DNA of 64,000 nt from assembly GCF_946885955.1 (NCBI RefSeq), contig NZ_CAMPHI010000028.1, positions 4,608-68,607 on the forward strand. The letters are read 5' to 3'. This stretch comes from an uncultured Pseudomonas sp. Its GTDB lineage: Bacteria; Pseudomonadota; Gammaproteobacteria; Pseudomonadales; Pseudomonadaceae. The translations under genes and the position numbers were made by a program. Positions 1 through 64,000 of this stretch are shown here, piece after piece; the first letter of the stretch is position 1; the number at the start of each line of letters is the position of its first letter. Below the pieces are notes generated by a model. It was not told the origin of the DNA. It worked only from the letters and a program-made list of their open reading frames with translations, and searched no databases.

Positions 1-719
1 ACGTGGGTCAGTTCGTGGGCCAGTAGCGGCGTGTAGCGGCTGGAGTCGATGCGGTCGGACAAGTAGATGTGGTTGCTGCGGGTCGCCGCCAACGCGCCGA
101 TGCTGCGGGTGTACTGGTGCGCGTGGGCGTCGTTATGGATGCGCACGCTGGAAAAGTCCCGGCCGAAGAAACTGCCCATTTCCCGCTGGGTCGATGCGGG
201 CAGGGCACCACCGCCACTGCTGATCGAAGGTTCGTGCGCCACCGGCGCCACCCGGTTGTCGCCGCGCTTGGTCATTACCTCTTCGCCTTCCCTGGGCGCC
301 TCGCTGCCGTTGCTCGGTTCGCCGACATTGCTTTCCGCGGTTTCGTCGACGGTGCCGCTGCCCTTGAGTTCCGTTGGCGCGGCGCTGTCCGGCGCTTTTT
401 CCTCGTCGGCGCTTTGCATCAACACCGTTTGCGGCGCGCTGCTGAGTGGCAAGGCCTTCTTCTGCACCTGGCCTTGCCGTGCACTCGACAGACGTGCCGG
501 CAGGCCGGCGAAGGGTTTGGCCACGGCGGACGACGAACGCGACTGCATAAAGCGCTCGGCCATCTGATCGGCTTCGCTTTCCAGGCGCTGACGTTGGCCT
601 TGGCTCAGGCCGCCGCTGCTGCGGTTCGACTCGCGGAACGGGCGAAAGGCGGCGCCGGTGTTCTGTTTGCGGCAACTGTCGCACTGGTTGCATTTGGCTG
701 ACTGGCTACATGATCCCAT
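1..719 (-). CDS. DUF4157 (eCIS core domain) protein, 3' end cut by window edge
   Basis: The frame opens at an ATG at 719 and stays open for 239 codons to the left edge, so the C-terminus is missing. The N-terminus is cysteine-rich (MGSCSQSAKCNQCDSCRKQN), like that of the next gene. A long low-complexity linker follows. The last ~60 residues carry the DUF4157 signature: a FFGRDFSSVRIHNDA segment and, at the very edge, LLAHELTHV, a metallopeptidase-like HExxH motif. DUF4157 proteins are habitual companions or cargo of extracellular contractile injection systems. The gene lies 27 bp downstream of another DUF4157 gene and is last of the operon inside this window. A C-terminal effector domain may lie beyond the edge. 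Confidence 0.8.
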   Translation of the reverse strand, partial: MGSCSQSAKCNQCDSCRKQNTGAAFRPFRESNRSSGGLSQGQRQRLESEADQMAERFMQSRSSSAVAKPFAGLPARLSSARQGQVQKKALPLSSAPQTVLMQSADEEKAPDSAAPTELKGSGTVDETAESNVGEPSNGSEAPREGEEVMTKRGDNRVAPVAHEPSISSGGGALPASTQREMGSFFGRDFSSVRIHNDAHAHQYTRSIGALAATRSNHIYLSDRIDSSRYTPLLAHELTH

Positions 720-746
720 CGCGTTCACCGTTGCCTTTCAGAAGGT

Positions 747-2660
747 TCAAGGTCGCTCGAATGCGGCGGTCGAGCCGTCGACATCCCGCGTGATCTGTTT
801 GATGTGTTCGATCACCGCGCCGATATGCGTCGAGGTGCCGCGGCGGATGTCGTGGTAGAGCACGACTATCTTCGGCGCCGACGGCGTTGTGACCCGCCAG
901 CGATTGCCCGCCACGCGCCGAATGCCGCTGCCGACCTGGGCTTTCAATTCGTCCAGGGACATTTCCCCACCGGGGTCGCCGTCGATATCCCAGAGCAGAT
1001 TGGTCAGGCCGAGGTCGGTGTAGGTCTGCCTGACGGCCTCGTTGGAACGGCCGAAGGGTGGCCGCACCAGGGTGGTTTCCAGGCCCGCCTGGTCATCGCT
1101 GGCGGTGGTGTCGCGGATAAAGGTGCGGGCGCTTTCCAGTTCGCCGCGCAAACGCCCCGCGGCCTGCGCAGTCGTATGTGCTTCGTGGTCCGTGGTGCCG
1201 CCGGTGTGGATGCCGATGGCATGGCCGTCGGCGCGCATGCGACGGATCAGTGCCCGGCCCGACGGGGTATCACCGCGCAGCGGGCGACCTTCGCCGCTCA
1301 GGGCGTGGGCCTGGATAAAGAAACCGGCCTTGGCGCCTTTGCTCTGCAGGGCATCCAGCACATTCTCGGTGCGGTTGGCACCGCCGCCCAACGCCGCCGA
1401 GTGCGGCCCATCGTCGAAGGTCAGGGCAAACACCCTGCGCGCACCCGTGCCGGAGCCGCCTGCCTCGTCGGCACCCGCTTCCTGCTTGGCGCCTGCATTC
1501 TTGCTCGGCGTATCGGCGCCGCCTTCCGCTTCTCCGCCACCGCCACCGCCACCATCGCCTCCGCCGCTCTCGCTATCGGACTCGGCCGAGCGGCAGCGTG
1601 AATCGCGGAGGAATTCCGCGTCGCTTTCGGAGCCGTAGATGGAGCCGGTAAAGGTGCCACGCGCCACGCCAAGGCTGTCGGTGATACCGGGGCTGACTTC
1701 CCAGTGCTCGCCGATCGAGCGATCCCTGACGCTGGCGTGGGTGGAGTGGCCGTTGGCGCAGATGACCAGGTCCTGGCCACATTTGCCACGCGTGAAGCGT
1801 TCGTGCGGAATAGCCATCCAGTTGCCGCTGTCCGAGCAGCTCTGGTTGTTCTCGCAGTTGGTGTCGCAGGTGAACAGCGGGCGGTACTTCTTGCCGGTCT
1901 CTGAGTGGGCGTTGCGCGTGCCGTCCGGGCAGGCGACGCCATTTTCGTTGTCCTCGCAGGCCCACCTGGAGTTACAGGCGAGATGCTCGCAGGTCCCTTC
2001 ATAAAGAATATTGCCGCTATGGATCGCCCGGCGTTGCAGGCGCGAGCCCGATGCCCTTGAGTGCGGGCCATCGGCGCCTTGCTGGACGACGTGGGCCAGT
2101 TCGTGGGCGAGCAGTTCGCGGCCGGTATGAGAGTCCGGCGCATAGCGGCCCTGGCCGAAGACGATATGCCGGCCGACCGTATAGGCGTGGGCATCGACAT
2201 CCGCCGCGGAGCGCGCGGCTTGCGCGTTGTGGTGGACCTGCACGTTGGCGAAATCGTGACCGAAGCGCGGTTCGAAGAACGATCTGGCCGTGTCGGGCAG
2301 TGGGGCGCCCGTGCCAGCCAGAGTCCGCTGGACGCTGCTCGGCACTGCGTCGGGCGCGCCGCCATCGCCAGTACTGCGGCGGCTGAGCCGAGGCGGCACG
2401 GCGTTGGCGCCGATCTCGGCATGGCCGCTGCGCATCACCTGGGCGGCGGCGTTGTCGGCTTCCTGTTCCAGGGGGGCGTGGCTGGCGCCCATGGCAAGCC
2501 TGGCTTGCAGGCCTTGCTGCTTCTCGTCGCGGCATTTGCTGCATTCGCCCGAGCGGCCCGCGGCGCCGCCGCAGGCGCATTTGCGCTGCAACAGAACGTC
2601 GCCGCCGCTGCTGTTATTGGCGCGCGCCTGGGCGCTTTGCAAGGGCGCGTGACTGCTCAT
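747..2660 (-). CDS. DUF4157 - Cys-rich module - polysaccharide deacetylase fusion; candidate eCIS cargo
   Basis: The 637-residue protein has four visible parts. Residues 1-50 hold a CxC-x9-CxxC knuckle (C28, C30, C40, C43). Residues 120-195 are the DUF4157 core with HELAH at 186-190. Residues 215-360 form a module with ten cysteines and no match I recognise. After a Gly-rich linker (366-376), residues 408-630 are a NodB-type polysaccharide deacetylase: FDDGPH at 415-420, RPPFG at 533-537, WDID at 557-560 and LYHD at 601-604. The metal-binding histidine motif is unusual: H485 is followed by the next His only at 492, not four residues later as in HxxxH. Its 3' neighbour is another DUF4157 gene; its start overlaps the preceding small gene by 4 bp. 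By inference it is an enzyme loaded on or in the injection particle that acts on peptidoglycan, chitin or a related glycan of the target. The substrate is unknown. Confidence 0.85.
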   Translation of the reverse strand: MSSHAPLQSAQARANNSSGGDVLLQRKCACGGAAGRSGECSKCRDEKQQGLQARLAMGASHAPLEQEADNAAAQVMRSGHAEIGANAVPPRLSRRSTGDGGAPDAVPSSVQRTLAGTGAPLPDTARSFFEPRFGHDFANVQVHHNAQAARSAADVDAHAYTVGRHIVFGQGRYAPDSHTGRELLAHELAHVVQQGADGPHSRASGSRLQRRAIHSGNILYEGTCEHLACNSRWACEDNENGVACPDGTRNAHSETGKKYRPLFTCDTNCENNQSCSDSGNWMAIPHERFTRGKCGQDLVICANGHSTHASVRDRSIGEHWEVSPGITDSLGVARGTFTGSIYGSESDAEFLRDSRCRSAESDSESGGGDGGGGGGGEAEGGADTPSKNAGAKQEAGADEAGGSGTGARRVFALTFDDGPHSAALGGGANRTENVLDALQSKGAKAGFFIQAHALSGEGRPLRGDTPSGRALIRRMRADGHAIGIHTGGTTDHEAHTTAQAAGRLRGELESARTFIRDTTASDDQAGLETTLVRPPFGRSNEAVRQTYTDLGLTNLLWDIDGDPGGEMSLDELKAQVGSGIRRVAGNRWRVTTPSAPKIVVLYHDIRRGTSTHIGAVIEHIKQITRDVDGSTAAFERP

Positions 2661-2907
2661 GGCCGCAGCCCTCGGTCCACGCCCGTGGCAATCGCCCGGC
2701 CCAGCGCGCGGTCGTTGCCGCCGGCCGGCAGGCGCACATCGGCGCTGGAAACCCGCGCCCGGTTGCCGCTGGCGGCCAGCGCCGTGGCGCTTCCCGGTTC
2801 GGCGAACAGGCGCTGCAGCTCGGTCTGCACGGCGCGGGACAGCGCCTCTGCGTCATGCGGGTCGATGCCGCGCAGCACCAGGCGGTCGATATGCAGCACG
2901 ATGCGGC

Positions 2908-2911
<4 letters not shown>
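2657..2911 (-). CDS. small eCIS-operon protein, function unknown
   Basis: This 84-residue protein (MSRIVLHIDRLVLRGIDPHD...) starts at an ATG overlapping the stop codon of the AAA+ gene (ATGA) and ends overlapping the start of the deacetylase gene, so it is translationally embedded in the operon. A GTG at 2917 is a possible alternative start. It has no membrane segment, signal peptide or cysteine. The region around residues 60-80 is rich in Gly, Arg and Ala. I do not recognise a family. Its position between the AAA+ ATPase and the cargo genes makes a role in cargo handling plausible but unproven. Confidence 0.65.
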
Positions 2912-4808
<1,897 letters not shown>

Positions 4809-4812
<4 letters not shown>

Positions 4813-6119
4813 GTGATGGTCAGCCGCTGGTTGAAAAAGGTCGGCGGCGTGCTGGCGTAATCGACGATGGGGCTGTCGATGCCATCGATGCGCAGGCGGA
4901 TCAGGTAGTCGCCGGGCTCGGCGTCGACGATCAGGAAGTCCAGCGTGGCGGTCGGCGCGGCAAAGCTTTGCGGCAGCACTTCCTGTTGGCCGACCAGCAG
5001 GGTGGCGCGCTGGCCGGGACGCAGCTCAGGGGTGAAGTCGATGTTCACCAACGCATCGCCATCGCCGTTGCGCACCACATTCTGCGGTAGGTTGCTGATG
5101 CTCGGGGCGAGGGTGAAGCCCAGGCGATTGCTGCTACGCGGCTGGGTTTCGCCCGGCATCACCAGGCGCGCAGCGGCTTCGTAAATGCCCACCGGAAAGT
5201 CGGCACTGCGCGCCAGGGGAATCACCAGCTCCATGCGTTCTCCGCTGTCCGGCCCACTGGCGGCGAGCGCTTCTTCTATATCGAAGCGCTCGCTGTTGAG
5301 CAGCACCTGCCGCGAACCGCCGTTGAGGTGATGGCCACGCAATACGATGGTTTCACCCAGCCGCGCCACCGGCTGGCCACCCGCTGGCAGGATCGCCTCG
5401 ATCGCGGGCAAGGCGGGAATCAGGCTGGGGCCGACCACCACGCCGCGTTCGCGGCCGGAAACGGGATTGACCTCGCCACGCGACAGCACCGGCAGCGGCG
5501 TGCGGGTCGGCTGGGTGGCTTCGATCAATACCAGCGACACCTGATAGGCCGCGGTCGGGCGAAAGCTCGACTGGGTGGCCGACCAGAGCTTGGAGCTTTC
5601 CTCGGTGCCGAGGGTTTGCGGGGTGATACGCAGCAGTTCGAGTTGGTCCGCCAGGCCGCAATCGGCCAGCGCGCGCAGGGCCGGCGGCAGCACCACGCCG
5701 ACATCCGGCGACGGCGTCAGCGCGGTGCGCACCATGTCGCGGGTCAGCACGGGAAATTCATGCATCAGTTGCATGGCATAGCCGAGCAGGATTTCGGCAT
5801 GCAGGTCGCCGCCGCTGTAGGCGGAGATCAGGTAGAACAGGTCGAGCGCCAGCGGCGGATTGCTCAGGCGTTGGCGACCGCTGGAGTCATGGGCCGGCAG
5901 GCCTTCGTTGCGCCAACTGGCGTTGGGCATCACCTGGTAGAGGAACAGGTTGAGCTGACTCGACTCGGTGCCATCGGCTGGCACCACGCGGTCGGGCGCG
6001 AGCACACTGACGCTCACGGTGCTGCCGAGCAGGCCGGCGACGTTGTGGTTGACCAGCCCGTCGTTGAGGCGGTCGCGCAGCACGGCGGTGACGCCGGCGA
6101 TGGCCAGGGCGGTACTCAT
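4809..6119 (-). CDS. DUF4255 / Pvc16-type tail cap protein of the eCIS
   Basis: This is a 436-residue protein. The first ~190 residues (MSTALAIAGVTAVLRDRLND, then the LNLFLYQVMPNASWRN region and the LGYAMQLMHEFPVLT region) match the DUF4255 (Pvc16_N) domain of the protein that terminates the tube and sheath in Afp, PVC and related particles. The C-terminal half is beta-rich, with Ig-like alternation, and is probably a structural extension. It begins with an ATG overlapping the stop of the Pro/Ala-rich gene and ends overlapping the ATPase gene. Confidence 0.88.
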
Positions 6120-6937
6120 GCGCCATCCCCCTTGCGCCGCGCCAGGTAGTCGTCCAGCGACAGCGGCGCCTGGCCCTTGCGGCTAACCCGTTTGGCCGGA
6201 GCGGGCGGCTGCACGGCGGTGATTTCGATGCGGCCGATATGCACGTGCACTTCGTCCGGCTCGCGCGCCCGCTCGGCAGGCCCTGCGCTTGGCGGGGAAT
6301 ACCTGGGCGCCAAAAACGGGGCAGGGGGTAGCACGGCTTCGGGCAGTGAGGGCGATGCGCTCGCCCGTTCCGGCATTCCAGAAAACGATGGGGAAGCGGT
6401 TGCCGAGCGCCTGGAAGCGGCAGGCGTCGGTGCGCTATCGGCAAAGGGCTGAAACAGCGGTTCCGGCTGCGGCGCTGTGACTACGAAGGGCGCAGCTTGC
6501 GCGGTGGCATTCTGAACACCGCTGCTTGCTCGAGATGGCTCGGCCGGCTGGAAGCGTGGCGGCGACTCGACTGGGAGCTCAAGACCAGCCGGCAGGGTGG
6601 CGGTTTGTTCGGGAGCCGCTGCGCTCTCGGGCAGGGTTCCTGTGTCGATCGCCTTCGACGCCTGTGGACGGGGCCGGCCAGGGGCGACCTGCGGTGGCGC
6701 CAAGTGCGGCGATGGCTGAGGTTGCGAAGCCTGCTGTTGCAAGCCGTGCTGCTGCACCGCCTGGCTTTGCACTAGCGACGCGCTGGCGGTTGGCTGGGCT
6801 TCGGTGGACCAGGGTGCTGGGGGCTCGACCAAGCCGGCGGGCGCCGCCTGGTACGGCAAGCGGGCCGGGGCGTGCAGCTGCGTGGCACCGGGCTGGCCCA
6901 AGGCGCGCCCGGCAAGGCGTTGGAACAGGCCGCTCAT
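6116..6937 (-). CDS. Pro/Ala/Gln-rich eCIS-operon protein with conserved C-terminal tail
   Basis: The 273-residue protein is low in complexity over about residues 15-220 (Pro, Ala, Gln, Ser). It ends in an ordered-looking segment: VHVHIGRIEITAVQPP, then a basic patch (KRVSRKG) and SLDDYLARRKGDGA. Similar IGRIEI...LDxYLxxR tails occur in proteins encoded between cap and tube genes of contractile injection loci. That comparison is from memory, not a search. It overlaps both neighbouring genes by 4 bp. The disordered body and short folded end suggest a tether or scaffold rather than an enzyme. Confidence 0.7.
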   Translation of the reverse strand: MSGLFQRLAGRALGQPGATQLHAPARLPYQAAPAGLVEPPAPWSTEAQPTASASLVQSQAVQQHGLQQQASQPQPSPHLAPPQVAPGRPRPQASKAIDTGTLPESAAAPEQTATLPAGLELPVESPPRFQPAEPSRASSGVQNATAQAAPFVVTAPQPEPLFQPFADSAPTPAASRRSATASPSFSGMPERASASPSLPEAVLPPAPFLAPRYSPPSAGPAERAREPDEVHVHIGRIEITAVQPPAPAKRVSRKGQAPLSLDDYLARRKGDGA

Positions 6938-7641
6938 GGGCTCACCCGCGCCAGGTAGGCCGAGCGGCGCGATGCGCTCAGGGCGAGAATCTCCGGCTCG
7001 CTCCAGCCATAGGCCTGGGCCAGCAGGTGCACCTCATCGAGCAGTTGTCGCGCCTGGCCGTCGATTTCTTCCCATAGGTAGTGGCTCACATCGAAGCTCG
7101 CGCTGGCGCTGCGCTCGCAGGCGGGGCAATCGAAATCCAGCGACAGATCGGCCCAGGGGTCGGCCGCTTCCAGCGCTGTTTCCACGGTGGCGAGCAACTC
7201 CTGCAATGCCTGTTCGTCATCCGGTAGTGCGGTGCCGGCGTCCGCACAACCAAGCAGCAGGCGTCGGGCGGCGTGGTCGACGTCGGCACTGCCGGCTACC
7301 TCGAACAGGTCGCGATTGGCTGGACAGCGAAAGCGATAACCGTCGACCTCAATGTGCGCCGGCGGCGGGTACATCGGCGGCAGCTGCTGGGGATCGAGCT
7401 CGAATTCCAGGCGCTCGCCGCAGTGCGGGCAGTCCATCCATACCGGCAGGCGGTTGCCGAAGGTCGCACAGCGCAGGCGCATCAGCGCCGCGTTGCATGC
7501 GCCGAGCGGCAGCTCGACCAGGGTGTCGGCGGACCGTTCCGGCGCGGCCAGAGTCAACAGCAGCAAGCTGCGGTCGAGCGGATGGCGCCGCGAGCCGTGG
7601 TCCCACAGCTCGAGCAATTGCGCCGCGGTGAGCGAGGCCAT
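6934..7641 (-). CDS. zinc-ribbon eCIS protein (LELW family), structural or assembly role inferred
   Basis: This 235-residue protein starts MASLTAAQLLELWDHGSRRH. It has two CxxC pairs, DCPHCGER near residue 93 and DCPACERS near residue 181, a likely zinc-binding arrangement. Proteins with an LELWE-type N-terminus and paired CxxC motifs sit next to tube genes in many phage-tail-like clusters; their exact function is not established. The ATG at 7641 is 5 bp after the tube stop codon. A TTG at 7650 overlaps that stop and is an alternative start. The 3' end overlaps the Pro/Ala-rich gene. Confidence 0.72.
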   Translation of the reverse strand: MASLTAAQLLELWDHGSRRHPLDRSLLLLTLAAPERSADTLVELPLGACNAALMRLRCATFGNRLPVWMDCPHCGERLEFELDPQQLPPMYPPPAHIEVDGYRFRCPANRDLFEVAGSADVDHAARRLLLGCADAGTALPDDEQALQELLATVETALEAADPWADLSLDFDCPACERSASASFDVSHYLWEEIDGQARQLLDEVHLLAQAYGWSEPEILALSASRRSAYLARVSP

Positions 7642-7646
7642 GGCGG

Positions 7647-8171
7647 TCAAACCGGCTCGGTGAAGCTAGGTTCGGTCGGCTCGGTGACGTCGTAGTCGCG
7701 CTCCCAGCCTTCGTTCTCGAGCTTGATGGTTTGAATGGCCACCGCGTTGGCGTTGGCGTCCAGATCCGGCAGCGCCTGGTATTCGGAGACCCAACAGCGG
7801 AACACCTTGTAGGCCAGTGCCAGTTGGCCGGCCTCGTTGTAGACCTCGATGATCAGGTCCTTGCGAAAGTCCTTGAGCGAGACCTCAGCGCCCAGCCCCG
7901 AGCCGAAGTTCCAGACCTTGTTGGCCCACTTCTCGAACTCGGTGTCATGGGTGACGCCACGCTCCAGGGAGATCGCCTCGAACTTGCTGCGCCCTGGGGA
8001 TTTGCGCGAGGCGGAGGGATCGCCGCCTTCACGATGCTCGACCAATTCGGTGCTGCGCTTGAGCGCGCCGACCTTGCTGATGCCGGCGACGTATCGGCCA
8101 TCCCACTTCACGCGGAATTTGAAGTTCTTGTACGGATCGAAACGCTGGGCGTTGACGCTGAACTGTGCCAT
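7647..8171 (-). CDS. eCIS inner tube protein (T4 gp19-like)
   Basis: The 174-residue protein (MAQFSVNAQRFDPYKNFKFR) has the size and motifs of the T4 gp19/Afp1 tube family: KNFKFRVKWDGRYVAGISKV, an EHREGGDPSASRKSPG loop, FEAISLERGVTHD and the C-terminal AIQTIKLENEGWERD strand. It polymerises into the inner tube driven out when the sheath contracts. A strong Shine-Dalgarno (GAAGGAGT, 8179-8186) lies at the edge of the palindromic repeat. Only one tube gene is present here; many such systems carry two or three paralogues, which may lie elsewhere. Confidence 0.93.
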   Translation of the reverse strand: MAQFSVNAQRFDPYKNFKFRVKWDGRYVAGISKVGALKRSTELVEHREGGDPSASRKSPGRSKFEAISLERGVTHDTEFEKWANKVWNFGSGLGAEVSLKDFRKDLIIEVYNEAGQLALAYKVFRCWVSEYQALPDLDANANAVAIQTIKLENEGWERDYDVTEPTEPSFTEPV

Positions 8172-8186
8172 GGGTGCTACTCCTTC

Positions 8187-8328
8187 GCAGGCCGTTGAAA
8201 AACTACCTGCGTTGCCAATACTGCGTTAAAAACAGCCTCAAAATGCTCATTTACAGCACGTAAACTCCGCTTTTTCGGCTGTTTTTGCCTTGTCTTGCCT
8301 GCCTCGGCTACGTTTTTCAAAGGCCTGC
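8187..8328. repeat. 142-bp palindromic repeat between sheath and tube genes
   Basis: The ends are inverted repeats: GCAGGCCGTTGAAAAAC at 8187-8203 and its reverse complement, with one mismatch, at 8312-8328. Internal partial complementarity (TTAAAAACAGCC against GGCTGTTTTTGCC) extends the fold. The right end touches the TAG stop of the sheath gene and the left end abuts the tube gene's ribosome site. It resembles the small non-coding palindromic elements scattered between Pseudomonas genes. No target-site duplication is evident. Confidence 0.75.
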
Positions 8329-9917
8329 TAGACGTCGATCTGTCCGGCCATCTGCTGCAGTTTGATGACCACGAATTCCGCCGGTTTGAGCGGGGCGAAG
8401 CCGACCAGGATGTTCACCACGCCACGATTGATATCGCTTTGGGTGGTGGTTTCGCGGTCGCATTTGACGAAGTAGGCATCCCGCGGGCTGGCACCCTGGA
8501 AAGCGCCCTGGCGGAACAGGTCCTGCATGAAGGCGCCGATATTCAGGCGGATCTGCGCCCACAGCGGTTCGTCGTTCGGCTCGAACACCACCCACTGGGT
8601 GCCGCGGAACAGACTTTCCTCGATAAACAGCGCCAGGCGCCGCACCGGCACGTACTTCCATTCCGAGGCCAGCAGATCGGCACCGGCCAGGGTGCGCGCG
8701 CCCCAGACCAGATGGCCGGCGACCGGGAAGCTGCGCAGGCAATTCAGTCCGACCGGGTTGAGCACGCCGTTCTGCTGGTCGGTCATGGTGTAGGTGAAGC
8801 CCTGGGCGCCGGAGAACGATGCAGCAAGCCCGGCCGGCGCCTTCCACACGCCGCGCTGCACATCGGTGCGGGCCATGATGCCGGCCACCGCGCCGCAGGG
8901 GGCGAAGTCGGCGATGCGGTTTTCCGACAGCGGATCGGGCATGCGCAGCCGTGGGAAATAGGCCATGGCGTTGATCGCATCGTCATTGCCGATCACCCCG
9001 CGCAGGGTATTTACGCCGGTTTCGGCTGTGGCGATCGCGGTGCTTGGGGTGGCGGTCCAGGCGCTCGGCGAATCGACGATCAGCATCGCCCGACGGTTCT
9101 GGCAGTAGCTCGCCGCCGCGGCCCAGGTGGCGTTGGCCAGATCGACTGTGCGGGTTAGGGGAGGGATGCACAGCAGATTGAACAGGTCGGCGCCTTCGAG
9201 GGCGAAGATGCCGGTGCGCGCGGCCTGGTTACCGGTGATCTGCGCGTCGGTCAGGTCGCTACCGTCACCGCCCAGGGTGCCGTCCGCAGTGGCGGTGCCG
9301 TCCGGGTTGGCCACGGTCACGGTACCGTCGGTTGGGCTCTCGGTGGCCGGCGCGGACGAGCGTACATTGACCAGCGCCGACTGCTCGTTGAGCACGGTAT
9401 TGACGAAGCGCGGGCTGAGCGGGTCGACCGAAACGTTGCGGAAGGTCTCCGAGGCGACCGAGGTGGTCCCGCCGGGACGATCCAGCTCATCGATCAGCAG
9501 GTTGAACAGCAGGGTGTCGGCGGTATCGCGGGTCTGGTGGTCGACCGTCGCGCGCAAGCGGCTGCCCCAGGTGCCGGGGCTGGCGGCTTCGAGCAGCAGG
9601 GCACCGCCGGCGGTATCCAGCGACAGCGTCGCCGAAGTGGCCGCCACGTCGCCGTTGAATACCCGCACGATCAAGGCATCGCTGCCGCCGTGCTGGAAGA
9701 ACTGATTGACCGCATAACCCATGGTGCTCGGTTGCCAGAGGTCGCCAAACAACCGCGAATACTCGGCGAAACTCTGCACGCGCACCGGCTGGTTCACCGG
9801 CCCGCGCAGTGCACGACCGACGAAGGCGGTGATGGAGGTGGCGACGCCGGTGATGGTGCGCACTCCGCTGGGTACTTCCTCGATGTATACGCCGGGATAA
9901 CTCAAGACTGACGGCAT
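8328..9917 (-). CDS. contractile tail sheath protein of the eCIS
   Basis: This is a 529-residue phage tail sheath protein. The N-terminus MPSVLSYPGVYIEEVPSGVRTITGV and FVGRALRGPVNQPVRVQSFAEY is the classic sheath start. The C-terminus carries the conserved GVVNILVGFAPLKPAEFVVIKLQQMAGQ handshake region. A ribosome site GAGGAG lies 8 nt before the ATG at 9917, favouring this start over the ATG at 9923, which sits only 2 nt after it. The middle (about 190-240) has an acidic, Gly/Thr-rich variable insert, probably exposed on the particle surface. It is the first eCIS gene in this window and probably starts the transcript. Confidence 0.95.
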   Translation of the reverse strand: MPSVLSYPGVYIEEVPSGVRTITGVATSITAFVGRALRGPVNQPVRVQSFAEYSRLFGDLWQPSTMGYAVNQFFQHGGSDALIVRVFNGDVAATSATLSLDTAGGALLLEAASPGTWGSRLRATVDHQTRDTADTLLFNLLIDELDRPGGTTSVASETFRNVSVDPLSPRFVNTVLNEQSALVNVRSSAPATESPTDGTVTVANPDGTATADGTLGGDGSDLTDAQITGNQAARTGIFALEGADLFNLLCIPPLTRTVDLANATWAAAASYCQNRRAMLIVDSPSAWTATPSTAIATAETGVNTLRGVIGNDDAINAMAYFPRLRMPDPLSENRIADFAPCGAVAGIMARTDVQRGVWKAPAGLAASFSGAQGFTYTMTDQQNGVLNPVGLNCLRSFPVAGHLVWGARTLAGADLLASEWKYVPVRRLALFIEESLFRGTQWVVFEPNDEPLWAQIRLNIGAFMQDLFRQGAFQGASPRDAYFVKCDRETTTQSDINRGVVNILVGFAPLKPAEFVVIKLQQMAGQIDV

Positions 9918-9923
9918 GGGCAT

Positions 9924-10504
9924 GACTCCTCGATAAGCGTCAATGGACGGCCACGGCTCGACGAGCGCGGAAACCGGACACGAAACTACTCAGTGCACAG
10001 CTGCTGGCGATGCGGTCTATATGACTGCGAACGATCGGGGAGGACGAGCGTGTGGGCGAGATACTGCAAAGAAGCGGAGGGGGCTGCTGTCCTTTCCTTG
10101 CACAGCTCGGCCTTTACGCGGGACTGCTGATACCCGATGCCCATACGGGCCGTAAGGTCTGACTTCGAAAACCTAGCACAAGGATTTCGGACTGCAACCG
10201 CAGGGATTTAAGGTCGCCAGGCATGCAAATCAAAATGCCATTACAGAGTAAATATGCTGGCACCAAGCATGTTTTTTTTGCCATAGATGGCTCTGTCATG
10301 GGCTTTTTGACGGGGTTCGTAGAGGGCGGGCAGCAGGCAGTGTCGATGCGCCCGTGGCGGCTTCAGTCGCGCTTGATCCAAGACGCCGGACGGTTTATCT
10401 CGATTCAATCTAATAGCTGCATGGCCGTTTATCGGCAGCCAGAAACGTTGCATCGAAGGCAAGCCTGGATGCCTTTCTCATGCCTGACGCATTTCAGACC
10501 ATCC
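9924..10504. other. intergenic region, probable eCIS promoter; no convincing gene
   Basis: These 581 bp separate the sheath gene start from the 3' end of the first GMC oxidoreductase. Open frames on both strands are short, lack good ribosome sites and resemble nothing I recognise. Base composition falls from GC-rich to AT-richer at about 10,160, consistent with the boundary between the eCIS block and the biosynthetic cluster. The promoter for the leftward eCIS transcript is expected here, but no box stands out. Confidence 0.5.
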
Positions 10505-12187
10505 TTAGAAAATAAACTCTTCCTCTACAGGCGGGTGCAGCTGACCCGCACTTGCATCGCCGAGTAGATGGGCGCTTATTTTTTCAGCGATCATCATGGT
10601 CGCGATATTGGTAGGGTTTGCAGTAATAGCGGGCATTACGGATGCATCGGCGACGTGGAGGTTTTCGCATCCATATACTTGTCCTTGCTGATCTACAACG
10701 GCCAGAGCGTCACTTTCCGGCCCCATTTTCAGCGTCCCTGTTGCGTGCCATGATCCCCGGGCGAAGGTCCTGATGCTCTCCTCGAGTAGTGCGTCAGAAT
10801 CAATTATGCGTTGGTTCCAGGCAAAGATACGTGAGATATGACGGTTGAATTCCGTCTCATGGGCGATTTTCCATATCAAGCGCGCTCCGGTTTTTAGCCT
10901 GTCCAGATCACTTCTGGATGTCGCAACATTCAAAAAAATATCAGGGTGTTGTTGTGGATTGGCACTGAGAATTTGCACCCTTCCTCTCGACTCAGGCGTT
11001 GTCAGGAGCAAAGTAAGGGACATTGCAATATCTGTCCCCAGCGCCAGTTTTAACTCCGGCAAATGTCGGGTCTGCATAGAGTTGATGGCATAAATCTGCA
11101 GGTCGACATCGGCACTCTGTTGCCCGGATGAAGAGCAGCGCAGCAGGGTCTGATGAACATCTTCGCCGGCCTGACAGAGCCCGGGCTGTGGCACCATCCA
11201 GAACCCTAGCGAGGTATGATCCGTCAGGTTCATTCCCACGCCTGGCAGCGCAATAGTTGGGCTTATACCGACTTTCGCCAGCGTCAGAGGATCACCTATG
11301 CCGGAGCGCATCAATATACAAGGCGATTGAATCGCGCCTGCACAGAGGGTGACACGCTTCGCCGTTATCTTCTGAGAGCGGCCATTCGCGATTATTTCAA
11401 TTCCAGTTGCCTTGTTGTTTTCAATATTGATTCGATTAACCAGCGTGTCGGCCATTAAACGGAAATTTTTTCGCACAGGTGCCGATGCTAAATAGGTCAG
11501 CGCCGTGGACTGACGAAGGCCATTGGCAATATTTCGCGGGATTATTCCCACCCCTTGCTGGCGTAAGCCATCAGGGTGATGGTTCAAATCGATCGCCTTG
11601 AAATCGAGTTGCTGGCAGGCAGCGCTAAAGCTGCTCTGAACCTTGTGCAGTAGAGACTGTGGCGGCGTATGCAGCTTGATACTACCGGTTGCCGCTGCAA
11701 TGACTTTTTCCAGGTAGGGTTTTACCTGATGCCAGTCCCAATCGGGGTTCCCTTGCGCTACCCACGCGTCCATATCCCTGCTATCCGGAGGTAAGGCAAG
11801 GGCGCCGTTGATTGCCGAAGAGCCACCAACCAAACGGCCCAGAGGATAATTAAAGCGGGTTAATCCAGACTCTCTGCCGAGCCCTGTCTGCAATGCTGTT
11901 CTGGCCATAGCCATTTTACTGGCCAGGGATGAGGAACCGAACACACCTGCCGCGTCTTTCATGCTTGCTATCAGGTTCGCCTCGCGGACATAGGCTTTGA
12001 AATCCCAGTTATAACCACTGAGCACGGCTTCATGGGTCGTGGTCAATTCCCTTGGTGGTGTTGAGCTGAAACAATCCGGCCCCGCTTCTACGAGTAATAC
12101 CCGGCGCGATCCATCTTCACTGAGTCGGGCGGCAACAACCGCGCCGGATGAACCGGCGCCAATAACAATTTCATCGTAGTCGAACAT
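10505..12187 (-). CDS. GMC-family flavin oxidoreductase (first of two)
   Basis: The 560-residue protein has an N-terminal FAD-binding GAGSSGAVVAARLSE motif (from residue 10), GPDCFSS near the flavin, the GRLVGGSSAINGA signature, CAGAIQSPCILMRSGIG, and the C-terminal GSWHATGTLKMG active-site histidine with LHVADASVMPAITANPTNIATMM. Here the second active-site position is Asn, giving a His/Asn pair. GMC enzymes oxidise alcohols or aldehydes, or sometimes C-N bonds, with FAD. By context it likely acts on the NRPS product, for example reoxidising an alcohol made by the terminal reductase domain. A ribosome site AAGGA precedes the ATG at 12187. It is the last gene of the cluster transcript. Confidence 0.9.
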   Translation of the reverse strand: MFDYDEIVIGAGSSGAVVAARLSEDGSRRVLLVEAGPDCFSSTPPRELTTTHEAVLSGYNWDFKAYVREANLIASMKDAAGVFGSSSLASKMAMARTALQTGLGRESGLTRFNYPLGRLVGGSSAINGALALPPDSRDMDAWVAQGNPDWDWHQVKPYLEKVIAAATGSIKLHTPPQSLLHKVQSSFSAACQQLDFKAIDLNHHPDGLRQQGVGIIPRNIANGLRQSTALTYLASAPVRKNFRLMADTLVNRINIENNKATGIEIIANGRSQKITAKRVTLCAGAIQSPCILMRSGIGDPLTLAKVGISPTIALPGVGMNLTDHTSLGFWMVPQPGLCQAGEDVHQTLLRCSSSGQQSADVDLQIYAINSMQTRHLPELKLALGTDIAMSLTLLLTTPESRGRVQILSANPQQHPDIFLNVATSRSDLDRLKTGARLIWKIAHETEFNRHISRIFAWNQRIIDSDALLEESIRTFARGSWHATGTLKMGPESDALAVVDQQGQVYGCENLHVADASVMPAITANPTNIATMMIAEKISAHLLGDASAGQLHPPVEEEFIF

Positions 12188-12215
12188 GCCAGAATCCTTA
12201 CGGGTGACTCAGCGG

Positions 12216-12986
12216 CTACAACCGCCAAACTTCGATAGGGGCTTCCTGCTGTAGCCATCGATTGAGCTGCTCTATCCAAGGGTGATGGCGCTCAGTGAGA
12301 TAAAAGTGATCCCCCTCAAACCAATGCGGGTTAAAGGCGGAGCCTGCGTACTGGCTCCAGGCTTCAATTCCCGTTCGGGAAACACAATGATCCGCATCGC
12401 CGGCGCAGGCGATCAAAGGGCAATCAAGTAACGGTAACGGAGGATGGGCGCGGTAGGTTTCCAGCACCGCATAGTCGGCCCTGATGATAGGAAGAAGGCT
12501 TCGCATCAGGTCTGGATCATCAAGTAAGGCGGGCGGTGTTCCGCCCAGAGCAGTTATATTCGAGATTATTTCCTGCTCACTGGCGTCATGGGCACAGCGC
12601 GTATGGCAGGACCTGACGTGAGGTGCATTGGACCCTGAAACTATCAGCCCGACCAAAGACCTCAATGGCTCGCCATATAATGCTTGCGCCACTTCGTAAG
12701 CGACTAGGGCTCCCATACTGTGGCCGAATAACACTAGCGGAAGAGCAGTCAATGGCTGTAACTCACGGCTCACGTGAGTAACGATATGCTCCATACGCGT
12801 TAGTCGCGTTTCCTGAAAACGTTCTTCCCGACCGGGCAATTGCACGCCTATCAGCTCGATATCGGGGGCTATTCGTCCAACGAGCTTGCGGAAATAATTG
12901 GCGCCACCGCCCGCCCAGGAAAAACATAGCAGCCGTAAACGTGGGTTATGTGGTTGCTGGAAATAGCGAAGGCATTTTCCCTGCAT
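12216..12986 (-). CDS. type II (editing) thioesterase of the biosynthetic cluster
   Basis: This is a 256-residue alpha/beta hydrolase of the GrsT/RifR type: LLCFSWAGGGANYFRKL oxyanion region, IGVQLPGREERF, nucleophile in GHSMG (S90), an acid region CAGDADHCV, and a catalytic-His region EGDHFYL. Type II thioesterases clear misprimed or stalled acyl groups from carrier domains. The ATG at 12986 gives the usual family length and begins 20 bp after the second GMC gene stops. A longer frame to 13115 exists but would overlap that gene by over 100 bp. It sits between the two GMC genes in the same transcript. Confidence 0.9.
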   Translation of the reverse strand: MQGKCLRYFQQPHNPRLRLLCFSWAGGGANYFRKLVGRIAPDIELIGVQLPGREERFQETRLTRMEHIVTHVSRELQPLTALPLVLFGHSMGALVAYEVAQALYGEPLRSLVGLIVSGSNAPHVRSCHTRCAHDASEQEIISNITALGGTPPALLDDPDLMRSLLPIIRADYAVLETYRAHPPLPLLDCPLIACAGDADHCVSRTGIEAWSQYAGSAFNPHWFEGDHFYLTERHHPWIEQLNRWLQQEAPIEVWRL

Positions 12987-13006
12987 CTGCCCCCGAGTTT
13001 GTATCG

Positions 13007-14587
13007 TCAATTCCACTGCTGGAAACCAGCCGCCATTTTTTCCGCCAGCATAATGGTGGCGAGATGCGGCGATGCACTGGGAGTGCTCGGCATGACTGAG
13101 GCGTCGGCGAGCCAAAGATTGTCGACGCCAAAAACTTGCCCTTGCGGGTCCACCACCGCGCCGGCATCGGGAGATTTACCCATCTGCGCCGAGCCGCATA
13201 GATGGGCGGTCGGACGCACGTAAGCCATGATCGCGCGCTCCAGAACGACGTCGGATGAAAACATCCCCTCGGTCCAGCCCAACATACGTTCGAACAAGGA
13301 CTGCAGTTGTGGTTTTTTCAGCAGTTCCCATGCCAGACGGACGCCATTCATGAGGGGCGGAATATCCCCCTGGTCAGAAAGATGATTGAGCACCACCTTC
13401 GGTGCTGCGTAAGGGTCGGCTGAAAGGATATGGACGTAACCGCGTGACCGGGATTTGGCCAGGCAGACGCTTAAACCGGCGACATGCGACAGCCCAGCGG
13501 TCGACGCGCGTGCCGCGAACGCTGTGTCGAAGTCGCCGGCCATCATGCGAATGTGGATATCGTTGGCATAAGAGGATGCGCGGGATGAGCAACGCAACAA
13601 TGTCTCGTGCAGCGGCTCCTGCGCCATGCATACGCCAGGTTTTGGTACTCCCCAGATACCGACACTGGGATGGTCCATCAGGTTTTTGCCAACGCCGGTT
13701 AACGGTCCCATCACCTTGATACCGAGAGGCTCAAGGATTGCGGGGTCGCCAATGCCGGAGCGCATAAGCAACGCCGGTGTGTTGATCACGCCGGCGCAGA
13801 GCACGATCCTGTCCGCATGGATTTGGTACTGCCGCCCCTGCGCTGCAACCTCGACGCCTTTGCAGCGCGAGGCACCATCCCAGATGAGCCGGCACGCATG
13901 CGCATCGGTCAAAATGGACAGATTTTCCCGTGCGCGTGCCGAGGCGAGATAGGTCATGGCTGACGACATGCGCACGCCATCGTTGACATTCTTTGGAATC
14001 ATGCCGATTCCTGGCAAATCCGGATGGTTGTGGTCGGCGGTTTCAGGGAAGCCATGAGCGACACAGGCATCCACCATTGCTGCCTGCAATGGTGTCAGGT
14101 TTTCCTTTTTCTCACGCCGGATAGGCACAGGTCCGCCCCTTCCGTGTAAACCATCAGGCGCGATCGGATCATCTTCGAGTGCCCGAAAAAAAGGCAAGAC
14201 CTGCGACCAGGACCAACCAGGGCCGCACGTTTCTGCCCATTCGTCGTAGTCGTGCGGCATCCCCCTCAACGCCTGCACCGTGTTGACGGCAGAAGACCCG
14301 CCAAGCAGTTTTCCGGCCTCATAGTCCCAGGTGCCGGCCCTCGCTCCATCGCCTTTGATATAGGTATTGATTTTCCAGTTCAGCCCAGGCCTTACCGCCG
14401 GAAAATTCGCGTCGCGTACCGCCAGCCTCGCCGCCTCCGATGCGGGCTCCTGCGGGCCGGCTTCCACCAGCAATATCTTGCGCTGGCCACCCTCACTCAA
14501 ACGGCTGGCGACAACCGCGCCGGCAGCACCCGCGCCGACGACGATGACGTCGAAGTGTTCGGCAGCCAAGTCGGTATGAGGCGTCAT
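13007..14587 (-). CDS. GMC-family flavin oxidoreductase (second of two)
   Basis: The 526-residue protein has VVGAGAAGAVVASRLSEGG as the FAD dinucleotide motif, AGKLLGGSSAVNTVQALRG, CAGVINTPALLMRSGIGDP, and the C-terminal HLCGSAQMG with LWLADASVMPSTPSASPHLAT. The active-site pair reads His/His, unlike the His/Asn pair of its neighbour, so the two are paralogues with possibly different chemistry. Its ATG overlaps the stop of the small membrane protein gene (ATGA), with GGAG 8 nt upstream. Composition is more GC-rich than the other GMC gene, suggesting separate histories. Confidence 0.9.
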   Translation of the reverse strand: MTPHTDLAAEHFDVIVVGAGAAGAVVASRLSEGGQRKILLVEAGPQEPASEAARLAVRDANFPAVRPGLNWKINTYIKGDGARAGTWDYEAGKLLGGSSAVNTVQALRGMPHDYDEWAETCGPGWSWSQVLPFFRALEDDPIAPDGLHGRGGPVPIRREKKENLTPLQAAMVDACVAHGFPETADHNHPDLPGIGMIPKNVNDGVRMSSAMTYLASARARENLSILTDAHACRLIWDGASRCKGVEVAAQGRQYQIHADRIVLCAGVINTPALLMRSGIGDPAILEPLGIKVMGPLTGVGKNLMDHPSVGIWGVPKPGVCMAQEPLHETLLRCSSRASSYANDIHIRMMAGDFDTAFAARASTAGLSHVAGLSVCLAKSRSRGYVHILSADPYAAPKVVLNHLSDQGDIPPLMNGVRLAWELLKKPQLQSLFERMLGWTEGMFSSDVVLERAIMAYVRPTAHLCGSAQMGKSPDAGAVVDPQGQVFGVDNLWLADASVMPSTPSASPHLATIMLAEKMAAGFQQWN

Positions 14588-15012
14588 GGCGCGATCTCCA
14601 GCGCAACCGCTTGTCCGTCACGCTGACGGCCTAGAAACACCCGGCCCAGGGTGTAGACGATGCAGTAAATGCCACCGATCAGCACTGCGGGAAGAATCGT
14701 TTTGATGATCTGGGGTGTGCCGGCCAGCCAGTGCGCAAAACTCTGGACGGCAGCGATGAACAGGATGGTCGAGGCTGACGCGGCTGCGAAGCGCAGGGAC
14801 CTCGCTGCCGCACTGGCGACGTAGAGGATGTATTCGATCAGCATCGTACTGAGGTAAGTCATGGCAAAGCTGCACAGACCTTGAACCAGTCCGGCCGGCA
14901 GACTTTTTCCCCAGCCGAATTCATGGTTCGCGTAAACCGCCCAACTGCCCTGGATGAAAAAGGCCACGCAGGAAATCAGAAGGGCCTTTCTGTTCGCATT
15001 GCTTTGATTCAT
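14584..15012 (-). CDS. small membrane protein with four predicted helices, unknown function
   Basis: The 142-residue protein starts MNQSNANRKALLISCVAFF. Hydrophobic segments lie at about 10-28, 40-64, 75-96 and 108-130, with a short charged C-terminus. The ATG at 15012 has CCGGGAG 8 nt upstream. An ATG at 15036, 3 bp after the NRPS stop codon, is the alternative. It is co-transcribed between the reductase-terminated NRPS and a GMC gene. A role in export, self-protection or holding enzymes at the membrane is possible, but I recognise no family. Confidence 0.75.
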   Translation of the reverse strand: MNQSNANRKALLISCVAFFIQGSWAVYANHEFGWGKSLPAGLVQGLCSFAMTYLSTMLIEYILYVASAAARSLRFAAASASTILFIAAVQSFAHWLAGTPQIIKTILPAVLIGGIYCIVYTLGRVFLGRQRDGQAVALEIAP

Positions 15013-15039
15013 ATGGTTAGCTCCCGGAGTTCGCATGGC

Positions 15040-18000
15040 TCACCAGCCCGCATTGAGGCGGACAGCGCGCCAGTAGTGCGGCGGTGTGAGCTGGGCCAGT
15101 CTTGGTGCATAGCCGTGGCCTTCAAGGTAGTGCGTGTGAAACGCGTGCTTGCTGAAAATGTTATCCACCGCCATGCCCACGGACCTGTGGCTGAACAGCA
15201 ACTTGATCAGCGCTTCCTCGCGCGGCGATAAACCGTCGACGTGCTGTACACAGCGCGCCTTCCACTCGTCGAGAGTTACCAGCGGCGGTTCTACGGAGTC
15301 GCCATGCCGCCCCTCCAGCAGCACGCTCAGCAAATCCTTGAAATTCAGCGGGTCGCGGTTCTCGATATGCACGATCCAGCCGTCGTCCTCTTGGCCCAAC
15401 GCGTCTTCGACGATCAGCCGGCACAGCATATCCACGGGTAGACCGGGCAGCCGGGAGTCGGGCCAATCGGGCACCACACCGACCCGGCAAGCCACCTTGA
15501 GGACGGTGTTATAGGTATCGTTCGGTTTGTGCATGCTCGTGCGCGCCGAAGGCAAGGCGTGCGAGCTGCGATAGATGCGCACCGGCAGCCCACGCGCTGC
15601 GGCTGCCAGCAGCACCTGCTCTGCGGCCCATTTCGATTGCGCATAGTTGGTCAACAGACCGTGTGGATGATCCTGGCCACGCTCCTCCTGGAAGACGACC
15701 AGCTGACCGTCGAGATGGCGCCGGCATATCGTCATCGGCGAAATGGCATACACCGGCTTCAGGTGATGTTCATTCGCCAGACGAACGATCCAGCCGAGCG
15801 AATGCACGTTGGTGCGGCTATGGGTGTCGTAGTCGATCATCACATTCAACGATGCGCCGAAGTGGTGGATCGCATCGACCGATGCAGCCAGTCGTTGCCA
15901 CTCGACGCTATCCAGCCCCAACGCCGGCGCTGCGAGATCCCCGCACACTGCCTCGATGCGGGCCAATTGAGCTGCATCGAGGGTGATGCCGCATTGGCCC
16001 AGCTGCTCGAGCACACGCTCACGCGCATGATACTTATCGTTCGCGCGTACCAGGCAGTAGACCTTGGCGTGTGTCTGCTCCAGCAGTTCCGCGACCGCGT
16101 GGCAGCCAACCCAACCGGTAGCGCCTGTTACCAACACCGCACGCGGTTTGGCGCGCGGCATTTCGCTCTGGCCATCGAACTGCAGCGCATCGAACTCTGC
16201 CACCAGGCGCTGAACATCGGCCTGCACTGCGGCAGGATCGGCCAAGGCCCACTCGGCTGCGCCCAAACTGTCGGAATCCGGCTGGGCGCCGTCGCTGTAG
16301 GCGGCAATCCTCTGCTCATACAGCGTCGCCAGTGATTCGATCGTGAGATTCTCGAAGAGCTCGTGCATCTCCAGCACCACGGGAAAAACAGTGTTGAGCT
16401 CGCGCATGAGTTGCGTGGCCATCACCGAGTCGCCGCCCAGCTCGAAGAAGTTGTCGGTGACGCCAATCTCCGTGTCGACGAAGACCCGCGACCAGGCATC
16501 GAGAATGGCGTGCTCGGTGGGGGTGCGGGGCGATACGCCCAATAAGGCGGCGGGCTCCTCGACCACGGGCGGTAACGCCCGCAGGTCCACCTTGCCATTC
16601 GGGGAAACCGGAATGCGCTCCATCACCACCACATGGCGCGGCACCATGTAGTCAGGTAGATGCTCGCTCAGATGCTGACGTAGCTCGGGAATCTGGGGTG
16701 GTTCTACGCACTCGGGAGCGAACTCGATGTAGGCGACGAGCTGGCGGCGTTCGGTCGATTCACCGATAGGGACGAGCAACGCCTGCCGAATGGCCGGGTG
16801 CCAGCGCAGCACTGCTTCGATCTCGCCCAGTTCGACGCGGTGGCCGCGGATCTTGATCTGGCCATCGTCGCGGCCAAGGATCACGACATTGCCGTCCGCT
16901 GCATAGCGGCCGAGATCGCCGGTGTCGTACAGGCACTCTCCAGTTTGCGGGTGGGTAACGAAACGCGCGGCGGTCTTCTCGGCATCGCGCCAGTAGCCGA
17001 TGGCCAGGCCGATACCGCCGATGTAGATGCGCCCCTTCACATGGTCCGGGCAAGCCCTGAACGCCTGGTCGTACACCCAGACGCTCTGGTTCGGCAACGC
17101 CTTGCCATAGGGGATGCTGGTCCATTCCGGGGAGACTTCCCGTACCGGATGGTAGATCGACCAGATCGACGCTTCCGTCGCGCCGCCCAAGCTGACGACT
17201 TCGGCCTGGGTGTAACGCCGGTGGATGCGCTCGGGCAAGTCGAGCGGGATGAAATCACCACTCATGAGCACGGTGCGTAGCGGCGCGGCTTCTTCTTCGC
17301 CCGGCAAGAAGCTATCCATCAGCATGCGCATGAGTTGCGGAGCGGAGTTCCACAGCGTGACCTGGTGCTGCACGATCAAGTCGCGCCAGTGGATCGGATC
17401 ATGCCCCTTGCGAGCGTCGGGCAACACCAGCGCGCCGCCCGCGGCGAGCAGGCCGAAGATGTCATACACCGAAAGGTCGAAGCTCAGTGACGAGACGGCC
17501 AGCACGCGGTCCTGTGCGCCGACACTGTACAGGCGGTTGATATGCTGGATCGTGTTGAGCGCACCGCGATGGTCGATCATCACGCCCTTGGGTACGCCGG
17601 TCGTTCCCGAGGTGAAAATGACATACGCCAGCTCGTCGAGCGGCGGCTCCAGAGAGCGGGCATGCAACGGACCGTAGGCGCTCGCGACACCGGCCCGGAC
17701 TGCATGAATATTCCATTCGTCGGTGTTGAGTTCCTCGCGCCCGGAATCCGGTTGCGTAAGGACATGCTCGACTTCGCCGATGCGCAACAGCTCCAGCTGG
17801 CGTTTCGCCGGCAGGTCCGCATCGATCGGCATGTAGGCGCCACCCGCCAGCAGCGTGCCGAATACCGCGACTATCTGCTCCCATCCTTTGCGCATCACAA
17901 CCGCTACCGGTTGGCCCGGACGCACGCCGGATTGGGCCAGCCAATCGGCGACGGCCGCGCTTTCCGCGAGCAGTTCGCCATAGGTCAGGTTGCGCTCCGG

Positions 18001-19656
18001 CGACAGGATGGCGATTGCCTGCGGATTCTTCTGCGCCTGTTCGACGAAGCCCGCGTGCAGGCGCTGCCGCGGCAGTTCCGCATGCGTGGCGTTGGCGGCG
18101 TTGCGGCGCTGCTGCATGTCGGCGGGCAGAGCCAGGATGTCGCGGCTGTCCCACAACGTCTCGTCGCTGGCCAGGCGCTCGATCAGCGTGCGGTAGGTGT
18201 CGAACATGGCATCCAGCACGCCATCCTCGAAGACCGCATCGGCGGCATCCCAGATGAGGACAAGGTCGCCGTTGAGCTCCATCACATGATGGTCGAGCCA
18301 GACCTGCGAAGTCTGGCTGATGCTGTAGACCTTTTTGCCGAACTGCTCGAGGTCGCCCGGCTCCTCGTCGCCGCTCCAGATCAAACCGCTGGAAAAGACC
18401 ACCGGCATCGCAGCCTGCAAGGCAATGCCGTGACGCTTGGACCACTCGCGCATCACGGTGACGCCGCTGACTTCACGATGGTCCATATCGCTCATGAACT
18501 GCTGTTGCAGGCGCCGCGCGCGCTCCAGGAAAGTCGAGTGGCTATCGCGCAGGTCGACTTCCTGCATGAGCAGCGATGTGAAATCGCCGAGCAGGTTGTT
18601 CACCTGCTCATGCAGCGGCAGGCGATTCGATACCGTCACGTTGAGGGTGAAATGCGGTGTCGAACTCCAGCGTGCGAGTACTTCCGCATAGCAGCTCAGG
18701 AGCAGGCCGGATGGCGTCAGGCCCTTGGCTCGCGCACTGGCGCGCAGCTTTTCCCAGTGCGCCTTTTCCAGGCGCGCCTCACGGCGACTGAAATGGGGTG
18801 ACTTGCGCCCGGACAGGTCGGAACGCAGCGGCAACTCGGGCGCAGCCGGCAAGGTTTCCAGCCGTTTCATCCAGTACGCGTGCGCACGTTTGTGCGCTTG
18901 CGTGTTGCGGGTCTGCTGTTCGGTCAATACATAGTCGCGAAAGGAGATGTCGAGCGCCGACCAGGTGCTTTCAGGATCGTCGTAAAGGGCATGCCATTCC
19001 TTAAAAAACAGGAAGATGCTCCAGGCATCGAGGATCAGCAGGTCCAGGCTGACATGCAGGCGAACACGCTCGGCCGGCAGCAGCGTCGCGCGCACCTCGA
19101 ATAGCGGCCATTGGTCCGCTTTCAACACCTGGTGGGAGAGTGCGTCGCGCACGCAAAGGACTGCCCGTTCCGCGTCCTCGGAAGTTGCCTCGGACACGTC
19201 CGTGGTCGCAATGCAATAACGCGGCACCATCGGCAAGATGCGCTGCATACCGTCGCCGCCGACAACCGCACGCAACATGTCATGACGGTCAATCATGCGG
19301 CACAACGCATCGTTGAGACGCTCGACATCCAAGGCCGTACAGTCGAGTTCGAGGTACAGGTGGGTGGCGACGCTGCCCATTTCCATGGCACTGTCGCGGC
19401 CGAGCCAGTAGGCATGCTGCAGGTCGGTCAGCGGAAACGGCTCAGCCCGTCTGGCCAGGTCGGGTACCAGTTGCGGCAGCGGATTTTCCGGTTCACTCCT
19501 GGAGCGCAGCAGACTCAGGATGTCTTCCTTATGTCGCCGCAGCATCTGTCGCAGCTCGTCGGTCAGCACCCCGTGCGGGGCGTTGACGCGCAGTTCATCG
19601 CCTTCGAGCCTGAGCTTGACGCCCAGTTGATGCAGTTCAGCCAGCAAATGATTCAT
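15040..19656 (-). CDS. NRPS module: TubC docking - Cy - A(Cys) - PCP - thioester reductase
   Basis: The protein has 1,538 residues. Residues 1-50 form a TubC-type docking domain. A heterocyclization (Cy) domain follows, with LTDLQHAYWLGR at 76-87 and an intact DLLILDAWS (205-213) fitting DxxxxDxxS. The A domain has FTSGTTGVPKGV and FDLSVYDIFG; by eye the pocket code is D-L-Y-N-L-S-L-I-W, the cysteine type known from pyochelin and yersiniabactin enzymes. The PCP has FFELGGDSVMA. The C-terminal domain is a short-chain-dehydrogenase-like reductase: VTGATGWVGCHA for NADPH, then NYAQSKW for the Tyr/Lys pair. Such domains release an aldehyde or alcohol. It should condense cysteine onto an incoming acyl group, cyclise it to a thiazoline and release it reductively. 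There is no oxidase domain, so any thiazole would need a separate enzyme. Confidence 0.92.
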   Translation of the reverse strand: MNHLLAELHQLGVKLRLEGDELRVNAPHGVLTDELRQMLRRHKEDILSLLRSRSEPENPLPQLVPDLARRAEPFPLTDLQHAYWLGRDSAMEMGSVATHLYLELDCTALDVERLNDALCRMIDRHDMLRAVVGGDGMQRILPMVPRYCIATTDVSEATSEDAERAVLCVRDALSHQVLKADQWPLFEVRATLLPAERVRLHVSLDLLILDAWSIFLFFKEWHALYDDPESTWSALDISFRDYVLTEQQTRNTQAHKRAHAYWMKRLETLPAAPELPLRSDLSGRKSPHFSRREARLEKAHWEKLRASARAKGLTPSGLLLSCYAEVLARWSSTPHFTLNVTVSNRLPLHEQVNNLLGDFTSLLMQEVDLRDSHSTFLERARRLQQQFMSDMDHREVSGVTVMREWSKRHGIALQAAMPVVFSSGLIWSGDEEPGDLEQFGKKVYSISQTSQVWLDHHVMELNGDLVLIWDAADAVFEDGVLDAMFDTYRTLIERLASDETLWDSRDILALPADMQQRRNAANATHAELPRQRLHAGFVEQAQKNPQAIAILSPERNLTYGELLAESAAVADWLAQSGVRPGQPVAVVMRKGWEQIVAVFGTLLAGGAYMPIDADLPAKRQLELLRIGEVEHVLTQPDSGREELNTDEWNIHAVRAGVASAYGPLHARSLEPPLDELAYVIFTSGTTGVPKGVMIDHRGALNTIQHINRLYSVGAQDRVLAVSSLSFDLSVYDIFGLLAAGGALVLPDARKGHDPIHWRDLIVQHQVTLWNSAPQLMRMLMDSFLPGEEEAAPLRTVLMSGDFIPLDLPERIHRRYTQAEVVSLGGATEASIWSIYHPVREVSPEWTSIPYGKALPNQSVWVYDQAFRACPDHVKGRIYIGGIGLAIGYWRDAEKTAARFVTHPQTGECLYDTGDLGRYAADGNVVILGRDDGQIKIRGHRVELGEIEAVLRWHPAIRQALLVPIGESTERRQLVAYIEFAPECVEPPQIPELRQHLSEHLPDYMVPRHVVVMERIPVSPNGKVDLRALPPVVEEPAALLGVSPRTPTEHAILDAWSRVFVDTEIGVTDNFFELGGDSVMATQLMRELNTVFPVVLEMHELFENLTIESLATLYEQRIAAYSDGAQPDSDSLGAAEWALADPAAVQADVQRLVAEFDALQFDGQSEMPRAKPRAVLVTGATGWVGCHAVAELLEQTHAKVYCLVRANDKYHARERVLEQLGQCGITLDAAQLARIEAVCGDLAAPALGLDSVEWQRLAASVDAIHHFGASLNVMIDYDTHSRTNVHSLGWIVRLANEHHLKPVYAISPMTICRRHLDGQLVVFQEERGQDHPHGLLTNYAQSKWAAEQVLLAAAARGLPVRIYRSSHALPSARTSMHKPNDTYNTVLKVACRVGVVPDWPDSRLPGLPVDMLCRLIVEDALGQEDDGWIVHIENRDPLNFKDLLSVLLEGRHGDSVEPPLVTLDEWKARCVQHVDGLSPREEALIKLLFSHRSVGMAVDNIFSKHAFHTHYLEGHGYAPRLAQLTPPHYWRAVRLNAGW

Positions 19657-19817
19657 ATGCTTTCCTGTAGTGTCTGTTTTCGCAGGTGTTGAATTCGGAA
19701 TTCAAATTGCGGACGTCCATGATTCCCTCAAAAAACTCACGACACTGGCTCTTTTGCGTGCTGAAGCAAGAGAGGCAAACCGGCGGCGCCCAGTTATCGT
19801 TTGTATTCATCAGTTGC
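19657..19817. other. intergenic gap inside the biosynthetic cluster
   Basis: These 161 bp lie between the small membrane protein stop and the reductase-type NRPS start. The ribosome site AGGAAAG for the NRPS is at its left end. Nothing coding or clearly regulatory was seen. Confidence 0.4.
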
Positions 19818-20246
19818 TCATGCCAGGGCCCATACCGGCTGCGTTTCTTTCGCCCAGCGTATCGCGATAAACGTCACCCATATCCCAAGACCGTGATGGG
19901 CAAAATCAAGCAAATGAAATATTCCAAACGGTTTGGTGCCGGTGACCAGATGAACGACTTCATGAACCAACATGACCCCGGCAAGGACGCCGGTAATACC
20001 AACTACCATCCATCGAAACCACGATGCATTCAATGCACAGACGAGCATGGGAACGAAGGCATGCAGCAACATCAGTAACACCATGACTTTCAGCCCATTT
20101 TCACCTTCTCTGCTTTTAAATACGGAAAGGTCATCCTGAATGACACTTGTCGCAAACTCCGTCAAAAAGATGCATACCAGAACCAGAAACATCAAGATCC
20201 ATCCCTGAGCAACAATGTATCCAGTTGAATTATGGTGGTTGTTCAT
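19818..20246 (-). CDS. small membrane protein with four predicted helices, His-rich, unknown function
   Basis: The 142-residue protein has hydrophobic stretches at about 13-33, 52-73, 78-100 and 112-132, with histidines in the later helices (VHEVVHLV and DFAHHGLGIW). A good ribosome site (TAAGGAAG) precedes the ATG at 20246. It lies between the two NRPS genes on the same strand. It does not resemble the other small membrane protein of the cluster beyond size and topology. The clustered histidines could bind a metal, but no family is recognised. Confidence 0.75.
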   Translation of the reverse strand: MNNHHNSTGYIVAQGWILMFLVLVCIFLTEFATSVIQDDLSVFKSREGENGLKVMVLLMLLHAFVPMLVCALNASWFRWMVVGITGVLAGVMLVHEVVHLVTGTKPFGIFHLLDFAHHGLGIWVTFIAIRWAKETQPVWALA

Positions 20247-20335
20247 TACGCTTCCTTATTCATGATTGGATTAACTGCTAACAGACAACTGATTTGAAAT
20301 TATCAACTTCAACCAGCTTCCATGCTCCGCAACTT

Positions 20336-23300
20336 TTACACCACGGATTCAGTGATCTGGGCGTGAGTGTCCATTACGGGACGAGCAAGCCAGCGTTCAA
20401 TCTGATCGATCACCTGGTTCAATGCGGGTGCTGATAGAAGGGTGTAATGACTGGCATCTATGTATTCGCCGGTGACTTGCCCCGAGCAGATATGCGACCA
20501 GCCCCAGTCGGCAGAACCGGAGTCAGGATGCAGAGCAAACTCGGATACCCGGCCATTCGCTGCACGCAAGTGCAGCAAGTCGATAGCAACCGGCACTGCC
20601 TGATAGCGCCTGCTGGCGTTAACGATATTTTTGAATACGCCGTAAATGATGCTCAGTTGGCCGAGATCGGCACCGAGCGAATGGCCCTGCTCGGCAAGGG
20701 CCGCTTGGATCAATTGCAAACGAAGGTTTTCGTCAGCGATATTGGCGATCCGACCCTGCAGCGCGTTAACCGTCTGGGTATCTAGATTGAGATCGCTCAA
20801 AAACCAGTTGAATAACTCCTCTTCATTCACCACTGCATGAACGGTAGGTGGTGGGCTATCGAGGATAATCAACCCTTCCAATATCCGACCTTGAGCGGAT
20901 AGTTGCGAAGCCATTTCATACGCGATTAAGCCACCCGAAGACCAACCGCCGAGCAATATCTTTCCGCTCGGCTGCAGTTGATTGATCCTCTTGACATAGG
21001 TCGAGGCGAAAGCCGCGATCGAGTCCGGCGGCATTTGTCGGCCATCAACACCGGGGGCTTGGAAGGCAAATACCGGGCGGCTCAAGCGTTGCCCGAACTC
21101 GCTATAGCACAGTACATTTCCGCCCGCCGGATGCACCATGAAACACGCTGCGCCTGAACCGTTGCTGTCGATAGTTACCAAGGGATCGAATTCGCAATTT
21201 CGTTCACGGCTGGTGATAATTCGAGCGAGGCTTTCCAGATCCTGATACTGCCAGATATCGCCGATGGATAAAGCCAAGCCGAATGCTTCTCGAATTAGTC
21301 CGACGATCCAAACTGCTTCAAAGGATTGACCGCCCAATTCAAAGAAATTATCCGTAGCGGATATTTTTTCCACATTCAGGACTTGGCACCAAATACTTGC
21401 CAGAACTTCCTCAGTGTGACCTTGTGGAGCTCGACTCGATCTAGCGCTGGTGTTTGTTTGATAGTCCAGAATGGGCGGTAATGCCTTGCGATAAATTTTC
21501 CCATTCGCACTAAGAGGTAACTGCGTCAGCGCCATAAAGAGGCACGGAACCATATAATCCGGCAAGCGCGATGCCAGTGCAGCGCGTATTGCTGAGTAAT
21601 CGAGCTGCATATTTTCCGAGGCAACCAGATACGCTGCAAGTTGTGCTTGGCCGCCTTGGGAATTATGTTGCACGGTGACTAACGCGTTACTGACACCGGG
21701 TTGATTACTAAGCTGGCTTTCAATCTCTCCCAGTTCGATCCGATGGCCCTGGATTTTTACCTGGGTATCACGGCGGCCTAAAAATTCGATCACGCCGCCT
21801 GGTAAATAACGTCCCACGTCGCCGGTACGATAGATCCGCTCGCCAGTCGCTGGATGAGCAACAAAACTATGCGCTGTTTTTTCCTCATCGTCCCAGTATC
21901 CGAGGGCCAGCCCAACACCGCCGATATACAGGTCACCGGCAACCCATTCCGGCGCCGGTCTTCCCCATGCATCCAAAATGAACCAGGACTGGTTCCGCAT
22001 CGGAAAGCCATAGGGAATACTGGGCCACTCAGGTTTTATTTCGCCAATTTCGTAAATAATTGACCATATAGAGGCTTCAGTCGCGCCGCCCAGGCTTACT
22101 ATTTTGGCGTTTGGGGCAACCGCGCGAATACGGTCTGGCAAATCCAAAGGAATCCAGTCGCCGCTGAGCATCACCAGGCGCAGTTGCGGCAGCTGAGCGC
22201 CACGAAACTCTGCAGCTTCTACCATTAGGCTGGCCAAGGGAGGTGCAGAGTTCCAGATGGTAATCCCCTCAGCCAGCAGCACATCGAGCCAATGGGATGG
22301 GTTGAGGGAGTGCTCGGAGTTCGGATAGACCAAGCAGGCACCGGCGGCTGCCGCGCCGAAGATGTCATACACGGAAAGATCGAATCCGAATGAAGACACA
22401 CCGAAAAGCTTATCGTTGGAGCCAACAGAAAAACGCTTATTAATATCGAGAATCGTGTTTACCGCTCCCCGATGATCGATCATTACCCCTTTGGGCTGGC
22501 CAGTTGAGCCTGAGGTATAAATGAGATAGGCGAAGGCGGTTGTGATTGATGCGGTAGACACTGGGCCAGACCGAAGCTGTCCAGACCGGCTAATCACGAT
22601 TTCCATGGTTTGGATCGAACTGTCAGTAAACTTTCCGCTGTAGCAGTTCTCTAGCAGCGCGAGCCGCGCCCGGCTGTTGGCGAGATAAAAGTCTTGCCTT
22701 GCTTGAGGCAACCCGGGGTCTATCGGTATATAAGCCGCCCCGGCCTTTAAAACGGCGTAGACAGCCGTGAGCAGGGCGCAGCCACGCCGTGCAACTATCG
22801 CCACCCGGTCACCTTGCTTGACCCCTTGCTCGATTAAACGCAAGGCCAACTCATCGCTTGCTGAGGCCAAAGCTTGGTAGTCGATTTGTTCGCAGCCACT
22901 GGTTGCAGCACTTCCAGGCGGATTGTGTGCGGCTGCAATGTCCAGTAAATGGTGCAAACAACATGTGCTTAAAGGCGCGGCTTCCGGGATTACCGCTTCA
23001 CGCTCCTGCAAGTGACGAGCAGGCAATAGCTGATGAGCCTGGTTTGACCAGGCGGCAGGAGACGCGGCCAGCCTTTCCAACAAGCTGTGGTAGGCGGCGA
23101 GCATATCGCTGATCATCCCGTTCGGGAAAAACTCTTCCAGCAAGTCCCATACGTAGTAATAACGACCATCAGCCAACTCCCAAAACTGATGGTCGAGCAT
23201 GACTTGCGAAGTTTCGAGGCAGCTGAAATCTGGCCGCTCAAAACCCTCCATAAACAAGCCGCTACCGATAACGAAGGGTATAGGCGCTCGCCCAAATCCA

Positions 23301-24541
23301 CCTTGCTGTTGATTGAGCGATTGCATTACCCGCATGCCGCCCCAGCGCAAATGCTGGGTATCGCGAGTCACCTGCTGCTGAATATTTCGCGCCTGTGTAA
23401 CAAAGTCCTCGCCGTCTCGCAGATTGATCTCGAGCGGATACAGGGAGGCAAAATTGCCGAGGATGTCAAAGATTTCGGGGTGAATAGGCAGGCGACGAGT
23501 CACCATATTGCTGAGTACAAAATGGCGCTGGTTGCTCCAGGCACCGATCACTTGCGCGTAGGCTGCGAAGATCGCGGCTGACGGCGTCAGGCCCTGTTGT
23601 CGCGCGTTTTCCTTGAATTGCCGCCAGAGCTCAGGCGGCAGGAACATCTCGCGGCGTTGCAGTCGGGATCGGCTGCGTCTTTCCAGCCCCTGACGTACGG
23701 GCAACTCCGGAGCCCCAGGTAGGAGTGGCAGACGCTTTTCCCAGTAATCGCGATCCGCTTTACCAGCAGAACATTCGGCCAGCTGTTCAAGGGTCAGGAC
23801 GGCATCTCGAACACTGAGCGTTAATGGCGGTAGCGCCAGCGTCGGATCCCGGTAATAAGCATCAATTTCTTTCAGAAGCCGTGTAGTACCACCGCCATCG
23901 GAAAAGAAATTGTTATGGTTATAGTGCACACGCCCCTGTAATCCCGTTTCATCGTGCCAAAGCGATATTCGCAAATCCACCCAAGGCCAACGGTCCAACG
24001 GTAATTCCGCGCGTTGCATATTCATGCGGGTCTGTTCAAGCGAACTAACTACATCTGCGGCTGAACACTTACGCAAGTCGATAATTTCACAACGCAAAGG
24101 CGAGGGGTTTTCAAGAATCTGTAAATTGCCATCATCGGTTACAACAACAATTTCTCCCGCGTGGCGCTTAAGGGCTTTGTTCCAGGCCGCCTCATAAGTA
24201 GCGACGTTCAGTGCCGGGATATTTTTTTCAATGTAATAATGCGGCCTCACATGGAATTCCATGAAGGCGTCCGCCGCCATAAAAAAACCACGCTGAAGAT
24301 CCGATAGCGGGTAAGGCTTATAGCGATTTTCCAGATCAGGAAGGCATGTGGGCCACGCATCCTCTACGGCATCGTCGTTCTGACGTAGCCAGCCAAGCAA
24401 TGTCTGCTTATGAGCAGAGAGTGCTTGTTTAATTTCAGCGGTCAGCGCGCCTTTTGGCGCCGATATTTTTAGGTTGCCGCCATCACAACTCAAGGTAATT
24501 GAATAGTGATCCAGTAATTGTAATAGCTGAGTTAAAGTCAT
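20336..24541 (-). CDS. NRPS module: TubC docking - degenerate Cy - A(Cys) - PCP - TE
   Basis: The protein has 1,401 residues. Residues 1-50 are a TubC-type docking domain. A Cy-family condensation domain follows, but its DxxxxDxxS motif reads N210...D215..G218 (NNFFSDGGG), missing the first Asp and the Ser; the downstream TSQVMLDHQFWEL element is still Cy-like. The A domain (YTSGSTGQPKGV, FDLSVYDIFG, IWNSAPPL, LSGDWIPLDLP, LGGATEASIWS) gives the same cysteine-type code as the other NRPS. The PCP is FFELGGQSFEA. The terminal thioesterase has GWSSGG as nucleophile elbow, ILDSPPP and SHYTLL with the catalytic His. Its ATG overlaps the PKS stop, so it is the natural partner of the PKS. Release should be hydrolytic or by cyclisation. 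Confidence 0.92.
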   Translation of the reverse strand: MTLTQLLQLLDHYSITLSCDGGNLKISAPKGALTAEIKQALSAHKQTLLGWLRQNDDAVEDAWPTCLPDLENRYKPYPLSDLQRGFFMAADAFMEFHVRPHYYIEKNIPALNVATYEAAWNKALKRHAGEIVVVTDDGNLQILENPSPLRCEIIDLRKCSAADVVSSLEQTRMNMQRAELPLDRWPWVDLRISLWHDETGLQGRVHYNHNNFFSDGGGTTRLLKEIDAYYRDPTLALPPLTLSVRDAVLTLEQLAECSAGKADRDYWEKRLPLLPGAPELPVRQGLERRSRSRLQRREMFLPPELWRQFKENARQQGLTPSAAIFAAYAQVIGAWSNQRHFVLSNMVTRRLPIHPEIFDILGNFASLYPLEINLRDGEDFVTQARNIQQQVTRDTQHLRWGGMRVMQSLNQQQGGFGRAPIPFVIGSGLFMEGFERPDFSCLETSQVMLDHQFWELADGRYYYVWDLLEEFFPNGMISDMLAAYHSLLERLAASPAAWSNQAHQLLPARHLQEREAVIPEAAPLSTCCLHHLLDIAAAHNPPGSAATSGCEQIDYQALASASDELALRLIEQGVKQGDRVAIVARRGCALLTAVYAVLKAGAAYIPIDPGLPQARQDFYLANSRARLALLENCYSGKFTDSSIQTMEIVISRSGQLRSGPVSTASITTAFAYLIYTSGSTGQPKGVMIDHRGAVNTILDINKRFSVGSNDKLFGVSSFGFDLSVYDIFGAAAAGACLVYPNSEHSLNPSHWLDVLLAEGITIWNSAPPLASLMVEAAEFRGAQLPQLRLVMLSGDWIPLDLPDRIRAVAPNAKIVSLGGATEASIWSIIYEIGEIKPEWPSIPYGFPMRNQSWFILDAWGRPAPEWVAGDLYIGGVGLALGYWDDEEKTAHSFVAHPATGERIYRTGDVGRYLPGGVIEFLGRRDTQVKIQGHRIELGEIESQLSNQPGVSNALVTVQHNSQGGQAQLAAYLVASENMQLDYSAIRAALASRLPDYMVPCLFMALTQLPLSANGKIYRKALPPILDYQTNTSARSSRAPQGHTEEVLASIWCQVLNVEKISATDNFFELGGQSFEAVWIVGLIREAFGLALSIGDIWQYQDLESLARIITSRERNCEFDPLVTIDSNGSGAACFMVHPAGGNVLCYSEFGQRLSRPVFAFQAPGVDGRQMPPDSIAAFASTYVKRINQLQPSGKILLGGWSSGGLIAYEMASQLSAQGRILEGLIILDSPPPTVHAVVNEEELFNWFLSDLNLDTQTVNALQGRIANIADENLRLQLIQAALAEQGHSLGADLGQLSIIYGVFKNIVNASRRYQAVPVAIDLLHLRAANGRVSEFALHPDSGSADWGWSHICSGQVTGEYIDASHYTLLSAPALNQVIDQIERWLARPVMDTHAQITESVV

Positions 24542-27500
24542 AGCACAAATACCTCTTCATCTTCGCTATGACGCTCACTTGCAGAAAGATTTTCGTCAGT
24601 CGAATGCGCTAATCGCTGGAGCAAGATCTGCTGCTTTAACAGTTCAATGACTTCTCCGACCGAGGCGCCGCCAAGGAGCAAGGCAGCAGGCACGTCGACA
24701 CCTAGCCAATCCCTGATTTGTTTGCGTAAATCGACAGTGGTCAGCGAGTCGATACCTAATGAGGTGAACTGCAAATCAACGAAAGAACTTTTATCGCTGA
24801 GTAGTTGTTGTTCATTGGTTCGCATGGCGTTTGCTATAAGGACACCAAGACTGGTTACCAAAAGATCATGCGTCTCCTCGGCGTGTAGATTTCGCAATTG
24901 ATCCATCGATGGCAAAACTGAAGTAGTTTGGCTGGCGCTGTGTGCAATTGAGGTTGGCTTGGTGTTTTTGCCTAAATTTGCCGGCTCGACATCTTGGGCT
25001 TTCGTTACGATCGGCGGAACGATCTGCGCCGCATTGATCCAGCAGAATTTCAGTCCTTGTATATTTCCTACTGGCTCGCCGTCCGGGGTATATAACCAAA
25101 TATCAGCACAGTTAGCTTCCGTCTCTGACAGCCTTGCAACAGCAAGAAGATCTTTATCGGCCGAACGATATAAAGTGTATTGGCTTACACTCACAGGAAG
25201 CGGTATTGCTCCATCGATTGTTTCTGCAAGCTGCGTTACTAGCTGTAGTGAGCCGTCAAGCAGGGAAGGGTGGATGGCAAGGCAATTTTCTGGCAATGCT
25301 TTACAAGACTCAGGAAGGTGCAAGCGGCCATAAATCTTTCCGCTCGATGCCATTACATGCGTAACGACTTGAAAGCCCGCCCCATAGGTCAGGCCTTTAT
25401 TCAGGCATTGCCGGTAAAAGTCATGCTGGGAAACACTGGGGATAAATTTAAAATCTTCCAGTGAGTTCATGTACAAGTTTTCAGTGAGTTTTGCCTGGCT
25501 GCCTGCAGCATATTTTGCCGTGGCAAATATTTGCCACTCTTCTTCCCCCATCGAACGCCCTGCGATATTTATATTCCAGTTCAGGTCGTTTACGTTTTGA
25601 CGCATCAGCATCGTTTGTAACCGTAGCTGTGTGCTTTCCAGCGATAACGGCAAGTGAAACTGTATATCGGACAGTCTAAAAGGCTCAACCGTCATATCAG
25701 CAGCGCCCAGCGCTGCGCTCGCGCAGCTGAGATATGCCGCCGCGGGCATGAGGCTGTGACCGTTTATCCTATGGTCGGCAAGGTAAGCGCCAAAGTCTTG
25801 CATAGGGTTGGCTTCGAAACAGACGAAGTCTTGCGCCGCCACATCTATTCTTCTACCCGGCATTCCTGCGGCAAGTGTTCGGGGCAGGTTTTTCAGCGAA
25901 GGTTTATTAACCGATACCCAATAGGCACGATGATCAAATGGATAAAACGGAAGCTGCACCGCAGCTGGGTTTATGCTACCGGTTAGCGCAGTAAAAGCAG
26001 GATCGTATCCGGCCTCGAAGAGCTGGCCGGTAGCCGTGAGCAATGACCGACGAGAGGTTTCGCCGGGCTTTATGCTGGCAATCAACGTTGCGTCATGGTT
26101 CTGATCATCCAGGATTTGTTTGGCGAGGTTGATCATCATCGATGAAGGGCCAATTTCCAGCAAATGCGTAACACCCTGTTTGACTAGTGTTGTAATACTC
26201 GCTTGGTATTGAACAGTATTACGCACATGACTCACCCAGTAATCCGCAGAACAGAACGCTTGGCTTTCTACGTTGCCTGTGAGGTTGGATATCAACTTTA
26301 TATTCGGCGTGGAAAATTTCACGCATTTGAACGCTTGATGAAACTCCTCCAGAACCGGCTCCATCAACGCGGAGTGAAATCCCTGGGATACATCTAAAGG
26401 TCTAAACTCTATTCCTCGCTGCTCGAACATGGCGACGGCAACATCCATTGCCGTGGTTTCACCTGAAATAACTGTGCTATTTGGCGAATTGAGTACCGCT
26501 ATATCTACCGGCGAGCTGATCGATTGTAAAATTTGCCTGACTTCAGTTTCTGGCGCGAATATAGCCACCATTTTTCCTGGCGCGCTGATGCCGCCGATGA
26601 GCTGGCCACGCTTGGCCACGATATGGATGGCGTCTTCAAGTGAAAAAACACCAGCTATGCAAGCCCCCGTCAGCTCACCAATACTATGACCAATAATGAA
26701 ATCAGGCTGTATCCCCAAGGACTGCCACATCTTCGCCAACGCATATTCAAATGCAAACAGGGCAGGCTGGGTATATTGAGTTAAGTTAATGTCTGAACTG
26801 TCCTCGTCAAACATTAGACTAATGGTCGATCTATTTAACAAAGGGCGCAGCAGCCTGTCGCATTCGTCCAGTGAAGTCCGAAACGTAGAATTCCGTGTAT
26901 AGAGGTCTGCTCCCATACCTGGGTACTGAGAGCCTTGGCCACTGAAAACAAAAGCGATTTTTGAATCAGCCCGAATTTGACGACAGCCATTGTCCTTTTG
27001 AAGGTTATAAAGTTTTGACGACATCTCTGTGGCGTCATTGGCTAGAATTGACTTGCGATAAATCAAGCCGGGCTGCGATTGATTGGCCGCTGCACACAGT
27101 TCATTAAGCCGCTGGGGAAACTCTGCCAGTTTCATTGCGTAGTCAATGGCTAGCTGCTGTAAGGACTTAGCGCTGGCCGCTGAAATAGTCAGCAGCGCGG
27201 GGGCCGCAGCAGCTTTTATTTCTGTGGCAATACAAGGCTCGAAGCCCGGGGGCTGTTCGACAATCAAGTGCCCATTTACACCACCGAAGCCGAAAGAGCT
27301 TATTCCCGCACGCAGCGGAAATGGGTTTCCCTTACTGTCGAGCACGGCATGCCATGGCCGTGTACTTTCGACTATATGAAAGGGTGAGTCTTCTAGCTTG
27401 ATTCGTGGGTTGACTGTTTTAAAAGCAGCGTGGCCTGGTAGTGTTTTATATTTCAGGGCCAGCAGCACTTTTATTAACCCGGCCATTCCTGCTGCGCATT

Positions 27501-28557
27501 CCAGATGCCCGATATTGGCCTTGACCGCTCCCAGTCCGCAAAAATGCTTCGTATTGGCATTCTGCTGCAGCTGATTGAAAGCACGCGTTAAAGCATGGAT
27601 TTCAATAGGATCACCCAGCGGGGTTCCCGTGCCGTGCGTTTCAATGAAATTAATGGAGTGAGCCGGGATATTGGCCTGCTGCACGGCATCGACAATTGCT
27701 TTGGCCTGCGCCCATGCACTAGGCGACGTCAGCGACCGAACCTTGCCGCCATGATTGATGGCGACACCTTTGATCACTCCCCAAATGCGATCCCCATCCG
27801 CCTGTGCTTGAGCGAGAGGTTTGAGCATGACCACGCCAGCACCCTCACCACGCACATAGCCATTGGCGTCACTGTCAAAGGCAGAGCATTTTCCCGAGGG
27901 CGAGAGCATGCCCATTTTGCCAAATCGCACAAAGGTAGTGGGGGTGAGCAACAAACCAACGCCGCCCACCAGCGCGGACTTACATTGACCAAGCTGAATA
28001 GCGGAAACAGCCTGTTGTATGGCAACCAGCGAACTTGAGCAGGCGGTATCAACCACTACACTGGGGCCGTGAAAATTAAAGAAATAGGAAAGCCTATTTG
28101 CAATCACGCTGTTATGAACGCCGGTCGCCTCATGACCTTCTGGCGAATCGGAATAGCGTTCCTGGAGCTCTTTATAGTCGTAGCTACCAGCGGCAACGAA
28201 AACGCCAACATTCTTGCCGACCAAAGTACGCGGATCTATACCTGCATCCTGAATGCAATGCCATGCCTGTTCCAGCATGAGGCGCTGCTGGGGGTCCATG
28301 CACTCCGCTTCACGCGGAGATATGCCAAATAAAGCAGTATCAAAATATTCCGGGTTATCTATGAACCCTGCCCAGCGGGAATAGCCCTGCGCGATTGATT
28401 CCTTTGCCGTGTGTTGATTACGCCAATCCCATCGGGATAATGGCGTTTCCCGCACTGAATTTTCCTTGACGACTAAATTGTCCCAATATTCTTGATAGTT
28501 ATCCGCCCCCGGAAAACGACACGACATTCCGATGATTGCTGTATCTGCATGCGGCAT
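24538..28557 (-). CDS. type I polyketide synthase, KS-AT-DH-ACP, no ketoreductase
   Basis: The protein has 1,339 residues from the ATG at 28557, preceded by AAAGGA; an upstream frame to 28599 lacks a ribosome site. KS: DTACSSSLVAI with Cys173, ETHGTGTPLGDP and ANIGHLECAAG. AT: FSGQGSQYPGMG, GHSIGELTGA and GFHSALME, the malonyl-type arrangement. DH/PT-like domain: HRINGHSLMP (HxxxGxxxxP) and LLDGSLQ. ACP: SLGIDSLTTVD. No KR is found between DH and ACP and there is no loading domain. The same KS-AT-DH-ACP layout is known in iterative bacterial orsellinate-type synthases, so an aromatic or partly unsaturated starter is a reasonable inference. The acidic C-terminal tail (SEDEEVFVL) suits docking to the TubC-type domains of the NRPSs. 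Confidence 0.92.
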   Translation of the reverse strand: MPHADTAIIGMSCRFPGADNYQEYWDNLVVKENSVRETPLSRWDWRNQHTAKESIAQGYSRWAGFIDNPEYFDTALFGISPREAECMDPQQRLMLEQAWHCIQDAGIDPRTLVGKNVGVFVAAGSYDYKELQERYSDSPEGHEATGVHNSVIANRLSYFFNFHGPSVVVDTACSSSLVAIQQAVSAIQLGQCKSALVGGVGLLLTPTTFVRFGKMGMLSPSGKCSAFDSDANGYVRGEGAGVVMLKPLAQAQADGDRIWGVIKGVAINHGGKVRSLTSPSAWAQAKAIVDAVQQANIPAHSINFIETHGTGTPLGDPIEIHALTRAFNQLQQNANTKHFCGLGAVKANIGHLECAAGMAGLIKVLLALKYKTLPGHAAFKTVNPRIKLEDSPFHIVESTRPWHAVLDSKGNPFPLRAGISSFGFGGVNGHLIVEQPPGFEPCIATEIKAAAAPALLTISAASAKSLQQLAIDYAMKLAEFPQRLNELCAAANQSQPGLIYRKSILANDATEMSSKLYNLQKDNGCRQIRADSKIAFVFSGQGSQYPGMGADLYTRNSTFRTSLDECDRLLRPLLNRSTISLMFDEDSSDINLTQYTQPALFAFEYALAKMWQSLGIQPDFIIGHSIGELTGACIAGVFSLEDAIHIVAKRGQLIGGISAPGKMVAIFAPETEVRQILQSISSPVDIAVLNSPNSTVISGETTAMDVAVAMFEQRGIEFRPLDVSQGFHSALMEPVLEEFHQAFKCVKFSTPNIKLISNLTGNVESQAFCSADYWVSHVRNTVQYQASITTLVKQGVTHLLEIGPSSMMINLAKQILDDQNHDATLIASIKPGETSRRSLLTATGQLFEAGYDPAFTALTGSINPAAVQLPFYPFDHRAYWVSVNKPSLKNLPRTLAAGMPGRRIDVAAQDFVCFEANPMQDFGAYLADHRINGHSLMPAAAYLSCASAALGAADMTVEPFRLSDIQFHLPLSLESTQLRLQTMLMRQNVNDLNWNINIAGRSMGEEEWQIFATAKYAAGSQAKLTENLYMNSLEDFKFIPSVSQHDFYRQCLNKGLTYGAGFQVVTHVMASSGKIYGRLHLPESCKALPENCLAIHPSLLDGSLQLVTQLAETIDGAIPLPVSVSQYTLYRSADKDLLAVARLSETEANCADIWLYTPDGEPVGNIQGLKFCWINAAQIVPPIVTKAQDVEPANLGKNTKPTSIAHSASQTTSVLPSMDQLRNLHAEETHDLLVTSLGVLIANAMRTNEQQLLSDKSSFVDLQFTSLGIDSLTTVDLRKQIRDWLGVDVPAALLLGGASVGEVIELLKQQILLQRLAHSTDENLSASERHSEDEEVFVL

Positions 28558-28644
28558 ATATATCCTTTCGGTCAAAATAGACTTAAAAATAACTACCAAT
28601 TCGGAAAGTTAAATTTATAGATATCCATATCAAAAATATCAGCG

Positions 28645-28740
28645 CTAAGTTCCGGCGAGTTGCGCAACCAGGGCCGAAGTGCAGGGCAGGGTAGAGGTCA
28701 CGTCGATAGCAATGGCATGGAAACTGGCGCTCTTGGTCAT
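28645..28740 (-). CDS. 31-residue peptide ORF upstream of the PKS
   Basis: The ORF starts MTKSASFHAIAIDVTS, contains one cysteine (residue 20) and ends in LVAQLAGT. GAGGA lies 7 nt before the ATG, a better ribosome site than chance frames show here. It lies 87 bp upstream of the PKS start on the same strand. It could be a leader peptide, a short precursor peptide or a non-functional frame. No homologue is known to me. The in-frame extension to 28926 looks like random sequence. Confidence 0.45.
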   Translation of the reverse strand: MTKSASFHAIAIDVTSTLPCTSALVAQLAGT

Positions 28741-29401
28741 GCTGATCCTCACTTTTGTTGTTATAGGACTGGCCGGCCGAGAGCGATGCGTACTCGTTCG
28801 GCGAGGAAGGCGCGTGGCGTTCCTACAGTGAGGTAGAGCAGGGAGCGTGCCAGCCCGTTCGGCTGCCGGCAGGGCATTCAACTTATTGAAATTAAAGTAA
28901 TAAATAGCAATTGCCGAATATGACAAGCGGCCGCTTCGTTCGTCAAAGCGAATTTATGGGGGGGGCAGTGATCGGGAAACCGAACGCGCGACCTGGACGG
29001 GGTCAGGTCAGATGGAATGTTTTAGCGTGCGCGTTGAGACGCTGAAATAGGCCCAATCCTTGACCAGCAAGGGCCTCTGGCTGCAAGCCGTGGGTGTGCT
29101 CTGGAGCCTGCCGGCTGCACGCAAGCGGGCCGCCCAATGGTTGCTCACCGCCGAAGCCGCCTGGCCATCGGAGCAGTGATCAAACGGGCAATTTTATTGC
29201 CCGATACCCTGATGGCCTCCGGGGCTTGGGTCGAGCAGCTATGTGATGATCCCCAGCGCTTCGCCGAGCGTACGATGATCCCGTACGTCTATTTCTGTTC
29301 GAACGCTGGCTTTGGATCGGCTATATCGTCGCGGAGCAGGACACCCGCTTACGTGATTGCTTTCGACAAAGAGCCGACATTCGTCAACGTCGGCTCCTGC
29401 G
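28741..29401. other. intergenic region between biosynthetic cluster and AraC regulator; possible gene remnants
   Basis: The region probably holds the promoter of the leftward PKS-NRPS transcript (28,741-28,960). From about 29,070 a GC-rich stretch has codon-like bias in the plus frame (TSKGLWLQAVGVLWSLPAAR...) for about 40 codons before a stop. Another fragment follows at 29,280-29,400 in a different frame. This looks like decayed coding sequence, but I cannot name the parent gene. Confidence 0.4.
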
Positions 29402-30262
29402 CTATTTCAACGGAACATACACATCAGTTTGCCATTGATCCTGCGGTGTCTCGGGATAAACACTCAGGTAATCGAAGAACAGCGGCTGGTCACGAAGCTC
29501 TTCTCCGCTAGCAGGCAGCCAGTCGCGGTAGATGGGATAGATCGTTTCGCCGATGTAATCGGGCGAACCCACGTGTCGTACTACGACGCAGCGGCCGCCA
29601 GGAATGACGATCTCGCCCACACCGAAGTCATTCGGCACCACGGACTCGTGAATCTCGCCGCAGATTGCGAAACGGAAAGCTTGCGGCAGTGTTGTATCGG
29701 GGTTGCCGTAAGGAATGCCAAAGGTACGACTTGATGCCACCGGCGATTGGCCGCTCTGCATACGCCACTCGATGAACTTGCATACGCTCTCATTGACGAG
29801 TCCGGCTGGCCCGCAGTGCTCAAGCGCTGCGACCCTGACTTCGGGGAATTCAACGATTCGTACTTGCATGATAATGCTCCTGGAAAAGTGAGGGATTGCG
29901 AACACCGTATTCCAGACCTGCCAGTTGGGTTCCTTCCTGAACGCACTCGGCGTCATACCGACCGACCGCCTGAACGCCCTACAAAATGCCTCGGGACTTT
30001 CGAAGCCTGCACCGAGTGCGGCATCCAGTACCGAGTGATCCGCAAAGGCGGCCAGACGATGTGCCGCGCGTCGTAGCCGCATCAGTTGCACATAACGTGA
30101 AACAGGCACGCCCACGAACGCGGTGAATTGTCGATGGAAGTGAAACGCCGAAAAGTTCGCCACATTGCTCAACGCCTTCACGGACAGGTCACCTTCGAGA
30201 TTGGCGTCGATGTAAGCCAGTACAGCGTTGAAACGTTTTGTGTAAGCGACGTTGGTCGGCAT
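29402..30262 (-). CDS. AraC-family regulator with C-terminal GyrI-like effector-binding domain
   Basis: The 286-residue protein has an N-terminal pair of AraC helix-turn-helix motifs (LSVKALSNVANFSAFHFHRQFTAF and DAALGAGFESPEAFCRAFRR, then VGMTPSAFRK). A C-terminal domain of about 155 residues is of the GyrI-like/Rob C-terminal type (MQVRIVEFPEVRVAALEHCGP through the YLSVYPETP segment), which binds small hydrophobic ligands in relatives. The ATG at 30262 is preferred over a GTG at 30271. It lies next to the PKS-NRPS cluster, whose regulation it may affect, but it is separated from it by about 660 bp. Confidence 0.88.
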   Translation of the reverse strand: MPTNVAYTKRFNAVLAYIDANLEGDLSVKALSNVANFSAFHFHRQFTAFVGVPVSRYVQLMRLRRAAHRLAAFADHSVLDAALGAGFESPEAFCRAFRRSVGMTPSAFRKEPNWQVWNTVFAIPHFSRSIIMQVRIVEFPEVRVAALEHCGPAGLVNESVCKFIEWRMQSGQSPVASSRTFGIPYGNPDTTLPQAFRFAICGEIHESVVPNDFGVGEIVIPGGRCVVVRHVGSPDYIGETIYPIYRDWLPASGEELRDQPLFFDYLSVYPETPQDQWQTDVYVPLK

Positions 30263-30442
30263 GGCAGACACTGAGCAAAGGTTCCTGGAGGTACGGTCGG
30301 CAATAGAGTCGGCTATCGCGGTGTGAGCGCACCTAGCCGCGTTTGCTCAAGGTGCGCTTTGAACGGGAAGGTTGGGCATTCTAAGTGTCTGAGAAATCCG
30401 TGGCGACTCAGAATTCACCTGATCACAAGTAAGCCTAGGACT

Positions 30443-30478
30443 CTCATGAACATTTATAACATGGCATCTGATTTAACA
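30443..30478 (+). repeat. left direct repeat of the island (attachment site)
   Basis: The repeat begins CTCATGAACATTTATAACAT and ends ATTTAACA. It matches 29 of 36 positions of the copy at 47440-47475, without gaps. Imperfect direct repeats of this kind are generated by GInt integration. Only the TTTAACA arm of the dif site is present here; the bases after it do not continue the dif sequence. Confidence 0.75.
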
Positions 30479-30678
30479 AGTGGGCGATGTCATATGTTCA
30501 TAAGAAGCTCACGGGCCTCGAAATTGCTCACTCAGCACTCTAGAAATTAACTTGATTGTTCATCGATTTATGTTCATAGAGCCAGTTGCCCCACCCGCCT
30601 TAGCTTCGCGGCCCCAACCTCTGAAGGTCCCAATTCAGTGGATGAGGGACCGCGCCCGAGTGCAGACCGGAACAGGAC
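30479..30678. other. AT-rich terminal segment of the island
   Basis: This is non-coding, AT-rich sequence between the left repeat and the 3' end of the first cargo gene. It contains scattered ATGTTCATA/GTTCATAGA-like words (30,494-30,502 and 30,570-30,580) that resemble the ATGAACAT arm in reverse and could be recombinase arm sites. No gene is visible. Confidence 0.45.
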
Positions 30679-31875
30679 TTAAAGCTCGACCTCAGCCTGC
30701 TTCCTATTTCGATTTTGGAACAGTTGAGTGATGTCTTGAGTGGTTGGCGGTGCAGCCACCGTCATAGGTTTCAACTTGGATTCAATGGGGGCGCCCATAA
30801 CGATTTCATTGACGAGCATTCGGCGCTCATCGCAGGGCTCATCAGCTTTCTCCCAAGCATCTTGGAAGGCGGTATTCAAGATATAGCTATAGCTCACTTC
30901 GCAAGATACTCGGTAGAACCGCTCCTGCTCCTTCCAAAAATCGGATTTCTGAAGGCTGCGGACGTCCGATGGTGTCCAATTTTCCTGGGTCGTCCGCTCA
31001 GCCCAGTATTCGCTGACGCAATTCTTGATGTTGCCTTCGCTGGCCTGCATGGCCGACTGAAATGCTGACTGCCAGTCGGCATATGCCGGTGTAGGGCATA
31101 TCAGCTCATCGGCATGTTTCGCCAAGCCTTCTTGGTAGTTTCGCGCCAGTAACGCATCCACGGCGGCGCTGGGAGCCCGGGCTTGCTTGGTGGCCTCAGC
31201 CTTCAGTTGGGATAGCGTGGTCTTTGCCAGATCGACCGGTTGCAGCTCCAAGGACTTCAGTTTTTGTGCTATGGAGTTTGCTTCTGCTTCTTCGAAGACT
31301 TTCAGGGTGTAGATGCTACGCGACCTATTCAGGAGCTGAACGACGCTGCTGGGCAATGCCAGATCGCCCAGTAGGCTCTGTAGCTTCAGTCCATAGTGCT
31401 GAGTTTGAAGCGCGGAGAGGGCAGACTCAGCCGTTTTGGCCTCGGCAATTGCCTTACCGGCTCGACGCGTCGCATCGAGCGCCGACTTCTCAGCATCTAC
31501 GACCTTCTGGTTAAGCGTCGCGACTTGAGCTTCGATGGCAGATCGCTGATCGGCCAATTCTTTGTTTCTTGCTTCCCCCGCAGCCAAGGTTTCGGTCTGC
31601 TTATCCATCTGCTGTTGAAGTTTCCGTTGCTCGATCTGCAGGCGAGCTAGATCTTCGGAGACAAGCTCCTTCTGGAAGACTGGGCGGACGGTATAGATGT
31701 ACCCATAAACAACGACCACCAACATGAGCACTTGGGATACGTTTGCGACAATCCCTGTACACGACAGCGATTTCTCAAGCCTTGAGGAACTGCCAGTGGG
31801 CTTTCCAGGCTGCATCACGTTAGCGCTGGAGCCCTGTTTTTCGAGAAATCGTACGTATCGATTACGAGCTGCCAC
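30679..31875 (-). CDS. membrane-anchored coiled-coil protein, unknown function
   Basis: The 398-residue protein has a single membrane helix at about residues 43-63 (IVANVSQVLMLVVVVYGYIYTV). A long coiled coil follows (about 70-160: QRKLQQQMDKQTETL..., ...LNQKVVDAEKSALDATRRAGKAI). A mixed helical C-terminal half (about 165-370) contains three cysteines. There is no enzymatic motif. It is the last gene before the AT-rich end of the island, on the same strand as the nuclease-like pair but 180 bp downstream of it, so co-transcription is uncertain. A membrane sensor or anchoring role is only a guess. Confidence 0.75.
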   Translation of the reverse strand: MAARNRYVRFLEKQGSSANVMQPGKPTGSSSRLEKSLSCTGIVANVSQVLMLVVVVYGYIYTVRPVFQKELVSEDLARLQIEQRKLQQQMDKQTETLAAGEARNKELADQRSAIEAQVATLNQKVVDAEKSALDATRRAGKAIAEAKTAESALSALQTQHYGLKLQSLLGDLALPSSVVQLLNRSRSIYTLKVFEEAEANSIAQKLKSLELQPVDLAKTTLSQLKAEATKQARAPSAAVDALLARNYQEGLAKHADELICPTPAYADWQSAFQSAMQASEGNIKNCVSEYWAERTTQENWTPSDVRSLQKSDFWKEQERFYRVSCEVSYSYILNTAFQDAWEKADEPCDERRMLVNEIVMGAPIESKLKPMTVAAPPTTQDITQLFQNRNRKQAEVEL

Positions 31876-32055
31876 TCTGTTTCCTAATTGGTTAACATGA
31901 CTGATAATTGGCGCTTACGCGCGGCGGGCAAATGGTACGAAAATTCGCGGCACTAAGCTGTTTTGGTATGGCGCAGTGATATCAGTCTACGCTCTGCATC
32001 GCCAGTTTTTGGTGGGCTGCATCGGCGCATCGGACTGGATCACGAAGGGGGGATG

Positions 32056-33918
32056 TTACTCCGAGATAGCGCTTTCCCATTTTGGCAATGAAACGAAGTG
32101 AATCGTTTTGTCCCAGTCTGATCTCAGGTCTGCGCTGGCCCGGCGCGAAAACCAGTACACCGAGTGAGCCTGGAGAGTGCCTACGGTAGGTTGCCAGGTA
32201 TCTGCAACAGGGCTTTGAGCAGGCTCTTCCCTCATTATCAGTGGGAACCAAAGCTGCGGCGGCAGTGGAAGCCGGCTATGACGGCAGGCCATCACAAAGA
32301 CCGGCCAATGGCCTAGGCGTACAGTAGACAGGTCAGTGTAGTGCCCCTCCTCAGAACATTCCCTCCCCAGAATATTTCTGGCTGCAGCTCCGTCAGCTGT
32401 GATGGGTATGTCACACAGCGCTAAGCCGTGCGAGGGATCACCACGATACAGAACAGCCTCAGTGTCAGGCCCGGGCATCCAGAGCTGGTGATTGCAATGT
32501 TTCATTTCGCTTCGTACGAATCGAGCGAAGTGTTCGCTAGCCTCCGTTTCGCCACCCAAGGTGGCCCAAAGCAGCATGATCGGAATGAGAGCGCTGCCCT
32601 TTGTATGCTGCACCCGATACTCTTCAGTCCTGGCCTGGGGATGCCTTATCAGCTCCTGGTAGCTGCTGTGGATGGTTGGATACCGATGGTGCTTGGTGAA
32701 GTTGAAGTGGTAATAGTTCAGAAGCTCACCGCAGTATTCCTGCGCCTGGCTGCGCCAGTGACTCATCATCGACAGGAACATCAAAGCGCAACTGATCTCG
32801 ATGACTTGCTCGTCGGCTATAGGCGAGAACAGCGCCCGATTATTATTGATGAGTTCGACGATGTGCTGCGCGAGGCTGGACGCTTCCTCCGGTACATTGG
32901 AGGCTTCAAGCACTCGTAGCCCATCAGTATCCAAGTGAGGCCAGAGAACCCACAGCCCCCTGATCGCGATACGACCCAGGATCTCAAATAGCTTGAGGTT
33001 GATGTCCACAGCACTGTGAGAGTTCACGGAGCTGGCTAGTGCATCTCGCTTGGCCGTCAGCGGCAGGATTTTAACTTCCAATAGTTCCGCCCAGATCTTG
33101 GAGTGCAGATCCAGCAGCTCACTGAAAATCAGCCCAATATGCGTGTGTCCGATCGATGCAGCCTCGATGTCACCTTTGACCAGCTCCCATGCGCGTAGGA
33201 TGACCAGCTCACTGGCTCGGTAGGGGGCTTCGAGGTTCTCCTGCGTGCGTGCCCAAACGAACAGCACTGAGAGACAGATATACATTTGCCGCAGGGTGGC
33301 GAGCCGCTGGGAAGCGTCCAAGTTATCGGCCTTCACGAGTCCTTCAATCAACGCGGTGAAATGGTGAACTGAGACATCAGGTTCATCGAGCATCGCAATG
33401 GACTTCTGGAACCGCGACTGCAAGGTCTTGCTCACGTGCTGGTGCTGGAGCAATCCGTCAGCGAGCAAGCCCGCCATGTAATCGCCATTCCACTCCTCAA
33501 AGGCGATTCGGTCATCAGTAAGCCTGCTGATCAAGCCTGTCAGGTTGTCCCTCACAGCCTCTTTCACACTGCCCCCGAAGCACAGGCATATGACTATCTT
33601 CAATGACTCGTACTGGGCAGAGATCCGCTTGGGAATGTAGACGTCGATGATGTCGTTGATTGAAGTTCGTACCCCTTGTGGTACTGCATCCCACTCAGCC
33701 CGGGTCAAATCTCCCTGCTTGATTGTGAACAGGTAAAGCTTTTGCTCTCCGTCCACCACTGGGCTTACTGCAGCAACGTCGACGCCAAATTGACGTGGCC
33801 CCGTCGATGGACGCGAGATCACGTTGAAGCCAAGCTCGCTCAACAGATCAGGCAAAACGACGTCCAGCTCATTGCGTTCGCGGAGCGAAGCCAGGTACTC
33901 ACGGAAGACGAGTTTCAT
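32056..33918 (-). CDS. large protein with N-terminal PD-(D/E)xK-like nuclease domain, unknown system
   Basis: The 620-residue protein has an N-terminal ~130 residues that look like a restriction-endonuclease fold: E28 in LLSELGF, FGVDV with D47, a beta hairpin, and LYLFTIKQG with K67. The usual ExK is therefore TxK. The remaining ~490 residues are largely helical, with no motif I recognise. The start overlaps the stop of the preceding helical-repeat gene (ATGA), so the two are made together. This pairing and the island setting suggest an anti-phage or anti-plasmid system. Catalysis is uncertain because the middle acidic residue is replaced. Confidence 0.8.
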   Translation of the reverse strand: MKLVFREYLASLRERNELDVVLPDLLSELGFNVISRPSTGPRQFGVDVAAVSPVVDGEQKLYLFTIKQGDLTRAEWDAVPQGVRTSINDIIDVYIPKRISAQYESLKIVICLCFGGSVKEAVRDNLTGLISRLTDDRIAFEEWNGDYMAGLLADGLLQHQHVSKTLQSRFQKSIAMLDEPDVSVHHFTALIEGLVKADNLDASQRLATLRQMYICLSVLFVWARTQENLEAPYRASELVILRAWELVKGDIEAASIGHTHIGLIFSELLDLHSKIWAELLEVKILPLTAKRDALASSVNSHSAVDINLKLFEILGRIAIRGLWVLWPHLDTDGLRVLEASNVPEEASSLAQHIVELINNNRALFSPIADEQVIEISCALMFLSMMSHWRSQAQEYCGELLNYYHFNFTKHHRYPTIHSSYQELIRHPQARTEEYRVQHTKGSALIPIMLLWATLGGETEASEHFARFVRSEMKHCNHQLWMPGPDTEAVLYRGDPSHGLALCDIPITADGAAARNILGRECSEEGHYTDLSTVRLGHWPVFVMACRHSRLPLPPQLWFPLIMREEPAQSPVADTWQPTVGTLQAHSVYWFSRRASADLRSDWDKTIHFVSLPKWESAISE

Positions 33919-35675
33919 TGCGATCGCTTCTCGTACAGAAAGTTGAGTATCTGGAGCTCCAGCGTGGAGGGCTCTAAAACCGAATGTCGTGGTAACTGAA
34001 AGGAGTGTTGAATAGTGGCGAGCGATTGCTCAATACGGTGCATCGGCCCCGGTTCCCCTTCGTCCACGCCCTGCGGCAGTGGGCACTCCGGTACCCAGCT
34101 GGCCATGCCATTGCCGTAAAGCAGTATTTTTTCACTAGCCAAGCTCGCCAAGATTGAAGATTTGTGGGCCTCTACCATCTGACTTTGCATTTCCTCATTA
34201 CGGCGATAATGCTCTAGCTGTCGCTCACGCTCCGAGGGCTGCAGCTCGCGGATGTGTGCGTTGCCGAGGCCTTCCAGATACTTCTGCAACTCCTGTAATA
34301 CTTGCTCGACTGCCTGCGAAGCGGGGTCGGTGGCATTGGCCGCAATGTCGTCCAGATAATCTAATCGCAGAGCGGAATAGTTGATCAGAACAGGATCGAG
34401 CAGAAGACTCTGCAGCGCCCCCAGGGTCGCATCCGTGGCGTTGCGCATCATGCTGACTATCAGTGAGGCCATGAAAATGGGCTTAGAGAAAAAGACTCCA
34501 AGCGCTTTGCGTGCGATGAACAAGTAGTCGCTTTCCGGCACATCCAACGCCAGGCGGAAATCGAAAGTGAACACTCGACCCTCACCGGCTGCAAACAGGC
34601 CTCGTCTAAGCGCCGCAGATAAGCGCACTGACTCAGACCGAAGCCAAGTCACCGCCCACTCGTCCAAGACTGAGTCGTCCCCGCTCTCAAGTTGATGTAG
34701 CACAGAACCGAAACGAGTGAATGGGACGCCGGGGTCACTGAGGATGAACTTCTCGATCACCTCCCGAGCATCCGACACCTCACCTCTCCTGATGAACCCA
34801 GCCAAGACGACGTCCAGCAACTGGACGATTTCATTCTCTGGCTGACCCGACGCCACAAGCGCAAGGAGATCGTGACGGACTTGGGCGGTGTATGGGTTTG
34901 AGTTGCCCAGTAGTTCACGAGCGATCGTTTGTTTTGCCGTGAAAGTAATAGGGGTGGCGGACCGCTTGATCAGTTCGTACGTTGATCGTTCAAGTTCTGT
35001 CGGGGCATCCTTTTGCCATGCAAGTGCCAAGGCGAGAAGCGCATCTCGCGCCGTAGGTTCGGTCTCACGCTCGACTACGGCGAGGATGGTTTCGATCAGA
35101 CCAAAATTCGAGCCTCTTACCTCAGCAGACAAATTACAGAGGGCTCTGGCTGCCTGGGCGCGCTGAGAGGCGTCACCGTTGTCGAGAAACCCAATCGCCT
35201 GGCCCAAGTAGAACTCAACATCCGTCTTCAGTCCGGCGCTGATGCATGCCTGGACGCAATGGAATCGTTGAGAAAGCGGGGCACCTGATTTGATGAGCTG
35301 CAGAAGCTCAGTGAGGCGCTCTGGTGAAGCTTGGCACCACTTCAATACCTCAGCGTACGGGGAATGGCTGAGCATGGTGTCATCTTGAGGGATTGCTCCA
35401 GCCATCAGCTCAAGCAAATCCCCACAGCTAGTTGCAATGGAGCCGAATACCGGCAGGAGAACCTCCATACCCAGATGCAATTCGTTGTTCGAAAAGCAGG
35501 TCGGCTCAGGCAGAGGGAGCAGGGTACGCAGATCGACGTCCTTTGACTGATGAGTATCGATCAAAGCTCGGGAAAACGGCGCGCTATCGTGCCGCCAGTT
35601 ATCCTTAAATACCAGATCAAGCAATTTGCCTTCTGCAAAGGCTCTAACGATTTCATCTCGCGATGGGGTAGTCAT
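33915..35675 (-). CDS. helical-repeat (HEAT/ARM-like) protein, partner of the nuclease-like gene
   Basis: The protein has 586 residues from the ATG at 35675, which has AAGGA 7 nt upstream; a frame to 35699 has no such site. The sequence is almost entirely alpha-helical, with regularly spaced LLxLLxL/ALLALALAW-type helices between about 60 and 470, typical of a solenoid. There are no cysteine clusters, P-loop or membrane segment. The 3' end overlaps the nuclease-like gene by 4 bp. A solenoid could recognise a phage component or hold the nuclease inactive; both ideas are inference. Confidence 0.75.
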   Translation of the reverse strand: MTTPSRDEIVRAFAEGKLLDLVFKDNWRHDSAPFSRALIDTHQSKDVDLRTLLPLPEPTCFSNNELHLGMEVLLPVFGSIATSCGDLLELMAGAIPQDDTMLSHSPYAEVLKWCQASPERLTELLQLIKSGAPLSQRFHCVQACISAGLKTDVEFYLGQAIGFLDNGDASQRAQAARALCNLSAEVRGSNFGLIETILAVVERETEPTARDALLALALAWQKDAPTELERSTYELIKRSATPITFTAKQTIARELLGNSNPYTAQVRHDLLALVASGQPENEIVQLLDVVLAGFIRRGEVSDAREVIEKFILSDPGVPFTRFGSVLHQLESGDDSVLDEWAVTWLRSESVRLSAALRRGLFAAGEGRVFTFDFRLALDVPESDYLFIARKALGVFFSKPIFMASLIVSMMRNATDATLGALQSLLLDPVLINYSALRLDYLDDIAANATDPASQAVEQVLQELQKYLEGLGNAHIRELQPSERERQLEHYRRNEEMQSQMVEAHKSSILASLASEKILLYGNGMASWVPECPLPQGVDEGEPGPMHRIEQSLATIQHSFQLPRHSVLEPSTLELQILNFLYEKRSQ

Positions 35676-35952
35676 CTCAGTTCCTTCCAAGCAATCCATT
35701 GCTCAGGCGTCGCCGAGCTCGGTCGTGCATCAGATGGTAAAATCTCTGTACCAAAGAGGCGAGTGGCCAGCATGCGTGCTCAGGAAAACGATACGCCAAA
35801 AAAAGTATCGTATTCAGCGAGTTCCTGAGCTGGACAAGGTCACGCAGCACACTGCCTCAGGGGGTAGAACTCCGGGGACTTAGCGGGGCAGACCTCCAGC
35901 CTCCAGCCAGAGCTCGCGCAGCTCTGGAAGTATCTGCCCACGCCCAGGGTAG
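35676..35952. other. intergenic gap within island cargo
   Basis: These 277 bp lie between the helical-repeat gene and the 3' end of the next gene on the same strand. The left end holds the ribosome site. A promoter for the two-gene unit is likely here. No gene is visible. Confidence 0.35.
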
Positions 35953-36609
35953 TTATTTCCATAGTGAAAGCAACCAGACTGAAAAAATGCCTGCTGCTGC
36001 GCTGATTCCAATCCATGTCTTGTCGATAAGACCCGAGTGCCACACTTTGACTGAGAGCACAGCGAAACTGATGACTCCCATCAGCCACTTAAAGCGCTGG
36101 AGCGCGGAGGCAAACTTGCGACCGGTCAGTACAAGCCCCAACAGCCAAAGCTGCAGGAATGCTGGGAGGCGGCGATAAACTCGGGCCACTTTCGTCGTCT
36201 TGCAGACGCTGATCCATATATGGGCGTCACCGCCAGGCCCGTTGCCTGGAATGACGGTAGGGACATTGACTGAACGTATCAACAAAAGCGTATGGGCCAG
36301 GTCGAAAGCGATCTGCCGCCGTTCATTGAATGCTTGGGCAATCCGCTGTTCTTGATGTGTGATAGGTTTTTCCAAAACCTCGATTCCCATCACCTCGACG
36401 CAGTCGCCTTTGAGTCTTTCCCAGAAGTTATATTTCGTGAGTCGTCGTTCAGCCGCCTCATCGATGATTCTATTCAAGAGGTACTGCTTGATCCTGAGCG
36501 TAAAGCGTTCCTTCATGGAGCTGAGTTCTCTGAACTTGACTTCATGGTGTGGACACAGTCTGGATGACTCGTCTGAACCTGTTGTCGCTTGTTGTAATAA
36601 TGGCGGCAC
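35953..36609 (-). CDS. protein with C-terminal membrane helices, unknown function
   Basis: The frame gives 218 residues from a GTG at 36609; an internal ATG at 36516 (MKERFTLRIKQYLLNRIID) may be the true start, giving 187 residues. The soluble N-terminal part is basic and helical. Three hydrophobic segments close the C-terminus (about 148-162, 172-190 and 198-216: FLQLWLLGLVL, LMGVISFAVLSVKVW, WIGISAAAGIFSVWLLSLW). It lies 76 bp downstream of the PHP-ATPase gene on the same strand and could be its membrane-acting partner. No family is recognised. Confidence 0.65.
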   Translation of the reverse strand: MPPLLQQATTGSDESSRLCPHHEVKFRELSSMKERFTLRIKQYLLNRIIDEAAERRLTKYNFWERLKGDCVEVMGIEVLEKPITHQEQRIAQAFNERRQIAFDLAHTLLLIRSVNVPTVIPGNGPGGDAHIWISVCKTTKVARVYRRLPAFLQLWLLGLVLTGRKFASALQRFKWLMGVISFAVLSVKVWHSGLIDKTWIGISAAAGIFSVWLLSLWK

Positions 36610-36685
36610 ATCGCTGCGAGGCGATCGAGCCTCCCGCCACCACCTGCCCGGTGGTCAAAAATCCACTGAACAGGTAGTGGTGAAT

Positions 36686-39655
36686 TTAGCGAGAGAGGCG
36701 AACGCGCAGCCGGCGGGCACGCTCCTTGAACGCTATTTCTCCGCCCTCCAAGATTTCACATACACGATCTCTAATCGATTTGTCCTCCAATCCTCCCGAG
36801 TGGTAGGTAATCGGCGGTAACTGACCATGTAAGTGCGGCCCACATTCGGCGATGATGATCTGATCGGCATCTGTATTCACTACCAAATTGGCGTTGTGAG
36901 TTACCATGATGACTTGCCGAGTGGCCTTAGCAGCCAAGAACAATGGTACAAGGTCGTTATAGATTGATTTGGGATCAAGGTTCTCTTCAGGTTGATCAAT
37001 AATCAGCGGTCGACTGTCCTTCCCATCGAGCGAAAGGTAGAGCAATAAGAGCACGATCCCTCGCGTCCCAGGCGACAGTTTCTGAATCTCTATGCCATCG
37101 TAATTGACAGCGTATCGTACGGAGATGTGGTCGGTTCCGTATAGCCACTGGGCAAGCCGCTTAGTCCATCGTCGGTACTCGGCAAGATCGGATGTCGCGA
37201 CAGGGGAGTGCTCGAGGAGCTGCTCTTGATACGTTTTGATGAACTCCTTCAGCGCTGCCAGCACGCTATCTTCGTCACCCTGCAACCAGGGGGTGTTCAG
37301 CGACTCGATCACCTTCTCGCGTAAGGAACCTCGCCCTCTGAAGGGGCCCTTTTTTGAAAGGTTGAGTAGCGATTCTCCCTCTTCAGACCAAGCGTCGATA
37401 TCAACCGTACGGGCGACAGAAAACGACAACTTGCTCAGCGTGCCTTGAGCGCTCTCGAGGAGCTCCTTGATCGGTGAATACAAGTCCTGCAGGACGTGCT
37501 CCTCAGCTATCAGGGCTGAGAACACGCGTTTATAGGACTCATTGCGTTCGCTAATCAAGCTCTGAAGGCGCTCGGCTGCACCCTCATGGTCGGCGAGCTT
37601 CTCTTTGCTTGCGCGCAGAAGCTCAGATTCCGTTGATATCTTGGTTGATATCTCCTTGAAACGCTTAGCGGTTTCCTGATCAATGCTGACGAGTTGCTGT
37701 AGGCGTCCGATCTCTGCCTGCAACTGAGCCAGCGTGCATTGGTCAAGGTCGGCTCCATCGTCAATGTATGGGAGTTCAACGTTTTCCTTCTTCGCCGGGG
37801 CTACGCCAAGCCATCCATCTCTGTTTCTTTGAGCTGTGAGCAGCATGCCTGACAAGATGGCGTCGACATCGCCTTTATAATCTCGAAAGAAGGCAGCCCA
37901 CTCTTGAACCCCCAAGCCACTCGCTGCATGGCGAGCCTGGATTTCACGAAGATCAGTGGGAGCTACGACGCGGCGGATGTTACCCACCTCGTCTTGCATC
38001 AGCAGAATTTGCTGCTCCTGAGCTCTAAAATGCCGGACGTAACCGGCAATCTTTTCTGAGGCAGAGGTCAGGACCTGCAATCTCGCCAGCCTGCTCTCAG
38101 AACCTTTTTCCACGAGTTTGCATCTGTCTTCGGTCAGCCTGGTGACCAGAGCGTCCTTTTCTTGCACCTGTGCTTTCAGTTGCGGTACCAGGCTGCGCTT
38201 CTCGAACTCAATATTTATCCGTTCTGACAAGCTGCCCAGAGATTCTTCCTCCCGACGTCGGGACTCGCGATGACGCTCAGATTTGATCTCTCGCAAGTCA
38301 TTGAAGTTGATTGCCCCCTCACGCTCTGTCGAGGAATGGGACTCATAGATGACCCGCTCAACCTCGGTTAGCAAGCCATCAGTCATACCATCAGCAGAAC
38401 AGAGCTCCTCCACAAACTGTTGAGATAGGTATCTGGCCCTGGGATACACAAAATCGTCGTCGGTTGTCTGACTGAGCGGGCTGGATTGGGCCTCACCGTT
38501 GCGCCAGGTGATATTCACCTGAGCACCATGGAGGTGGTCACGCGCCCTTACTAAAAATGAATGCCCAGTAATAGCGTTACCTCGCGCTTCACATCCCGCA
38601 GCCAAAATGTCAGCTAGCGCTGTTTTTCCTGAACCCCTGGCGCCGATTACGGCAATCAGACCAGGATTGAGTTCAAGTGAGGGAGTGGTTAGCCATGACG
38701 CGTTGGTAATGTCGACCTGGGCAATCACTTCAGAGGCATTTCCATAAGGCGGTGGCTCTTCTCCGATGAAGGCTCGTCCACCTGGGTCGATACACGCTTG
38801 TCGAAGCGTATCGAAGGTGGCACTGCCTTTGAGCCAGCTGTATCTCTTCTCGTCCGGCGCCCCTGCCTTGGAAGTTTGGTGAGCATCGCTGCCGTGTAGG
38901 CAAGGTTTCAAACCGTTGTAGCGCTCCACCAGGCTCGCTGCTGACAAACCCTTTCGCCCCAACCAAAACTCACGTTGATTGGGATTCGAAGCAAAAATGA
39001 TGTGAGCAAAGCGCTCGATCTCTTGCCGTAGAACCTCATCGGCGCCGTCCTGCAATGCGGCGGTACCATCGTTCTGTTTGGCCGCCACCGCGATAATCAG
39101 GTTGTCCTGCGCCCACTGGCTGTGCTTGTACTTGTCCCTCAGCTCCTGAAACGAGACCTTGAAGCGTTCTGCGCCATGTCGCAATGCAGCACGATCGTCA
39201 ACTATCTCTGGTTTGGCTTTTTTGCCTAGGCGCTTCAGATCACTGGGCGTGCATCTGAACTCGTCGTCAAATGCCTTGAATGACAGCGAGGCGAGAAAAC
39301 GCTCCAGCTCGTCTAGGTGATCTTGCTCATCTGGACACACCAACAAGTGGGCGTTGATCCAGGATTTCGCTGTCCCAACATCAAAGCGGATCTCCACGTT
39401 AGGGAAGAGGAGCTCGCAGTTCGGCAGTCTTCCTGACTGTTTGTGCTCAACCAGTTGCCTATATGCGTCGAGCAGGTAGTAATCAGTTACTGCGATCGCG
39501 CTGATCTGGGGAGATGAATTCTCAAGAGCCTTCAGGTATCCGTCCCAATCACCTTTGAAATTGTCATTGAACAGCGTGCCGGGAGCATGCACATGGGGCT
39601 CCCATCGAAGCCAGCGAGATCCAGATGGAAGGGGCTTGAGTTGAGTCTGCATCAT
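36686..39655 (-). CDS. PHP phosphoesterase - SMC-like ATPase (TrlF-type)
   Basis: The 989-residue protein has an N-terminal PHP domain: HVH at 21-23, AVTDYY near 55-60, NAHLLV at 101-106 and HGSDAH at 254-259, the metal ligands of PHP enzymes. An ABC/SMC-type ATPase follows: Walker A GARGSGKT (338-345), a coiled-coil insert over about 440-720, then the LSPGTRGIVLLLLYL signature, Walker B PLIIDQPEENLD, and VTHNAN as switch His. This is the layout of TrlF-family proteins, common in defence islands. It probably hydrolyses a phosphoester or nucleic acid under ATP control. The gene is well preserved, with all metal and nucleotide motifs intact. Confidence 0.88.
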   Translation of the reverse strand: MMQTQLKPLPSGSRWLRWEPHVHAPGTLFNDNFKGDWDGYLKALENSSPQISAIAVTDYYLLDAYRQLVEHKQSGRLPNCELLFPNVEIRFDVGTAKSWINAHLLVCPDEQDHLDELERFLASLSFKAFDDEFRCTPSDLKRLGKKAKPEIVDDRAALRHGAERFKVSFQELRDKYKHSQWAQDNLIIAVAAKQNDGTAALQDGADEVLRQEIERFAHIIFASNPNQREFWLGRKGLSAASLVERYNGLKPCLHGSDAHQTSKAGAPDEKRYSWLKGSATFDTLRQACIDPGGRAFIGEEPPPYGNASEVIAQVDITNASWLTTPSLELNPGLIAVIGARGSGKTALADILAAGCEARGNAITGHSFLVRARDHLHGAQVNITWRNGEAQSSPLSQTTDDDFVYPRARYLSQQFVEELCSADGMTDGLLTEVERVIYESHSSTEREGAINFNDLREIKSERHRESRRREEESLGSLSERINIEFEKRSLVPQLKAQVQEKDALVTRLTEDRCKLVEKGSESRLARLQVLTSASEKIAGYVRHFRAQEQQILLMQDEVGNIRRVVAPTDLREIQARHAASGLGVQEWAAFFRDYKGDVDAILSGMLLTAQRNRDGWLGVAPAKKENVELPYIDDGADLDQCTLAQLQAEIGRLQQLVSIDQETAKRFKEISTKISTESELLRASKEKLADHEGAAERLQSLISERNESYKRVFSALIAEEHVLQDLYSPIKELLESAQGTLSKLSFSVARTVDIDAWSEEGESLLNLSKKGPFRGRGSLREKVIESLNTPWLQGDEDSVLAALKEFIKTYQEQLLEHSPVATSDLAEYRRWTKRLAQWLYGTDHISVRYAVNYDGIEIQKLSPGTRGIVLLLLYLSLDGKDSRPLIIDQPEENLDPKSIYNDLVPLFLAAKATRQVIMVTHNANLVVNTDADQIIIAECGPHLHGQLPPITYHSGGLEDKSIRDRVCEILEGGEIAFKERARRLRVRLSR

Positions 39656-40031
39656 TACATCCCAGTAGGCAGAAAAAGGGCGAGGCCAGTCCCTGCGGCC
39701 TTAAAGGGAGACCAGCAGGTCTTGGGGTGTCACTTAGCCACTATTTTCCATGTGGCCGTTCCTGTCAATCTGAAGCCGATGATAGTGGCTGCGAACGTGG
39801 TTTTTAGACAGGCATGGTGCTATAGGTCTAGCAGTGGTGATAGTGCCACGGCCAAGCTTCCCGCACCTAGCTACTGGGGATCCGTATGTAGTTGAAACAG
39901 AAAGATTGAGGGTAGCCTTTGGGCATTATGCAAGTAGTCGATGAACTTACGCCGACAATCGTGAGCGTTTTTGAGACTGAAATAGCCGTAAACCTATTTC
40001 AGGATTAGATACACAGCAGAAGGAAACAGCG
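39656..40031. other. divergent intergenic region in island cargo
   Basis: These 376 bp lie between the leftward PHP-ATPase and the rightward 40,032 gene, so both promoters should lie here. AT-rich tracts at 39,900-40,020 precede the rightward gene. No coding frame or clear operator was seen. Confidence 0.4.
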
Positions 40032-41123
40032 GTGCCACATGTTCACGCCTCACAGTTATTCAACGTCGATTCGTTGCTTGAGGAGTTACAGCAGGAAGTT
40101 GTCACGGGAGAAATTCTAGATCTGTTCGTCTCATCCCTTGCTTTTAGGAACTTCGACGGTTATGCCCGACGACTGCCGTTCGTGCTGGAGTGTGTGACGC
40201 ACCAGGCCTCTACTTGGCAGACTCTGGTGGAAGTGGCCCCCATGAAGTTCTGGATCCGTCAAACACAGGAGGCGGTGCTGGTATTTGCCCAGACTGAGCA
40301 CTGCGGTTGTGTGCGGACCTATCGCTACCGGTGCGAGGAGCACTACAGTGACTACGATCTCAGGGGCACAGATTGGTGTTCGCTATCGACACTAGAAACT
40401 TTTTACGAGCAACTCGATACTCAAGCGGCCTCGGCTGTCTTCAGCGCCTGGGAGGCTTGGATGACGCGTTCCACGGCAGAGCCGACAGTATTAGCCGAAG
40501 GACGCTTTGAAAACACTGTAATCTCCCGATCGATGATTTTTTCCGGAACGGGCAGTTGCCTAGCATGTAAGTCACCCGCCGTTGCCAGTGCCCGCACCAC
40601 ATTGAGCAGTGCTGTCGACAATGGCCTGCTGATTCAATTGCCATTGTGCGCAAGGCACCTAAATGCTGCCCAGTCATACCCGAGCGTTGCCCGCTTTCTG
40701 GAAACTCTCTTTTCGATCTCGCTAAACCTACCGGACGTGGAACGCAGTGACGCAATCCCCGATGAATTGATCGCATCGTTACACGCTATGGTCGCCGAGG
40801 CGCTGGGCGGGGTTGTCGGCAGCGCGGAAAAACGTCGACGCGGCTGGCATCTACGTATATCTCTACCAGGCGGCTGGCATTGGCTGCTGCGTCTGAATAC
40901 CTTAATGGATTATGCGTATATGCTTTACTCACCGGGCGCGAGCAAAGAGATCTATCGCGCCGATTCGGCACCTGATCATCCTGACTTACCATTTTTTCCA
41001 GACCATGAGCATGAACGGCCCTCGAAGAAAAATGAAGGGATCGCGCCAAGCTTCCTATATGGAAATCCGTTCTTGGACCTAAAACGTTTGCGTACTGTGG
41101 AGCAGGAGTTACGTTGCTCTTGA
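40032..41123 (+). CDS. unknown island protein with a CxxC...CxxH metal-binding-like motif
   Basis: The 363-residue protein starts at a GTG with AGAAGGA about 9 nt upstream. The N-terminal half is mixed alpha/beta. In the middle, GSCLACKSP (near residue 174) and PLCARHLNA (near residue 207) give a CxxC...CxxH set that could bind zinc, as in treble-clef or HNH-type folds. There is no nuclease catalytic motif I can point to. It stands alone on the plus strand between two leftward blocks and is followed by a hairpin terminator. The function is unknown. Confidence 0.7.
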   Translation: MPHVHASQLFNVDSLLEELQQEVVTGEILDLFVSSLAFRNFDGYARRLPFVLECVTHQASTWQTLVEVAPMKFWIRQTQEAVLVFAQTEHCGCVRTYRYRCEEHYSDYDLRGTDWCSLSTLETFYEQLDTQAASAVFSAWEAWMTRSTAEPTVLAEGRFENTVISRSMIFSGTGSCLACKSPAVASARTTLSSAVDNGLLIQLPLCARHLNAAQSYPSVARFLETLFSISLNLPDVERSDAIPDELIASLHAMVAEALGGVVGSAEKRRRGWHLRISLPGGWHWLLRLNTLMDYAYMLYSPGASKEIYRADSAPDHPDLPFFPDHEHERPSKKNEGIAPSFLYGNPFLDLKRLRTVEQELRCS

Positions 41124-41228
41124 ACCTACTTCGGCTTGTAGGAAAGAGGCTATTTACGCATCGACACTGAATGGCGCTTTTTTGGGGGGTTACAACTAGC
41201 GGATGTGTAGAAGCTGAAAAGCAGAAAG

Positions 41229-41258
41229 GCAAAGGCCCGGTCACTAACCGGGCTTTGC
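41229..41258. terminator. bidirectional hairpin terminator
   Basis: The inverted repeat GCAAAGGCCCGGT / ACCGGGCTTTGC (one bulge) has a 5-nt loop, with A-rich sequence on one side and a TTT tract on the other. It lies about 105 bp after the 40,032 gene. It has the layout of a Rho-independent terminator, but the T tract is short. Confidence 0.5.
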
Positions 41259-41398
41259 AGATCCCTCTAGAGGAATAACTCGAGTGCCTCAAGGGCTACA
41301 GGTAAAACACTATGGTTGATTGATGCAGATGTCAATCTTCTTGCATCAAACCGCGACCGCCACCCAACATGTGGTATCGCGATTTCAGGAGATACGCC

Positions 41399-41848
41399 AT
41401 GCGAGCTGAAAGTCTTCGTGGCTCTGGATACTCAGCGTACCGTGTACGCCTTAAAACCTTGCTAGATATTTCTGTCTTAGCCAGTGATATGGATATTCAC
41501 AACTGTATTACACAGGGTTTTCCTGCAGCCCGACTGGTGCAGTTGACTGAAGACGGAACGGTGTCGCAGCTCGAACGTGATCAAATTATTCCACCGCGAA
41601 CGCTAAAGAGTCGCATCAACCGCGATCAGCTCCTGACAGTTGAGGAGAGTGATCGCTTCTTTCGCGTCGCGCATATCCACGCTATGGCCGATGCGGTGTT
41701 TGGTGAGTCCGACAAAGCCAAGCTTTGGCTCTCAAAGCCCAAGGTGCGATTCGGCGGCATGGCACCAGTGCAGATGCTGAATAGTCAGCAAGGCACAAGC
41801 CAGGTTGAAGAGATGCTACTGCAACTCGCAGAGGGCTTCATGCTGTGA
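41399..41848 (+). CDS. MbcA/ParS/Xre-type antitoxin without a visible RES toxin
   Basis: The 149-residue protein starts at the ATG at 41399 with AGGAG 7 nt upstream, a clear choice over the ATG at 41369. The N-terminal part includes a divergent helix-turn-helix. The C-terminal ~60 residues match the toxin-binding domain of Xre/MbcA/ParS antitoxins: SDRFFRVAHIHAMADAVFGESDKAKLWL, then FGGMAPVQML. Such genes normally overlap a RES-domain toxin that destroys NAD+. Here a GTG overlaps the stop codon but its frame ends after 13 codons, and no RES gene follows before ginD. It is therefore an orphan or remnant antitoxin. Confidence 0.82.
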   Translation: MRAESLRGSGYSAYRVRLKTLLDISVLASDMDIHNCITQGFPAARLVQLTEDGTVSQLERDQIIPPRTLKSRINRDQLLTVEESDRFFRVAHIHAMADAVFGESDKAKLWLSKPKVRFGGMAPVQMLNSQQGTSQVEEMLLQLAEGFML

Positions 41849-42033
41849 CCCTACAATCAGGTCAGCCGGTGGAGGCAGCTAAGTAAGGTCTGCCTGGTTG
41901 GATGGCTAAAGCGGTAGGGCGTGGAACGGTAGCCGATGAACCAATACCCTAATGTATAGTCGTTAGAAACTTGTGCAAGCTTGTCCTAGGGCTGCTCAGC
42001 TGATCATACCGTAATCTGTAGTCGATAGACTGG

Positions 42034-42441
42034 CTAAGTAGATTTATGAGTGTTCCTCAGCGGCGCCATTATCGACTCCACATCCAGCCCGCTAAGTAGG
42101 CAGTTGTGCGCTATTGCCGAAAGGGCTTCAAAAAGCTGGTCTCGCTGTCTCGCCAGGGCGGCATTTTCCGTCTTAAGGCTTGCAATACGCTCTTCAAGGC
42201 TTCTGCGCCGACGGGCATGGTCTGGATCTCTCCCGCTTTCCTTAAGTTGTGCGATTCGGGCAGACTCGATTCTGTTTCCACGGTCACCTCCTAGCGTAGC
42301 TCGGCTTGTCAGGCCCAGCCGGCGCTGCACCTCCGGTCGGGAAATGGGAGCGAGTTCCACTCCTGAGCTAATCATCTGGGCGAGGAGGGCGTCTATTGCC
42401 TCGTCTAGAGTGCCGCCCCTCAATGTCTGTCGTCGCGCCAT
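42034..42441 (-). CDS. ginD: GinD-like small helical accessory protein of the recombinase operon
   Basis: The 135-residue, highly charged protein has a helix-turn-helix-like SRPEVQRRLGLTSRATLGGDRG at about 39-60 and a coiled coil at about 80-115 (SLEERIASLKTENAALARQRDQLFEAL). Size and position, last of four genes after three tyrosine recombinases, match GinD, which is needed together with the recombinases for GInt integration and excision; Tn554 TnpC is a more distant analogue. It starts 8 bp after the ginC stop. Confidence 0.75.
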   Translation of the reverse strand: MARRQTLRGGTLDEAIDALLAQMISSGVELAPISRPEVQRRLGLTSRATLGGDRGNRIESARIAQLKESGRDPDHARRRRSLEERIASLKTENAALARQRDQLFEALSAIAHNCLLSGLDVESIMAPLRNTHKST

Positions 42442-42449
42442 AGTCGCCT

Positions 42450-44573
42450 CTAGTCATCTGAAACCGAACTGTGTCGTTTGTCCGTATCTGCAACTGTCAC
42501 AGGATGCCCATCTGGAAACACTCGTTGCACACCTACATTGGTATCGCGTGCAAGGACGGATTTTAAATTGTTGAGCTTGTCTTCCTGGTCTGCCAGCCAC
42601 ACATCGCTGCCTGCCTCTCCGGCGCCGGCATCGCGCATGATGGTAATTGCCTTCGTCAGATTCTCGGCTTGTTTCTCAAGGTTGGCCCGCTCCGATGGAG
42701 TGCCCATCAGATGGAGATGCGAGCAGCCATTCCAGCACTGAAGATGCTTAGGGCAGGGCGCCTGGGAGAAATCGTGAATGCAACCTCCGAAGGGTGTTAT
42801 GTGTAGCGCCGTGGCGTGTACGGTGAGGAATGCTTCTGCAGTTATCGTGCCTTTATCTGACAGCAACGCATGGTAACTGTCGGTCAAAGCGCCCTGAATA
42901 CGCCTATCTCTTATGCCCGTATGTAGAAAGTCGATACGCTCGTGATGACTATTAAACGCCAAGAACTCTTGATGGGCAGCTGTATTTTCCTCAATGCTTG
43001 TGTGTTGGTAATAGATATTCTGGTCGAGGCGTTTTCGCCCCAGGGCCAACGCCTGCTGAACATTACTCATGCCTGTCAGATGGTAAATAGTATTTCGCCA
43101 GTGGCGCGGTTGATGGCTAGTTAGCTTGATCGGCGTCCCATCAGCCTCCAATAATGAACGGCGCGAGAATATGGACGAGAATTTCGGATCCGCACCGAGA
43201 GCCCGGTTGATGTCAGCCAGCAGGACTCGCCGCGGTACGGCACGGAACACATTGCTCTCACGGCCACCTAAACGAAATTGTCCGTCAAACGCAATTGCAA
43301 GCGTTTCGCTAGTTGTAAGCACTGTCCGAGGCATACCACCGAAATTCTCCGTTAGCACCTCATGACCGCGCAACTTAGGAATGAGTAACTTTTCAATCTC
43401 ACCGGCTAGGTACCTCCGTCTCCTAGCTTCAGTGCGTTTAAGCTTTGTTTCATCGTCGAATGGGTCAACGCCATTTCTAGAAAGATACAAATAGAGATTC
43501 CGACCTGGGCTTGACCCGTCACTAAATCCAAGCCATTCGAGAACTTGATTTTCAGTCAGAACTTCCTGCGGCGAGTAATCCCACAGACGTCCCGGATTCG
43601 CTTCTTGCCATCTAGCGACTTCTCGCTGTTCCTGCGTCAGTACCTTGAGTCGTTTGACTGCACGCTTGGCTAGAGGAATGTCGCTTTTTGCAAACCAATG
43701 AACACGAGATTGAAAATTCTTCTCCGCAAAGTACCTAATTCCGCATTCGACCAGGCGCTTGCCATTTGCATCTACAACTACCTCGCCTGTTGCTCCTTTG
43801 ATTGGCCTTTCGACCCAACAGTCAAAAGGAATTACCGCTACCTCGTTCCCCCTTTGGCCTGTCGCGATCAGTAAATCGATAACTCGCAGCAAGATTTCTT
43901 CGCCGTCAGTAAGTGGGTTATTCGAGCAAAGGGCGTAGGCCTCCATCGCCTCCCGAGAGGGTAGCCTCTCGTCAGATTTACGCTGTTTTACATCACGATC
44001 AGGATCATGCAGTGAAATGTAATCGTGACGATGCTTTTCTGGTTTTGCATCGTGCTCAAAGTGGATGGCGATCTCGGTTAATTGCAGGCTATCAATCGTA
44101 TCGGCTACTACTTGAAGATGAGAGATCGCGTCGTACAGATTCTTGTAACCACTTCGGCTGAGGAACTCTACGACGCGATCAAAATCGCCTCTTGTCAACT
44201 CTGTTGGATCAGATGCGCCGCGCTCAAATAAGGGGTTGTACAGGCGCCGTATAGCAATATTGTATGCAGCCACCATCGAAAACTTCAGGCTCCGGGTGCG
44301 CTGTAAATACACAATCAGGGCCTTGTTAAAATCTTGGAACACGAGGGGGAGTGGGCCCTTCGCCGGAGAAGGATAGCCCGTTGTTTCGAGTGCTTGTCGG
44401 TGCGTCTCGAAGGTGAGCGTATTTTGCTTTCCCCGTTGCGGTAACCAGTCTCCGACGCCCCATAACGATGACGCCCACAGTGTTGAAATCGGTAACGAAT
44501 GGAAAATCGCTTGTTCCTGTGTAACAAAACCTTCGAGGCGTTGATTTGCTCTAGACAGCGTCATCTGCAGCAT
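42450..44573 (-). CDS. ginC: tyrosine recombinase GinC-like
   Basis: The 707-residue protein is the largest of the three recombinases. The catalytic domain shows the first Arg in IATGQRGNEVAVIP, the HxxRH box as SHQPRHWRNTIYHLTG, and the nucleophile Tyr in QNIYYQHTS. Near the C-terminus, CIHDFSQAPCPKHLQCWNGCSHLH has a cluster of Cys and His that probably binds metal. It overlaps the ginB 3' end by 23 bp. It is expected to act with GinA and GinB in site-specific integration. Confidence 0.85.
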   Translation of the reverse strand: MLQMTLSRANQRLEGFVTQEQAIFHSLPISTLWASSLWGVGDWLPQRGKQNTLTFETHRQALETTGYPSPAKGPLPLVFQDFNKALIVYLQRTRSLKFSMVAAYNIAIRRLYNPLFERGASDPTELTRGDFDRVVEFLSRSGYKNLYDAISHLQVVADTIDSLQLTEIAIHFEHDAKPEKHRHDYISLHDPDRDVKQRKSDERLPSREAMEAYALCSNNPLTDGEEILLRVIDLLIATGQRGNEVAVIPFDCWVERPIKGATGEVVVDANGKRLVECGIRYFAEKNFQSRVHWFAKSDIPLAKRAVKRLKVLTQEQREVARWQEANPGRLWDYSPQEVLTENQVLEWLGFSDGSSPGRNLYLYLSRNGVDPFDDETKLKRTEARRRRYLAGEIEKLLIPKLRGHEVLTENFGGMPRTVLTTSETLAIAFDGQFRLGGRESNVFRAVPRRVLLADINRALGADPKFSSIFSRRSLLEADGTPIKLTSHQPRHWRNTIYHLTGMSNVQQALALGRKRLDQNIYYQHTSIEENTAAHQEFLAFNSHHERIDFLHTGIRDRRIQGALTDSYHALLSDKGTITAEAFLTVHATALHITPFGGCIHDFSQAPCPKHLQCWNGCSHLHLMGTPSERANLEKQAENLTKAITIMRDAGAGEAGSDVWLADQEDKLNNLKSVLARDTNVGVQRVFPDGHPVTVADTDKRHSSVSDD

Positions 44574-46072
44574 CCTCAGTTTGTTGCCGGCAGCGCTCGA
44601 TCGTAGCGCTTACCGCGAGAATGGTTGTCTGATGCTGGGCGAGGGGGCGGTTGTGAATGAGATCACCGGCTTGTTCTGCGATATCAATAAACCGCTGGGC
44701 CTCTCGTTGAAGCGCCTCTCTCACCTGCTCATGGCGGCCGTCAGCAAAGGGGTGAAACTTCTTGCAGGTGTAGCAGGCGTAGACAGGGTTGTACGGACAG
44801 TGAGTATGGACAGGGAGGGCGCAAGCACCTATATCCCCGATGTATTGCGTATCTATGACACCGCGAACTGCTCTTTCTGAGACTGTGTTCCGACGGTGAA
44901 CAATTTCCCCAGTTAATAAGCTGCGCATGATGCGCTTATAGGAAGGACTCTTGCCGAGTGCTTTCTCTTTAATTCGAGCAATGTTGGGCGTTGCTGTTAT
45001 GTAAGCACGCGCCGCAACTGTACTGTTGTGACCGAGTAGCTCGGCAATCATGTCTACTGGGGTGCCCTGGTCAGCCAAACCTTGTCCGAGGTGATGACGC
45101 AACAACATGGTTACCTGATTTGGCTTTTCTATCCCTGCTTCACGTAGCTCATGTTTGAGGCCTTGACCGATTTTCATTAACCGAAAGGCGCCTTCCACGA
45201 CGACTGACAAATAATGGTTCGCAGCCGCTACCAAAACGGCGTTGAATTTCTGAAATGTGCCGTGAGATTTTCGCCCCAAGGAGGTTGGTTATTTTGCGAG
45301 GGCGTCGCTCAGGCCTACGCTGGCCGATCTTTTTAGCCATGGGGAGCCATAGACTATAGTAGGTCTCATGATCAGCACTTTCAATTAACTCAAAATCGGC
45401 AATGTCAAGCGAATGAAATTGAATAGATCGTGGTGCTAGTTCGAAACCCAAGTGAAGCGCCACATTAAGCTGGACCTCCTCCCAAGAGCAAAATGATAAA
45501 TCTCGTTCAATGCGTTTTAGCAACCGAATTTCTTCATTGAGCTCTAAGCTAGACTGCGAGAGAAAAATTCTCGCATACGGATCAACCCGATCCGATCTTG
45601 CATTCTTGACTTTTAAGTAAGATCTTGTGTCGAATCCATTAATTCCTCTATCGTTTGCCCAACGATAAAACCCTCGAAATCCTACCAGTGCTCTTCTAGA
45701 TTTTTTTAATTCTTCAAGAACTGACGTTAGCTCAGTGGATTCCCAAGGAAACCCAGTCGCTAGATTTGTATTAGATAAAAAGCGAAGGGAGTCTGCGAAC
45801 ATTGCCGCTGTTCGAGGCGCGTATTTTTCAAGTGCGTAGGCCATAAAGCCCTTGCCTATTTCGATGAGCTCTGAGTTCAATTGGAGTAAGGTCCAATCAA
45901 TTGTCATTGCAATACCGCCGTCATACCACGTCCAGACGCTCAATCTAGTATCGACGTACCTTGGTTGGTCATTAGTCCGAGTTCGAATCGCAACATGAGC
46001 CGGGCCCTTGAACACGTAGGCTGGAGGAGAGGAGGAGGGTGATGCCTGTTCGTGATCGGCTGATTTAGTCAC
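44551..46072 (-). pseudogene. ginB: tyrosine recombinase GinB-like, disrupted by a +1 frameshift
   Basis: The gene starts at a GTG at 46072 with a strong AAGGAGG site. The first frame gives about 300 residues ending ...EPLFVSRRGRRLSVNEN and a stop at 45149. The second frame continues IGQGLKHELREAGIEKPN, LLRHHLGQGLADQGTPVDMIAELLGHNST and AARAYI, the catalytic C-terminal part, and then a Cys/His stretch (YACYTCKKFH). Removing one base from the A4 run at 45171-45174 joins the two as ...RLSVNEIGQGLKHELRE.... So a single extra A breaks a ~506-residue recombinase, unless there is programmed frameshifting or a sequencing error. The first Arg box appears as ELAPRSIQFHSLD. Confidence 0.8.
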
Positions 46073-46083
46073 GACGAACCTCC

Positions 46084-47337
46084 TTAACTGTCAAGTCGGC
46101 CCCACGCTGCCGAGGCACGTTGAGCGTTATGGCGGTTGGCCGACTCGGCTAGATAACGACTTGCATAACGACGTGGCATCGCCGAAGTCTCAGCCCAACC
46201 GCAGACTCGCCGGAGTTCGTCCGTGGCGCGCTCCAGGTCGTGCCCACTCTGCTCGACCAGGTAAGCCAAGAAACGGTCGGCGAAGGTGTGGCGAAAGTCA
46301 TGCGCAGAAAGGGTAGGCAACAACCCCGGATGCGCCAGTTCAATGGTCAGAAACAGCCGATCGAGGACGTTAGACAATGCGCGAATCGACAGCGGGCGGC
46401 CTCTGTCAGAGATGAACAGATAGCGGTACCGCAATTTCATCGGCTTGCCGTCACGTAGAGGGCGCCGTTCGCTCTGGATGTAGTGCTCGTAGACCTCATA
46501 CAACTGTGCAGAAATACCTACGGTTCGTCCGTGGGTTTTCAGCGCAGGCTCTTCAGCACGCGGGTCGGCGGGGTCATGTTCGCGGTCATTGATGGTGACA
46601 TAGGCGTGCTGAGAACCTTGGTTGATATCCGTGGTGTAGAGCTTCAGAAGCTCTCCACGACGGATACCGGTCTCCAGCAACAATTCAATCATTAGCCAAT
46701 TGCGCAACTGCAACCGTTCCGGAAATGGATTCTCCGCGGCGCCCGGGCGAATCAGTGTGCGGATGATCTGGAGTTGGGTATCTGTCAGACTGCGGTAACG
46801 AGTGTGGTCGGGACGAACATTGATGATATGGCCCTCAAAGCGTCGTTCAATGACGTCGGCGACATCTGCAAATGCCACCTCAATGTTAGCCAGAGTGGTT
46901 GAGTTCTGACGAGCGCGAGGGATGTATCGGGTGACAGACCAGGACAGGTACTGCTTCAACAGCCGCAGGTGCTGGTCACGGGTGCGCGGATCGATCTGTG
47001 GAAAAGCTGCCATTGCAGCTGTGCCGATTCGTGCGACCAGATTATCGGCCTGGCGGCCGCTTTGGAGCCAGAGGGCGTAACCGTCCAGTAGCGCCAGAAT
47101 CGCTTCAAAGTGGCAGGCCAAGATGGCCTCATCGATGTCTAGCTCCCGGCTTTTGGCATAGGTGTAGAAAGCTTGGATCGCACGCAGGTGCGCTGCGGCA
47201 GTGTTGTATGCACGATGCCTGAGCTTGAGCTGGACGTAGATAAATGGGACTAGCTTGGGCAATGGCGTTGCTAGACCATCCTGCACAAGCAGAGGCACGC
47301 GCTGACCGGACGAGAAACGACACTGAATCAGCTTCAT
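46084..47337 (-). CDS. ginA: tyrosine recombinase GinA-like
   Basis: The protein has 417 residues from the ATG at 47337, which has GAGGTGG 8 nt upstream; the frame extends to 47382. It has a SAM-like N-terminal core-binding domain with YTYAKSRELDID. Catalytic motifs: LLETGIRRGELLKLY (first Arg), SAHDFRHTFADRFLAYL (HxxR), GWAETSAMPRRYASRYLAE (second His position replaced by Trp, then the Tyr nucleophile). It is the first gene of the recombinase operon, about 100 bp inside the right direct repeat. Confidence 0.87.
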   Translation of the reverse strand: MKLIQCRFSSGQRVPLLVQDGLATPLPKLVPFIYVQLKLRHRAYNTAAAHLRAIQAFYTYAKSRELDIDEAILACHFEAILALLDGYALWLQSGRQADNLVARIGTAAMAAFPQIDPRTRDQHLRLLKQYLSWSVTRYIPRARQNSTTLANIEVAFADVADVIERRFEGHIINVRPDHTRYRSLTDTQLQIIRTLIRPGAAENPFPERLQLRNWLMIELLLETGIRRGELLKLYTTDINQGSQHAYVTINDREHDPADPRAEEPALKTHGRTVGISAQLYEVYEHYIQSERRPLRDGKPMKLRYRYLFISDRGRPLSIRALSNVLDRLFLTIELAHPGLLPTLSAHDFRHTFADRFLAYLVEQSGHDLERATDELRRVCGWAETSAMPRRYASRYLAESANRHNAQRASAAWGRLDS

Positions 47338-47439
47338 CGGCAGCCACCTCATTCTATGGTTCACCATGAACGCAAAGGACATGGCCCGTTGAAAGAGTGG
47401 ATGCCAGAGACGGGTTTGTCGAATCAGCAGCTTAGGTAG

Positions 47440-47475
47440 CTCATGAACATCTATGACATAGCCTGTCGTTTAACA
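47440..47475 (+). repeat. right direct repeat of the island (attachment site), overlapping dif
   Basis: The repeat begins CTCATGAACATCTATGACAT and ends GTTTAACA. It matches 29 of 36 positions of the left copy at 30443-30478. Its last seven bases (TTTAACA, 47469-47475) are also the XerD-side arm of the dif-like site. Confidence 0.75.
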
Positions 47476-47495
47476 TAATATACATTATGCGAAGT
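47468..47495 (-). other. dif: chromosome dimer resolution site dif
   Basis: Read on the minus strand, the site is two 11-bp arms around a 6-bp centre. Its core CATAATGTATATTATG and the TTAAA arm agree with the known bacterial dif consensus, differing from the Pseudomonas version at only three terminal positions (25 of 28 identical, from memory of that sequence). It lies 55 bp from the MFS gene end. dif is the XerCD recombination target in the terminus region, so this window should lie opposite the origin. Confidence 0.85.
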
Positions 47496-47549
47496 GTAGC
47501 CTTGGCAGAGTACGGCAAGGCGCTTCGCATTCAGCCGCTTATGTTCAAC

Positions 47550-48776
47550 CTATTCCCGAGCCTCCTGGGCTTTGTCCCGTCCGCTCGGCAGCCATGCCAG
47601 GCCGATAAGCGCGATGATGCAAAACGCGGCGCCGGCGTAAAAAGTGAACGATGCCCCGAGCCGGTCCCATAGCAATCCGGCCACTACACTTGCCAGCAGC
47701 ATCGCCAAACCGCTCACCAGGTTGAAGAAGCCATAGGCGGTGCCGCGCAGGTCGGCCGGTGCGGTGTCGGCAACCATGGTCGCCAGCAGGCCTTGCGTAA
47801 TGCCCATGTGGATTCCCCAGAGTGCTACGCCTGCTAGTACCACCCCCCAGTGGTTGCTGCTCGCCAATACCATGTCGGCGGCGATCAGGACGATCAGCCC
47901 GAGCGTCAGCAAGGTCCTGTGCTTCATGCGGTCGGAGAGCTTGCCGAATGGGTACGCCGAGAATGCATAGACCAGGTTCATCGCCACCATCACCAGCGGT
48001 ACCAGCGCAACCGGAATGCCGCTCTGTTGCGCGCGCAGTACCAGAAATGCCTCGCTGAACCGTGCCAATGTGAACACCGCGCCGATACTCACCACCCACC
48101 AGTAAGCACTGCTCAGACGTTTCAGGTTCTCACGTCGGATCGGATTGCTGCGCCTGGTCGTCTGCTGTGTTTTGGGCTCGCGTAATCCGAATAGCAGCAA
48201 TGCGACGGCGATCATCCCGGGAATTACCGCCACCCAGAACACCGCGCGAAAGTCATTGGCCCAGAGCAGCATCAAGCCAACGGCCAACAAGGGGCCGAGA
48301 AATGCGCCAACGGTGTCGAGCGACTGACGCAGGCCGAATGCCGCGCCACGCAGGTGCGCTGGCGTGATGTCTGCCACCAGGGCATCGCGTGGCGCGCCGC
48401 GCAGGCCTTTGCCGACCCGATCCAGCATGCGCGCGGTCAGCACGATGCCGGTCGTCGACGCCAAGGCGAACAGTGGTTTGGTCAGCGCGCCCAGTGCATA
48501 GCCGCACACGGCTAAACCTTTACGCTTACCGAGGTAGTCGCTGAGGGCTCCGGAAAATACCTTGACGATCAGCGCCGTGGATTCTGCCAGGCCTTCCACC
48601 AGGCCCACCGCCAGTGCGCTGGCGCCAAGGGTGGTGACCATGAACAACGGCAACAGGCTATGAATCATCTCCGAGGAGATATCCATCAGCATGCTGACGA
48701 AACCGAGTATCCAGATGCCCGTGGGGATTTGTCGCAAGGTGCTTCGGGTCGTTGCTGTCGTCGTTCCGCTGCCCAT
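47550..48776 (-). CDS. major facilitator superfamily transporter
   Basis: The 408-residue inner-membrane protein has about twelve predicted helices. MFS signatures are present: DYLGKRKGLAVCGY between helices 2 and 3 (loop motif A variant), RMLDRVGKGLRGAPRDALVAD, and the matching FGKLSDRMKHRTLLTLG in the second half. GKGLRGAPRDAL is typical of a subfamily of uncharacterised bacterial MFS permeases. The substrate is unknown. It stands next to dif, transcribed towards it, and is preceded by the solute-binding protein gene 43 bp upstream on the same strand. Confidence 0.88.
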   Translation of the reverse strand: MGSGTTTATTRSTLRQIPTGIWILGFVSMLMDISSEMIHSLLPLFMVTTLGASALAVGLVEGLAESTALIVKVFSGALSDYLGKRKGLAVCGYALGALTKPLFALASTTGIVLTARMLDRVGKGLRGAPRDALVADITPAHLRGAAFGLRQSLDTVGAFLGPLLAVGLMLLWANDFRAVFWVAVIPGMIAVALLLFGLREPKTQQTTRRSNPIRRENLKRLSSAYWWVVSIGAVFTLARFSEAFLVLRAQQSGIPVALVPLVMVAMNLVYAFSAYPFGKLSDRMKHRTLLTLGLIVLIAADMVLASSNHWGVVLAGVALWGIHMGITQGLLATMVADTAPADLRGTAYGFFNLVSGLAMLLASVVAGLLWDRLGASFTFYAGAAFCIIALIGLAWLPSGRDKAQEARE

Positions 48777-48819
48777 AAATTCGTCTTGCCTGACCCAGAA
48801 TTTGGGCTTTAGGTGTGGT

Positions 48820-49617
48820 TCATCGCTCTTCGGCGGCCAGTTGCAGGTATTTATATGTCAATCGATCGATGGTTCCATCGGCTTCGAACTGTTGAACTGC
48901 TGCGTTAATTTTATCCAGGTATTTGATATACATTGATTTTTTTGAAACTGCTATATATACGCCCTGCTTCGAAATGGCATTCGGCAAAGGCTGTATGCGG
49001 TCATCGAAACCATAGCGTTTAAGTTGCAGTGTCCCGCCATACAGGCTGAATGGGTAATAGTCGGATCGACCGTTATCCAGTTTTTTCAGGTTTTGCAGCG
49101 GCGTGGACACCCAATCCATCTGCAGGTACCTGACGATGAAATCGTCGAAGTCCTTCCCATAGCTTTCGCCCAGCATCGCGGTACCGCGCTTGCCGATCAG
49201 ATCGCCCCACTTGTCGAAGGTGAACGCCCTGCCCTTGCGCACCCAGACCACACTTATATCGTCGAGATAAGACCGTTCGGGATAGGCCAGGTATTGCGTT
49301 CTGTCGAGGGTTTTATAGATTCCGACGATTACATCGATGTTGCCGCTAGCGGCGCCGTTCTGTACCCGCTTCCAATTGCCGCGCACCGGGAAGACGACCT
49401 CGATGCCCAAGTCGTTGAAAATCATCTCGGTCAATTCGACACCGACACCGGTAATTTGCTCGCCGTGCTGCCACGAGAACGGTGGGTAGTTCGGATGCCC
49501 GGACGCGATCAGCACCTCGCCCGCTTGTACCGGCGCCAAAGCGATTACGCCGAACAGGAAATATAGCCGGCACAACAGCTTTAGCGTGGATTGGCCAACC
49601 GAGCGTTGCCTGCTCAT
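48820..49617 (-). CDS. periplasmic solute-binding protein family 3 (amino-acid-type fold)
   Basis: The 265-residue protein has a signal peptide (about 1-32, LYFLFGVIALAPVQA then G). The mature part opens EVLIASGHPNYPPFSWQHG and follows the family-3 solute-binding fold (GVGVELTEMIFNDLGIEVVF; ASGNIDVIVGIYKTLDR; GKRGTAMLGESYG). There is no permease or ATPase gene nearby, so it may be a stand-alone sensor-type binding protein rather than part of an ABC importer. The ligand is unknown. Confidence 0.85.
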   Translation of the reverse strand: MSRQRSVGQSTLKLLCRLYFLFGVIALAPVQAGEVLIASGHPNYPPFSWQHGEQITGVGVELTEMIFNDLGIEVVFPVRGNWKRVQNGAASGNIDVIVGIYKTLDRTQYLAYPERSYLDDISVVWVRKGRAFTFDKWGDLIGKRGTAMLGESYGKDFDDFIVRYLQMDWVSTPLQNLKKLDNGRSDYYPFSLYGGTLQLKRYGFDDRIQPLPNAISKQGVYIAVSKKSMYIKYLDKINAAVQQFEADGTIDRLTYKYLQLAAEER

Positions 49618-49689
49618 GACGCCTACCCCTGGAGCCTAACCGCTTTCATTGGAGTCTATATGGCTATCGGCCGTTGGCCACTTTTCCAT

Positions 49690-49753
49690 GGTTCGACAAC
49701 TCGACGGTTCGACAACTCGACGGTTGGACGACTCCATGGTTCGACGGCTCGCT
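49690..49753 (+). repeat. four 16-bp tandem repeats
   Basis: Two perfect copies of GGTTCGACAACTCGAC (49690-49705 and 49706-49721) are followed by two degenerate ones (49722-49737 and 49738-49753). They lie in the promoter region of ftsH, just upstream of the ANR-type box. Confidence 0.7.
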
Positions 49754-49771
49754 CGTGGAATAGTCCGCTGC

Positions 49772-49785
49772 TTGATCGGTATCAA
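49772..49785 (+). promoter_or_regulatory. FNR/ANR-type box upstream of ftsH
   Basis: TTGAT-CGGT-ATCAA is a perfect match to the FNR/ANR consensus. Its centre lies about 84 bp before the FtsH start, compatible with activation of a promoter around 40 bp downstream of the box. This points to induction under low oxygen. Confidence 0.75.
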
Positions 49786-49862
49786 TACCGGCAGGCGGCC
49801 CGTGAGGTAAAAAAAGAGGGTCTATACACCCTGAACAAGCACCCTGAGCAAGGATGGGCCGA

Positions 49863-51719
49863 ATGGAAAAGCATCAGCAGTGGAATATCTGGTTCTTTTT
49901 AGTCGCGTTCAGCCTGTTGTTGCTGTTTCAGGGCTGGTGGGCTGAGCACAACGCGGTCGAGCCGATTCCTTATAGCGAGTTCATGCACCTGCTCAAGCAG
50001 GACAAACTCAGCGAGTTGCGCATCGAACAGCAACAGATCACCGGCAAGCTCAAAGACCCGATCAACAACCGCTACCAATTCAGCACCGTCCGGGTCGAGC
50101 CCGATCTGGCCGAGGCATTGGCACAGTCCGACGTGACGTTCAGTGGCACCCGTGACGATGGGCTACTGAACAGTCTATTGAGCTGGTTGCTGCCCTTTAT
50201 ATTGATCTTCGCCCTCTGGTCATTCCTGTTCCGTCGCCTTTTCGAGAAACAGGGCTTCGGCGGCATGGTCAATGTCGGTAAATCCAAGGCGAAGATATTC
50301 GTCCAGCGCGACACCGGGGTGACCTTCGACGATGTTGCGGGTATCGACGAGGCCAAGGCCGAGTTACTGGAGGTGGTGTCCTTTCTCAAGGATCAACCCA
50401 AGTACAGCCGGCTCGGCGCACGCATTCCCAAAGGCATACTGCTGGTCGGCCCGCCCGGCACCGGCAAGACGCTGGTGGCCAAGGCCGTAGCCGGTGAAGC
50501 CGGGGTGCCGTTTTTCTCGATTTCCGGTTCCGAGTTCGTCGAGATGTTCGTTGGCGTTGGTGCCGCCCGGGTGCGCGACCTGTTCGAGCAGGCACGCAAG
50601 GCGGCGCCCTGCATCATTTTCATCGACGAGCTGGACGCACTCGGAAAGATGCGCGGTGCCGGGTCGTTCGGCGGCAACGACGAAAAGGAACAGACGCTCA
50701 ACCAACTGCTGGCTGAACTTGACGGTTTCGATACCCGCGAAGGCGTGGTACTGCTGGCCGCCACCAACCGCCCGGAGGTACTCGACCCTGCCCTCCTCCG
50801 CGCCGGTCGTTTCGACCGGCAGATCGTCATCGATCGCCCGGACAGGCGTGGTCGGGTGGCCATTCTCAAGGTGCATATGAAGCGCATTCAGGCCCATGCC
50901 GACCTCGATATCGAGGGCATTGCCGGCATGACCACCGGCTTTTCCGGCGCCGACCTGGCCAACCTGATCAACGAGGCGACCATAGTCGCCACCCGCCGCG
51001 GCGCCGATTCGGTGGGCATGGCCGACTTCACCGAGGCGGTGGAGCGCATCGTGATCGGCAGCGAGCGACGCGGACGCTTGTTGCAGCCCCACGAACGCGA
51101 GGTGGTGGCTTACCACGAGATGGGCCACGCCCTAGCCGCAGCTGGCCTGCCAGGCATGGACCCGGTACACAAGGTGTCGATCATTCCCCGTTCGGTCGGC
51201 GCCCTGGGCTATACCTTGCAACGCCCTACCGAGGATCGTTTCCTGATCACCCTGCGCGAACTGAAAAGTCGTATGCAAGTATTGCTTGCCGGACGCGCGG
51301 CCGAAGACCTGGTGTTCGATGAAATATCCACCGGCGCCGCGGACGATCTGGCCAAGGTCACCGATATCGCCCGACAGATCGTCACCCGCTTTGGCATGAG
51401 CAGCGAGCTCGGCCAAGCGGTATTGGAGCGCCAAAGTGCGAGTTACCTCGGCGATCATGCGATTAGCCTGCGCGAAAAGGACTACTCGGAGCAGACCGCC
51501 CGGGAGGTTGATCTGTGCGTCAAGGCATTGATCGACGAGGCTTACGAACAGGTCAAAGCCCTGTTGCAGCGCAAGCGCCCACAGTTGGAACAAGGCGCCC
51601 GCCTGTTGCTGGAAAAAGAAACCCTGACCCCGGAAGATTTTCCACCGCTACGTTCATTGGTGTTACTGCCTGAGCCACATTCCGGTGCAGGCAGCGACAA
51701 GTCATTAACTCGGACCTGA
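49863..51719 (+). CDS. ftsH: accessory FtsH-type ATP-dependent zinc metalloprotease
   Basis: The protein has 618 residues from the ATG at 49863 (AAGGA upstream). There are two membrane helices at about 8-25 and 103-121 with a periplasmic domain between. The AAA+ module has Walker A GPPGTGKT, Walker [12 protein letters not shown] and the second region of homology [19 protein letters not shown]. The zinc site is HEMGH. It degrades membrane and misfolded cytosolic proteins. The perfect ANR-type box and neighbours (ANR-like fragment, Hsp20 remnant, USP) mark it as an extra stress-linked copy rather than the housekeeping ftsH, which usually follows rrmJ/ftsJ. Confidence 0.92.
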
Positions 51720-51761
51720 ACTATGCTTGTAAGGTTACACCGGCCTGTTGCGGGAGGTTTT

Positions 51762-52292
51762 ATGTCTGTTGGTTACACGCCATCGTCCCGTGGCTCGTTG
51801 AGAACATCCAGTGGCTGTCATGAGTGTGCGCTCCATCGGTTTTGTCTTCCCGCTTACCTGGATGAGGCGGAAACCACGCGATTGGAGGGCATCATCAAGC
51901 GCAACTACCCGTTACATAGAGGCGACCACCTGTTTCGTGCTGGCGATGCCATGCAACATATCTTTGCCTTACGTTCGGGCGCGCTGAAAACCTATCTGTT
52001 GGATAAGGACGGCACGGAGCAGATCACCGGCTTCGTTCTGCCGGGCGAACTGGTCGGCTTGGATGCTTTTGGTAACGATACTTTCCCCAGTTACTCGGTG
52101 GCACTGGAAACCTCGTTGGCTTGCACCATTCCTCTGGCGGAACTGGAGGAGTTGGCCGGTTGCATGCCTCATCTCAGAAAACAGCTGCTCGACAGTTTGA
52201 GCCGAGAGCTGCATGTAGAGCAAGAATACCTCAGTCACAGTCGCGTATCGATTCCGAGCAGATCACCGCTCAATACAACAAAGGCCTGCTGA
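51762..52292 (+). pseudogene. ANR/FNR-like regulator lacking its DNA-binding domain
   Basis: The ATG at 51762 has GGGAGGT just upstream. The N-terminus has the Fe-S cysteine pattern SGCHECALHRFCLPAYL (C19, C22, C28) with C121 in the sensor domain, as in ANR and FNR. The cyclic-nucleotide-binding-like beta roll and dimer helix (LLDSLSRELHVEQEYLSHS, to about residue 160) are intact. The sequence then leaves the family: the helix-turn-helix domain is absent and 16 unrelated residues lead to a stop at 52292. The downstream DNA is an Hsp20 3' end, so a deletion has joined the two genes. It may still dimerise but should not bind DNA. Confidence 0.8.
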
Positions 52293-52360
52293 CTATCAGC
52301 CTGCCGAAAAAGCCCGAAGCCATCAAACCGGAAAAAGTCATCCCGGTGAAAGGCAGTTAA
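52244..52360 (+). pseudogene. 3' remnant of an Hsp20 small heat-shock gene
   Basis: In a frame different from the regulator, 38 codons read RIDSEQITAQYNKGLLTISL, then PKKPEAIKPEKVIPVKGS and a stop. This is the C-terminal beta strand and tail of an Hsp20/IbpA-like protein (xYxNGxLxxxLPKK). No start codon or alpha-crystallin core precedes it. It is the right side of the deletion junction at about 52,240-52,246. Confidence 0.78.
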
Positions 52361-52377
52361 ACCGCGGCAATTGTTCC

Positions 52378-52411
52378 AAGCCCCCGTGCCCACAGATTCG
52401 GGGGCTTTTTT
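52378..52411 (+). terminator. Rho-independent terminator after the Hsp20 remnant
   Basis: The stem AAGCCCCCG (52378-52386) pairs with CGGGGGCTT (52399-52407) and is followed by a run of T to 52411. It ends the ftsH transcript and probably served the original hsp20 gene. Confidence 0.85.
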
Positions 52412-52447
52412 AGGCTCTGTCCCAATAGCGTGTTGCAGGCCGCTTTT

Positions 52448-52628
52448 GGAGGGTGGGTTAGCGGCGCTAGGGGCTGGTTATAGGAGGCTCCACGCAATCC
52501 GAGCGCCGCGTAACCCACTATTGCGGTTTGTCGGAAGACCGCAATGGTGGGTTACGGCGCGTTGAGAGTCGATGGGGCTTTCCTGATCTCGGCTCGCTCC
52601 TAACCCACCCTACGTATTACCGCGCTCC
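52448..52628 (+). repeat. 180-bp palindromic repeat, copy 1
   Basis: The element starts GGAGGGTGGGTTAGCGGCGC and ends with CACCCTACGTATTACCGCGC. It contains a strong inner hairpin (TAACCCAC-ATTGCGGT against ACCGCAAT-GTGGGTTA). A near-identical copy lies in reverse orientation at 63802-63983. It looks like a family of non-coding interspersed repeats. Confidence 0.8.
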
Positions 52629-52865
52629 ATGCGCCATGCCATATAGCTGTTCGGGACGACTCAACACATAACTGGTACATAGCTTTTTAGGACTACGTCC
52701 TGGTTATGTGTGCGTCCTGGCGTTTGTCGTATGGTGCGCTGAGTGTTCAGCCGGGACACATGGGGGCACCATACATAGCCCTTGTATGACCTGCCATCCA
52801 TGGCGGCCATTCCTTCGGGCCGTCGCTATGCGACGCTGAAAACGGCTCCCGGCCATTTCGATGGG
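52629..52865. other. non-coding repeat-like stretch between repeat copy 1 and the USP gene
   Basis: The stretch contains an inverted repeat ACACATAAC (52664-52672) / GTTATGTGT (52702-52710) and a second short palindrome around 52,805-52,835. No gene is visible. Confidence 0.4.
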
Positions 52866-53762
52866 TTAAAGCGCAATCGTCAGAATGCTGCACGGCGCCC
52901 GATAGAGCAGGTGCTCGGTGGTGCTGCCGACCAGTTTGTCCAAGCCTTTGCGCTGCACCCGGCCCATCACCAGCACATCGGCCTGATTGCTCGCGGCAAA
53001 CTCGGCAATCGCATGGATGGGCGAGCCCACCAGGAAATGTCTACGCTCCGCCGGCACGCCATAGTGCTGCGCCAGGGCGGTAAAGGATGTTCCCTGGGTC
53101 TGGCGCAACTCCTCGATCATGTCCACGCAAACCGCTGTAGCTGTGCCTGCTTCGGCTAGGAAGGTCGGCGACAGATCGCAGACGTGCAGCAGGTGCAGTT
53201 CGGCGTCGCATTGCAGCGCCAGGCCATTGGCCATTTCAATAATGCGCTGGTTCAGGTCCTTGCCCTCTTCCGCTATGGGCGCCAGATCGACGCTGGCGAC
53301 CACCTTGCGCGGCAACGGATTGCCAGTGGCACCGACCAGATGCACGGGAGCCGGGCATTCGCGTAGCAGGTGCCAGTCCAGCGGTGTGACAAAGGCACGC
53401 TTGAGCGCCAGTTCATGCTGCAGGTCCTTGATCAGCAGGTCGACCGGCATTTCTGCCACATGCACGAGGATTTCCTTGAGCGGCTGGTCGCTCCAGAGCA
53501 CTTCGCTGGTCACCTCCAGGCCTTTGCTGCGCAGCAGCTCGACCTCATCCTTGAGCCAGTCTTGGCATGCCTGCAAGCGAGCTTCGCGGGTCAGCTCTCG
53601 AACGCTATGGTCCAGCAACGGCAAGGCTGGAGGTGGCTCGAGCACGCTCAGGATATGCAGCGCGGCCCCCGAGGCCTGGGCCAAGGCGGCGGCGCGTTGG
53701 AGCGCGGTCGAGTGATGCAACTGCGGGTCGGCGACCAGCAACAGGCGTTGAAATTGACTCAT
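52866..53762 (-). CDS. tandem-domain universal stress protein
   Basis: The protein has 298 residues from the ATG at 53762, with GAGGAGGT directly upstream; the frame to 53879 runs through the ANR-type box and is not used. There are two UspA domains in tandem. The second ends with DVLVMGRVQRKGLDKLVGST and EHLLYRAPCSILTI, close to the ATP-binding G-x2-G-x9-G-(S/T) pattern. The first is more divergent. In Pseudomonas, tandem USPs of this kind are induced by ANR during anaerobic survival. The box at 53866-53879 supports the same control here. Confidence 0.9.
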   Translation of the reverse strand: MSQFQRLLLVADPQLHHSTALQRAAALAQASGAALHILSVLEPPPALPLLDHSVRELTREARLQACQDWLKDEVELLRSKGLEVTSEVLWSDQPLKEILVHVAEMPVDLLIKDLQHELALKRAFVTPLDWHLLRECPAPVHLVGATGNPLPRKVVASVDLAPIAEEGKDLNQRIIEMANGLALQCDAELHLLHVCDLSPTFLAEAGTATAVCVDMIEELRQTQGTSFTALAQHYGVPAERRHFLVGSPIHAIAEFAASNQADVLVMGRVQRKGLDKLVGSTTEHLLYRAPCSILTIAL

Positions 53763-53865
53763 GGCATACCTCCTCGATCGATGAAGGAATTCGGCTTTCC
53801 ATGCGCAATGCCTGCGGACAAGCCGTACAGTATTGACACCATGCGCCTCGAAGTAGGCGGTTGTG

Positions 53866-53879
53866 TTGATGTGCATCAA
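53866..53879. promoter_or_regulatory. FNR/ANR-type box between divergent USP and PRPP synthetase genes
   Basis: TTGAT-GTGC-ATCAA is a perfect consensus palindrome. It lies about 104 bp upstream of the USP start and 94 bp upstream of the PRPP synthetase start, so one box could serve both directions. Confidence 0.8.
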
Positions 53880-53972
53880 ACGACAGCTCGTCGGCGCCGA
53901 TATAACTGAGAGACACGCAATCCAGACAGGCTGTCCAACGCCTTAGTCGCTGGTCCAACAGGAGTCACCATC

Positions 53973-54935
53973 ATGAGCAACTCCCGTCCCTTGCTATTCG
54001 CCCTGGGAGGCAGTCAGGCCTACGGCGCTCGTGTGGCTCAGCAGCTCGGTTACCAACTGGCCGAACATGAGGAGCGTCTGTACGAGGATGGAGAGCACAA
54101 GAGTTGGCCGTTGCAGCCGGTGGTTGGTCGCGAAGCGGTGGTGTTCCACTCGCTGTATGGCGATCACCAACAAAGCGGCAACGACAAGCTCTGTCATCTG
54201 CTGTTTTTCTGTGGCGCCCTGAAAGACGCTGGCGCCCGCAGGGTGCAGGTGGTCGCACCCTACCTCTGCTACGGCCGCAAGGAGCGGCGCACCCAGCCCC
54301 AGGACCCGATCATCAGCCGCTATGTCGCGGCCATGTTTGAAGCCTGTGGCGTCGATCTCCTGCTGACGCTGGAGGTGCATAACGACGCGGCTTTCGATAA
54401 TGCCTTTCGCATCCCCAGCCAGAATCTGCCGGGCGCAACGCTATTCGCCGAGTATTTCGCCGCTCAGGTAGCCGAGGACGAAGTCGTAGCTGTCTCCCCC
54501 GATAGCGGCGGAGTCAAGCGCGCCGAACAGTTCCGCCATGCCCTGCAACAACGCCTCGGCCGGCCGGTGGCGAGCGCCTATATGGCCAAGCACAGGCGCG
54601 ACGACATAGTCACCGATTCAGTATTGATCGGTGATGTGGCGGGCAAGACGGCGATCATCGTCGACGACCTGATCAGCACCGGCAACACCCTGTTGCGCGC
54701 CGCCCAGGCCTGCCATGGCGCAGGCGCCACGCGGATTCTCGCCGGTGCGGTGCATGGTCTGTTCACTACCGATGGCGAGCTGCTCGGCAGCCCCTTGCTG
54801 GAGTCCATTGCAGTATTCGACAGCGTGCCGCCATTCCGCCTGGCGCCGGAACTGGCCGCGCAACGCCTGAAAATCATCGACTCAAGCGCCGCCGTGGCCG
54901 CGCTATTGGCCGAGGAGTATGGGCTGGATCGATAG
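53973..54935 (+). CDS. accessory ribose-phosphate pyrophosphokinase (PRPP synthetase)
   Basis: The 320-residue enzyme makes PRPP from ribose 5-phosphate and ATP. It has the ATP-binding loop YLCYGRKERRTQPQDPIISR (YxRQDRK-type, diverged), SPDSGGVKRAEQF, and the PRPP loop AIIVDDLISTGNTL. Divergence from the canonical RQDRK and FSG motifs suggests a paralogue, not the housekeeping prs. The ATG has AGGAG 9 nt upstream. It is divergent from the USP and shares the ANR-type box, hinting at nucleotide or NAD supply during low-oxygen survival. Confidence 0.88.
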   Translation: MSNSRPLLFALGGSQAYGARVAQQLGYQLAEHEERLYEDGEHKSWPLQPVVGREAVVFHSLYGDHQQSGNDKLCHLLFFCGALKDAGARRVQVVAPYLCYGRKERRTQPQDPIISRYVAAMFEACGVDLLLTLEVHNDAAFDNAFRIPSQNLPGATLFAEYFAAQVAEDEVVAVSPDSGGVKRAEQFRHALQQRLGRPVASAYMAKHRRDDIVTDSVLIGDVAGKTAIIVDDLISTGNTLLRAAQACHGAGATRILAGAVHGLFTTDGELLGSPLLESIAVFDSVPPFRLAPELAAQRLKIIDSSAAVAALLAEEYGLDR

Positions 54936-54941
54936 ATTCTG

Positions 54942-55076
54942 TAGCCCGGATGCAATCCGGGGAGCGGGTTTCATCCGGGCCATCGAGAGCAGCGATGGAT
55001 CGGGGCGCGTAGCTGAAGCTTTTTTCATCCCCGTCGCAGCTGGTGGTGGATGGGTGAAGCGTCATCCACCCTACGA
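54942..55076. repeat. intergenic hairpin repeats of Pseudomonas type
   Basis: Two hairpins follow one another: GCCCGGATG (54944-54952) with CATCCGGGC (54972-54980), and GGTGGATG (55045-55052) with CATCCACC (55063-55070), the latter ending CCCTACG. Both resemble dispersed intergenic repeats. They lie between convergent genes and may help terminate transcription. Confidence 0.6.
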
Positions 55077-55114
55077 AATCGCAACGGTGCGAGGCTAGCA
55101 GGGCCGCCGCCCTG

Positions 55115-56137
55115 CTATGCCTTTTCCACCTGCAACAGTACCCGACCGCGGCTCGGGCAGGTTTCCATATAACGGTGCGCGGCCACTACGTCGTCGAAGC
55201 TGAATACGCTGTCGATCAGCGGCCGCAGCAAGCCGTCGGCGGTCAGTTGGTTGATGCCTTGCAGCGCTTTGGCCACTGCGGCTTCGTCCTGCGGGATGCC
55301 GAGTTCTTCCTTGCCGGTGAAGTTACCGATGCAGTGCACGAAGAACTGAATGTTCTTCTGGAACGCGGCACAGGCCGGAAACGGCGTTTCGTTGCCGCCT
55401 TGCAGGTCGAACAGGATCAGCCGACCGCGCGGTGCCAGGGCGTCGCCCAACAGGCACATCTGCGGGCCACCGAGGGCGTCCATCACCACGTCCACCCCGC
55501 GGCCGTCGGTGAGTTTGGCGACGCGGCTGACCAGGTCCTGCTCCTCGGTGAGGATGATCTGGTCGGCGCCCAATTGTTTGAGAAAGTCGCTGTCTTCGCC
55601 ATGTTCGGTGGCGGCTATCACATGGGCGCCCAAGGCTTTGCCCATTTGCACGATATAGGGGCCCCAACAGCGGCTGGCGGCCGTGACCAGCACGGTTTCG
55701 CCGGGTTGCAGACGCGCCAGTTCGACGAAGCCGAACCAGCCCACCATCGAAGGCAGGTAATGCACGCACGCCTGCTGCGGGGTCAGACACTCCGCGTAAC
55801 GGGTAAGCGAGCGGCGCGGCAGCACCACTTGCTCGGCGTAGGCCGGATAGCGGTTGGCGGTGTGCCCGGGAAAGCTGGCGACCCGATCGCCGACGGCGAG
55901 ATCGGCGACGCCTTCGCCGACCGCCAGCACGGTGCCGGCCAGTTCATGGCCCAAGCCGGCGGGTAGTTGTGCGGGCGTATTGCCCAGGTTTTGCCGCCAG
56001 AGTACGTCGTACCAGCTGACACCAATGGCTTCCACGCCTATCAGTACTTCTCCAGCTGCTGGCGTTGGGCTCGGACGGTCTTCAATCTTGAGAACGTCGG
56101 CCTCGCCGAACTGATGAAAACGAATGATGCGGGACAT
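55115..56137 (-). CDS. mexS: MexS-like zinc-free quinone/alcohol oxidoreductase (MDR family)
   Basis: The 340-residue medium-chain dehydrogenase begins MSRIIRFHQFGEADVLKIED. It has GHELAGTVLAVGEGVADLAVGDRV and a Rossmann region (TVLVTAASRCWGPYIVQMGKALGA); the usual GGVG-type loop is CWGP. Structural zinc cysteines are absent, as in quinone-oxidoreductase members. Length and its position divergent from a mexT-type gene next to mexEF-oprN match MexS of Pseudomonas, whose loss activates MexT by letting reactive electrophiles accumulate. Confidence 0.85.
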   Translation of the reverse strand: MSRIIRFHQFGEADVLKIEDRPSPTPAAGEVLIGVEAIGVSWYDVLWRQNLGNTPAQLPAGLGHELAGTVLAVGEGVADLAVGDRVASFPGHTANRYPAYAEQVVLPRRSLTRYAECLTPQQACVHYLPSMVGWFGFVELARLQPGETVLVTAASRCWGPYIVQMGKALGAHVIAATEHGEDSDFLKQLGADQIILTEEQDLVSRVAKLTDGRGVDVVMDALGGPQMCLLGDALAPRGRLILFDLQGGNETPFPACAAFQKNIQFFVHCIGNFTGKEELGIPQDEAAVAKALQGINQLTADGLLRPLIDSVFSFDDVVAAHRYMETCPSRGRVLLQVEKA

Positions 56138-56386
56138 AACGAACCTCGTTGGTTGACCCTGTGCGGGACGTTGAAAGCACTGATTTGCATTTCACCGCCC
56201 TCTCATAGCCACGGACTTTATCCGGGCTTTGTCAGCATTGCCACAGTACCGAAGTGATATTCACCATGCCTGTCGATGATGATTCAGGCGCTTATGACGT
56301 TTCATGTCAGCATATTGCCTGTCAGTAGCATTCGGCATTAGCCTGAAGGGCGCGCAAAAGCGCAGCCACTCCAGAATGGACACCGG

Positions 56387-57301
56387 ATGAACCGTAACGA
56401 CCTCCGCCGCGTCGACCTCAACCTGTTGATCGTCTTCGAAACTTTGATGCACGAGCGCAGCGTGACCCGTGCGGCGGAAAAGCTGTTTCTCGGCCAACCG
56501 GCGATCAGCGCCGCCCTCGCCCGCCTGCGTAGCCTGTTCGACGACCCCCTGTTCGTGCGCACCGGGCGCAGCATGGAACCCACCGCTCGCGCCCAGGAGA
56601 TCGCCGGCCTGCTCTCACCGGCCCTGGATTCGATTTCCACCGCGGTCAGCCGCGCTGCCGACTTCGATCCGGCGACCAGCAATGCGGTGTTTCGTATCGG
56701 CCTGTCCGACGATGTCGAGTTCGGCTTGTTGCCGCCACTGATCAAGCGCCTGCGTGCCGAAGCGCCCGGCGTGGTGCTGGTGATCCGCCGCACCAATTAC
56801 CTGTTGATGCCCGCATTGCTGGCCTCCGGCGAGATATCGGTTGGCGTCAGTTACACCCAGGAGCTGCCGGCCAACGCCAAGCGCAAGGTGCTGCGGCGCA
56901 GCAGGGCAAAATTGCTGCGTGCGGACTCGGTACCCGGCCCCTTGAGCCTCGACGATTATTGCGCGCGGCCGCATGCCCTGGTGTCGTTCGCCGGCGACCT
57001 CAGCGGCTTTATCGATGAGGCCTTGGAAAAGCTCGGGCGCAGCCGCCGTGTGGTGCTCGCTGTGCCGCAGTTCAACGGTCTGAGCACGCTGCTCAGCGGT
57101 ACCAATATCATCGCCACAGTGCCTGATTACACCGCCGCCGCCCTGACCGCCGCGGGAGGTTTGCGCGCCGAGGACCCGCCGCTGGAGACGCAAACCTTCG
57201 AATTGCACATGGCCTGGCGCGGCGCCCAGGACAACGACCCCGCCGAACGCTGGCTGCGCTCGCGCATCCAGATGTTCTGTGGCGATCCGGATAGTTTGTA
57301 A
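56387..57301 (+). CDS. mexT: LysR-type activator MexT
   Basis: The 304-residue LysR regulator has an N-terminus MNRNDLRRVDLNLLIVFETL with helix-turn-helix SVTRAAEKLFLGQPAISAAL, very close to MexT as I remember it, followed by the periplasmic-binding-protein-like effector domain (FRIGLSDDVEFGLLPPLIK...). It activates mexEF-oprN and mexS in response to disulfide or electrophile stress. The reading frame is uninterrupted, unlike the inactive 8-bp-insertion alleles known in some laboratory strains of P. aeruginosa. It is divergent from mexS and codirectional with mexE. Confidence 0.9.
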   Translation: MNRNDLRRVDLNLLIVFETLMHERSVTRAAEKLFLGQPAISAALARLRSLFDDPLFVRTGRSMEPTARAQEIAGLLSPALDSISTAVSRAADFDPATSNAVFRIGLSDDVEFGLLPPLIKRLRAEAPGVVLVIRRTNYLLMPALLASGEISVGVSYTQELPANAKRKVLRRSRAKLLRADSVPGPLSLDDYCARPHALVSFAGDLSGFIDEALEKLGRSRRVVLAVPQFNGLSTLLSGTNIIATVPDYTAAALTAAGGLRAEDPPLETQTFELHMAWRGAQDNDPAERWLRSRIQMFCGDPDSL

Positions 57302-57312
57302 GCGCGCCGGAT

Positions 57313-57714
57313 TGATCGTCCCCACGCTCCAGCGTGGGGACGCAGCTCGTGACGCTCCGCGTCACCTACCGTTCCCACGCCCGGCACAGCGCCCCCGGGC
57401 TGCGCCAAGGCTTATTCGGGTTACATGCGCTTTGTTCACATCCGCCTGATCGTCCCCACGCTCCAGCGTGGGGACGCAGCTCGTGACGCTCGGCGTCACC
57501 TACCATTCCCAAGCCCGGCACCCCGCTCCCGGATTGCGCCAAGGCTTATTCGGGCTACATGCGCGTTGTTCACATCCGCCTGATCGTCCCCACGCTCCAG
57601 CGTGGGGATGCCGCTCGTGACGCTCCGCGTCACCTACCGTTCCCACGCCCGGCACCCCGCTCCCGGATTGCGCCAAGGCTTATTCGGGCTACATGCGCGC
57701 TGTTCACATCCGTC
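57313..57714 (+). repeat. three tandem 134-bp repeats between mexT and mexE
   Basis: The copies are at 57313-57446, 57447-57580 and 57581-57714, differing at a few positions. Each starts TGATCGTCCCCACG and contains two hairpins: CCCCACGCTCCAGCGTGGGG and GTGACGCTCCGCGTCAC. They push the mexT and mexE genes more than 500 bp apart. The unit resembles a dispersed Pseudomonas intergenic repeat that has been tandemly amplified. Confidence 0.88.
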
Positions 57715-57738
57715 TTTATCGATACAACCCTGTAAACC

Positions 57739-57753
57739 ATCACTAACGGTGAT
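57739..57753 (+). promoter_or_regulatory. LysR-type (nod-box-like) operator upstream of mexE
   Basis: ATCACTAACGGTGAT is a palindrome that fits both ATC-N9-GAT and T-N11-A, the LysR-type binding patterns. It lies about 87 bp before the mexE start, between the tandem repeats and the gene. It is the best candidate for MexT binding in this interval. Confidence 0.6.
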
Positions 57754-57839
57754 ACTCATCTTCGAGTCGTTCGATTCGTTCCCGCTCGCCCGGCGCCGCA
57801 CACTCCGCCCATCTCAAATTTCCTATGGCGGAATCTCAC

Positions 57840-59078
57840 ATGGATCAGTCGAAGAAAACCCTCTGGCACTTTCCCTTGGCGCTGGCAGCAATGCTGGTCC
57901 TCAGCGCTTGCGGCAAAGCGCCGGAAGCCACCGCGCAGATGCCGGCCGCCCAGGTCAGCGTCGCCGAAGTGATAGAACAACCGATCAACGAGTGGGATGA
58001 GTTCACCGGCCGCCTGGAAGCGCCCGAGTCGGTCGATGTTCGCCCGCGGGTTTCCGGCTTTATCGACCGGGTAGCGTTCGACGAAGGCAGCCTGGTGAAG
58101 AAAGGCGACCTGCTGTTCCAGATCGATCCGCGGCCGTTCCAGGCCGAAGTCAAACGCCTAGAAGCCCAGTTGCAGCAAGCCCGCGCGGCGCAGACGCGCG
58201 CCCAGGGCGAAGCCCGCCGTGGCGAGCGCCTGCGCAAGAGCAACGCGATCTCGGCGGAACTTGCCGATGCTCGCGCCAGCGCCGCCCAGGAAGCCCAGGC
58301 CGCGGTCGCCGGTACCCAGGCGGAACTGGATAACGCCCGCCTCAACCTGAGTTTCACCCGCGTCACCGCGCCCATCGACGGCCGGGTCAGCCGCGCCGAA
58401 GTCACCGCCGGTAACCTGGTGACCGCCGGGCAAAGCCACCTCACCTCGCTGGTCAGCACCGACAAGGTCTATGCCTACTTCGATGCCGACGAACGCGTGT
58501 TTCTCAAGTACGTCGAGCTGGCGCGCCAGGCCGGCGGCCAGACCCGCGATGCCAGCCCGGTGTACCTGGGTTTGTCCAGCGAAGAAGGTCACCCGCACCT
58601 CGGTCAGCTGGATTTCCTCGACAACCAGGTCAATCCGCAGACCGGCACCATTCGCGGCCGCGCGGTATTCGATAACAGCGATGGCCAATTCACCCCCGGC
58701 CTCTATGCCCGACTCAAGCTGGTTGGCAGCAGCCAGTACGCCGCCGCGCTGATCAAGGATGAGGCGGTCGGAACGGATCTCGGTAAGAAGTTCGTCCTGG
58801 TACTCGATAAGGACAACGCCGTGCAGTACCGCGCCATCGAACTGGGGCCGAAACTGGAAGGCCTGCGTATCGTGCGTAGCGGCCTCTCCAAGGGCGAGAA
58901 GATCGTGGTCAACGGTCTGCAGCGCGTCTTCCCTGGTTCCACGGTCGATCCGCAAAGCGTGCCCATGGCCGACGAAGCCACCCTCGCCCAACTGGCCCGC
59001 CTGCGCCGATCAGTGGATGACCTTGATGACCCACGGGTCGCCAAACACGACATCAACAATGGCAAGCCGCGCGGCTGA
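57840..59078 (+). CDS. mexE: RND efflux periplasmic adaptor MexE
   Basis: The protein has 412 residues from the ATG at 57840; an ATG at 57825 is in frame but has no better ribosome site. It is a lipoprotein with signal and lipobox LVLSACGK (Cys24). A membrane-fusion architecture follows: barrel-sandwich hybrid domain (VSGFIDRVAFDEGSLVKKGD), coiled-coil hairpin (LEAQLQQARAAQTRAQGEAR), second lipoyl half (LSFTRVTAPIDGRVSRAEV), and beta-barrel and membrane-proximal domains. It bridges MexF and the outer-membrane channel. Confidence 0.92.
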   Translation: MDQSKKTLWHFPLALAAMLVLSACGKAPEATAQMPAAQVSVAEVIEQPINEWDEFTGRLEAPESVDVRPRVSGFIDRVAFDEGSLVKKGDLLFQIDPRPFQAEVKRLEAQLQQARAAQTRAQGEARRGERLRKSNAISAELADARASAAQEAQAAVAGTQAELDNARLNLSFTRVTAPIDGRVSRAEVTAGNLVTAGQSHLTSLVSTDKVYAYFDADERVFLKYVELARQAGGQTRDASPVYLGLSSEEGHPHLGQLDFLDNQVNPQTGTIRGRAVFDNSDGQFTPGLYARLKLVGSSQYAAALIKDEAVGTDLGKKFVLVLDKDNAVQYRAIELGPKLEGLRIVRSGLSKGEKIVVNGLQRVFPGSTVDPQSVPMADEATLAQLARLRRSVDDLDDPRVAKHDINNGKPRG

Positions 59079-59088
59079 CAAGACGCCT

Positions 59089-59138
59089 TGGTGCGCACGG
59101 CGCACCCTACCCGACCGTAGGGTGCGCTATGCGCACCA
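59089..59138. repeat. nested hairpin between mexE and mexF
   Basis: The outer arms TGGTGCGCA (59089-59097) and TGCGCACCA (59130-59138) enclose the inner arms GCGCACCCTAC (59100-59110) and GTAGGGTGCGC (59117-59127). It is a dispersed-repeat-like hairpin inside the operon and could stabilise the mexE mRNA 3' end or reduce mexF expression. Confidence 0.75.
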
Positions 59139-59156
59139 GCGCTCAAGGATTCTCAA

Positions 59157-62100
59157 ATGAACTTCTCCCAATTCTTCATTCAGCGGCCGATTTTCGCCGC
59201 GGTGCTATCGCTGATCATCCTGATCGGCGGCGCCATCTCGCTGTTCCAGTTACCGATCAGCGAATACCCGGAAGTGGTACCGCCGACCGTGGTGGTGCGC
59301 GCCAACTTCCCCGGCGCCAACCCCAAGGTGATCGGCGAAACCGTCGCCTCGCCGTTGGAGCAGGCGATCACCGGTGTGGAAGGCATGCTTTACCTGTCGT
59401 CCCAGTCCACCGCCGACGGCAAGCTGAGCCTGACCATCACCTTCGCCCTGGGCACCGACCTGGATAAAGCCCAGGTGCAGGTGCAGAACCGCGTGACCCG
59501 CACCATGCCGACCTTGCCCACCGAGGTGCAGCGCCTCGGCGTCACCGTCGACAAGGCCTCGCCGGACCTGACCATGGTCGTGCACCTGACCTCGCCCGAC
59601 GACCGCTACGACATGCTTTACCTGTCCAACTACGCCGCGCTCAACGTCAAAGACGAGCTGGCGCGCCTGGACGGCGTCGGCGATGTGCAGCTGTTCGGCC
59701 TCGGCAACTATTCGCTGCGCGTCTGGCTGGATCCGAACAAGGTGGCCTCGCGCAACCTGACCGCCAGCGATGTGGTCAACGCCATCCGTCAGCAGAATCG
59801 TCAGGTCGCCGCCGGCTCGCTCGGTGCGCCGCCTTCGGCCGGCGATAACAGCTTCCAGCTGTCGATCAACACCCAGGGCCGTCTGGTCAGCGAGGAAGAG
59901 TTCGAAAACATCATCATCCGCGCTGGCGACAACGGCGAGATCACCCGCCTCAAGGATATTGCGCGGATCGAGTTGGGCTCCAGCCAGTACGCCCTGCGCT
60001 CGCTGCTGAACAACAAGCCGGCCGTGGCCATCCCGGTGTTCCAACGTCCGGGCTCGAATGCCATCGCCATCTCCGATGCGGTGCGCGCACGCATGGCCGA
60101 GCTGAAGCAGAGTTTCCCCCAGGGCGTCGACTACGAGATCGTCTACGACCCGACCATCTTCGTCCGTGGCTCGATCGAAGCAGTGGTGCATACCCTGCTC
60201 GAAGCCATCATCCTGGTGGTGCTGGTGGTCGTGCTGTTCCTGCAGACCTGGCGCGCCTCGATCATTCCGCTGGTCGCCGTCCCCGTATCGCTGATCGGCA
60301 CCTTCGCGGTGATGCACGCCTTCGGCTTCTCGCTCAACGCGCTATCGCTGTTCGGCCTGGTGCTGGCGATCGGCATCGTGGTCGACGACGCCATCGTCGT
60401 GGTGGAGAACGTCGAGCGCAATATCGGCCTCGGCAAGACTCCGGTTGAAGCCACCAAGCAGGCGATGAAGGAAGTCACCGGGCCGATCATCGCGACCGCC
60501 CTGGTGCTCTGCGCGGTGTTCGTGCCGACCGCCTTCATCTCCGGCCTGAGCGGACAGTTTTATCAACAGTTCGCCCTGACCATCGCGATTTCCACGGTGA
60601 TCAGTGCGTTCAACTCGCTGACCCTGTCCCCGGCCCTGGCCGCAGTGTTGTTGCGTAGCCACGATGCGCCCAAGGATGGCTTCTCGAAACTGCTCGACAG
60701 GTTGTTCGGCGGATGGCTGTTCGCTCCGTTCAACCGCCTGTTCGAGCGCGCCAGCCATGGTTATGTCGGCACCGTGACACGGGTATTACGTGGCAGCTCG
60801 GTGGCCCTGCTGGTATATGGCGGGCTGATGGGCCTGACCTACCTGGGCTTCTCGACCACTCCAACGGGCTTTGTGCCGCCGCAGGACAAGCAGTACCTGG
60901 TGGCGTTCGCCCAGTTGCCGGATGCCTCGACCCTGGACCGCACCGAAGCGGTGATCAAGCGCATGTCGGAAATCGCCGCCAAGCATCCCGGCGTGGAGAA
61001 CACCGTGGCCTTCCCGGGTCTGTCGATCAACGGTTTCACCAACAGCCCGAACAGCGGCATCGTCTTCACCCCGCTCAAGCCGTTCGACCAGCGCACCGAC
61101 CCGTCGATGAGCGCCGGCGCCATCGCCGGTCAATTGAACGCGCAGTTCAGCGAGATCCAGGACGCCTTTATCGCGATCTTCCCGCCGCCCCCGGTACAAG
61201 GGCTCGGCACCATCGGTGGCTTCCGCGTGCAGGTGCAGGACCGTGGCAACCTTGGCTACGAGGAACTGTACAAGCAGGTGCAGAACGTGATCGCCAAGAG
61301 CCGCTCGGTACCCGAACTGGCCGGGCTGTTCACCAGCTACACGATCAACGTGCCGCAGGTCGATGCCGATATCGACCGCGAAAAGGCCATGACCCACGGC
61401 GTGGCGATCGACGACATCTTCGACACCATGCAGGTCTACCTCGGCTCGCTGTACGCCAACGACTTCAACCGCTTCGGCCGTACCTATCAGGTCAACGTCC
61501 AGGCCGAGCAGAAGTTCCGCCTCGAGCCCGAGCAGATCGGCCAACTCAAGGTGCGTAACAAGCGCGGCGAGATGATTCCGCTGTCGACCTTCGTCAAGGT
61601 CAGCGACAGCGCCGGCCCGGATCGGGTGATGCACTACAACGGCTTCCTCACCGCCGAAATCAACGGCAGTGCCGCGCCTGGCTACAGCTCCGGCCAGGCC
61701 GAGGCGGCGATGGAAAAACTGCTGCACGAGGAACTGCCGAACGGCATGAGCTACGAATGGACCGACCTGACCTACCAGCAGATCCTTGCCGGTAACAGCG
61801 CGATCTTCGTCTTCCCGCTCTGCGTGCTGCTGGCCTTCCTGGTGCTGGCCGCCCAGTACGAAAGCTGGAGCCTGCCCTTGGCGGTGATCCTGATCGTGCC
61901 GATGACCCTGCTGTCGGCCATCACCGGGGTGATTCTTTCCGGCGGCGACAACAATATCTTCACCCAGATTGGCTTGATCGTCCTCGTTGGACTGGCATGC
62001 AAGAACGCCATTCTCATCGTCGAATTCGCCAAGGAAAAACAGGAAGAAGGCATGGGCCGCGTCGCCGCGGTGCTGGAAGCCTGCCGCCTGCGTCTACGGC

Positions 62101-62330
62101 CGATCCTGATGACCAGCTTCGCGTTCATCATGGGCGTGGTACCGCTGGTGATCTCCACCGGTGCCGGCGCGGAAATGCGCCATGCCATGGGCGTCGCGGT
62201 GTTCAGCGGGATGCTCGGGGTGACCTTCTTCGGCCTGCTGCTGACCCCGGTGTTCTATGTGCTGATCCGCGCTTTCGTGGAGAAGCTCGAAGCGAAAAAA
62301 GCCGTGCGTTTACAGGAGGTGCAGGCATGA
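59157..62330 (+). CDS. mexF: RND efflux inner-membrane transporter MexF (HAE1 family)
   Basis: The 1,057-residue proton-driven multidrug transporter begins MNFSQFFIQRPIFAAVLSLI. It has twelve membrane helices in two halves, with large periplasmic loops. Helix 4 carries the paired acidic residues of the proton relay (GIVVDDAIVVVENVER), with a Lys in the helix-10 region (GLACKNAILIVEFAKE). It ends in an ATGA overlap with the channel gene. Relatives export chloramphenicol, quinolones, trimethoprim and the quinolone-signal precursor HHQ. Confidence 0.94.
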   Translation: MNFSQFFIQRPIFAAVLSLIILIGGAISLFQLPISEYPEVVPPTVVVRANFPGANPKVIGETVASPLEQAITGVEGMLYLSSQSTADGKLSLTITFALGTDLDKAQVQVQNRVTRTMPTLPTEVQRLGVTVDKASPDLTMVVHLTSPDDRYDMLYLSNYAALNVKDELARLDGVGDVQLFGLGNYSLRVWLDPNKVASRNLTASDVVNAIRQQNRQVAAGSLGAPPSAGDNSFQLSINTQGRLVSEEEFENIIIRAGDNGEITRLKDIARIELGSSQYALRSLLNNKPAVAIPVFQRPGSNAIAISDAVRARMAELKQSFPQGVDYEIVYDPTIFVRGSIEAVVHTLLEAIILVVLVVVLFLQTWRASIIPLVAVPVSLIGTFAVMHAFGFSLNALSLFGLVLAIGIVVDDAIVVVENVERNIGLGKTPVEATKQAMKEVTGPIIATALVLCAVFVPTAFISGLSGQFYQQFALTIAISTVISAFNSLTLSPALAAVLLRSHDAPKDGFSKLLDRLFGGWLFAPFNRLFERASHGYVGTVTRVLRGSSVALLVYGGLMGLTYLGFSTTPTGFVPPQDKQYLVAFAQLPDASTLDRTEAVIKRMSEIAAKHPGVENTVAFPGLSINGFTNSPNSGIVFTPLKPFDQRTDPSMSAGAIAGQLNAQFSEIQDAFIAIFPPPPVQGLGTIGGFRVQVQDRGNLGYEELYKQVQNVIAKSRSVPELAGLFTSYTINVPQVDADIDREKAMTHGVAIDDIFDTMQVYLGSLYANDFNRFGRTYQVNVQAEQKFRLEPEQIGQLKVRNKRGEMIPLSTFVKVSDSAGPDRVMHYNGFLTAEINGSAAPGYSSGQAEAAMEKLLHEELPNGMSYEWTDLTYQQILAGNSAIFVFPLCVLLAFLVLAAQYESWSLPLAVILIVPMTLLSAITGVILSGGDNNIFTQIGLIVLVGLACKNAILIVEFAKEKQEEGMGRVAAVLEACRLRLRPILMTSFAFIMGVVPLVISTGAGAEMRHAMGVAVFSGMLGVTFFGLLLTPVFYVLIRAFVEKLEAKKAVRLQEVQA

Positions 62331-63715
62331 AAGCTTTGGCTCCCGCACTCCTGACCCTGGCACTTAGCGCTTGCGCCGTCGGCCCCGACTATCAAACGCC
62401 GACAACCGCGCCAGCGCAGTTGAGCGGCGCCGAAGCCGACAACTACGACCGCGCGCGTTTCGAGGCGCTCTGGTGGCAGCAGTTCGACGACCCGACCCTG
62501 AACCGTCTGGTCCAGCAGTCGCTCGACGGCAACCGCCAACTGCGCGTGGCCTTCGCCCGCCTGCGCGCCGCCCAGGCGATCCGCGATGACGTTGCCAATG
62601 ACCGTTTGCCGACCGTCACCAGCCGTGCCAGCGGCGAGTTCGGCAAGGCCCAGCAGCCGCCGACCAGCGAGCAGCGCATCCGTCAGGAACGCTACGACCT
62701 GGGACTGGACATGGCCTGGGAACTGGATCTGTTCGGCCGCATCCAGCGTCAACTGGAAGCCAGCGATGCGCAGATCGAGGTGGCCGAAGCCGATTACTAC
62801 CAACTGCAAGTCAGCCTGATCGCCGAACTGGTGGATGCCTACGGCAACCTGCGCGGCGCGCAATTGCGCGAGCGCATCGCCCTGCAGAACCTGGAAAACC
62901 AGCAGGAGTCGCGGGCCATCACCGAGCAACTGCGCGAAGCCGGCGTCGGCAGCGAACTGGATGTGCTGCGCAGCGACGCACGTCTGGCAGCCACCGAAGC
63001 CAGCCTGCCACAACTGCAAGCGCAGCAGCAACGGGCCAAGCACCGCATCGCCACCCTGCTCGGCCAGCGCCCGGAGCAGCTTGACGTGGATTTGTCCGCC
63101 CAGCCGTTGCCCGCCATCGCCAAGGCCTTGCCGATTGGCGACCCGGGCGAACTGCTGCGGCGCCGACCGGACGTGCGCGCCGCCGAACGCCAGTTGGCGG
63201 CGGCGACCGCGAATATCGGCGTCGCCACCGCGGATCTGTTTCCACGGGTCAGCCTCAGCGGTTTTCTCGGCTTCACCGCCGGGCGCGGCTCGCAGCTCGG
63301 CTCGTCGGCCGCCCGCGCCTGGAGCCTGGGGCCGAGCATCAGCTGGGCGGCGTTCGACCTGGGCAGCGTGCGCGCGCGTTTACGCGGCGCCAAAGCCGAG
63401 GCCGAGGGCGCATTGGCCAACTATGAACAGGAGGTACTGCTGGCCCTGGAAGAGTCGGCCAATGCCTTCAGCGACTACGCGAAGAATCAGCAGCGTCTGC
63501 TCGCCCTGTTGCGCCAATCCGAAGCCAGCCGTGCCGCCGCCGAGCAAGCCGCGGTGCGCTACCGCGAAGGCGAAGTGGACTTCCTGGTGTTGCTCGACGC
63601 CGAGCGCGAACGCCTCGCTGCCGAAGACGCCCAGGCCGTCGCCGAGGTCGAGTTGTATCGTGGCATAGTCGCTATCTATAAGGCACTCGGCGGCGGTTGG
63701 CAGCCCAACGCCTAA
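62327..63715 (+). CDS. oprN: RND efflux outer-membrane channel OprN (NodT/TolC type)
   Basis: The 462-residue lipoprotein starts at the ATG at 62327 with AGGAGGT upstream, overlapping the mexF stop by 4 bp. The same frame stays open 330 bp further upstream inside mexF, but that part is not translated as this protein. Lipobox TLALSACAVGPDY. There are two outer-membrane factor repeats with long coiled-coil helices (FARLRAAQAIRDDVANDRLP; LRRRPDVRAAERQLAAATAN). It is the last gene of the efflux operon. Confidence 0.93.
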   Translation: MKALAPALLTLALSACAVGPDYQTPTTAPAQLSGAEADNYDRARFEALWWQQFDDPTLNRLVQQSLDGNRQLRVAFARLRAAQAIRDDVANDRLPTVTSRASGEFGKAQQPPTSEQRIRQERYDLGLDMAWELDLFGRIQRQLEASDAQIEVAEADYYQLQVSLIAELVDAYGNLRGAQLRERIALQNLENQQESRAITEQLREAGVGSELDVLRSDARLAATEASLPQLQAQQQRAKHRIATLLGQRPEQLDVDLSAQPLPAIAKALPIGDPGELLRRRPDVRAAERQLAAATANIGVATADLFPRVSLSGFLGFTAGRGSQLGSSAARAWSLGPSISWAAFDLGSVRARLRGAKAEAEGALANYEQEVLLALEESANAFSDYAKNQQRLLALLRQSEASRAAAEQAAVRYREGEVDFLVLLDAERERLAAEDAQAVAEVELYRGIVAIYKALGGGWQPNA

Positions 63716-63753
63716 CCCTTTACTCCTCGGTTGGCTCGACCAGCCCCTTCCCC

Positions 63754-63790
63754 AGCCCACGGCATCAGCTCCTTGCCGTGGGCTTTTTTT
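63754..63790 (+). terminator. Rho-independent terminator of the mexEF-oprN operon
   Basis: The stem AGCCCACGGCA (63754-63764) pairs perfectly with TGCCGTGGGCT (63774-63784) and is followed by a T run to 63790. It lies about 40 bp after the oprN stop. Confidence 0.92.
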
Positions 63791-63801
63791 GGTTCATCGC
63801 G

Positions 63802-63983
63802 GGAGCGCGGTAAATACGTAGGGTGGGGTTAGGCGCGAGCCGGGATCAGGAAAACCCCATCGACTCTCAACGCGCCGTAACCCACCATTGCGCTCTACCG
63901 ACAAACCGCAATGGTGGGTTACGCGGCGCTCGAATTGCGTGGAGCCCCCTATAACCAGCCCCTAGCGCCGCTAACCCACCCTT
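63802..63983 (-). repeat. 180-bp palindromic repeat, copy 2 (inverted relative to copy 1)
   Basis: It reads as the reverse complement of the element at 52448-52628 with scattered differences: GGAGCGCGGTAAATACGTAG at its left end corresponds to the right end of copy 1. The inner hairpin (TAACCCACCATTGCG against CGCAATGGTGGGTTA) is preserved. The right end reaches to within 20 bp of the window edge. Confidence 0.82.
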
Positions 63984-64000
63984 GTATCTCGACTACAGCC

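Follow-up and report, generated by a model that had tools for sequence, protein, structure and literature searches.

The window (the whole 64,000-nucleotide stretch of Pseudomonas DNA that was analysed) contains an operon of eight genes, all on the minus strand, which we delimited from open reading frames and Pfam matches. In order of transcription, these encode a PKS (24538..28599, with a likely ATG start near 28557), an NRPS ending in a thioesterase (NRPS-TE; 20336..24541), membrane protein A (19818..20246), an NRPS ending in a reductase (NRPS-R; 15040..19656), membrane protein B (14584..15036), a GMC oxidoreductase (GMC2; 13007..14587), a type II thioesterase (12216..about 12986), and a second GMC oxidoreductase (GMC1; 10505..12187). 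This is the single-stranded gene set given in the original prediction. The type II thioesterase (PF00975, E = 1e-42) has a listed TTG start at 13115 that overlaps GMC2, and an internal ATG is the likelier start. An AraC/GyrI-like protein encoded upstream of the operon (29402..30271, minus strand; Pfam) is a possible regulator, judged by position alone. The core of the cluster recurs in five other genomes, all five of which have a match to the type II thioesterase; the contigs were scanned for relatives with exact 8-residue patterns, by which distant relatives can be missed.

The PKS has the domain order KS-AT-DH-ACP, with Pfam matches to ketoacyl-synt, Acyl_transf_1, PKS_DH_N together with PS-DH, and PP-binding, and with no KR, FAAL, or other loading domain detected. 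The expected motifs are present: Cys-His-His in the KS, GHSxG with xxFH in the AT, HxxxGxxxxP and LDGSLQ in the DH, and DSL in the ACP. It thus has the AviM-type order KS-AT-PT-ACP with a His-Asp dyad, as in the orsellinic acid synthases AviM and CalO5, which likewise lack a KR and have the dyad His and Asp (PMC9135731). Unlike the window, however, the AviM-like set described in the available text of that paper is actinobacterial, and a PDB search with the DH alone places the window domain nearest to the CurF DH, above any cyclase by name among the matches listed. No chain named AviM was returned by this search at E = 0.01, from a PDB copy that may not contain the AviM entry. With CurF as the first match, we dropped the deduction of an aromatic product from the DH sequence; an aromatic (orsellinate-like) acyl chain is a weaker guess, drawn from domain order only. 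The PKSs of the six clusters fall into two types, which are 43-47% identical in the KS.

Both NRPSs consist of a single module that starts with a TubC_N domain (PF18563) and continues with Condensation, AMP-binding, and PP-binding domains; by Pfam, NRPS-TE then ends in a Thioesterase domain and NRPS-R in a NAD_binding_4 thioester reductase. The A-domain positions read from the alignment are D-L-Y-N-M-S-L-I-W in NRPS-TE and D-L-Y-N-L-S-L-I-W in NRPS-R, in a position numbering that we assume and in a code, D-L-Y-N-[LM]-S-L-I-W, that we take to mean cysteine. The cysteine-type codes proposed earlier for both NRPSs are therefore borne out by the alignment.

The two condensation domains, in contrast, differ from each other in a way that the original prediction had not recognized: Only NRPS-R has a canonical Cy core. 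Its motif, D-LLIL-D-AW-S, follows the DxxxxDxxS pattern, which is found in NRPS-R of all six clusters. Cy domains have a putative catalytic dyad of Thr and Asp, with Gln as a helper (PMC9547227). In NRPS-R the dyad Asp is present in six of six clusters, Ser replaces Thr in five (Thr being found in L004 only), and the helper Gln position is occupied by His in five. NRPS-TE, on the other hand, lacks DxxxxDxxS in every cluster and has NHNNFFSDG in its place (23894..23920). Among the 120 NRPS-TE homologues listed, the first N of this motif is kept in 118, the second N in 111, and the D of DG in all 120; the canonical core appears in one. At the position of the dyad Thr, which lies within IPFVIGS (23261..23281; aligned to VLTS of EpoB), NRPS-TE has Gly in six of six clusters and in 116 of the 120 homologues listed, whereas the dyad Asp and the helper Gln are kept in 120 out of 120. 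Since the best eight PDB matches of the altered domain are Cy domains or Cy-containing modules, it is still derived from a Cy domain. The earlier claim that both modules are thiazoline-building Cy modules thus holds for NRPS-R but not for NRPS-TE, where core and dyad threonine are missing in all six clusters. We think it improbable that the altered domain is a dead remnant, leaving NRPS-TE only to supply free or thioester-bound cysteine for an off-line reaction, for example, thiazolidine formation with an NRPS-R aldehyde: The loss of the dyad threonine and the core motif would fit, but a dead domain should drift, and the altered positions (both N, the D, and the G), together with the dyad Asp, are conserved among the 120 homologues as counted above.

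By motif, GMC2 is of a His / His type and GMC1 of a His / Asn type, which we presume to be the catalytic pairs. GMC2 has counterparts of 52-56% identity in L001, L002, L003, and L008, and the single GMC enzyme of L004 is 46% identical to it. Out of the 120 NRPS-TE entries listed, 24 share a contig with a listed GMC entry, as judged by an exact size match of the longest contig. Membrane protein A is a four-helix protein (model pLDDT, 86.6) with conserved H..H and LD..HH positions. Across the aligned rows of its 53 homologues, H95, L113, H117, and H118 are invariant, and D114 and H99 are conserved in at least 90%; the strict pattern H...H-H..D..HH is found in 35 of the 53. In L001 this protein is fused to the C terminus of NRPS-R. 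Membrane protein B belongs to no family that we could find, having no Pfam match at E = 0.001 and no BLAST match at E = 1e-5 in L001-L004 or L008-L013.

The N-terminal domain of NRPS-TE is a TubC/beta-hairpin docking domain (24380..24541; residues 5-54), and the corresponding domain of NRPS-R has PDB matches to the docking domains of AerJ, TubC, and EpoB, whose structures are solved. The PKS ends in an acidic-hydrophobic tail, EDEEVFVL (24541..24564), a putative docking element with an equivalent in six of six clusters, across both PKS types. Since this tail is of a kind that matches TubC domains and both NRPSs start with one, a single PKS probably feeds the two NRPSs. The arrangement is similar to the SLiM/beta-hairpin systems of rhabdopeptide, enacyloxin, and romidepsin, in which an N-terminal TubC_N domain on the NRPS is paired with a short charged-hydrophobic C-terminal tail upstream, and in which a single tail is able to serve several partners (PMC9113145, PMC6195595, PMC13324335). 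Unlike in those systems, here one PKS is common to two NRPSs with different release domains, and a free GMC flavoenzyme ends in a conserved tail that is also of this type.

This second tail, VEEEFIF at the C terminus of GMC1 (10508..10528), resembles that of the PKS. The pattern EEEF-x-F is found in the window and in all 13 homologues of 64-93% identity, where it is invariant behind a variable linker, and in none of the 107 other homologues listed; none of the GMC enzymes in the other five clusters has it (that of L008 ends in VYAEYI). We rejected the tail score as proof of docking: GMC1 scores 19, and mechanical open reading frames reach up to 17, so the argument for this tail is its conservation rather than the match by itself. 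A review (PMC9113145) reports oxidases with SLiM-type tails as well as a SLiM shared by several docking domains, and SLiMs on oxidases in general are thus already known. In FR-901375 biosynthesis the SLiM is dispensable (PMC13324335), and a tail is therefore no proof of coupling.

Our preferred reading, to which we give a probability of about 0.4, is a forked PKS-NRPS line with two products: an aldehyde or alcohol that carries an acyl- or aryl-thiazoline, and an uncyclised cysteine product. We observe the genes present, their motifs and tails, and how these are conserved; the docking partners, the fork itself, and the chemistry of each step are ones that we infer. The PKS would build a short acyl or aromatic acid on its own ACP, and its C-terminal tail would dock on the TubC domains of both single-module cysteine NRPSs. 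On NRPS-R, the acyl chain and cysteine would be condensed, the canonical Cy domain would close the thiazoline, and the reductase would release the aldehyde (or alcohol); the thiazoline product originally predicted is reasonable for this NRPS, given its canonical core. On NRPS-TE, the Cy-derived domain would condense chain and cysteine but most likely halt at the acyl-cysteine amide or thioester, since it has lost the DxxxxDxxS core as well as the threonine for cyclodehydration, and the TE would release the product. In the photoxenobactin pathway, Cy domains have been proposed to stop at the amide or thioester (PMC9396620). The GMC flavoenzymes may oxidize the products or their carrier-bound forms, with GMC1 probably recruited to an NRPS through its PKS-like tail.

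The separate release domains of the two NRPSs, a TE versus a reductase, count in favor of the fork; the Ser and His found at the dyad Thr and helper Gln positions of most NRPS-R enzymes count against it, as does the lack of the GMC1 tail in the other clusters. Its main rival, which we consider possible but less probable, is a linear relay from the PKS through NRPS-TE to NRPS-R, in which the TE would act internally (in editing or transfer), while NRPS-TE would dock on the TubC domain of NRPS-R through its C-terminal tail (ITESVV, 20339..20359), giving a two-cysteine product that ends in an aldehyde or alcohol, much like a reductively terminated pyochelin-type scaffold. Cysteine-type codes in both A domains agree with such a relay. 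Five of the six clusters keep the collinear order PKS, NRPS-TE, NRPS-R, although in G003 NRPS-R lies on the opposite strand from the other two. The NRPS-TE tail is kept in the window's own clade (E-x-[MV]-V in eight and [MV]-V in nine of 10 full-length close homologues), which could mean that the chain is handed on, against the fork, but it is not kept in L001, L002, L004, L008, or L010. A TE after the PCP, as in NRPS-TE, also normally marks the end of a chain.

The relatives bear on a further rival, in which the operon would be a pyochelin-, micacocidin-, or massiliachelin-type pathway to an aryl-thiazoline chelator and the GMC enzymes would act late, in tailoring. In the massiliachelin, agrochelin, and micacocidin systems, as in the window, a PKS feeds cysteine modules. 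The massiliachelin enzyme starts FAAL-ACP-KS-AT-KR, and a thiazole aldehyde and alcohol were isolated alongside massiliachelin (PMC10291242). The PKSs of all five relatives contain a KR, and in those of L001, L002, L004, and L010 a FAAL-like domain precedes the KS, so that this FAAL-loaded type, close to the massiliachelin start, is common to four of them; NRPS-R of L004, moreover, contains a methyltransferase. The window departs from this type in its PKS, with neither FAAL nor KR, and in its NRPSs, which are two separate one-module proteins with TubC domains rather than a tandem, one with an altered Cy domain (NRPS-TE) and one with a reductase (NRPS-R); the pair of GMC enzymes and membrane protein A set it apart as well. 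Among the 36 proteins of the window that we scanned with Pfam, none matches a TonB receptor or a salicylate synthase, and a six-frame scan of the window with a signature that we assume to represent MbtH gives no hit, in agreement with the absence of all three noted originally. We therefore regard this chelator pathway as unlikely, and the chelator or signal role suggested earlier for the product finds no direct support.

Other known systems share parts of the set. Neither GMC enzymes nor a thioester reductase are mentioned in the available text of the agrochelin II paper (PMC12997852). Holomycin-type dithiolopyrrolone clusters have a cysteine Cy-A-T NRPS (HlmE), a GMC homologue (HlmD), and a free thioesterase (HlmC) (PMC3826145), but the operon differs from them in having a PKS and NRPSs ending in a TE and a reductase, and Pfam detects no acyl-CoA dehydrogenase, PPC decarboxylase, or acyltransferase among its proteins. 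In agreement with the original prediction, we found no described cluster with this gene set in the open-access literature searched. The LolA-like, MMPL, or MacB-type export genes and the HupE/UreJ protein carried by the relatives were not found beside the window operon.

In the genome sets searched with operon proteins, GMC1 is matched at E = 1e-100 in one of 399 genomes from the order of G002 and in two of 369 from the class of G001, and the NRPS-TE Cy domain at E = 1e-80 in one of 392 from the family of G002. Each of these sets includes its own centre genome (G002 or G001), and G701 is therefore the only new one. NRPS-R has no match of at least 60% identity in 2161 plasmid records.

More tentatively than the fork itself, we suggest that the NN-x3-DG domain of NRPS-TE may be a separate, widespread Cy-derived subtype of the condensation superfamily. 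It would join the acyl chain to cysteine by something other than ordinary amide formation and cyclisation (for example, as a stable S-acyl or uncyclised cysteine) and would cooperate with a GMC flavoenzyme docked to it, as part of a family of one-PKS, two-NRPS clusters that make paired products. If the forked reading is true, the cluster would be a natural test of what the DxxxxDxxS core and the dyad Thr contribute to Cy domains, since its canonical and altered copies use one amino acid and probably share an acyl donor. A free flavoenzyme that is brought to an NRPS by a PKS-like docking tail would likewise, if true, be useful for assembly-line engineering. Some named entries among the NRPS-TE homologues listed, from Pseudoduganella sp. 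LjRoot289, Herbaspirillum sp. HC18, Piscinibacter terrae, Verminephrobacter, and Paenibacillus, may put the product within reach in a cultivated strain.

ORF and Pfam analysis bore out the original prediction of the gene set, locating eight genes on the minus strand between 28599 and 10505, in the order PKS (KS-AT-DH-ACP), NRPS-TE (ending in a thioesterase), membrane protein A, NRPS-R (ending in a thioester reductase), membrane protein B, GMC2, type II thioesterase, and GMC1. Upstream of the operon, Pfam identifies an AraC/GyrI-like regulator (29402-30271). The active-site motifs of the PKS are all intact, and Pfam finds neither a KR nor a loading domain in it. In both NRPSs the aligned A-domain positions read D-L-Y-N-(L/M)-S-L-I-W, a code we take to specify cysteine.

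Just past the operon, an extracellular contractile injection locus (747-9923, minus strand) encodes a protein with eCIS_core and polysaccharide deacetylase domains, an AAA ATPase, a Pvc16-like protein, and baseplate, tube (gp19), and sheath proteins. Defence-like genes occupy 30679-39655 on the minus strand; these include OloB (E = 1e-212) and OloA (8e-84) as called by PADLOC, a 989-aa AAA protein partially matching Ppl, and two proteins that gave no match. A phage-type integrase (46084-47382, minus) and a weaker, below-cutoff integrase match (44551-45279, minus) are found near them and point to a possible mobile island. On the plus strand, a 363-aa protein (40032-41123) weakly matches the TumE toxin towards its C-terminus (E = 2.5e-05), and an RND efflux set (57825-63715) consists of an HlyD-type adaptor, an AcrB-type pump, and an OEP channel.

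NRPS-R was used to scan GTDB genomes and recovered four relatives at 55-60% identity, each of them a MAG, from Chromatiaceae (stretch L001), Oxalobacteraceae (L002), Rhodocyclales (L003), and Thiotrichaceae (L004). Searching genomes in the class of G001, one of the relatives, with GMC1 added G701 (stretches L008 and L015). All six clusters, counting that of the window, have NRPS-TE, NRPS-R, a type II thioesterase, and a GMC2-like enzyme. A second GMC enzyme is present in five (none in the fetched stretch of L004), as is membrane protein A (not found in L002), which in L001 is fused to the C-terminus of NRPS-R (L001 9965-15217), suggesting that the reductase works at the membrane. Membrane protein B was seen in the window alone. 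Four relatives carry a HupE/UreJ gene (L001, L004, L008, and G003, the last on stretch L010) and four a LolA-like gene (L001, L003, L004, and L008); transporters are MacB/FtsX in L001 and L003 and MMPL in L004 and L008. In L002 the scan covered three neighbouring proteins: one is an ABC ATPase, another an M56 peptidase, and the third has no assigned family. The NRPS-R of L004 (10001-15793) has a methyltransferase domain inserted between its A domain and C-terminal part. The cluster is rare in the sampled genomes (1/399, 2/369, and 1/392, the centre genome counted in each set). Among 120 listed NRPS-TE homologues, 24 have a contig of exactly the same size as one among 120 listed GMC homologues, which ties the two families together well beyond the window; this linkage reaches entries named Pseudoduganella, Herbaspirillum, and Piscinibacter.

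The clusters contain two types of PKS. A FAAL-like domain precedes the KS in four relatives (L001, L002, L004, and L010; in L004 as a separate ORF on the short upstream piece L016), with none in the PKS of L008 or of the window. KR is found by Pfam in all five relatives' PKSs and is absent from that of the window. KS domains of different types share 43-47% identity and those of the same type 58-67%, whereas the NRPSs are 52-60% identical. The window's KR-less PKS, with its intact DH, has the same domain order as the orsellinate synthases described in PMC9135731; the DH sequence itself does not single those enzymes out.

Alignment of the condensing domains shows a canonical heterocyclization (Cy) core in NRPS-R in 6/6 clusters, with Ser replacing the dyad Thr in five. 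NRPS-TE has NHNNFFSDG[GY]GTT where Cy domains have DxxxxDxxS, and PFV[IV]GSGLF instead of PVVFTS, while retaining the dyad Asp (LDHQ), each in all six. A database search gave at least 264 NRPS-TE homologues among 7995 scored candidates, and 120 were listed and counted. Of these, 118 have the first N of the altered core, 111 the second, and all the D of DG; one has the canonical DxxxxDxxS. G stands in place of the dyad Thr in 116 and T in one, and all 120 retain the dyad Asp and the helper Gln. By sequence the domain is still Cy-derived, since its eight top-scoring solved structures are all Cy domains or modules that contain one; they score 105-191 bits with it and 208-348 bits with the Cy domain of NRPS-R. 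The NNxxxDG of NRPS-TE fits neither form of motif C3 given in PMC10212144, which has DxxxxD for heterocyclization domains and, nearly always, HHxxxD for the remaining subtypes. Since a Thr-Asp pair putatively serves as the catalytic dyad in Cy domains (PMC9547227), and since some Cy domains are proposed to go no further than the amide or thioester (PMC9396620), we infer from the altered core and dyad that NRPS-TE acylates cysteine without ring closure.

Both NRPSs open with a TubC_N docking domain (Pfam), with that of NRPS-R matching the docking-domain structures of AerJ, TubC, and EpoB. The C-terminal tails of all six PKSs are alike in kind (EDEEVFVL in the window; EDTEVFVL, AEHEEFVL, DEDTEVFVL, KEEAEVFVL, and DEDMEILVL) and appear to fit the SLiM class, whose last ~5 residues pair with the TubC-domain beta-hairpin (PMC6195595; PMC9113145). 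A single PKS would thus feed two cysteine NRPSs, each with its own release route; the leading alternative is a linear relay in which NRPS-TE hands its chain to NRPS-R. Because a SLiM is dispensable in FR-901375 biosynthesis (PMC13324335), the PKS tail is not proof of coupling on its own.

The C-terminus of GMC1 reads VEEEFIF. The pattern EEEF-x-F, behind a variable linker, is present in the window and in all 13 GMC1 homologues of 64-93% identity among the matches listed, and in none of the 107 remaining listed GMC homologues. A looser rule admits one further GMC homologue, P0059 (YEEFIV), and none of 120 listed NRPS-TE or 53 membrane protein A homologues; the GMC enzymes of all five relatives lack this type of tail. 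Scored against the PKS tails, GMC1 reaches 19, second of 146 window ORFs, but a mechanical ORF reaches 17, so the case for the GMC1 tail is its conservation. SLiMs on oxidases in general are already reported (PMC9113145), and the principle is therefore not new. A third tail occurs on NRPS-TE of the window's own clade: E-x-[MV]-V ends the window protein and 8/10 full-length close homologues, and 9/10 of those homologues end in [MV]-V.

With one PKS supplying both NRPSs, the GMC flavoenzymes would act on products or carrier-bound chains. Holomycin offers a precedent for a GMC homologue, assigned a two-electron oxidation, beside a cysteine Cy-A-T NRPS (PMC3826145), and bacillamide one for the binding proposed here, its oxidase binding the NRPS module during synthesis (PMC8795117). 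The listed homologue P0031, an 835-aa GMC oxidoreductase-thioesterase fusion 44% identical to GMC1, suggests that GMC enzyme and thioesterase operate as a pair.

The relevant searches of one open-access library listed no description of the cluster. The cluster belongs to an uncharacterised family, in which the Cy-derived domain of NRPS-TE is a known domain in a new form and the GMC1 tail probably puts an established docking device to a new use.
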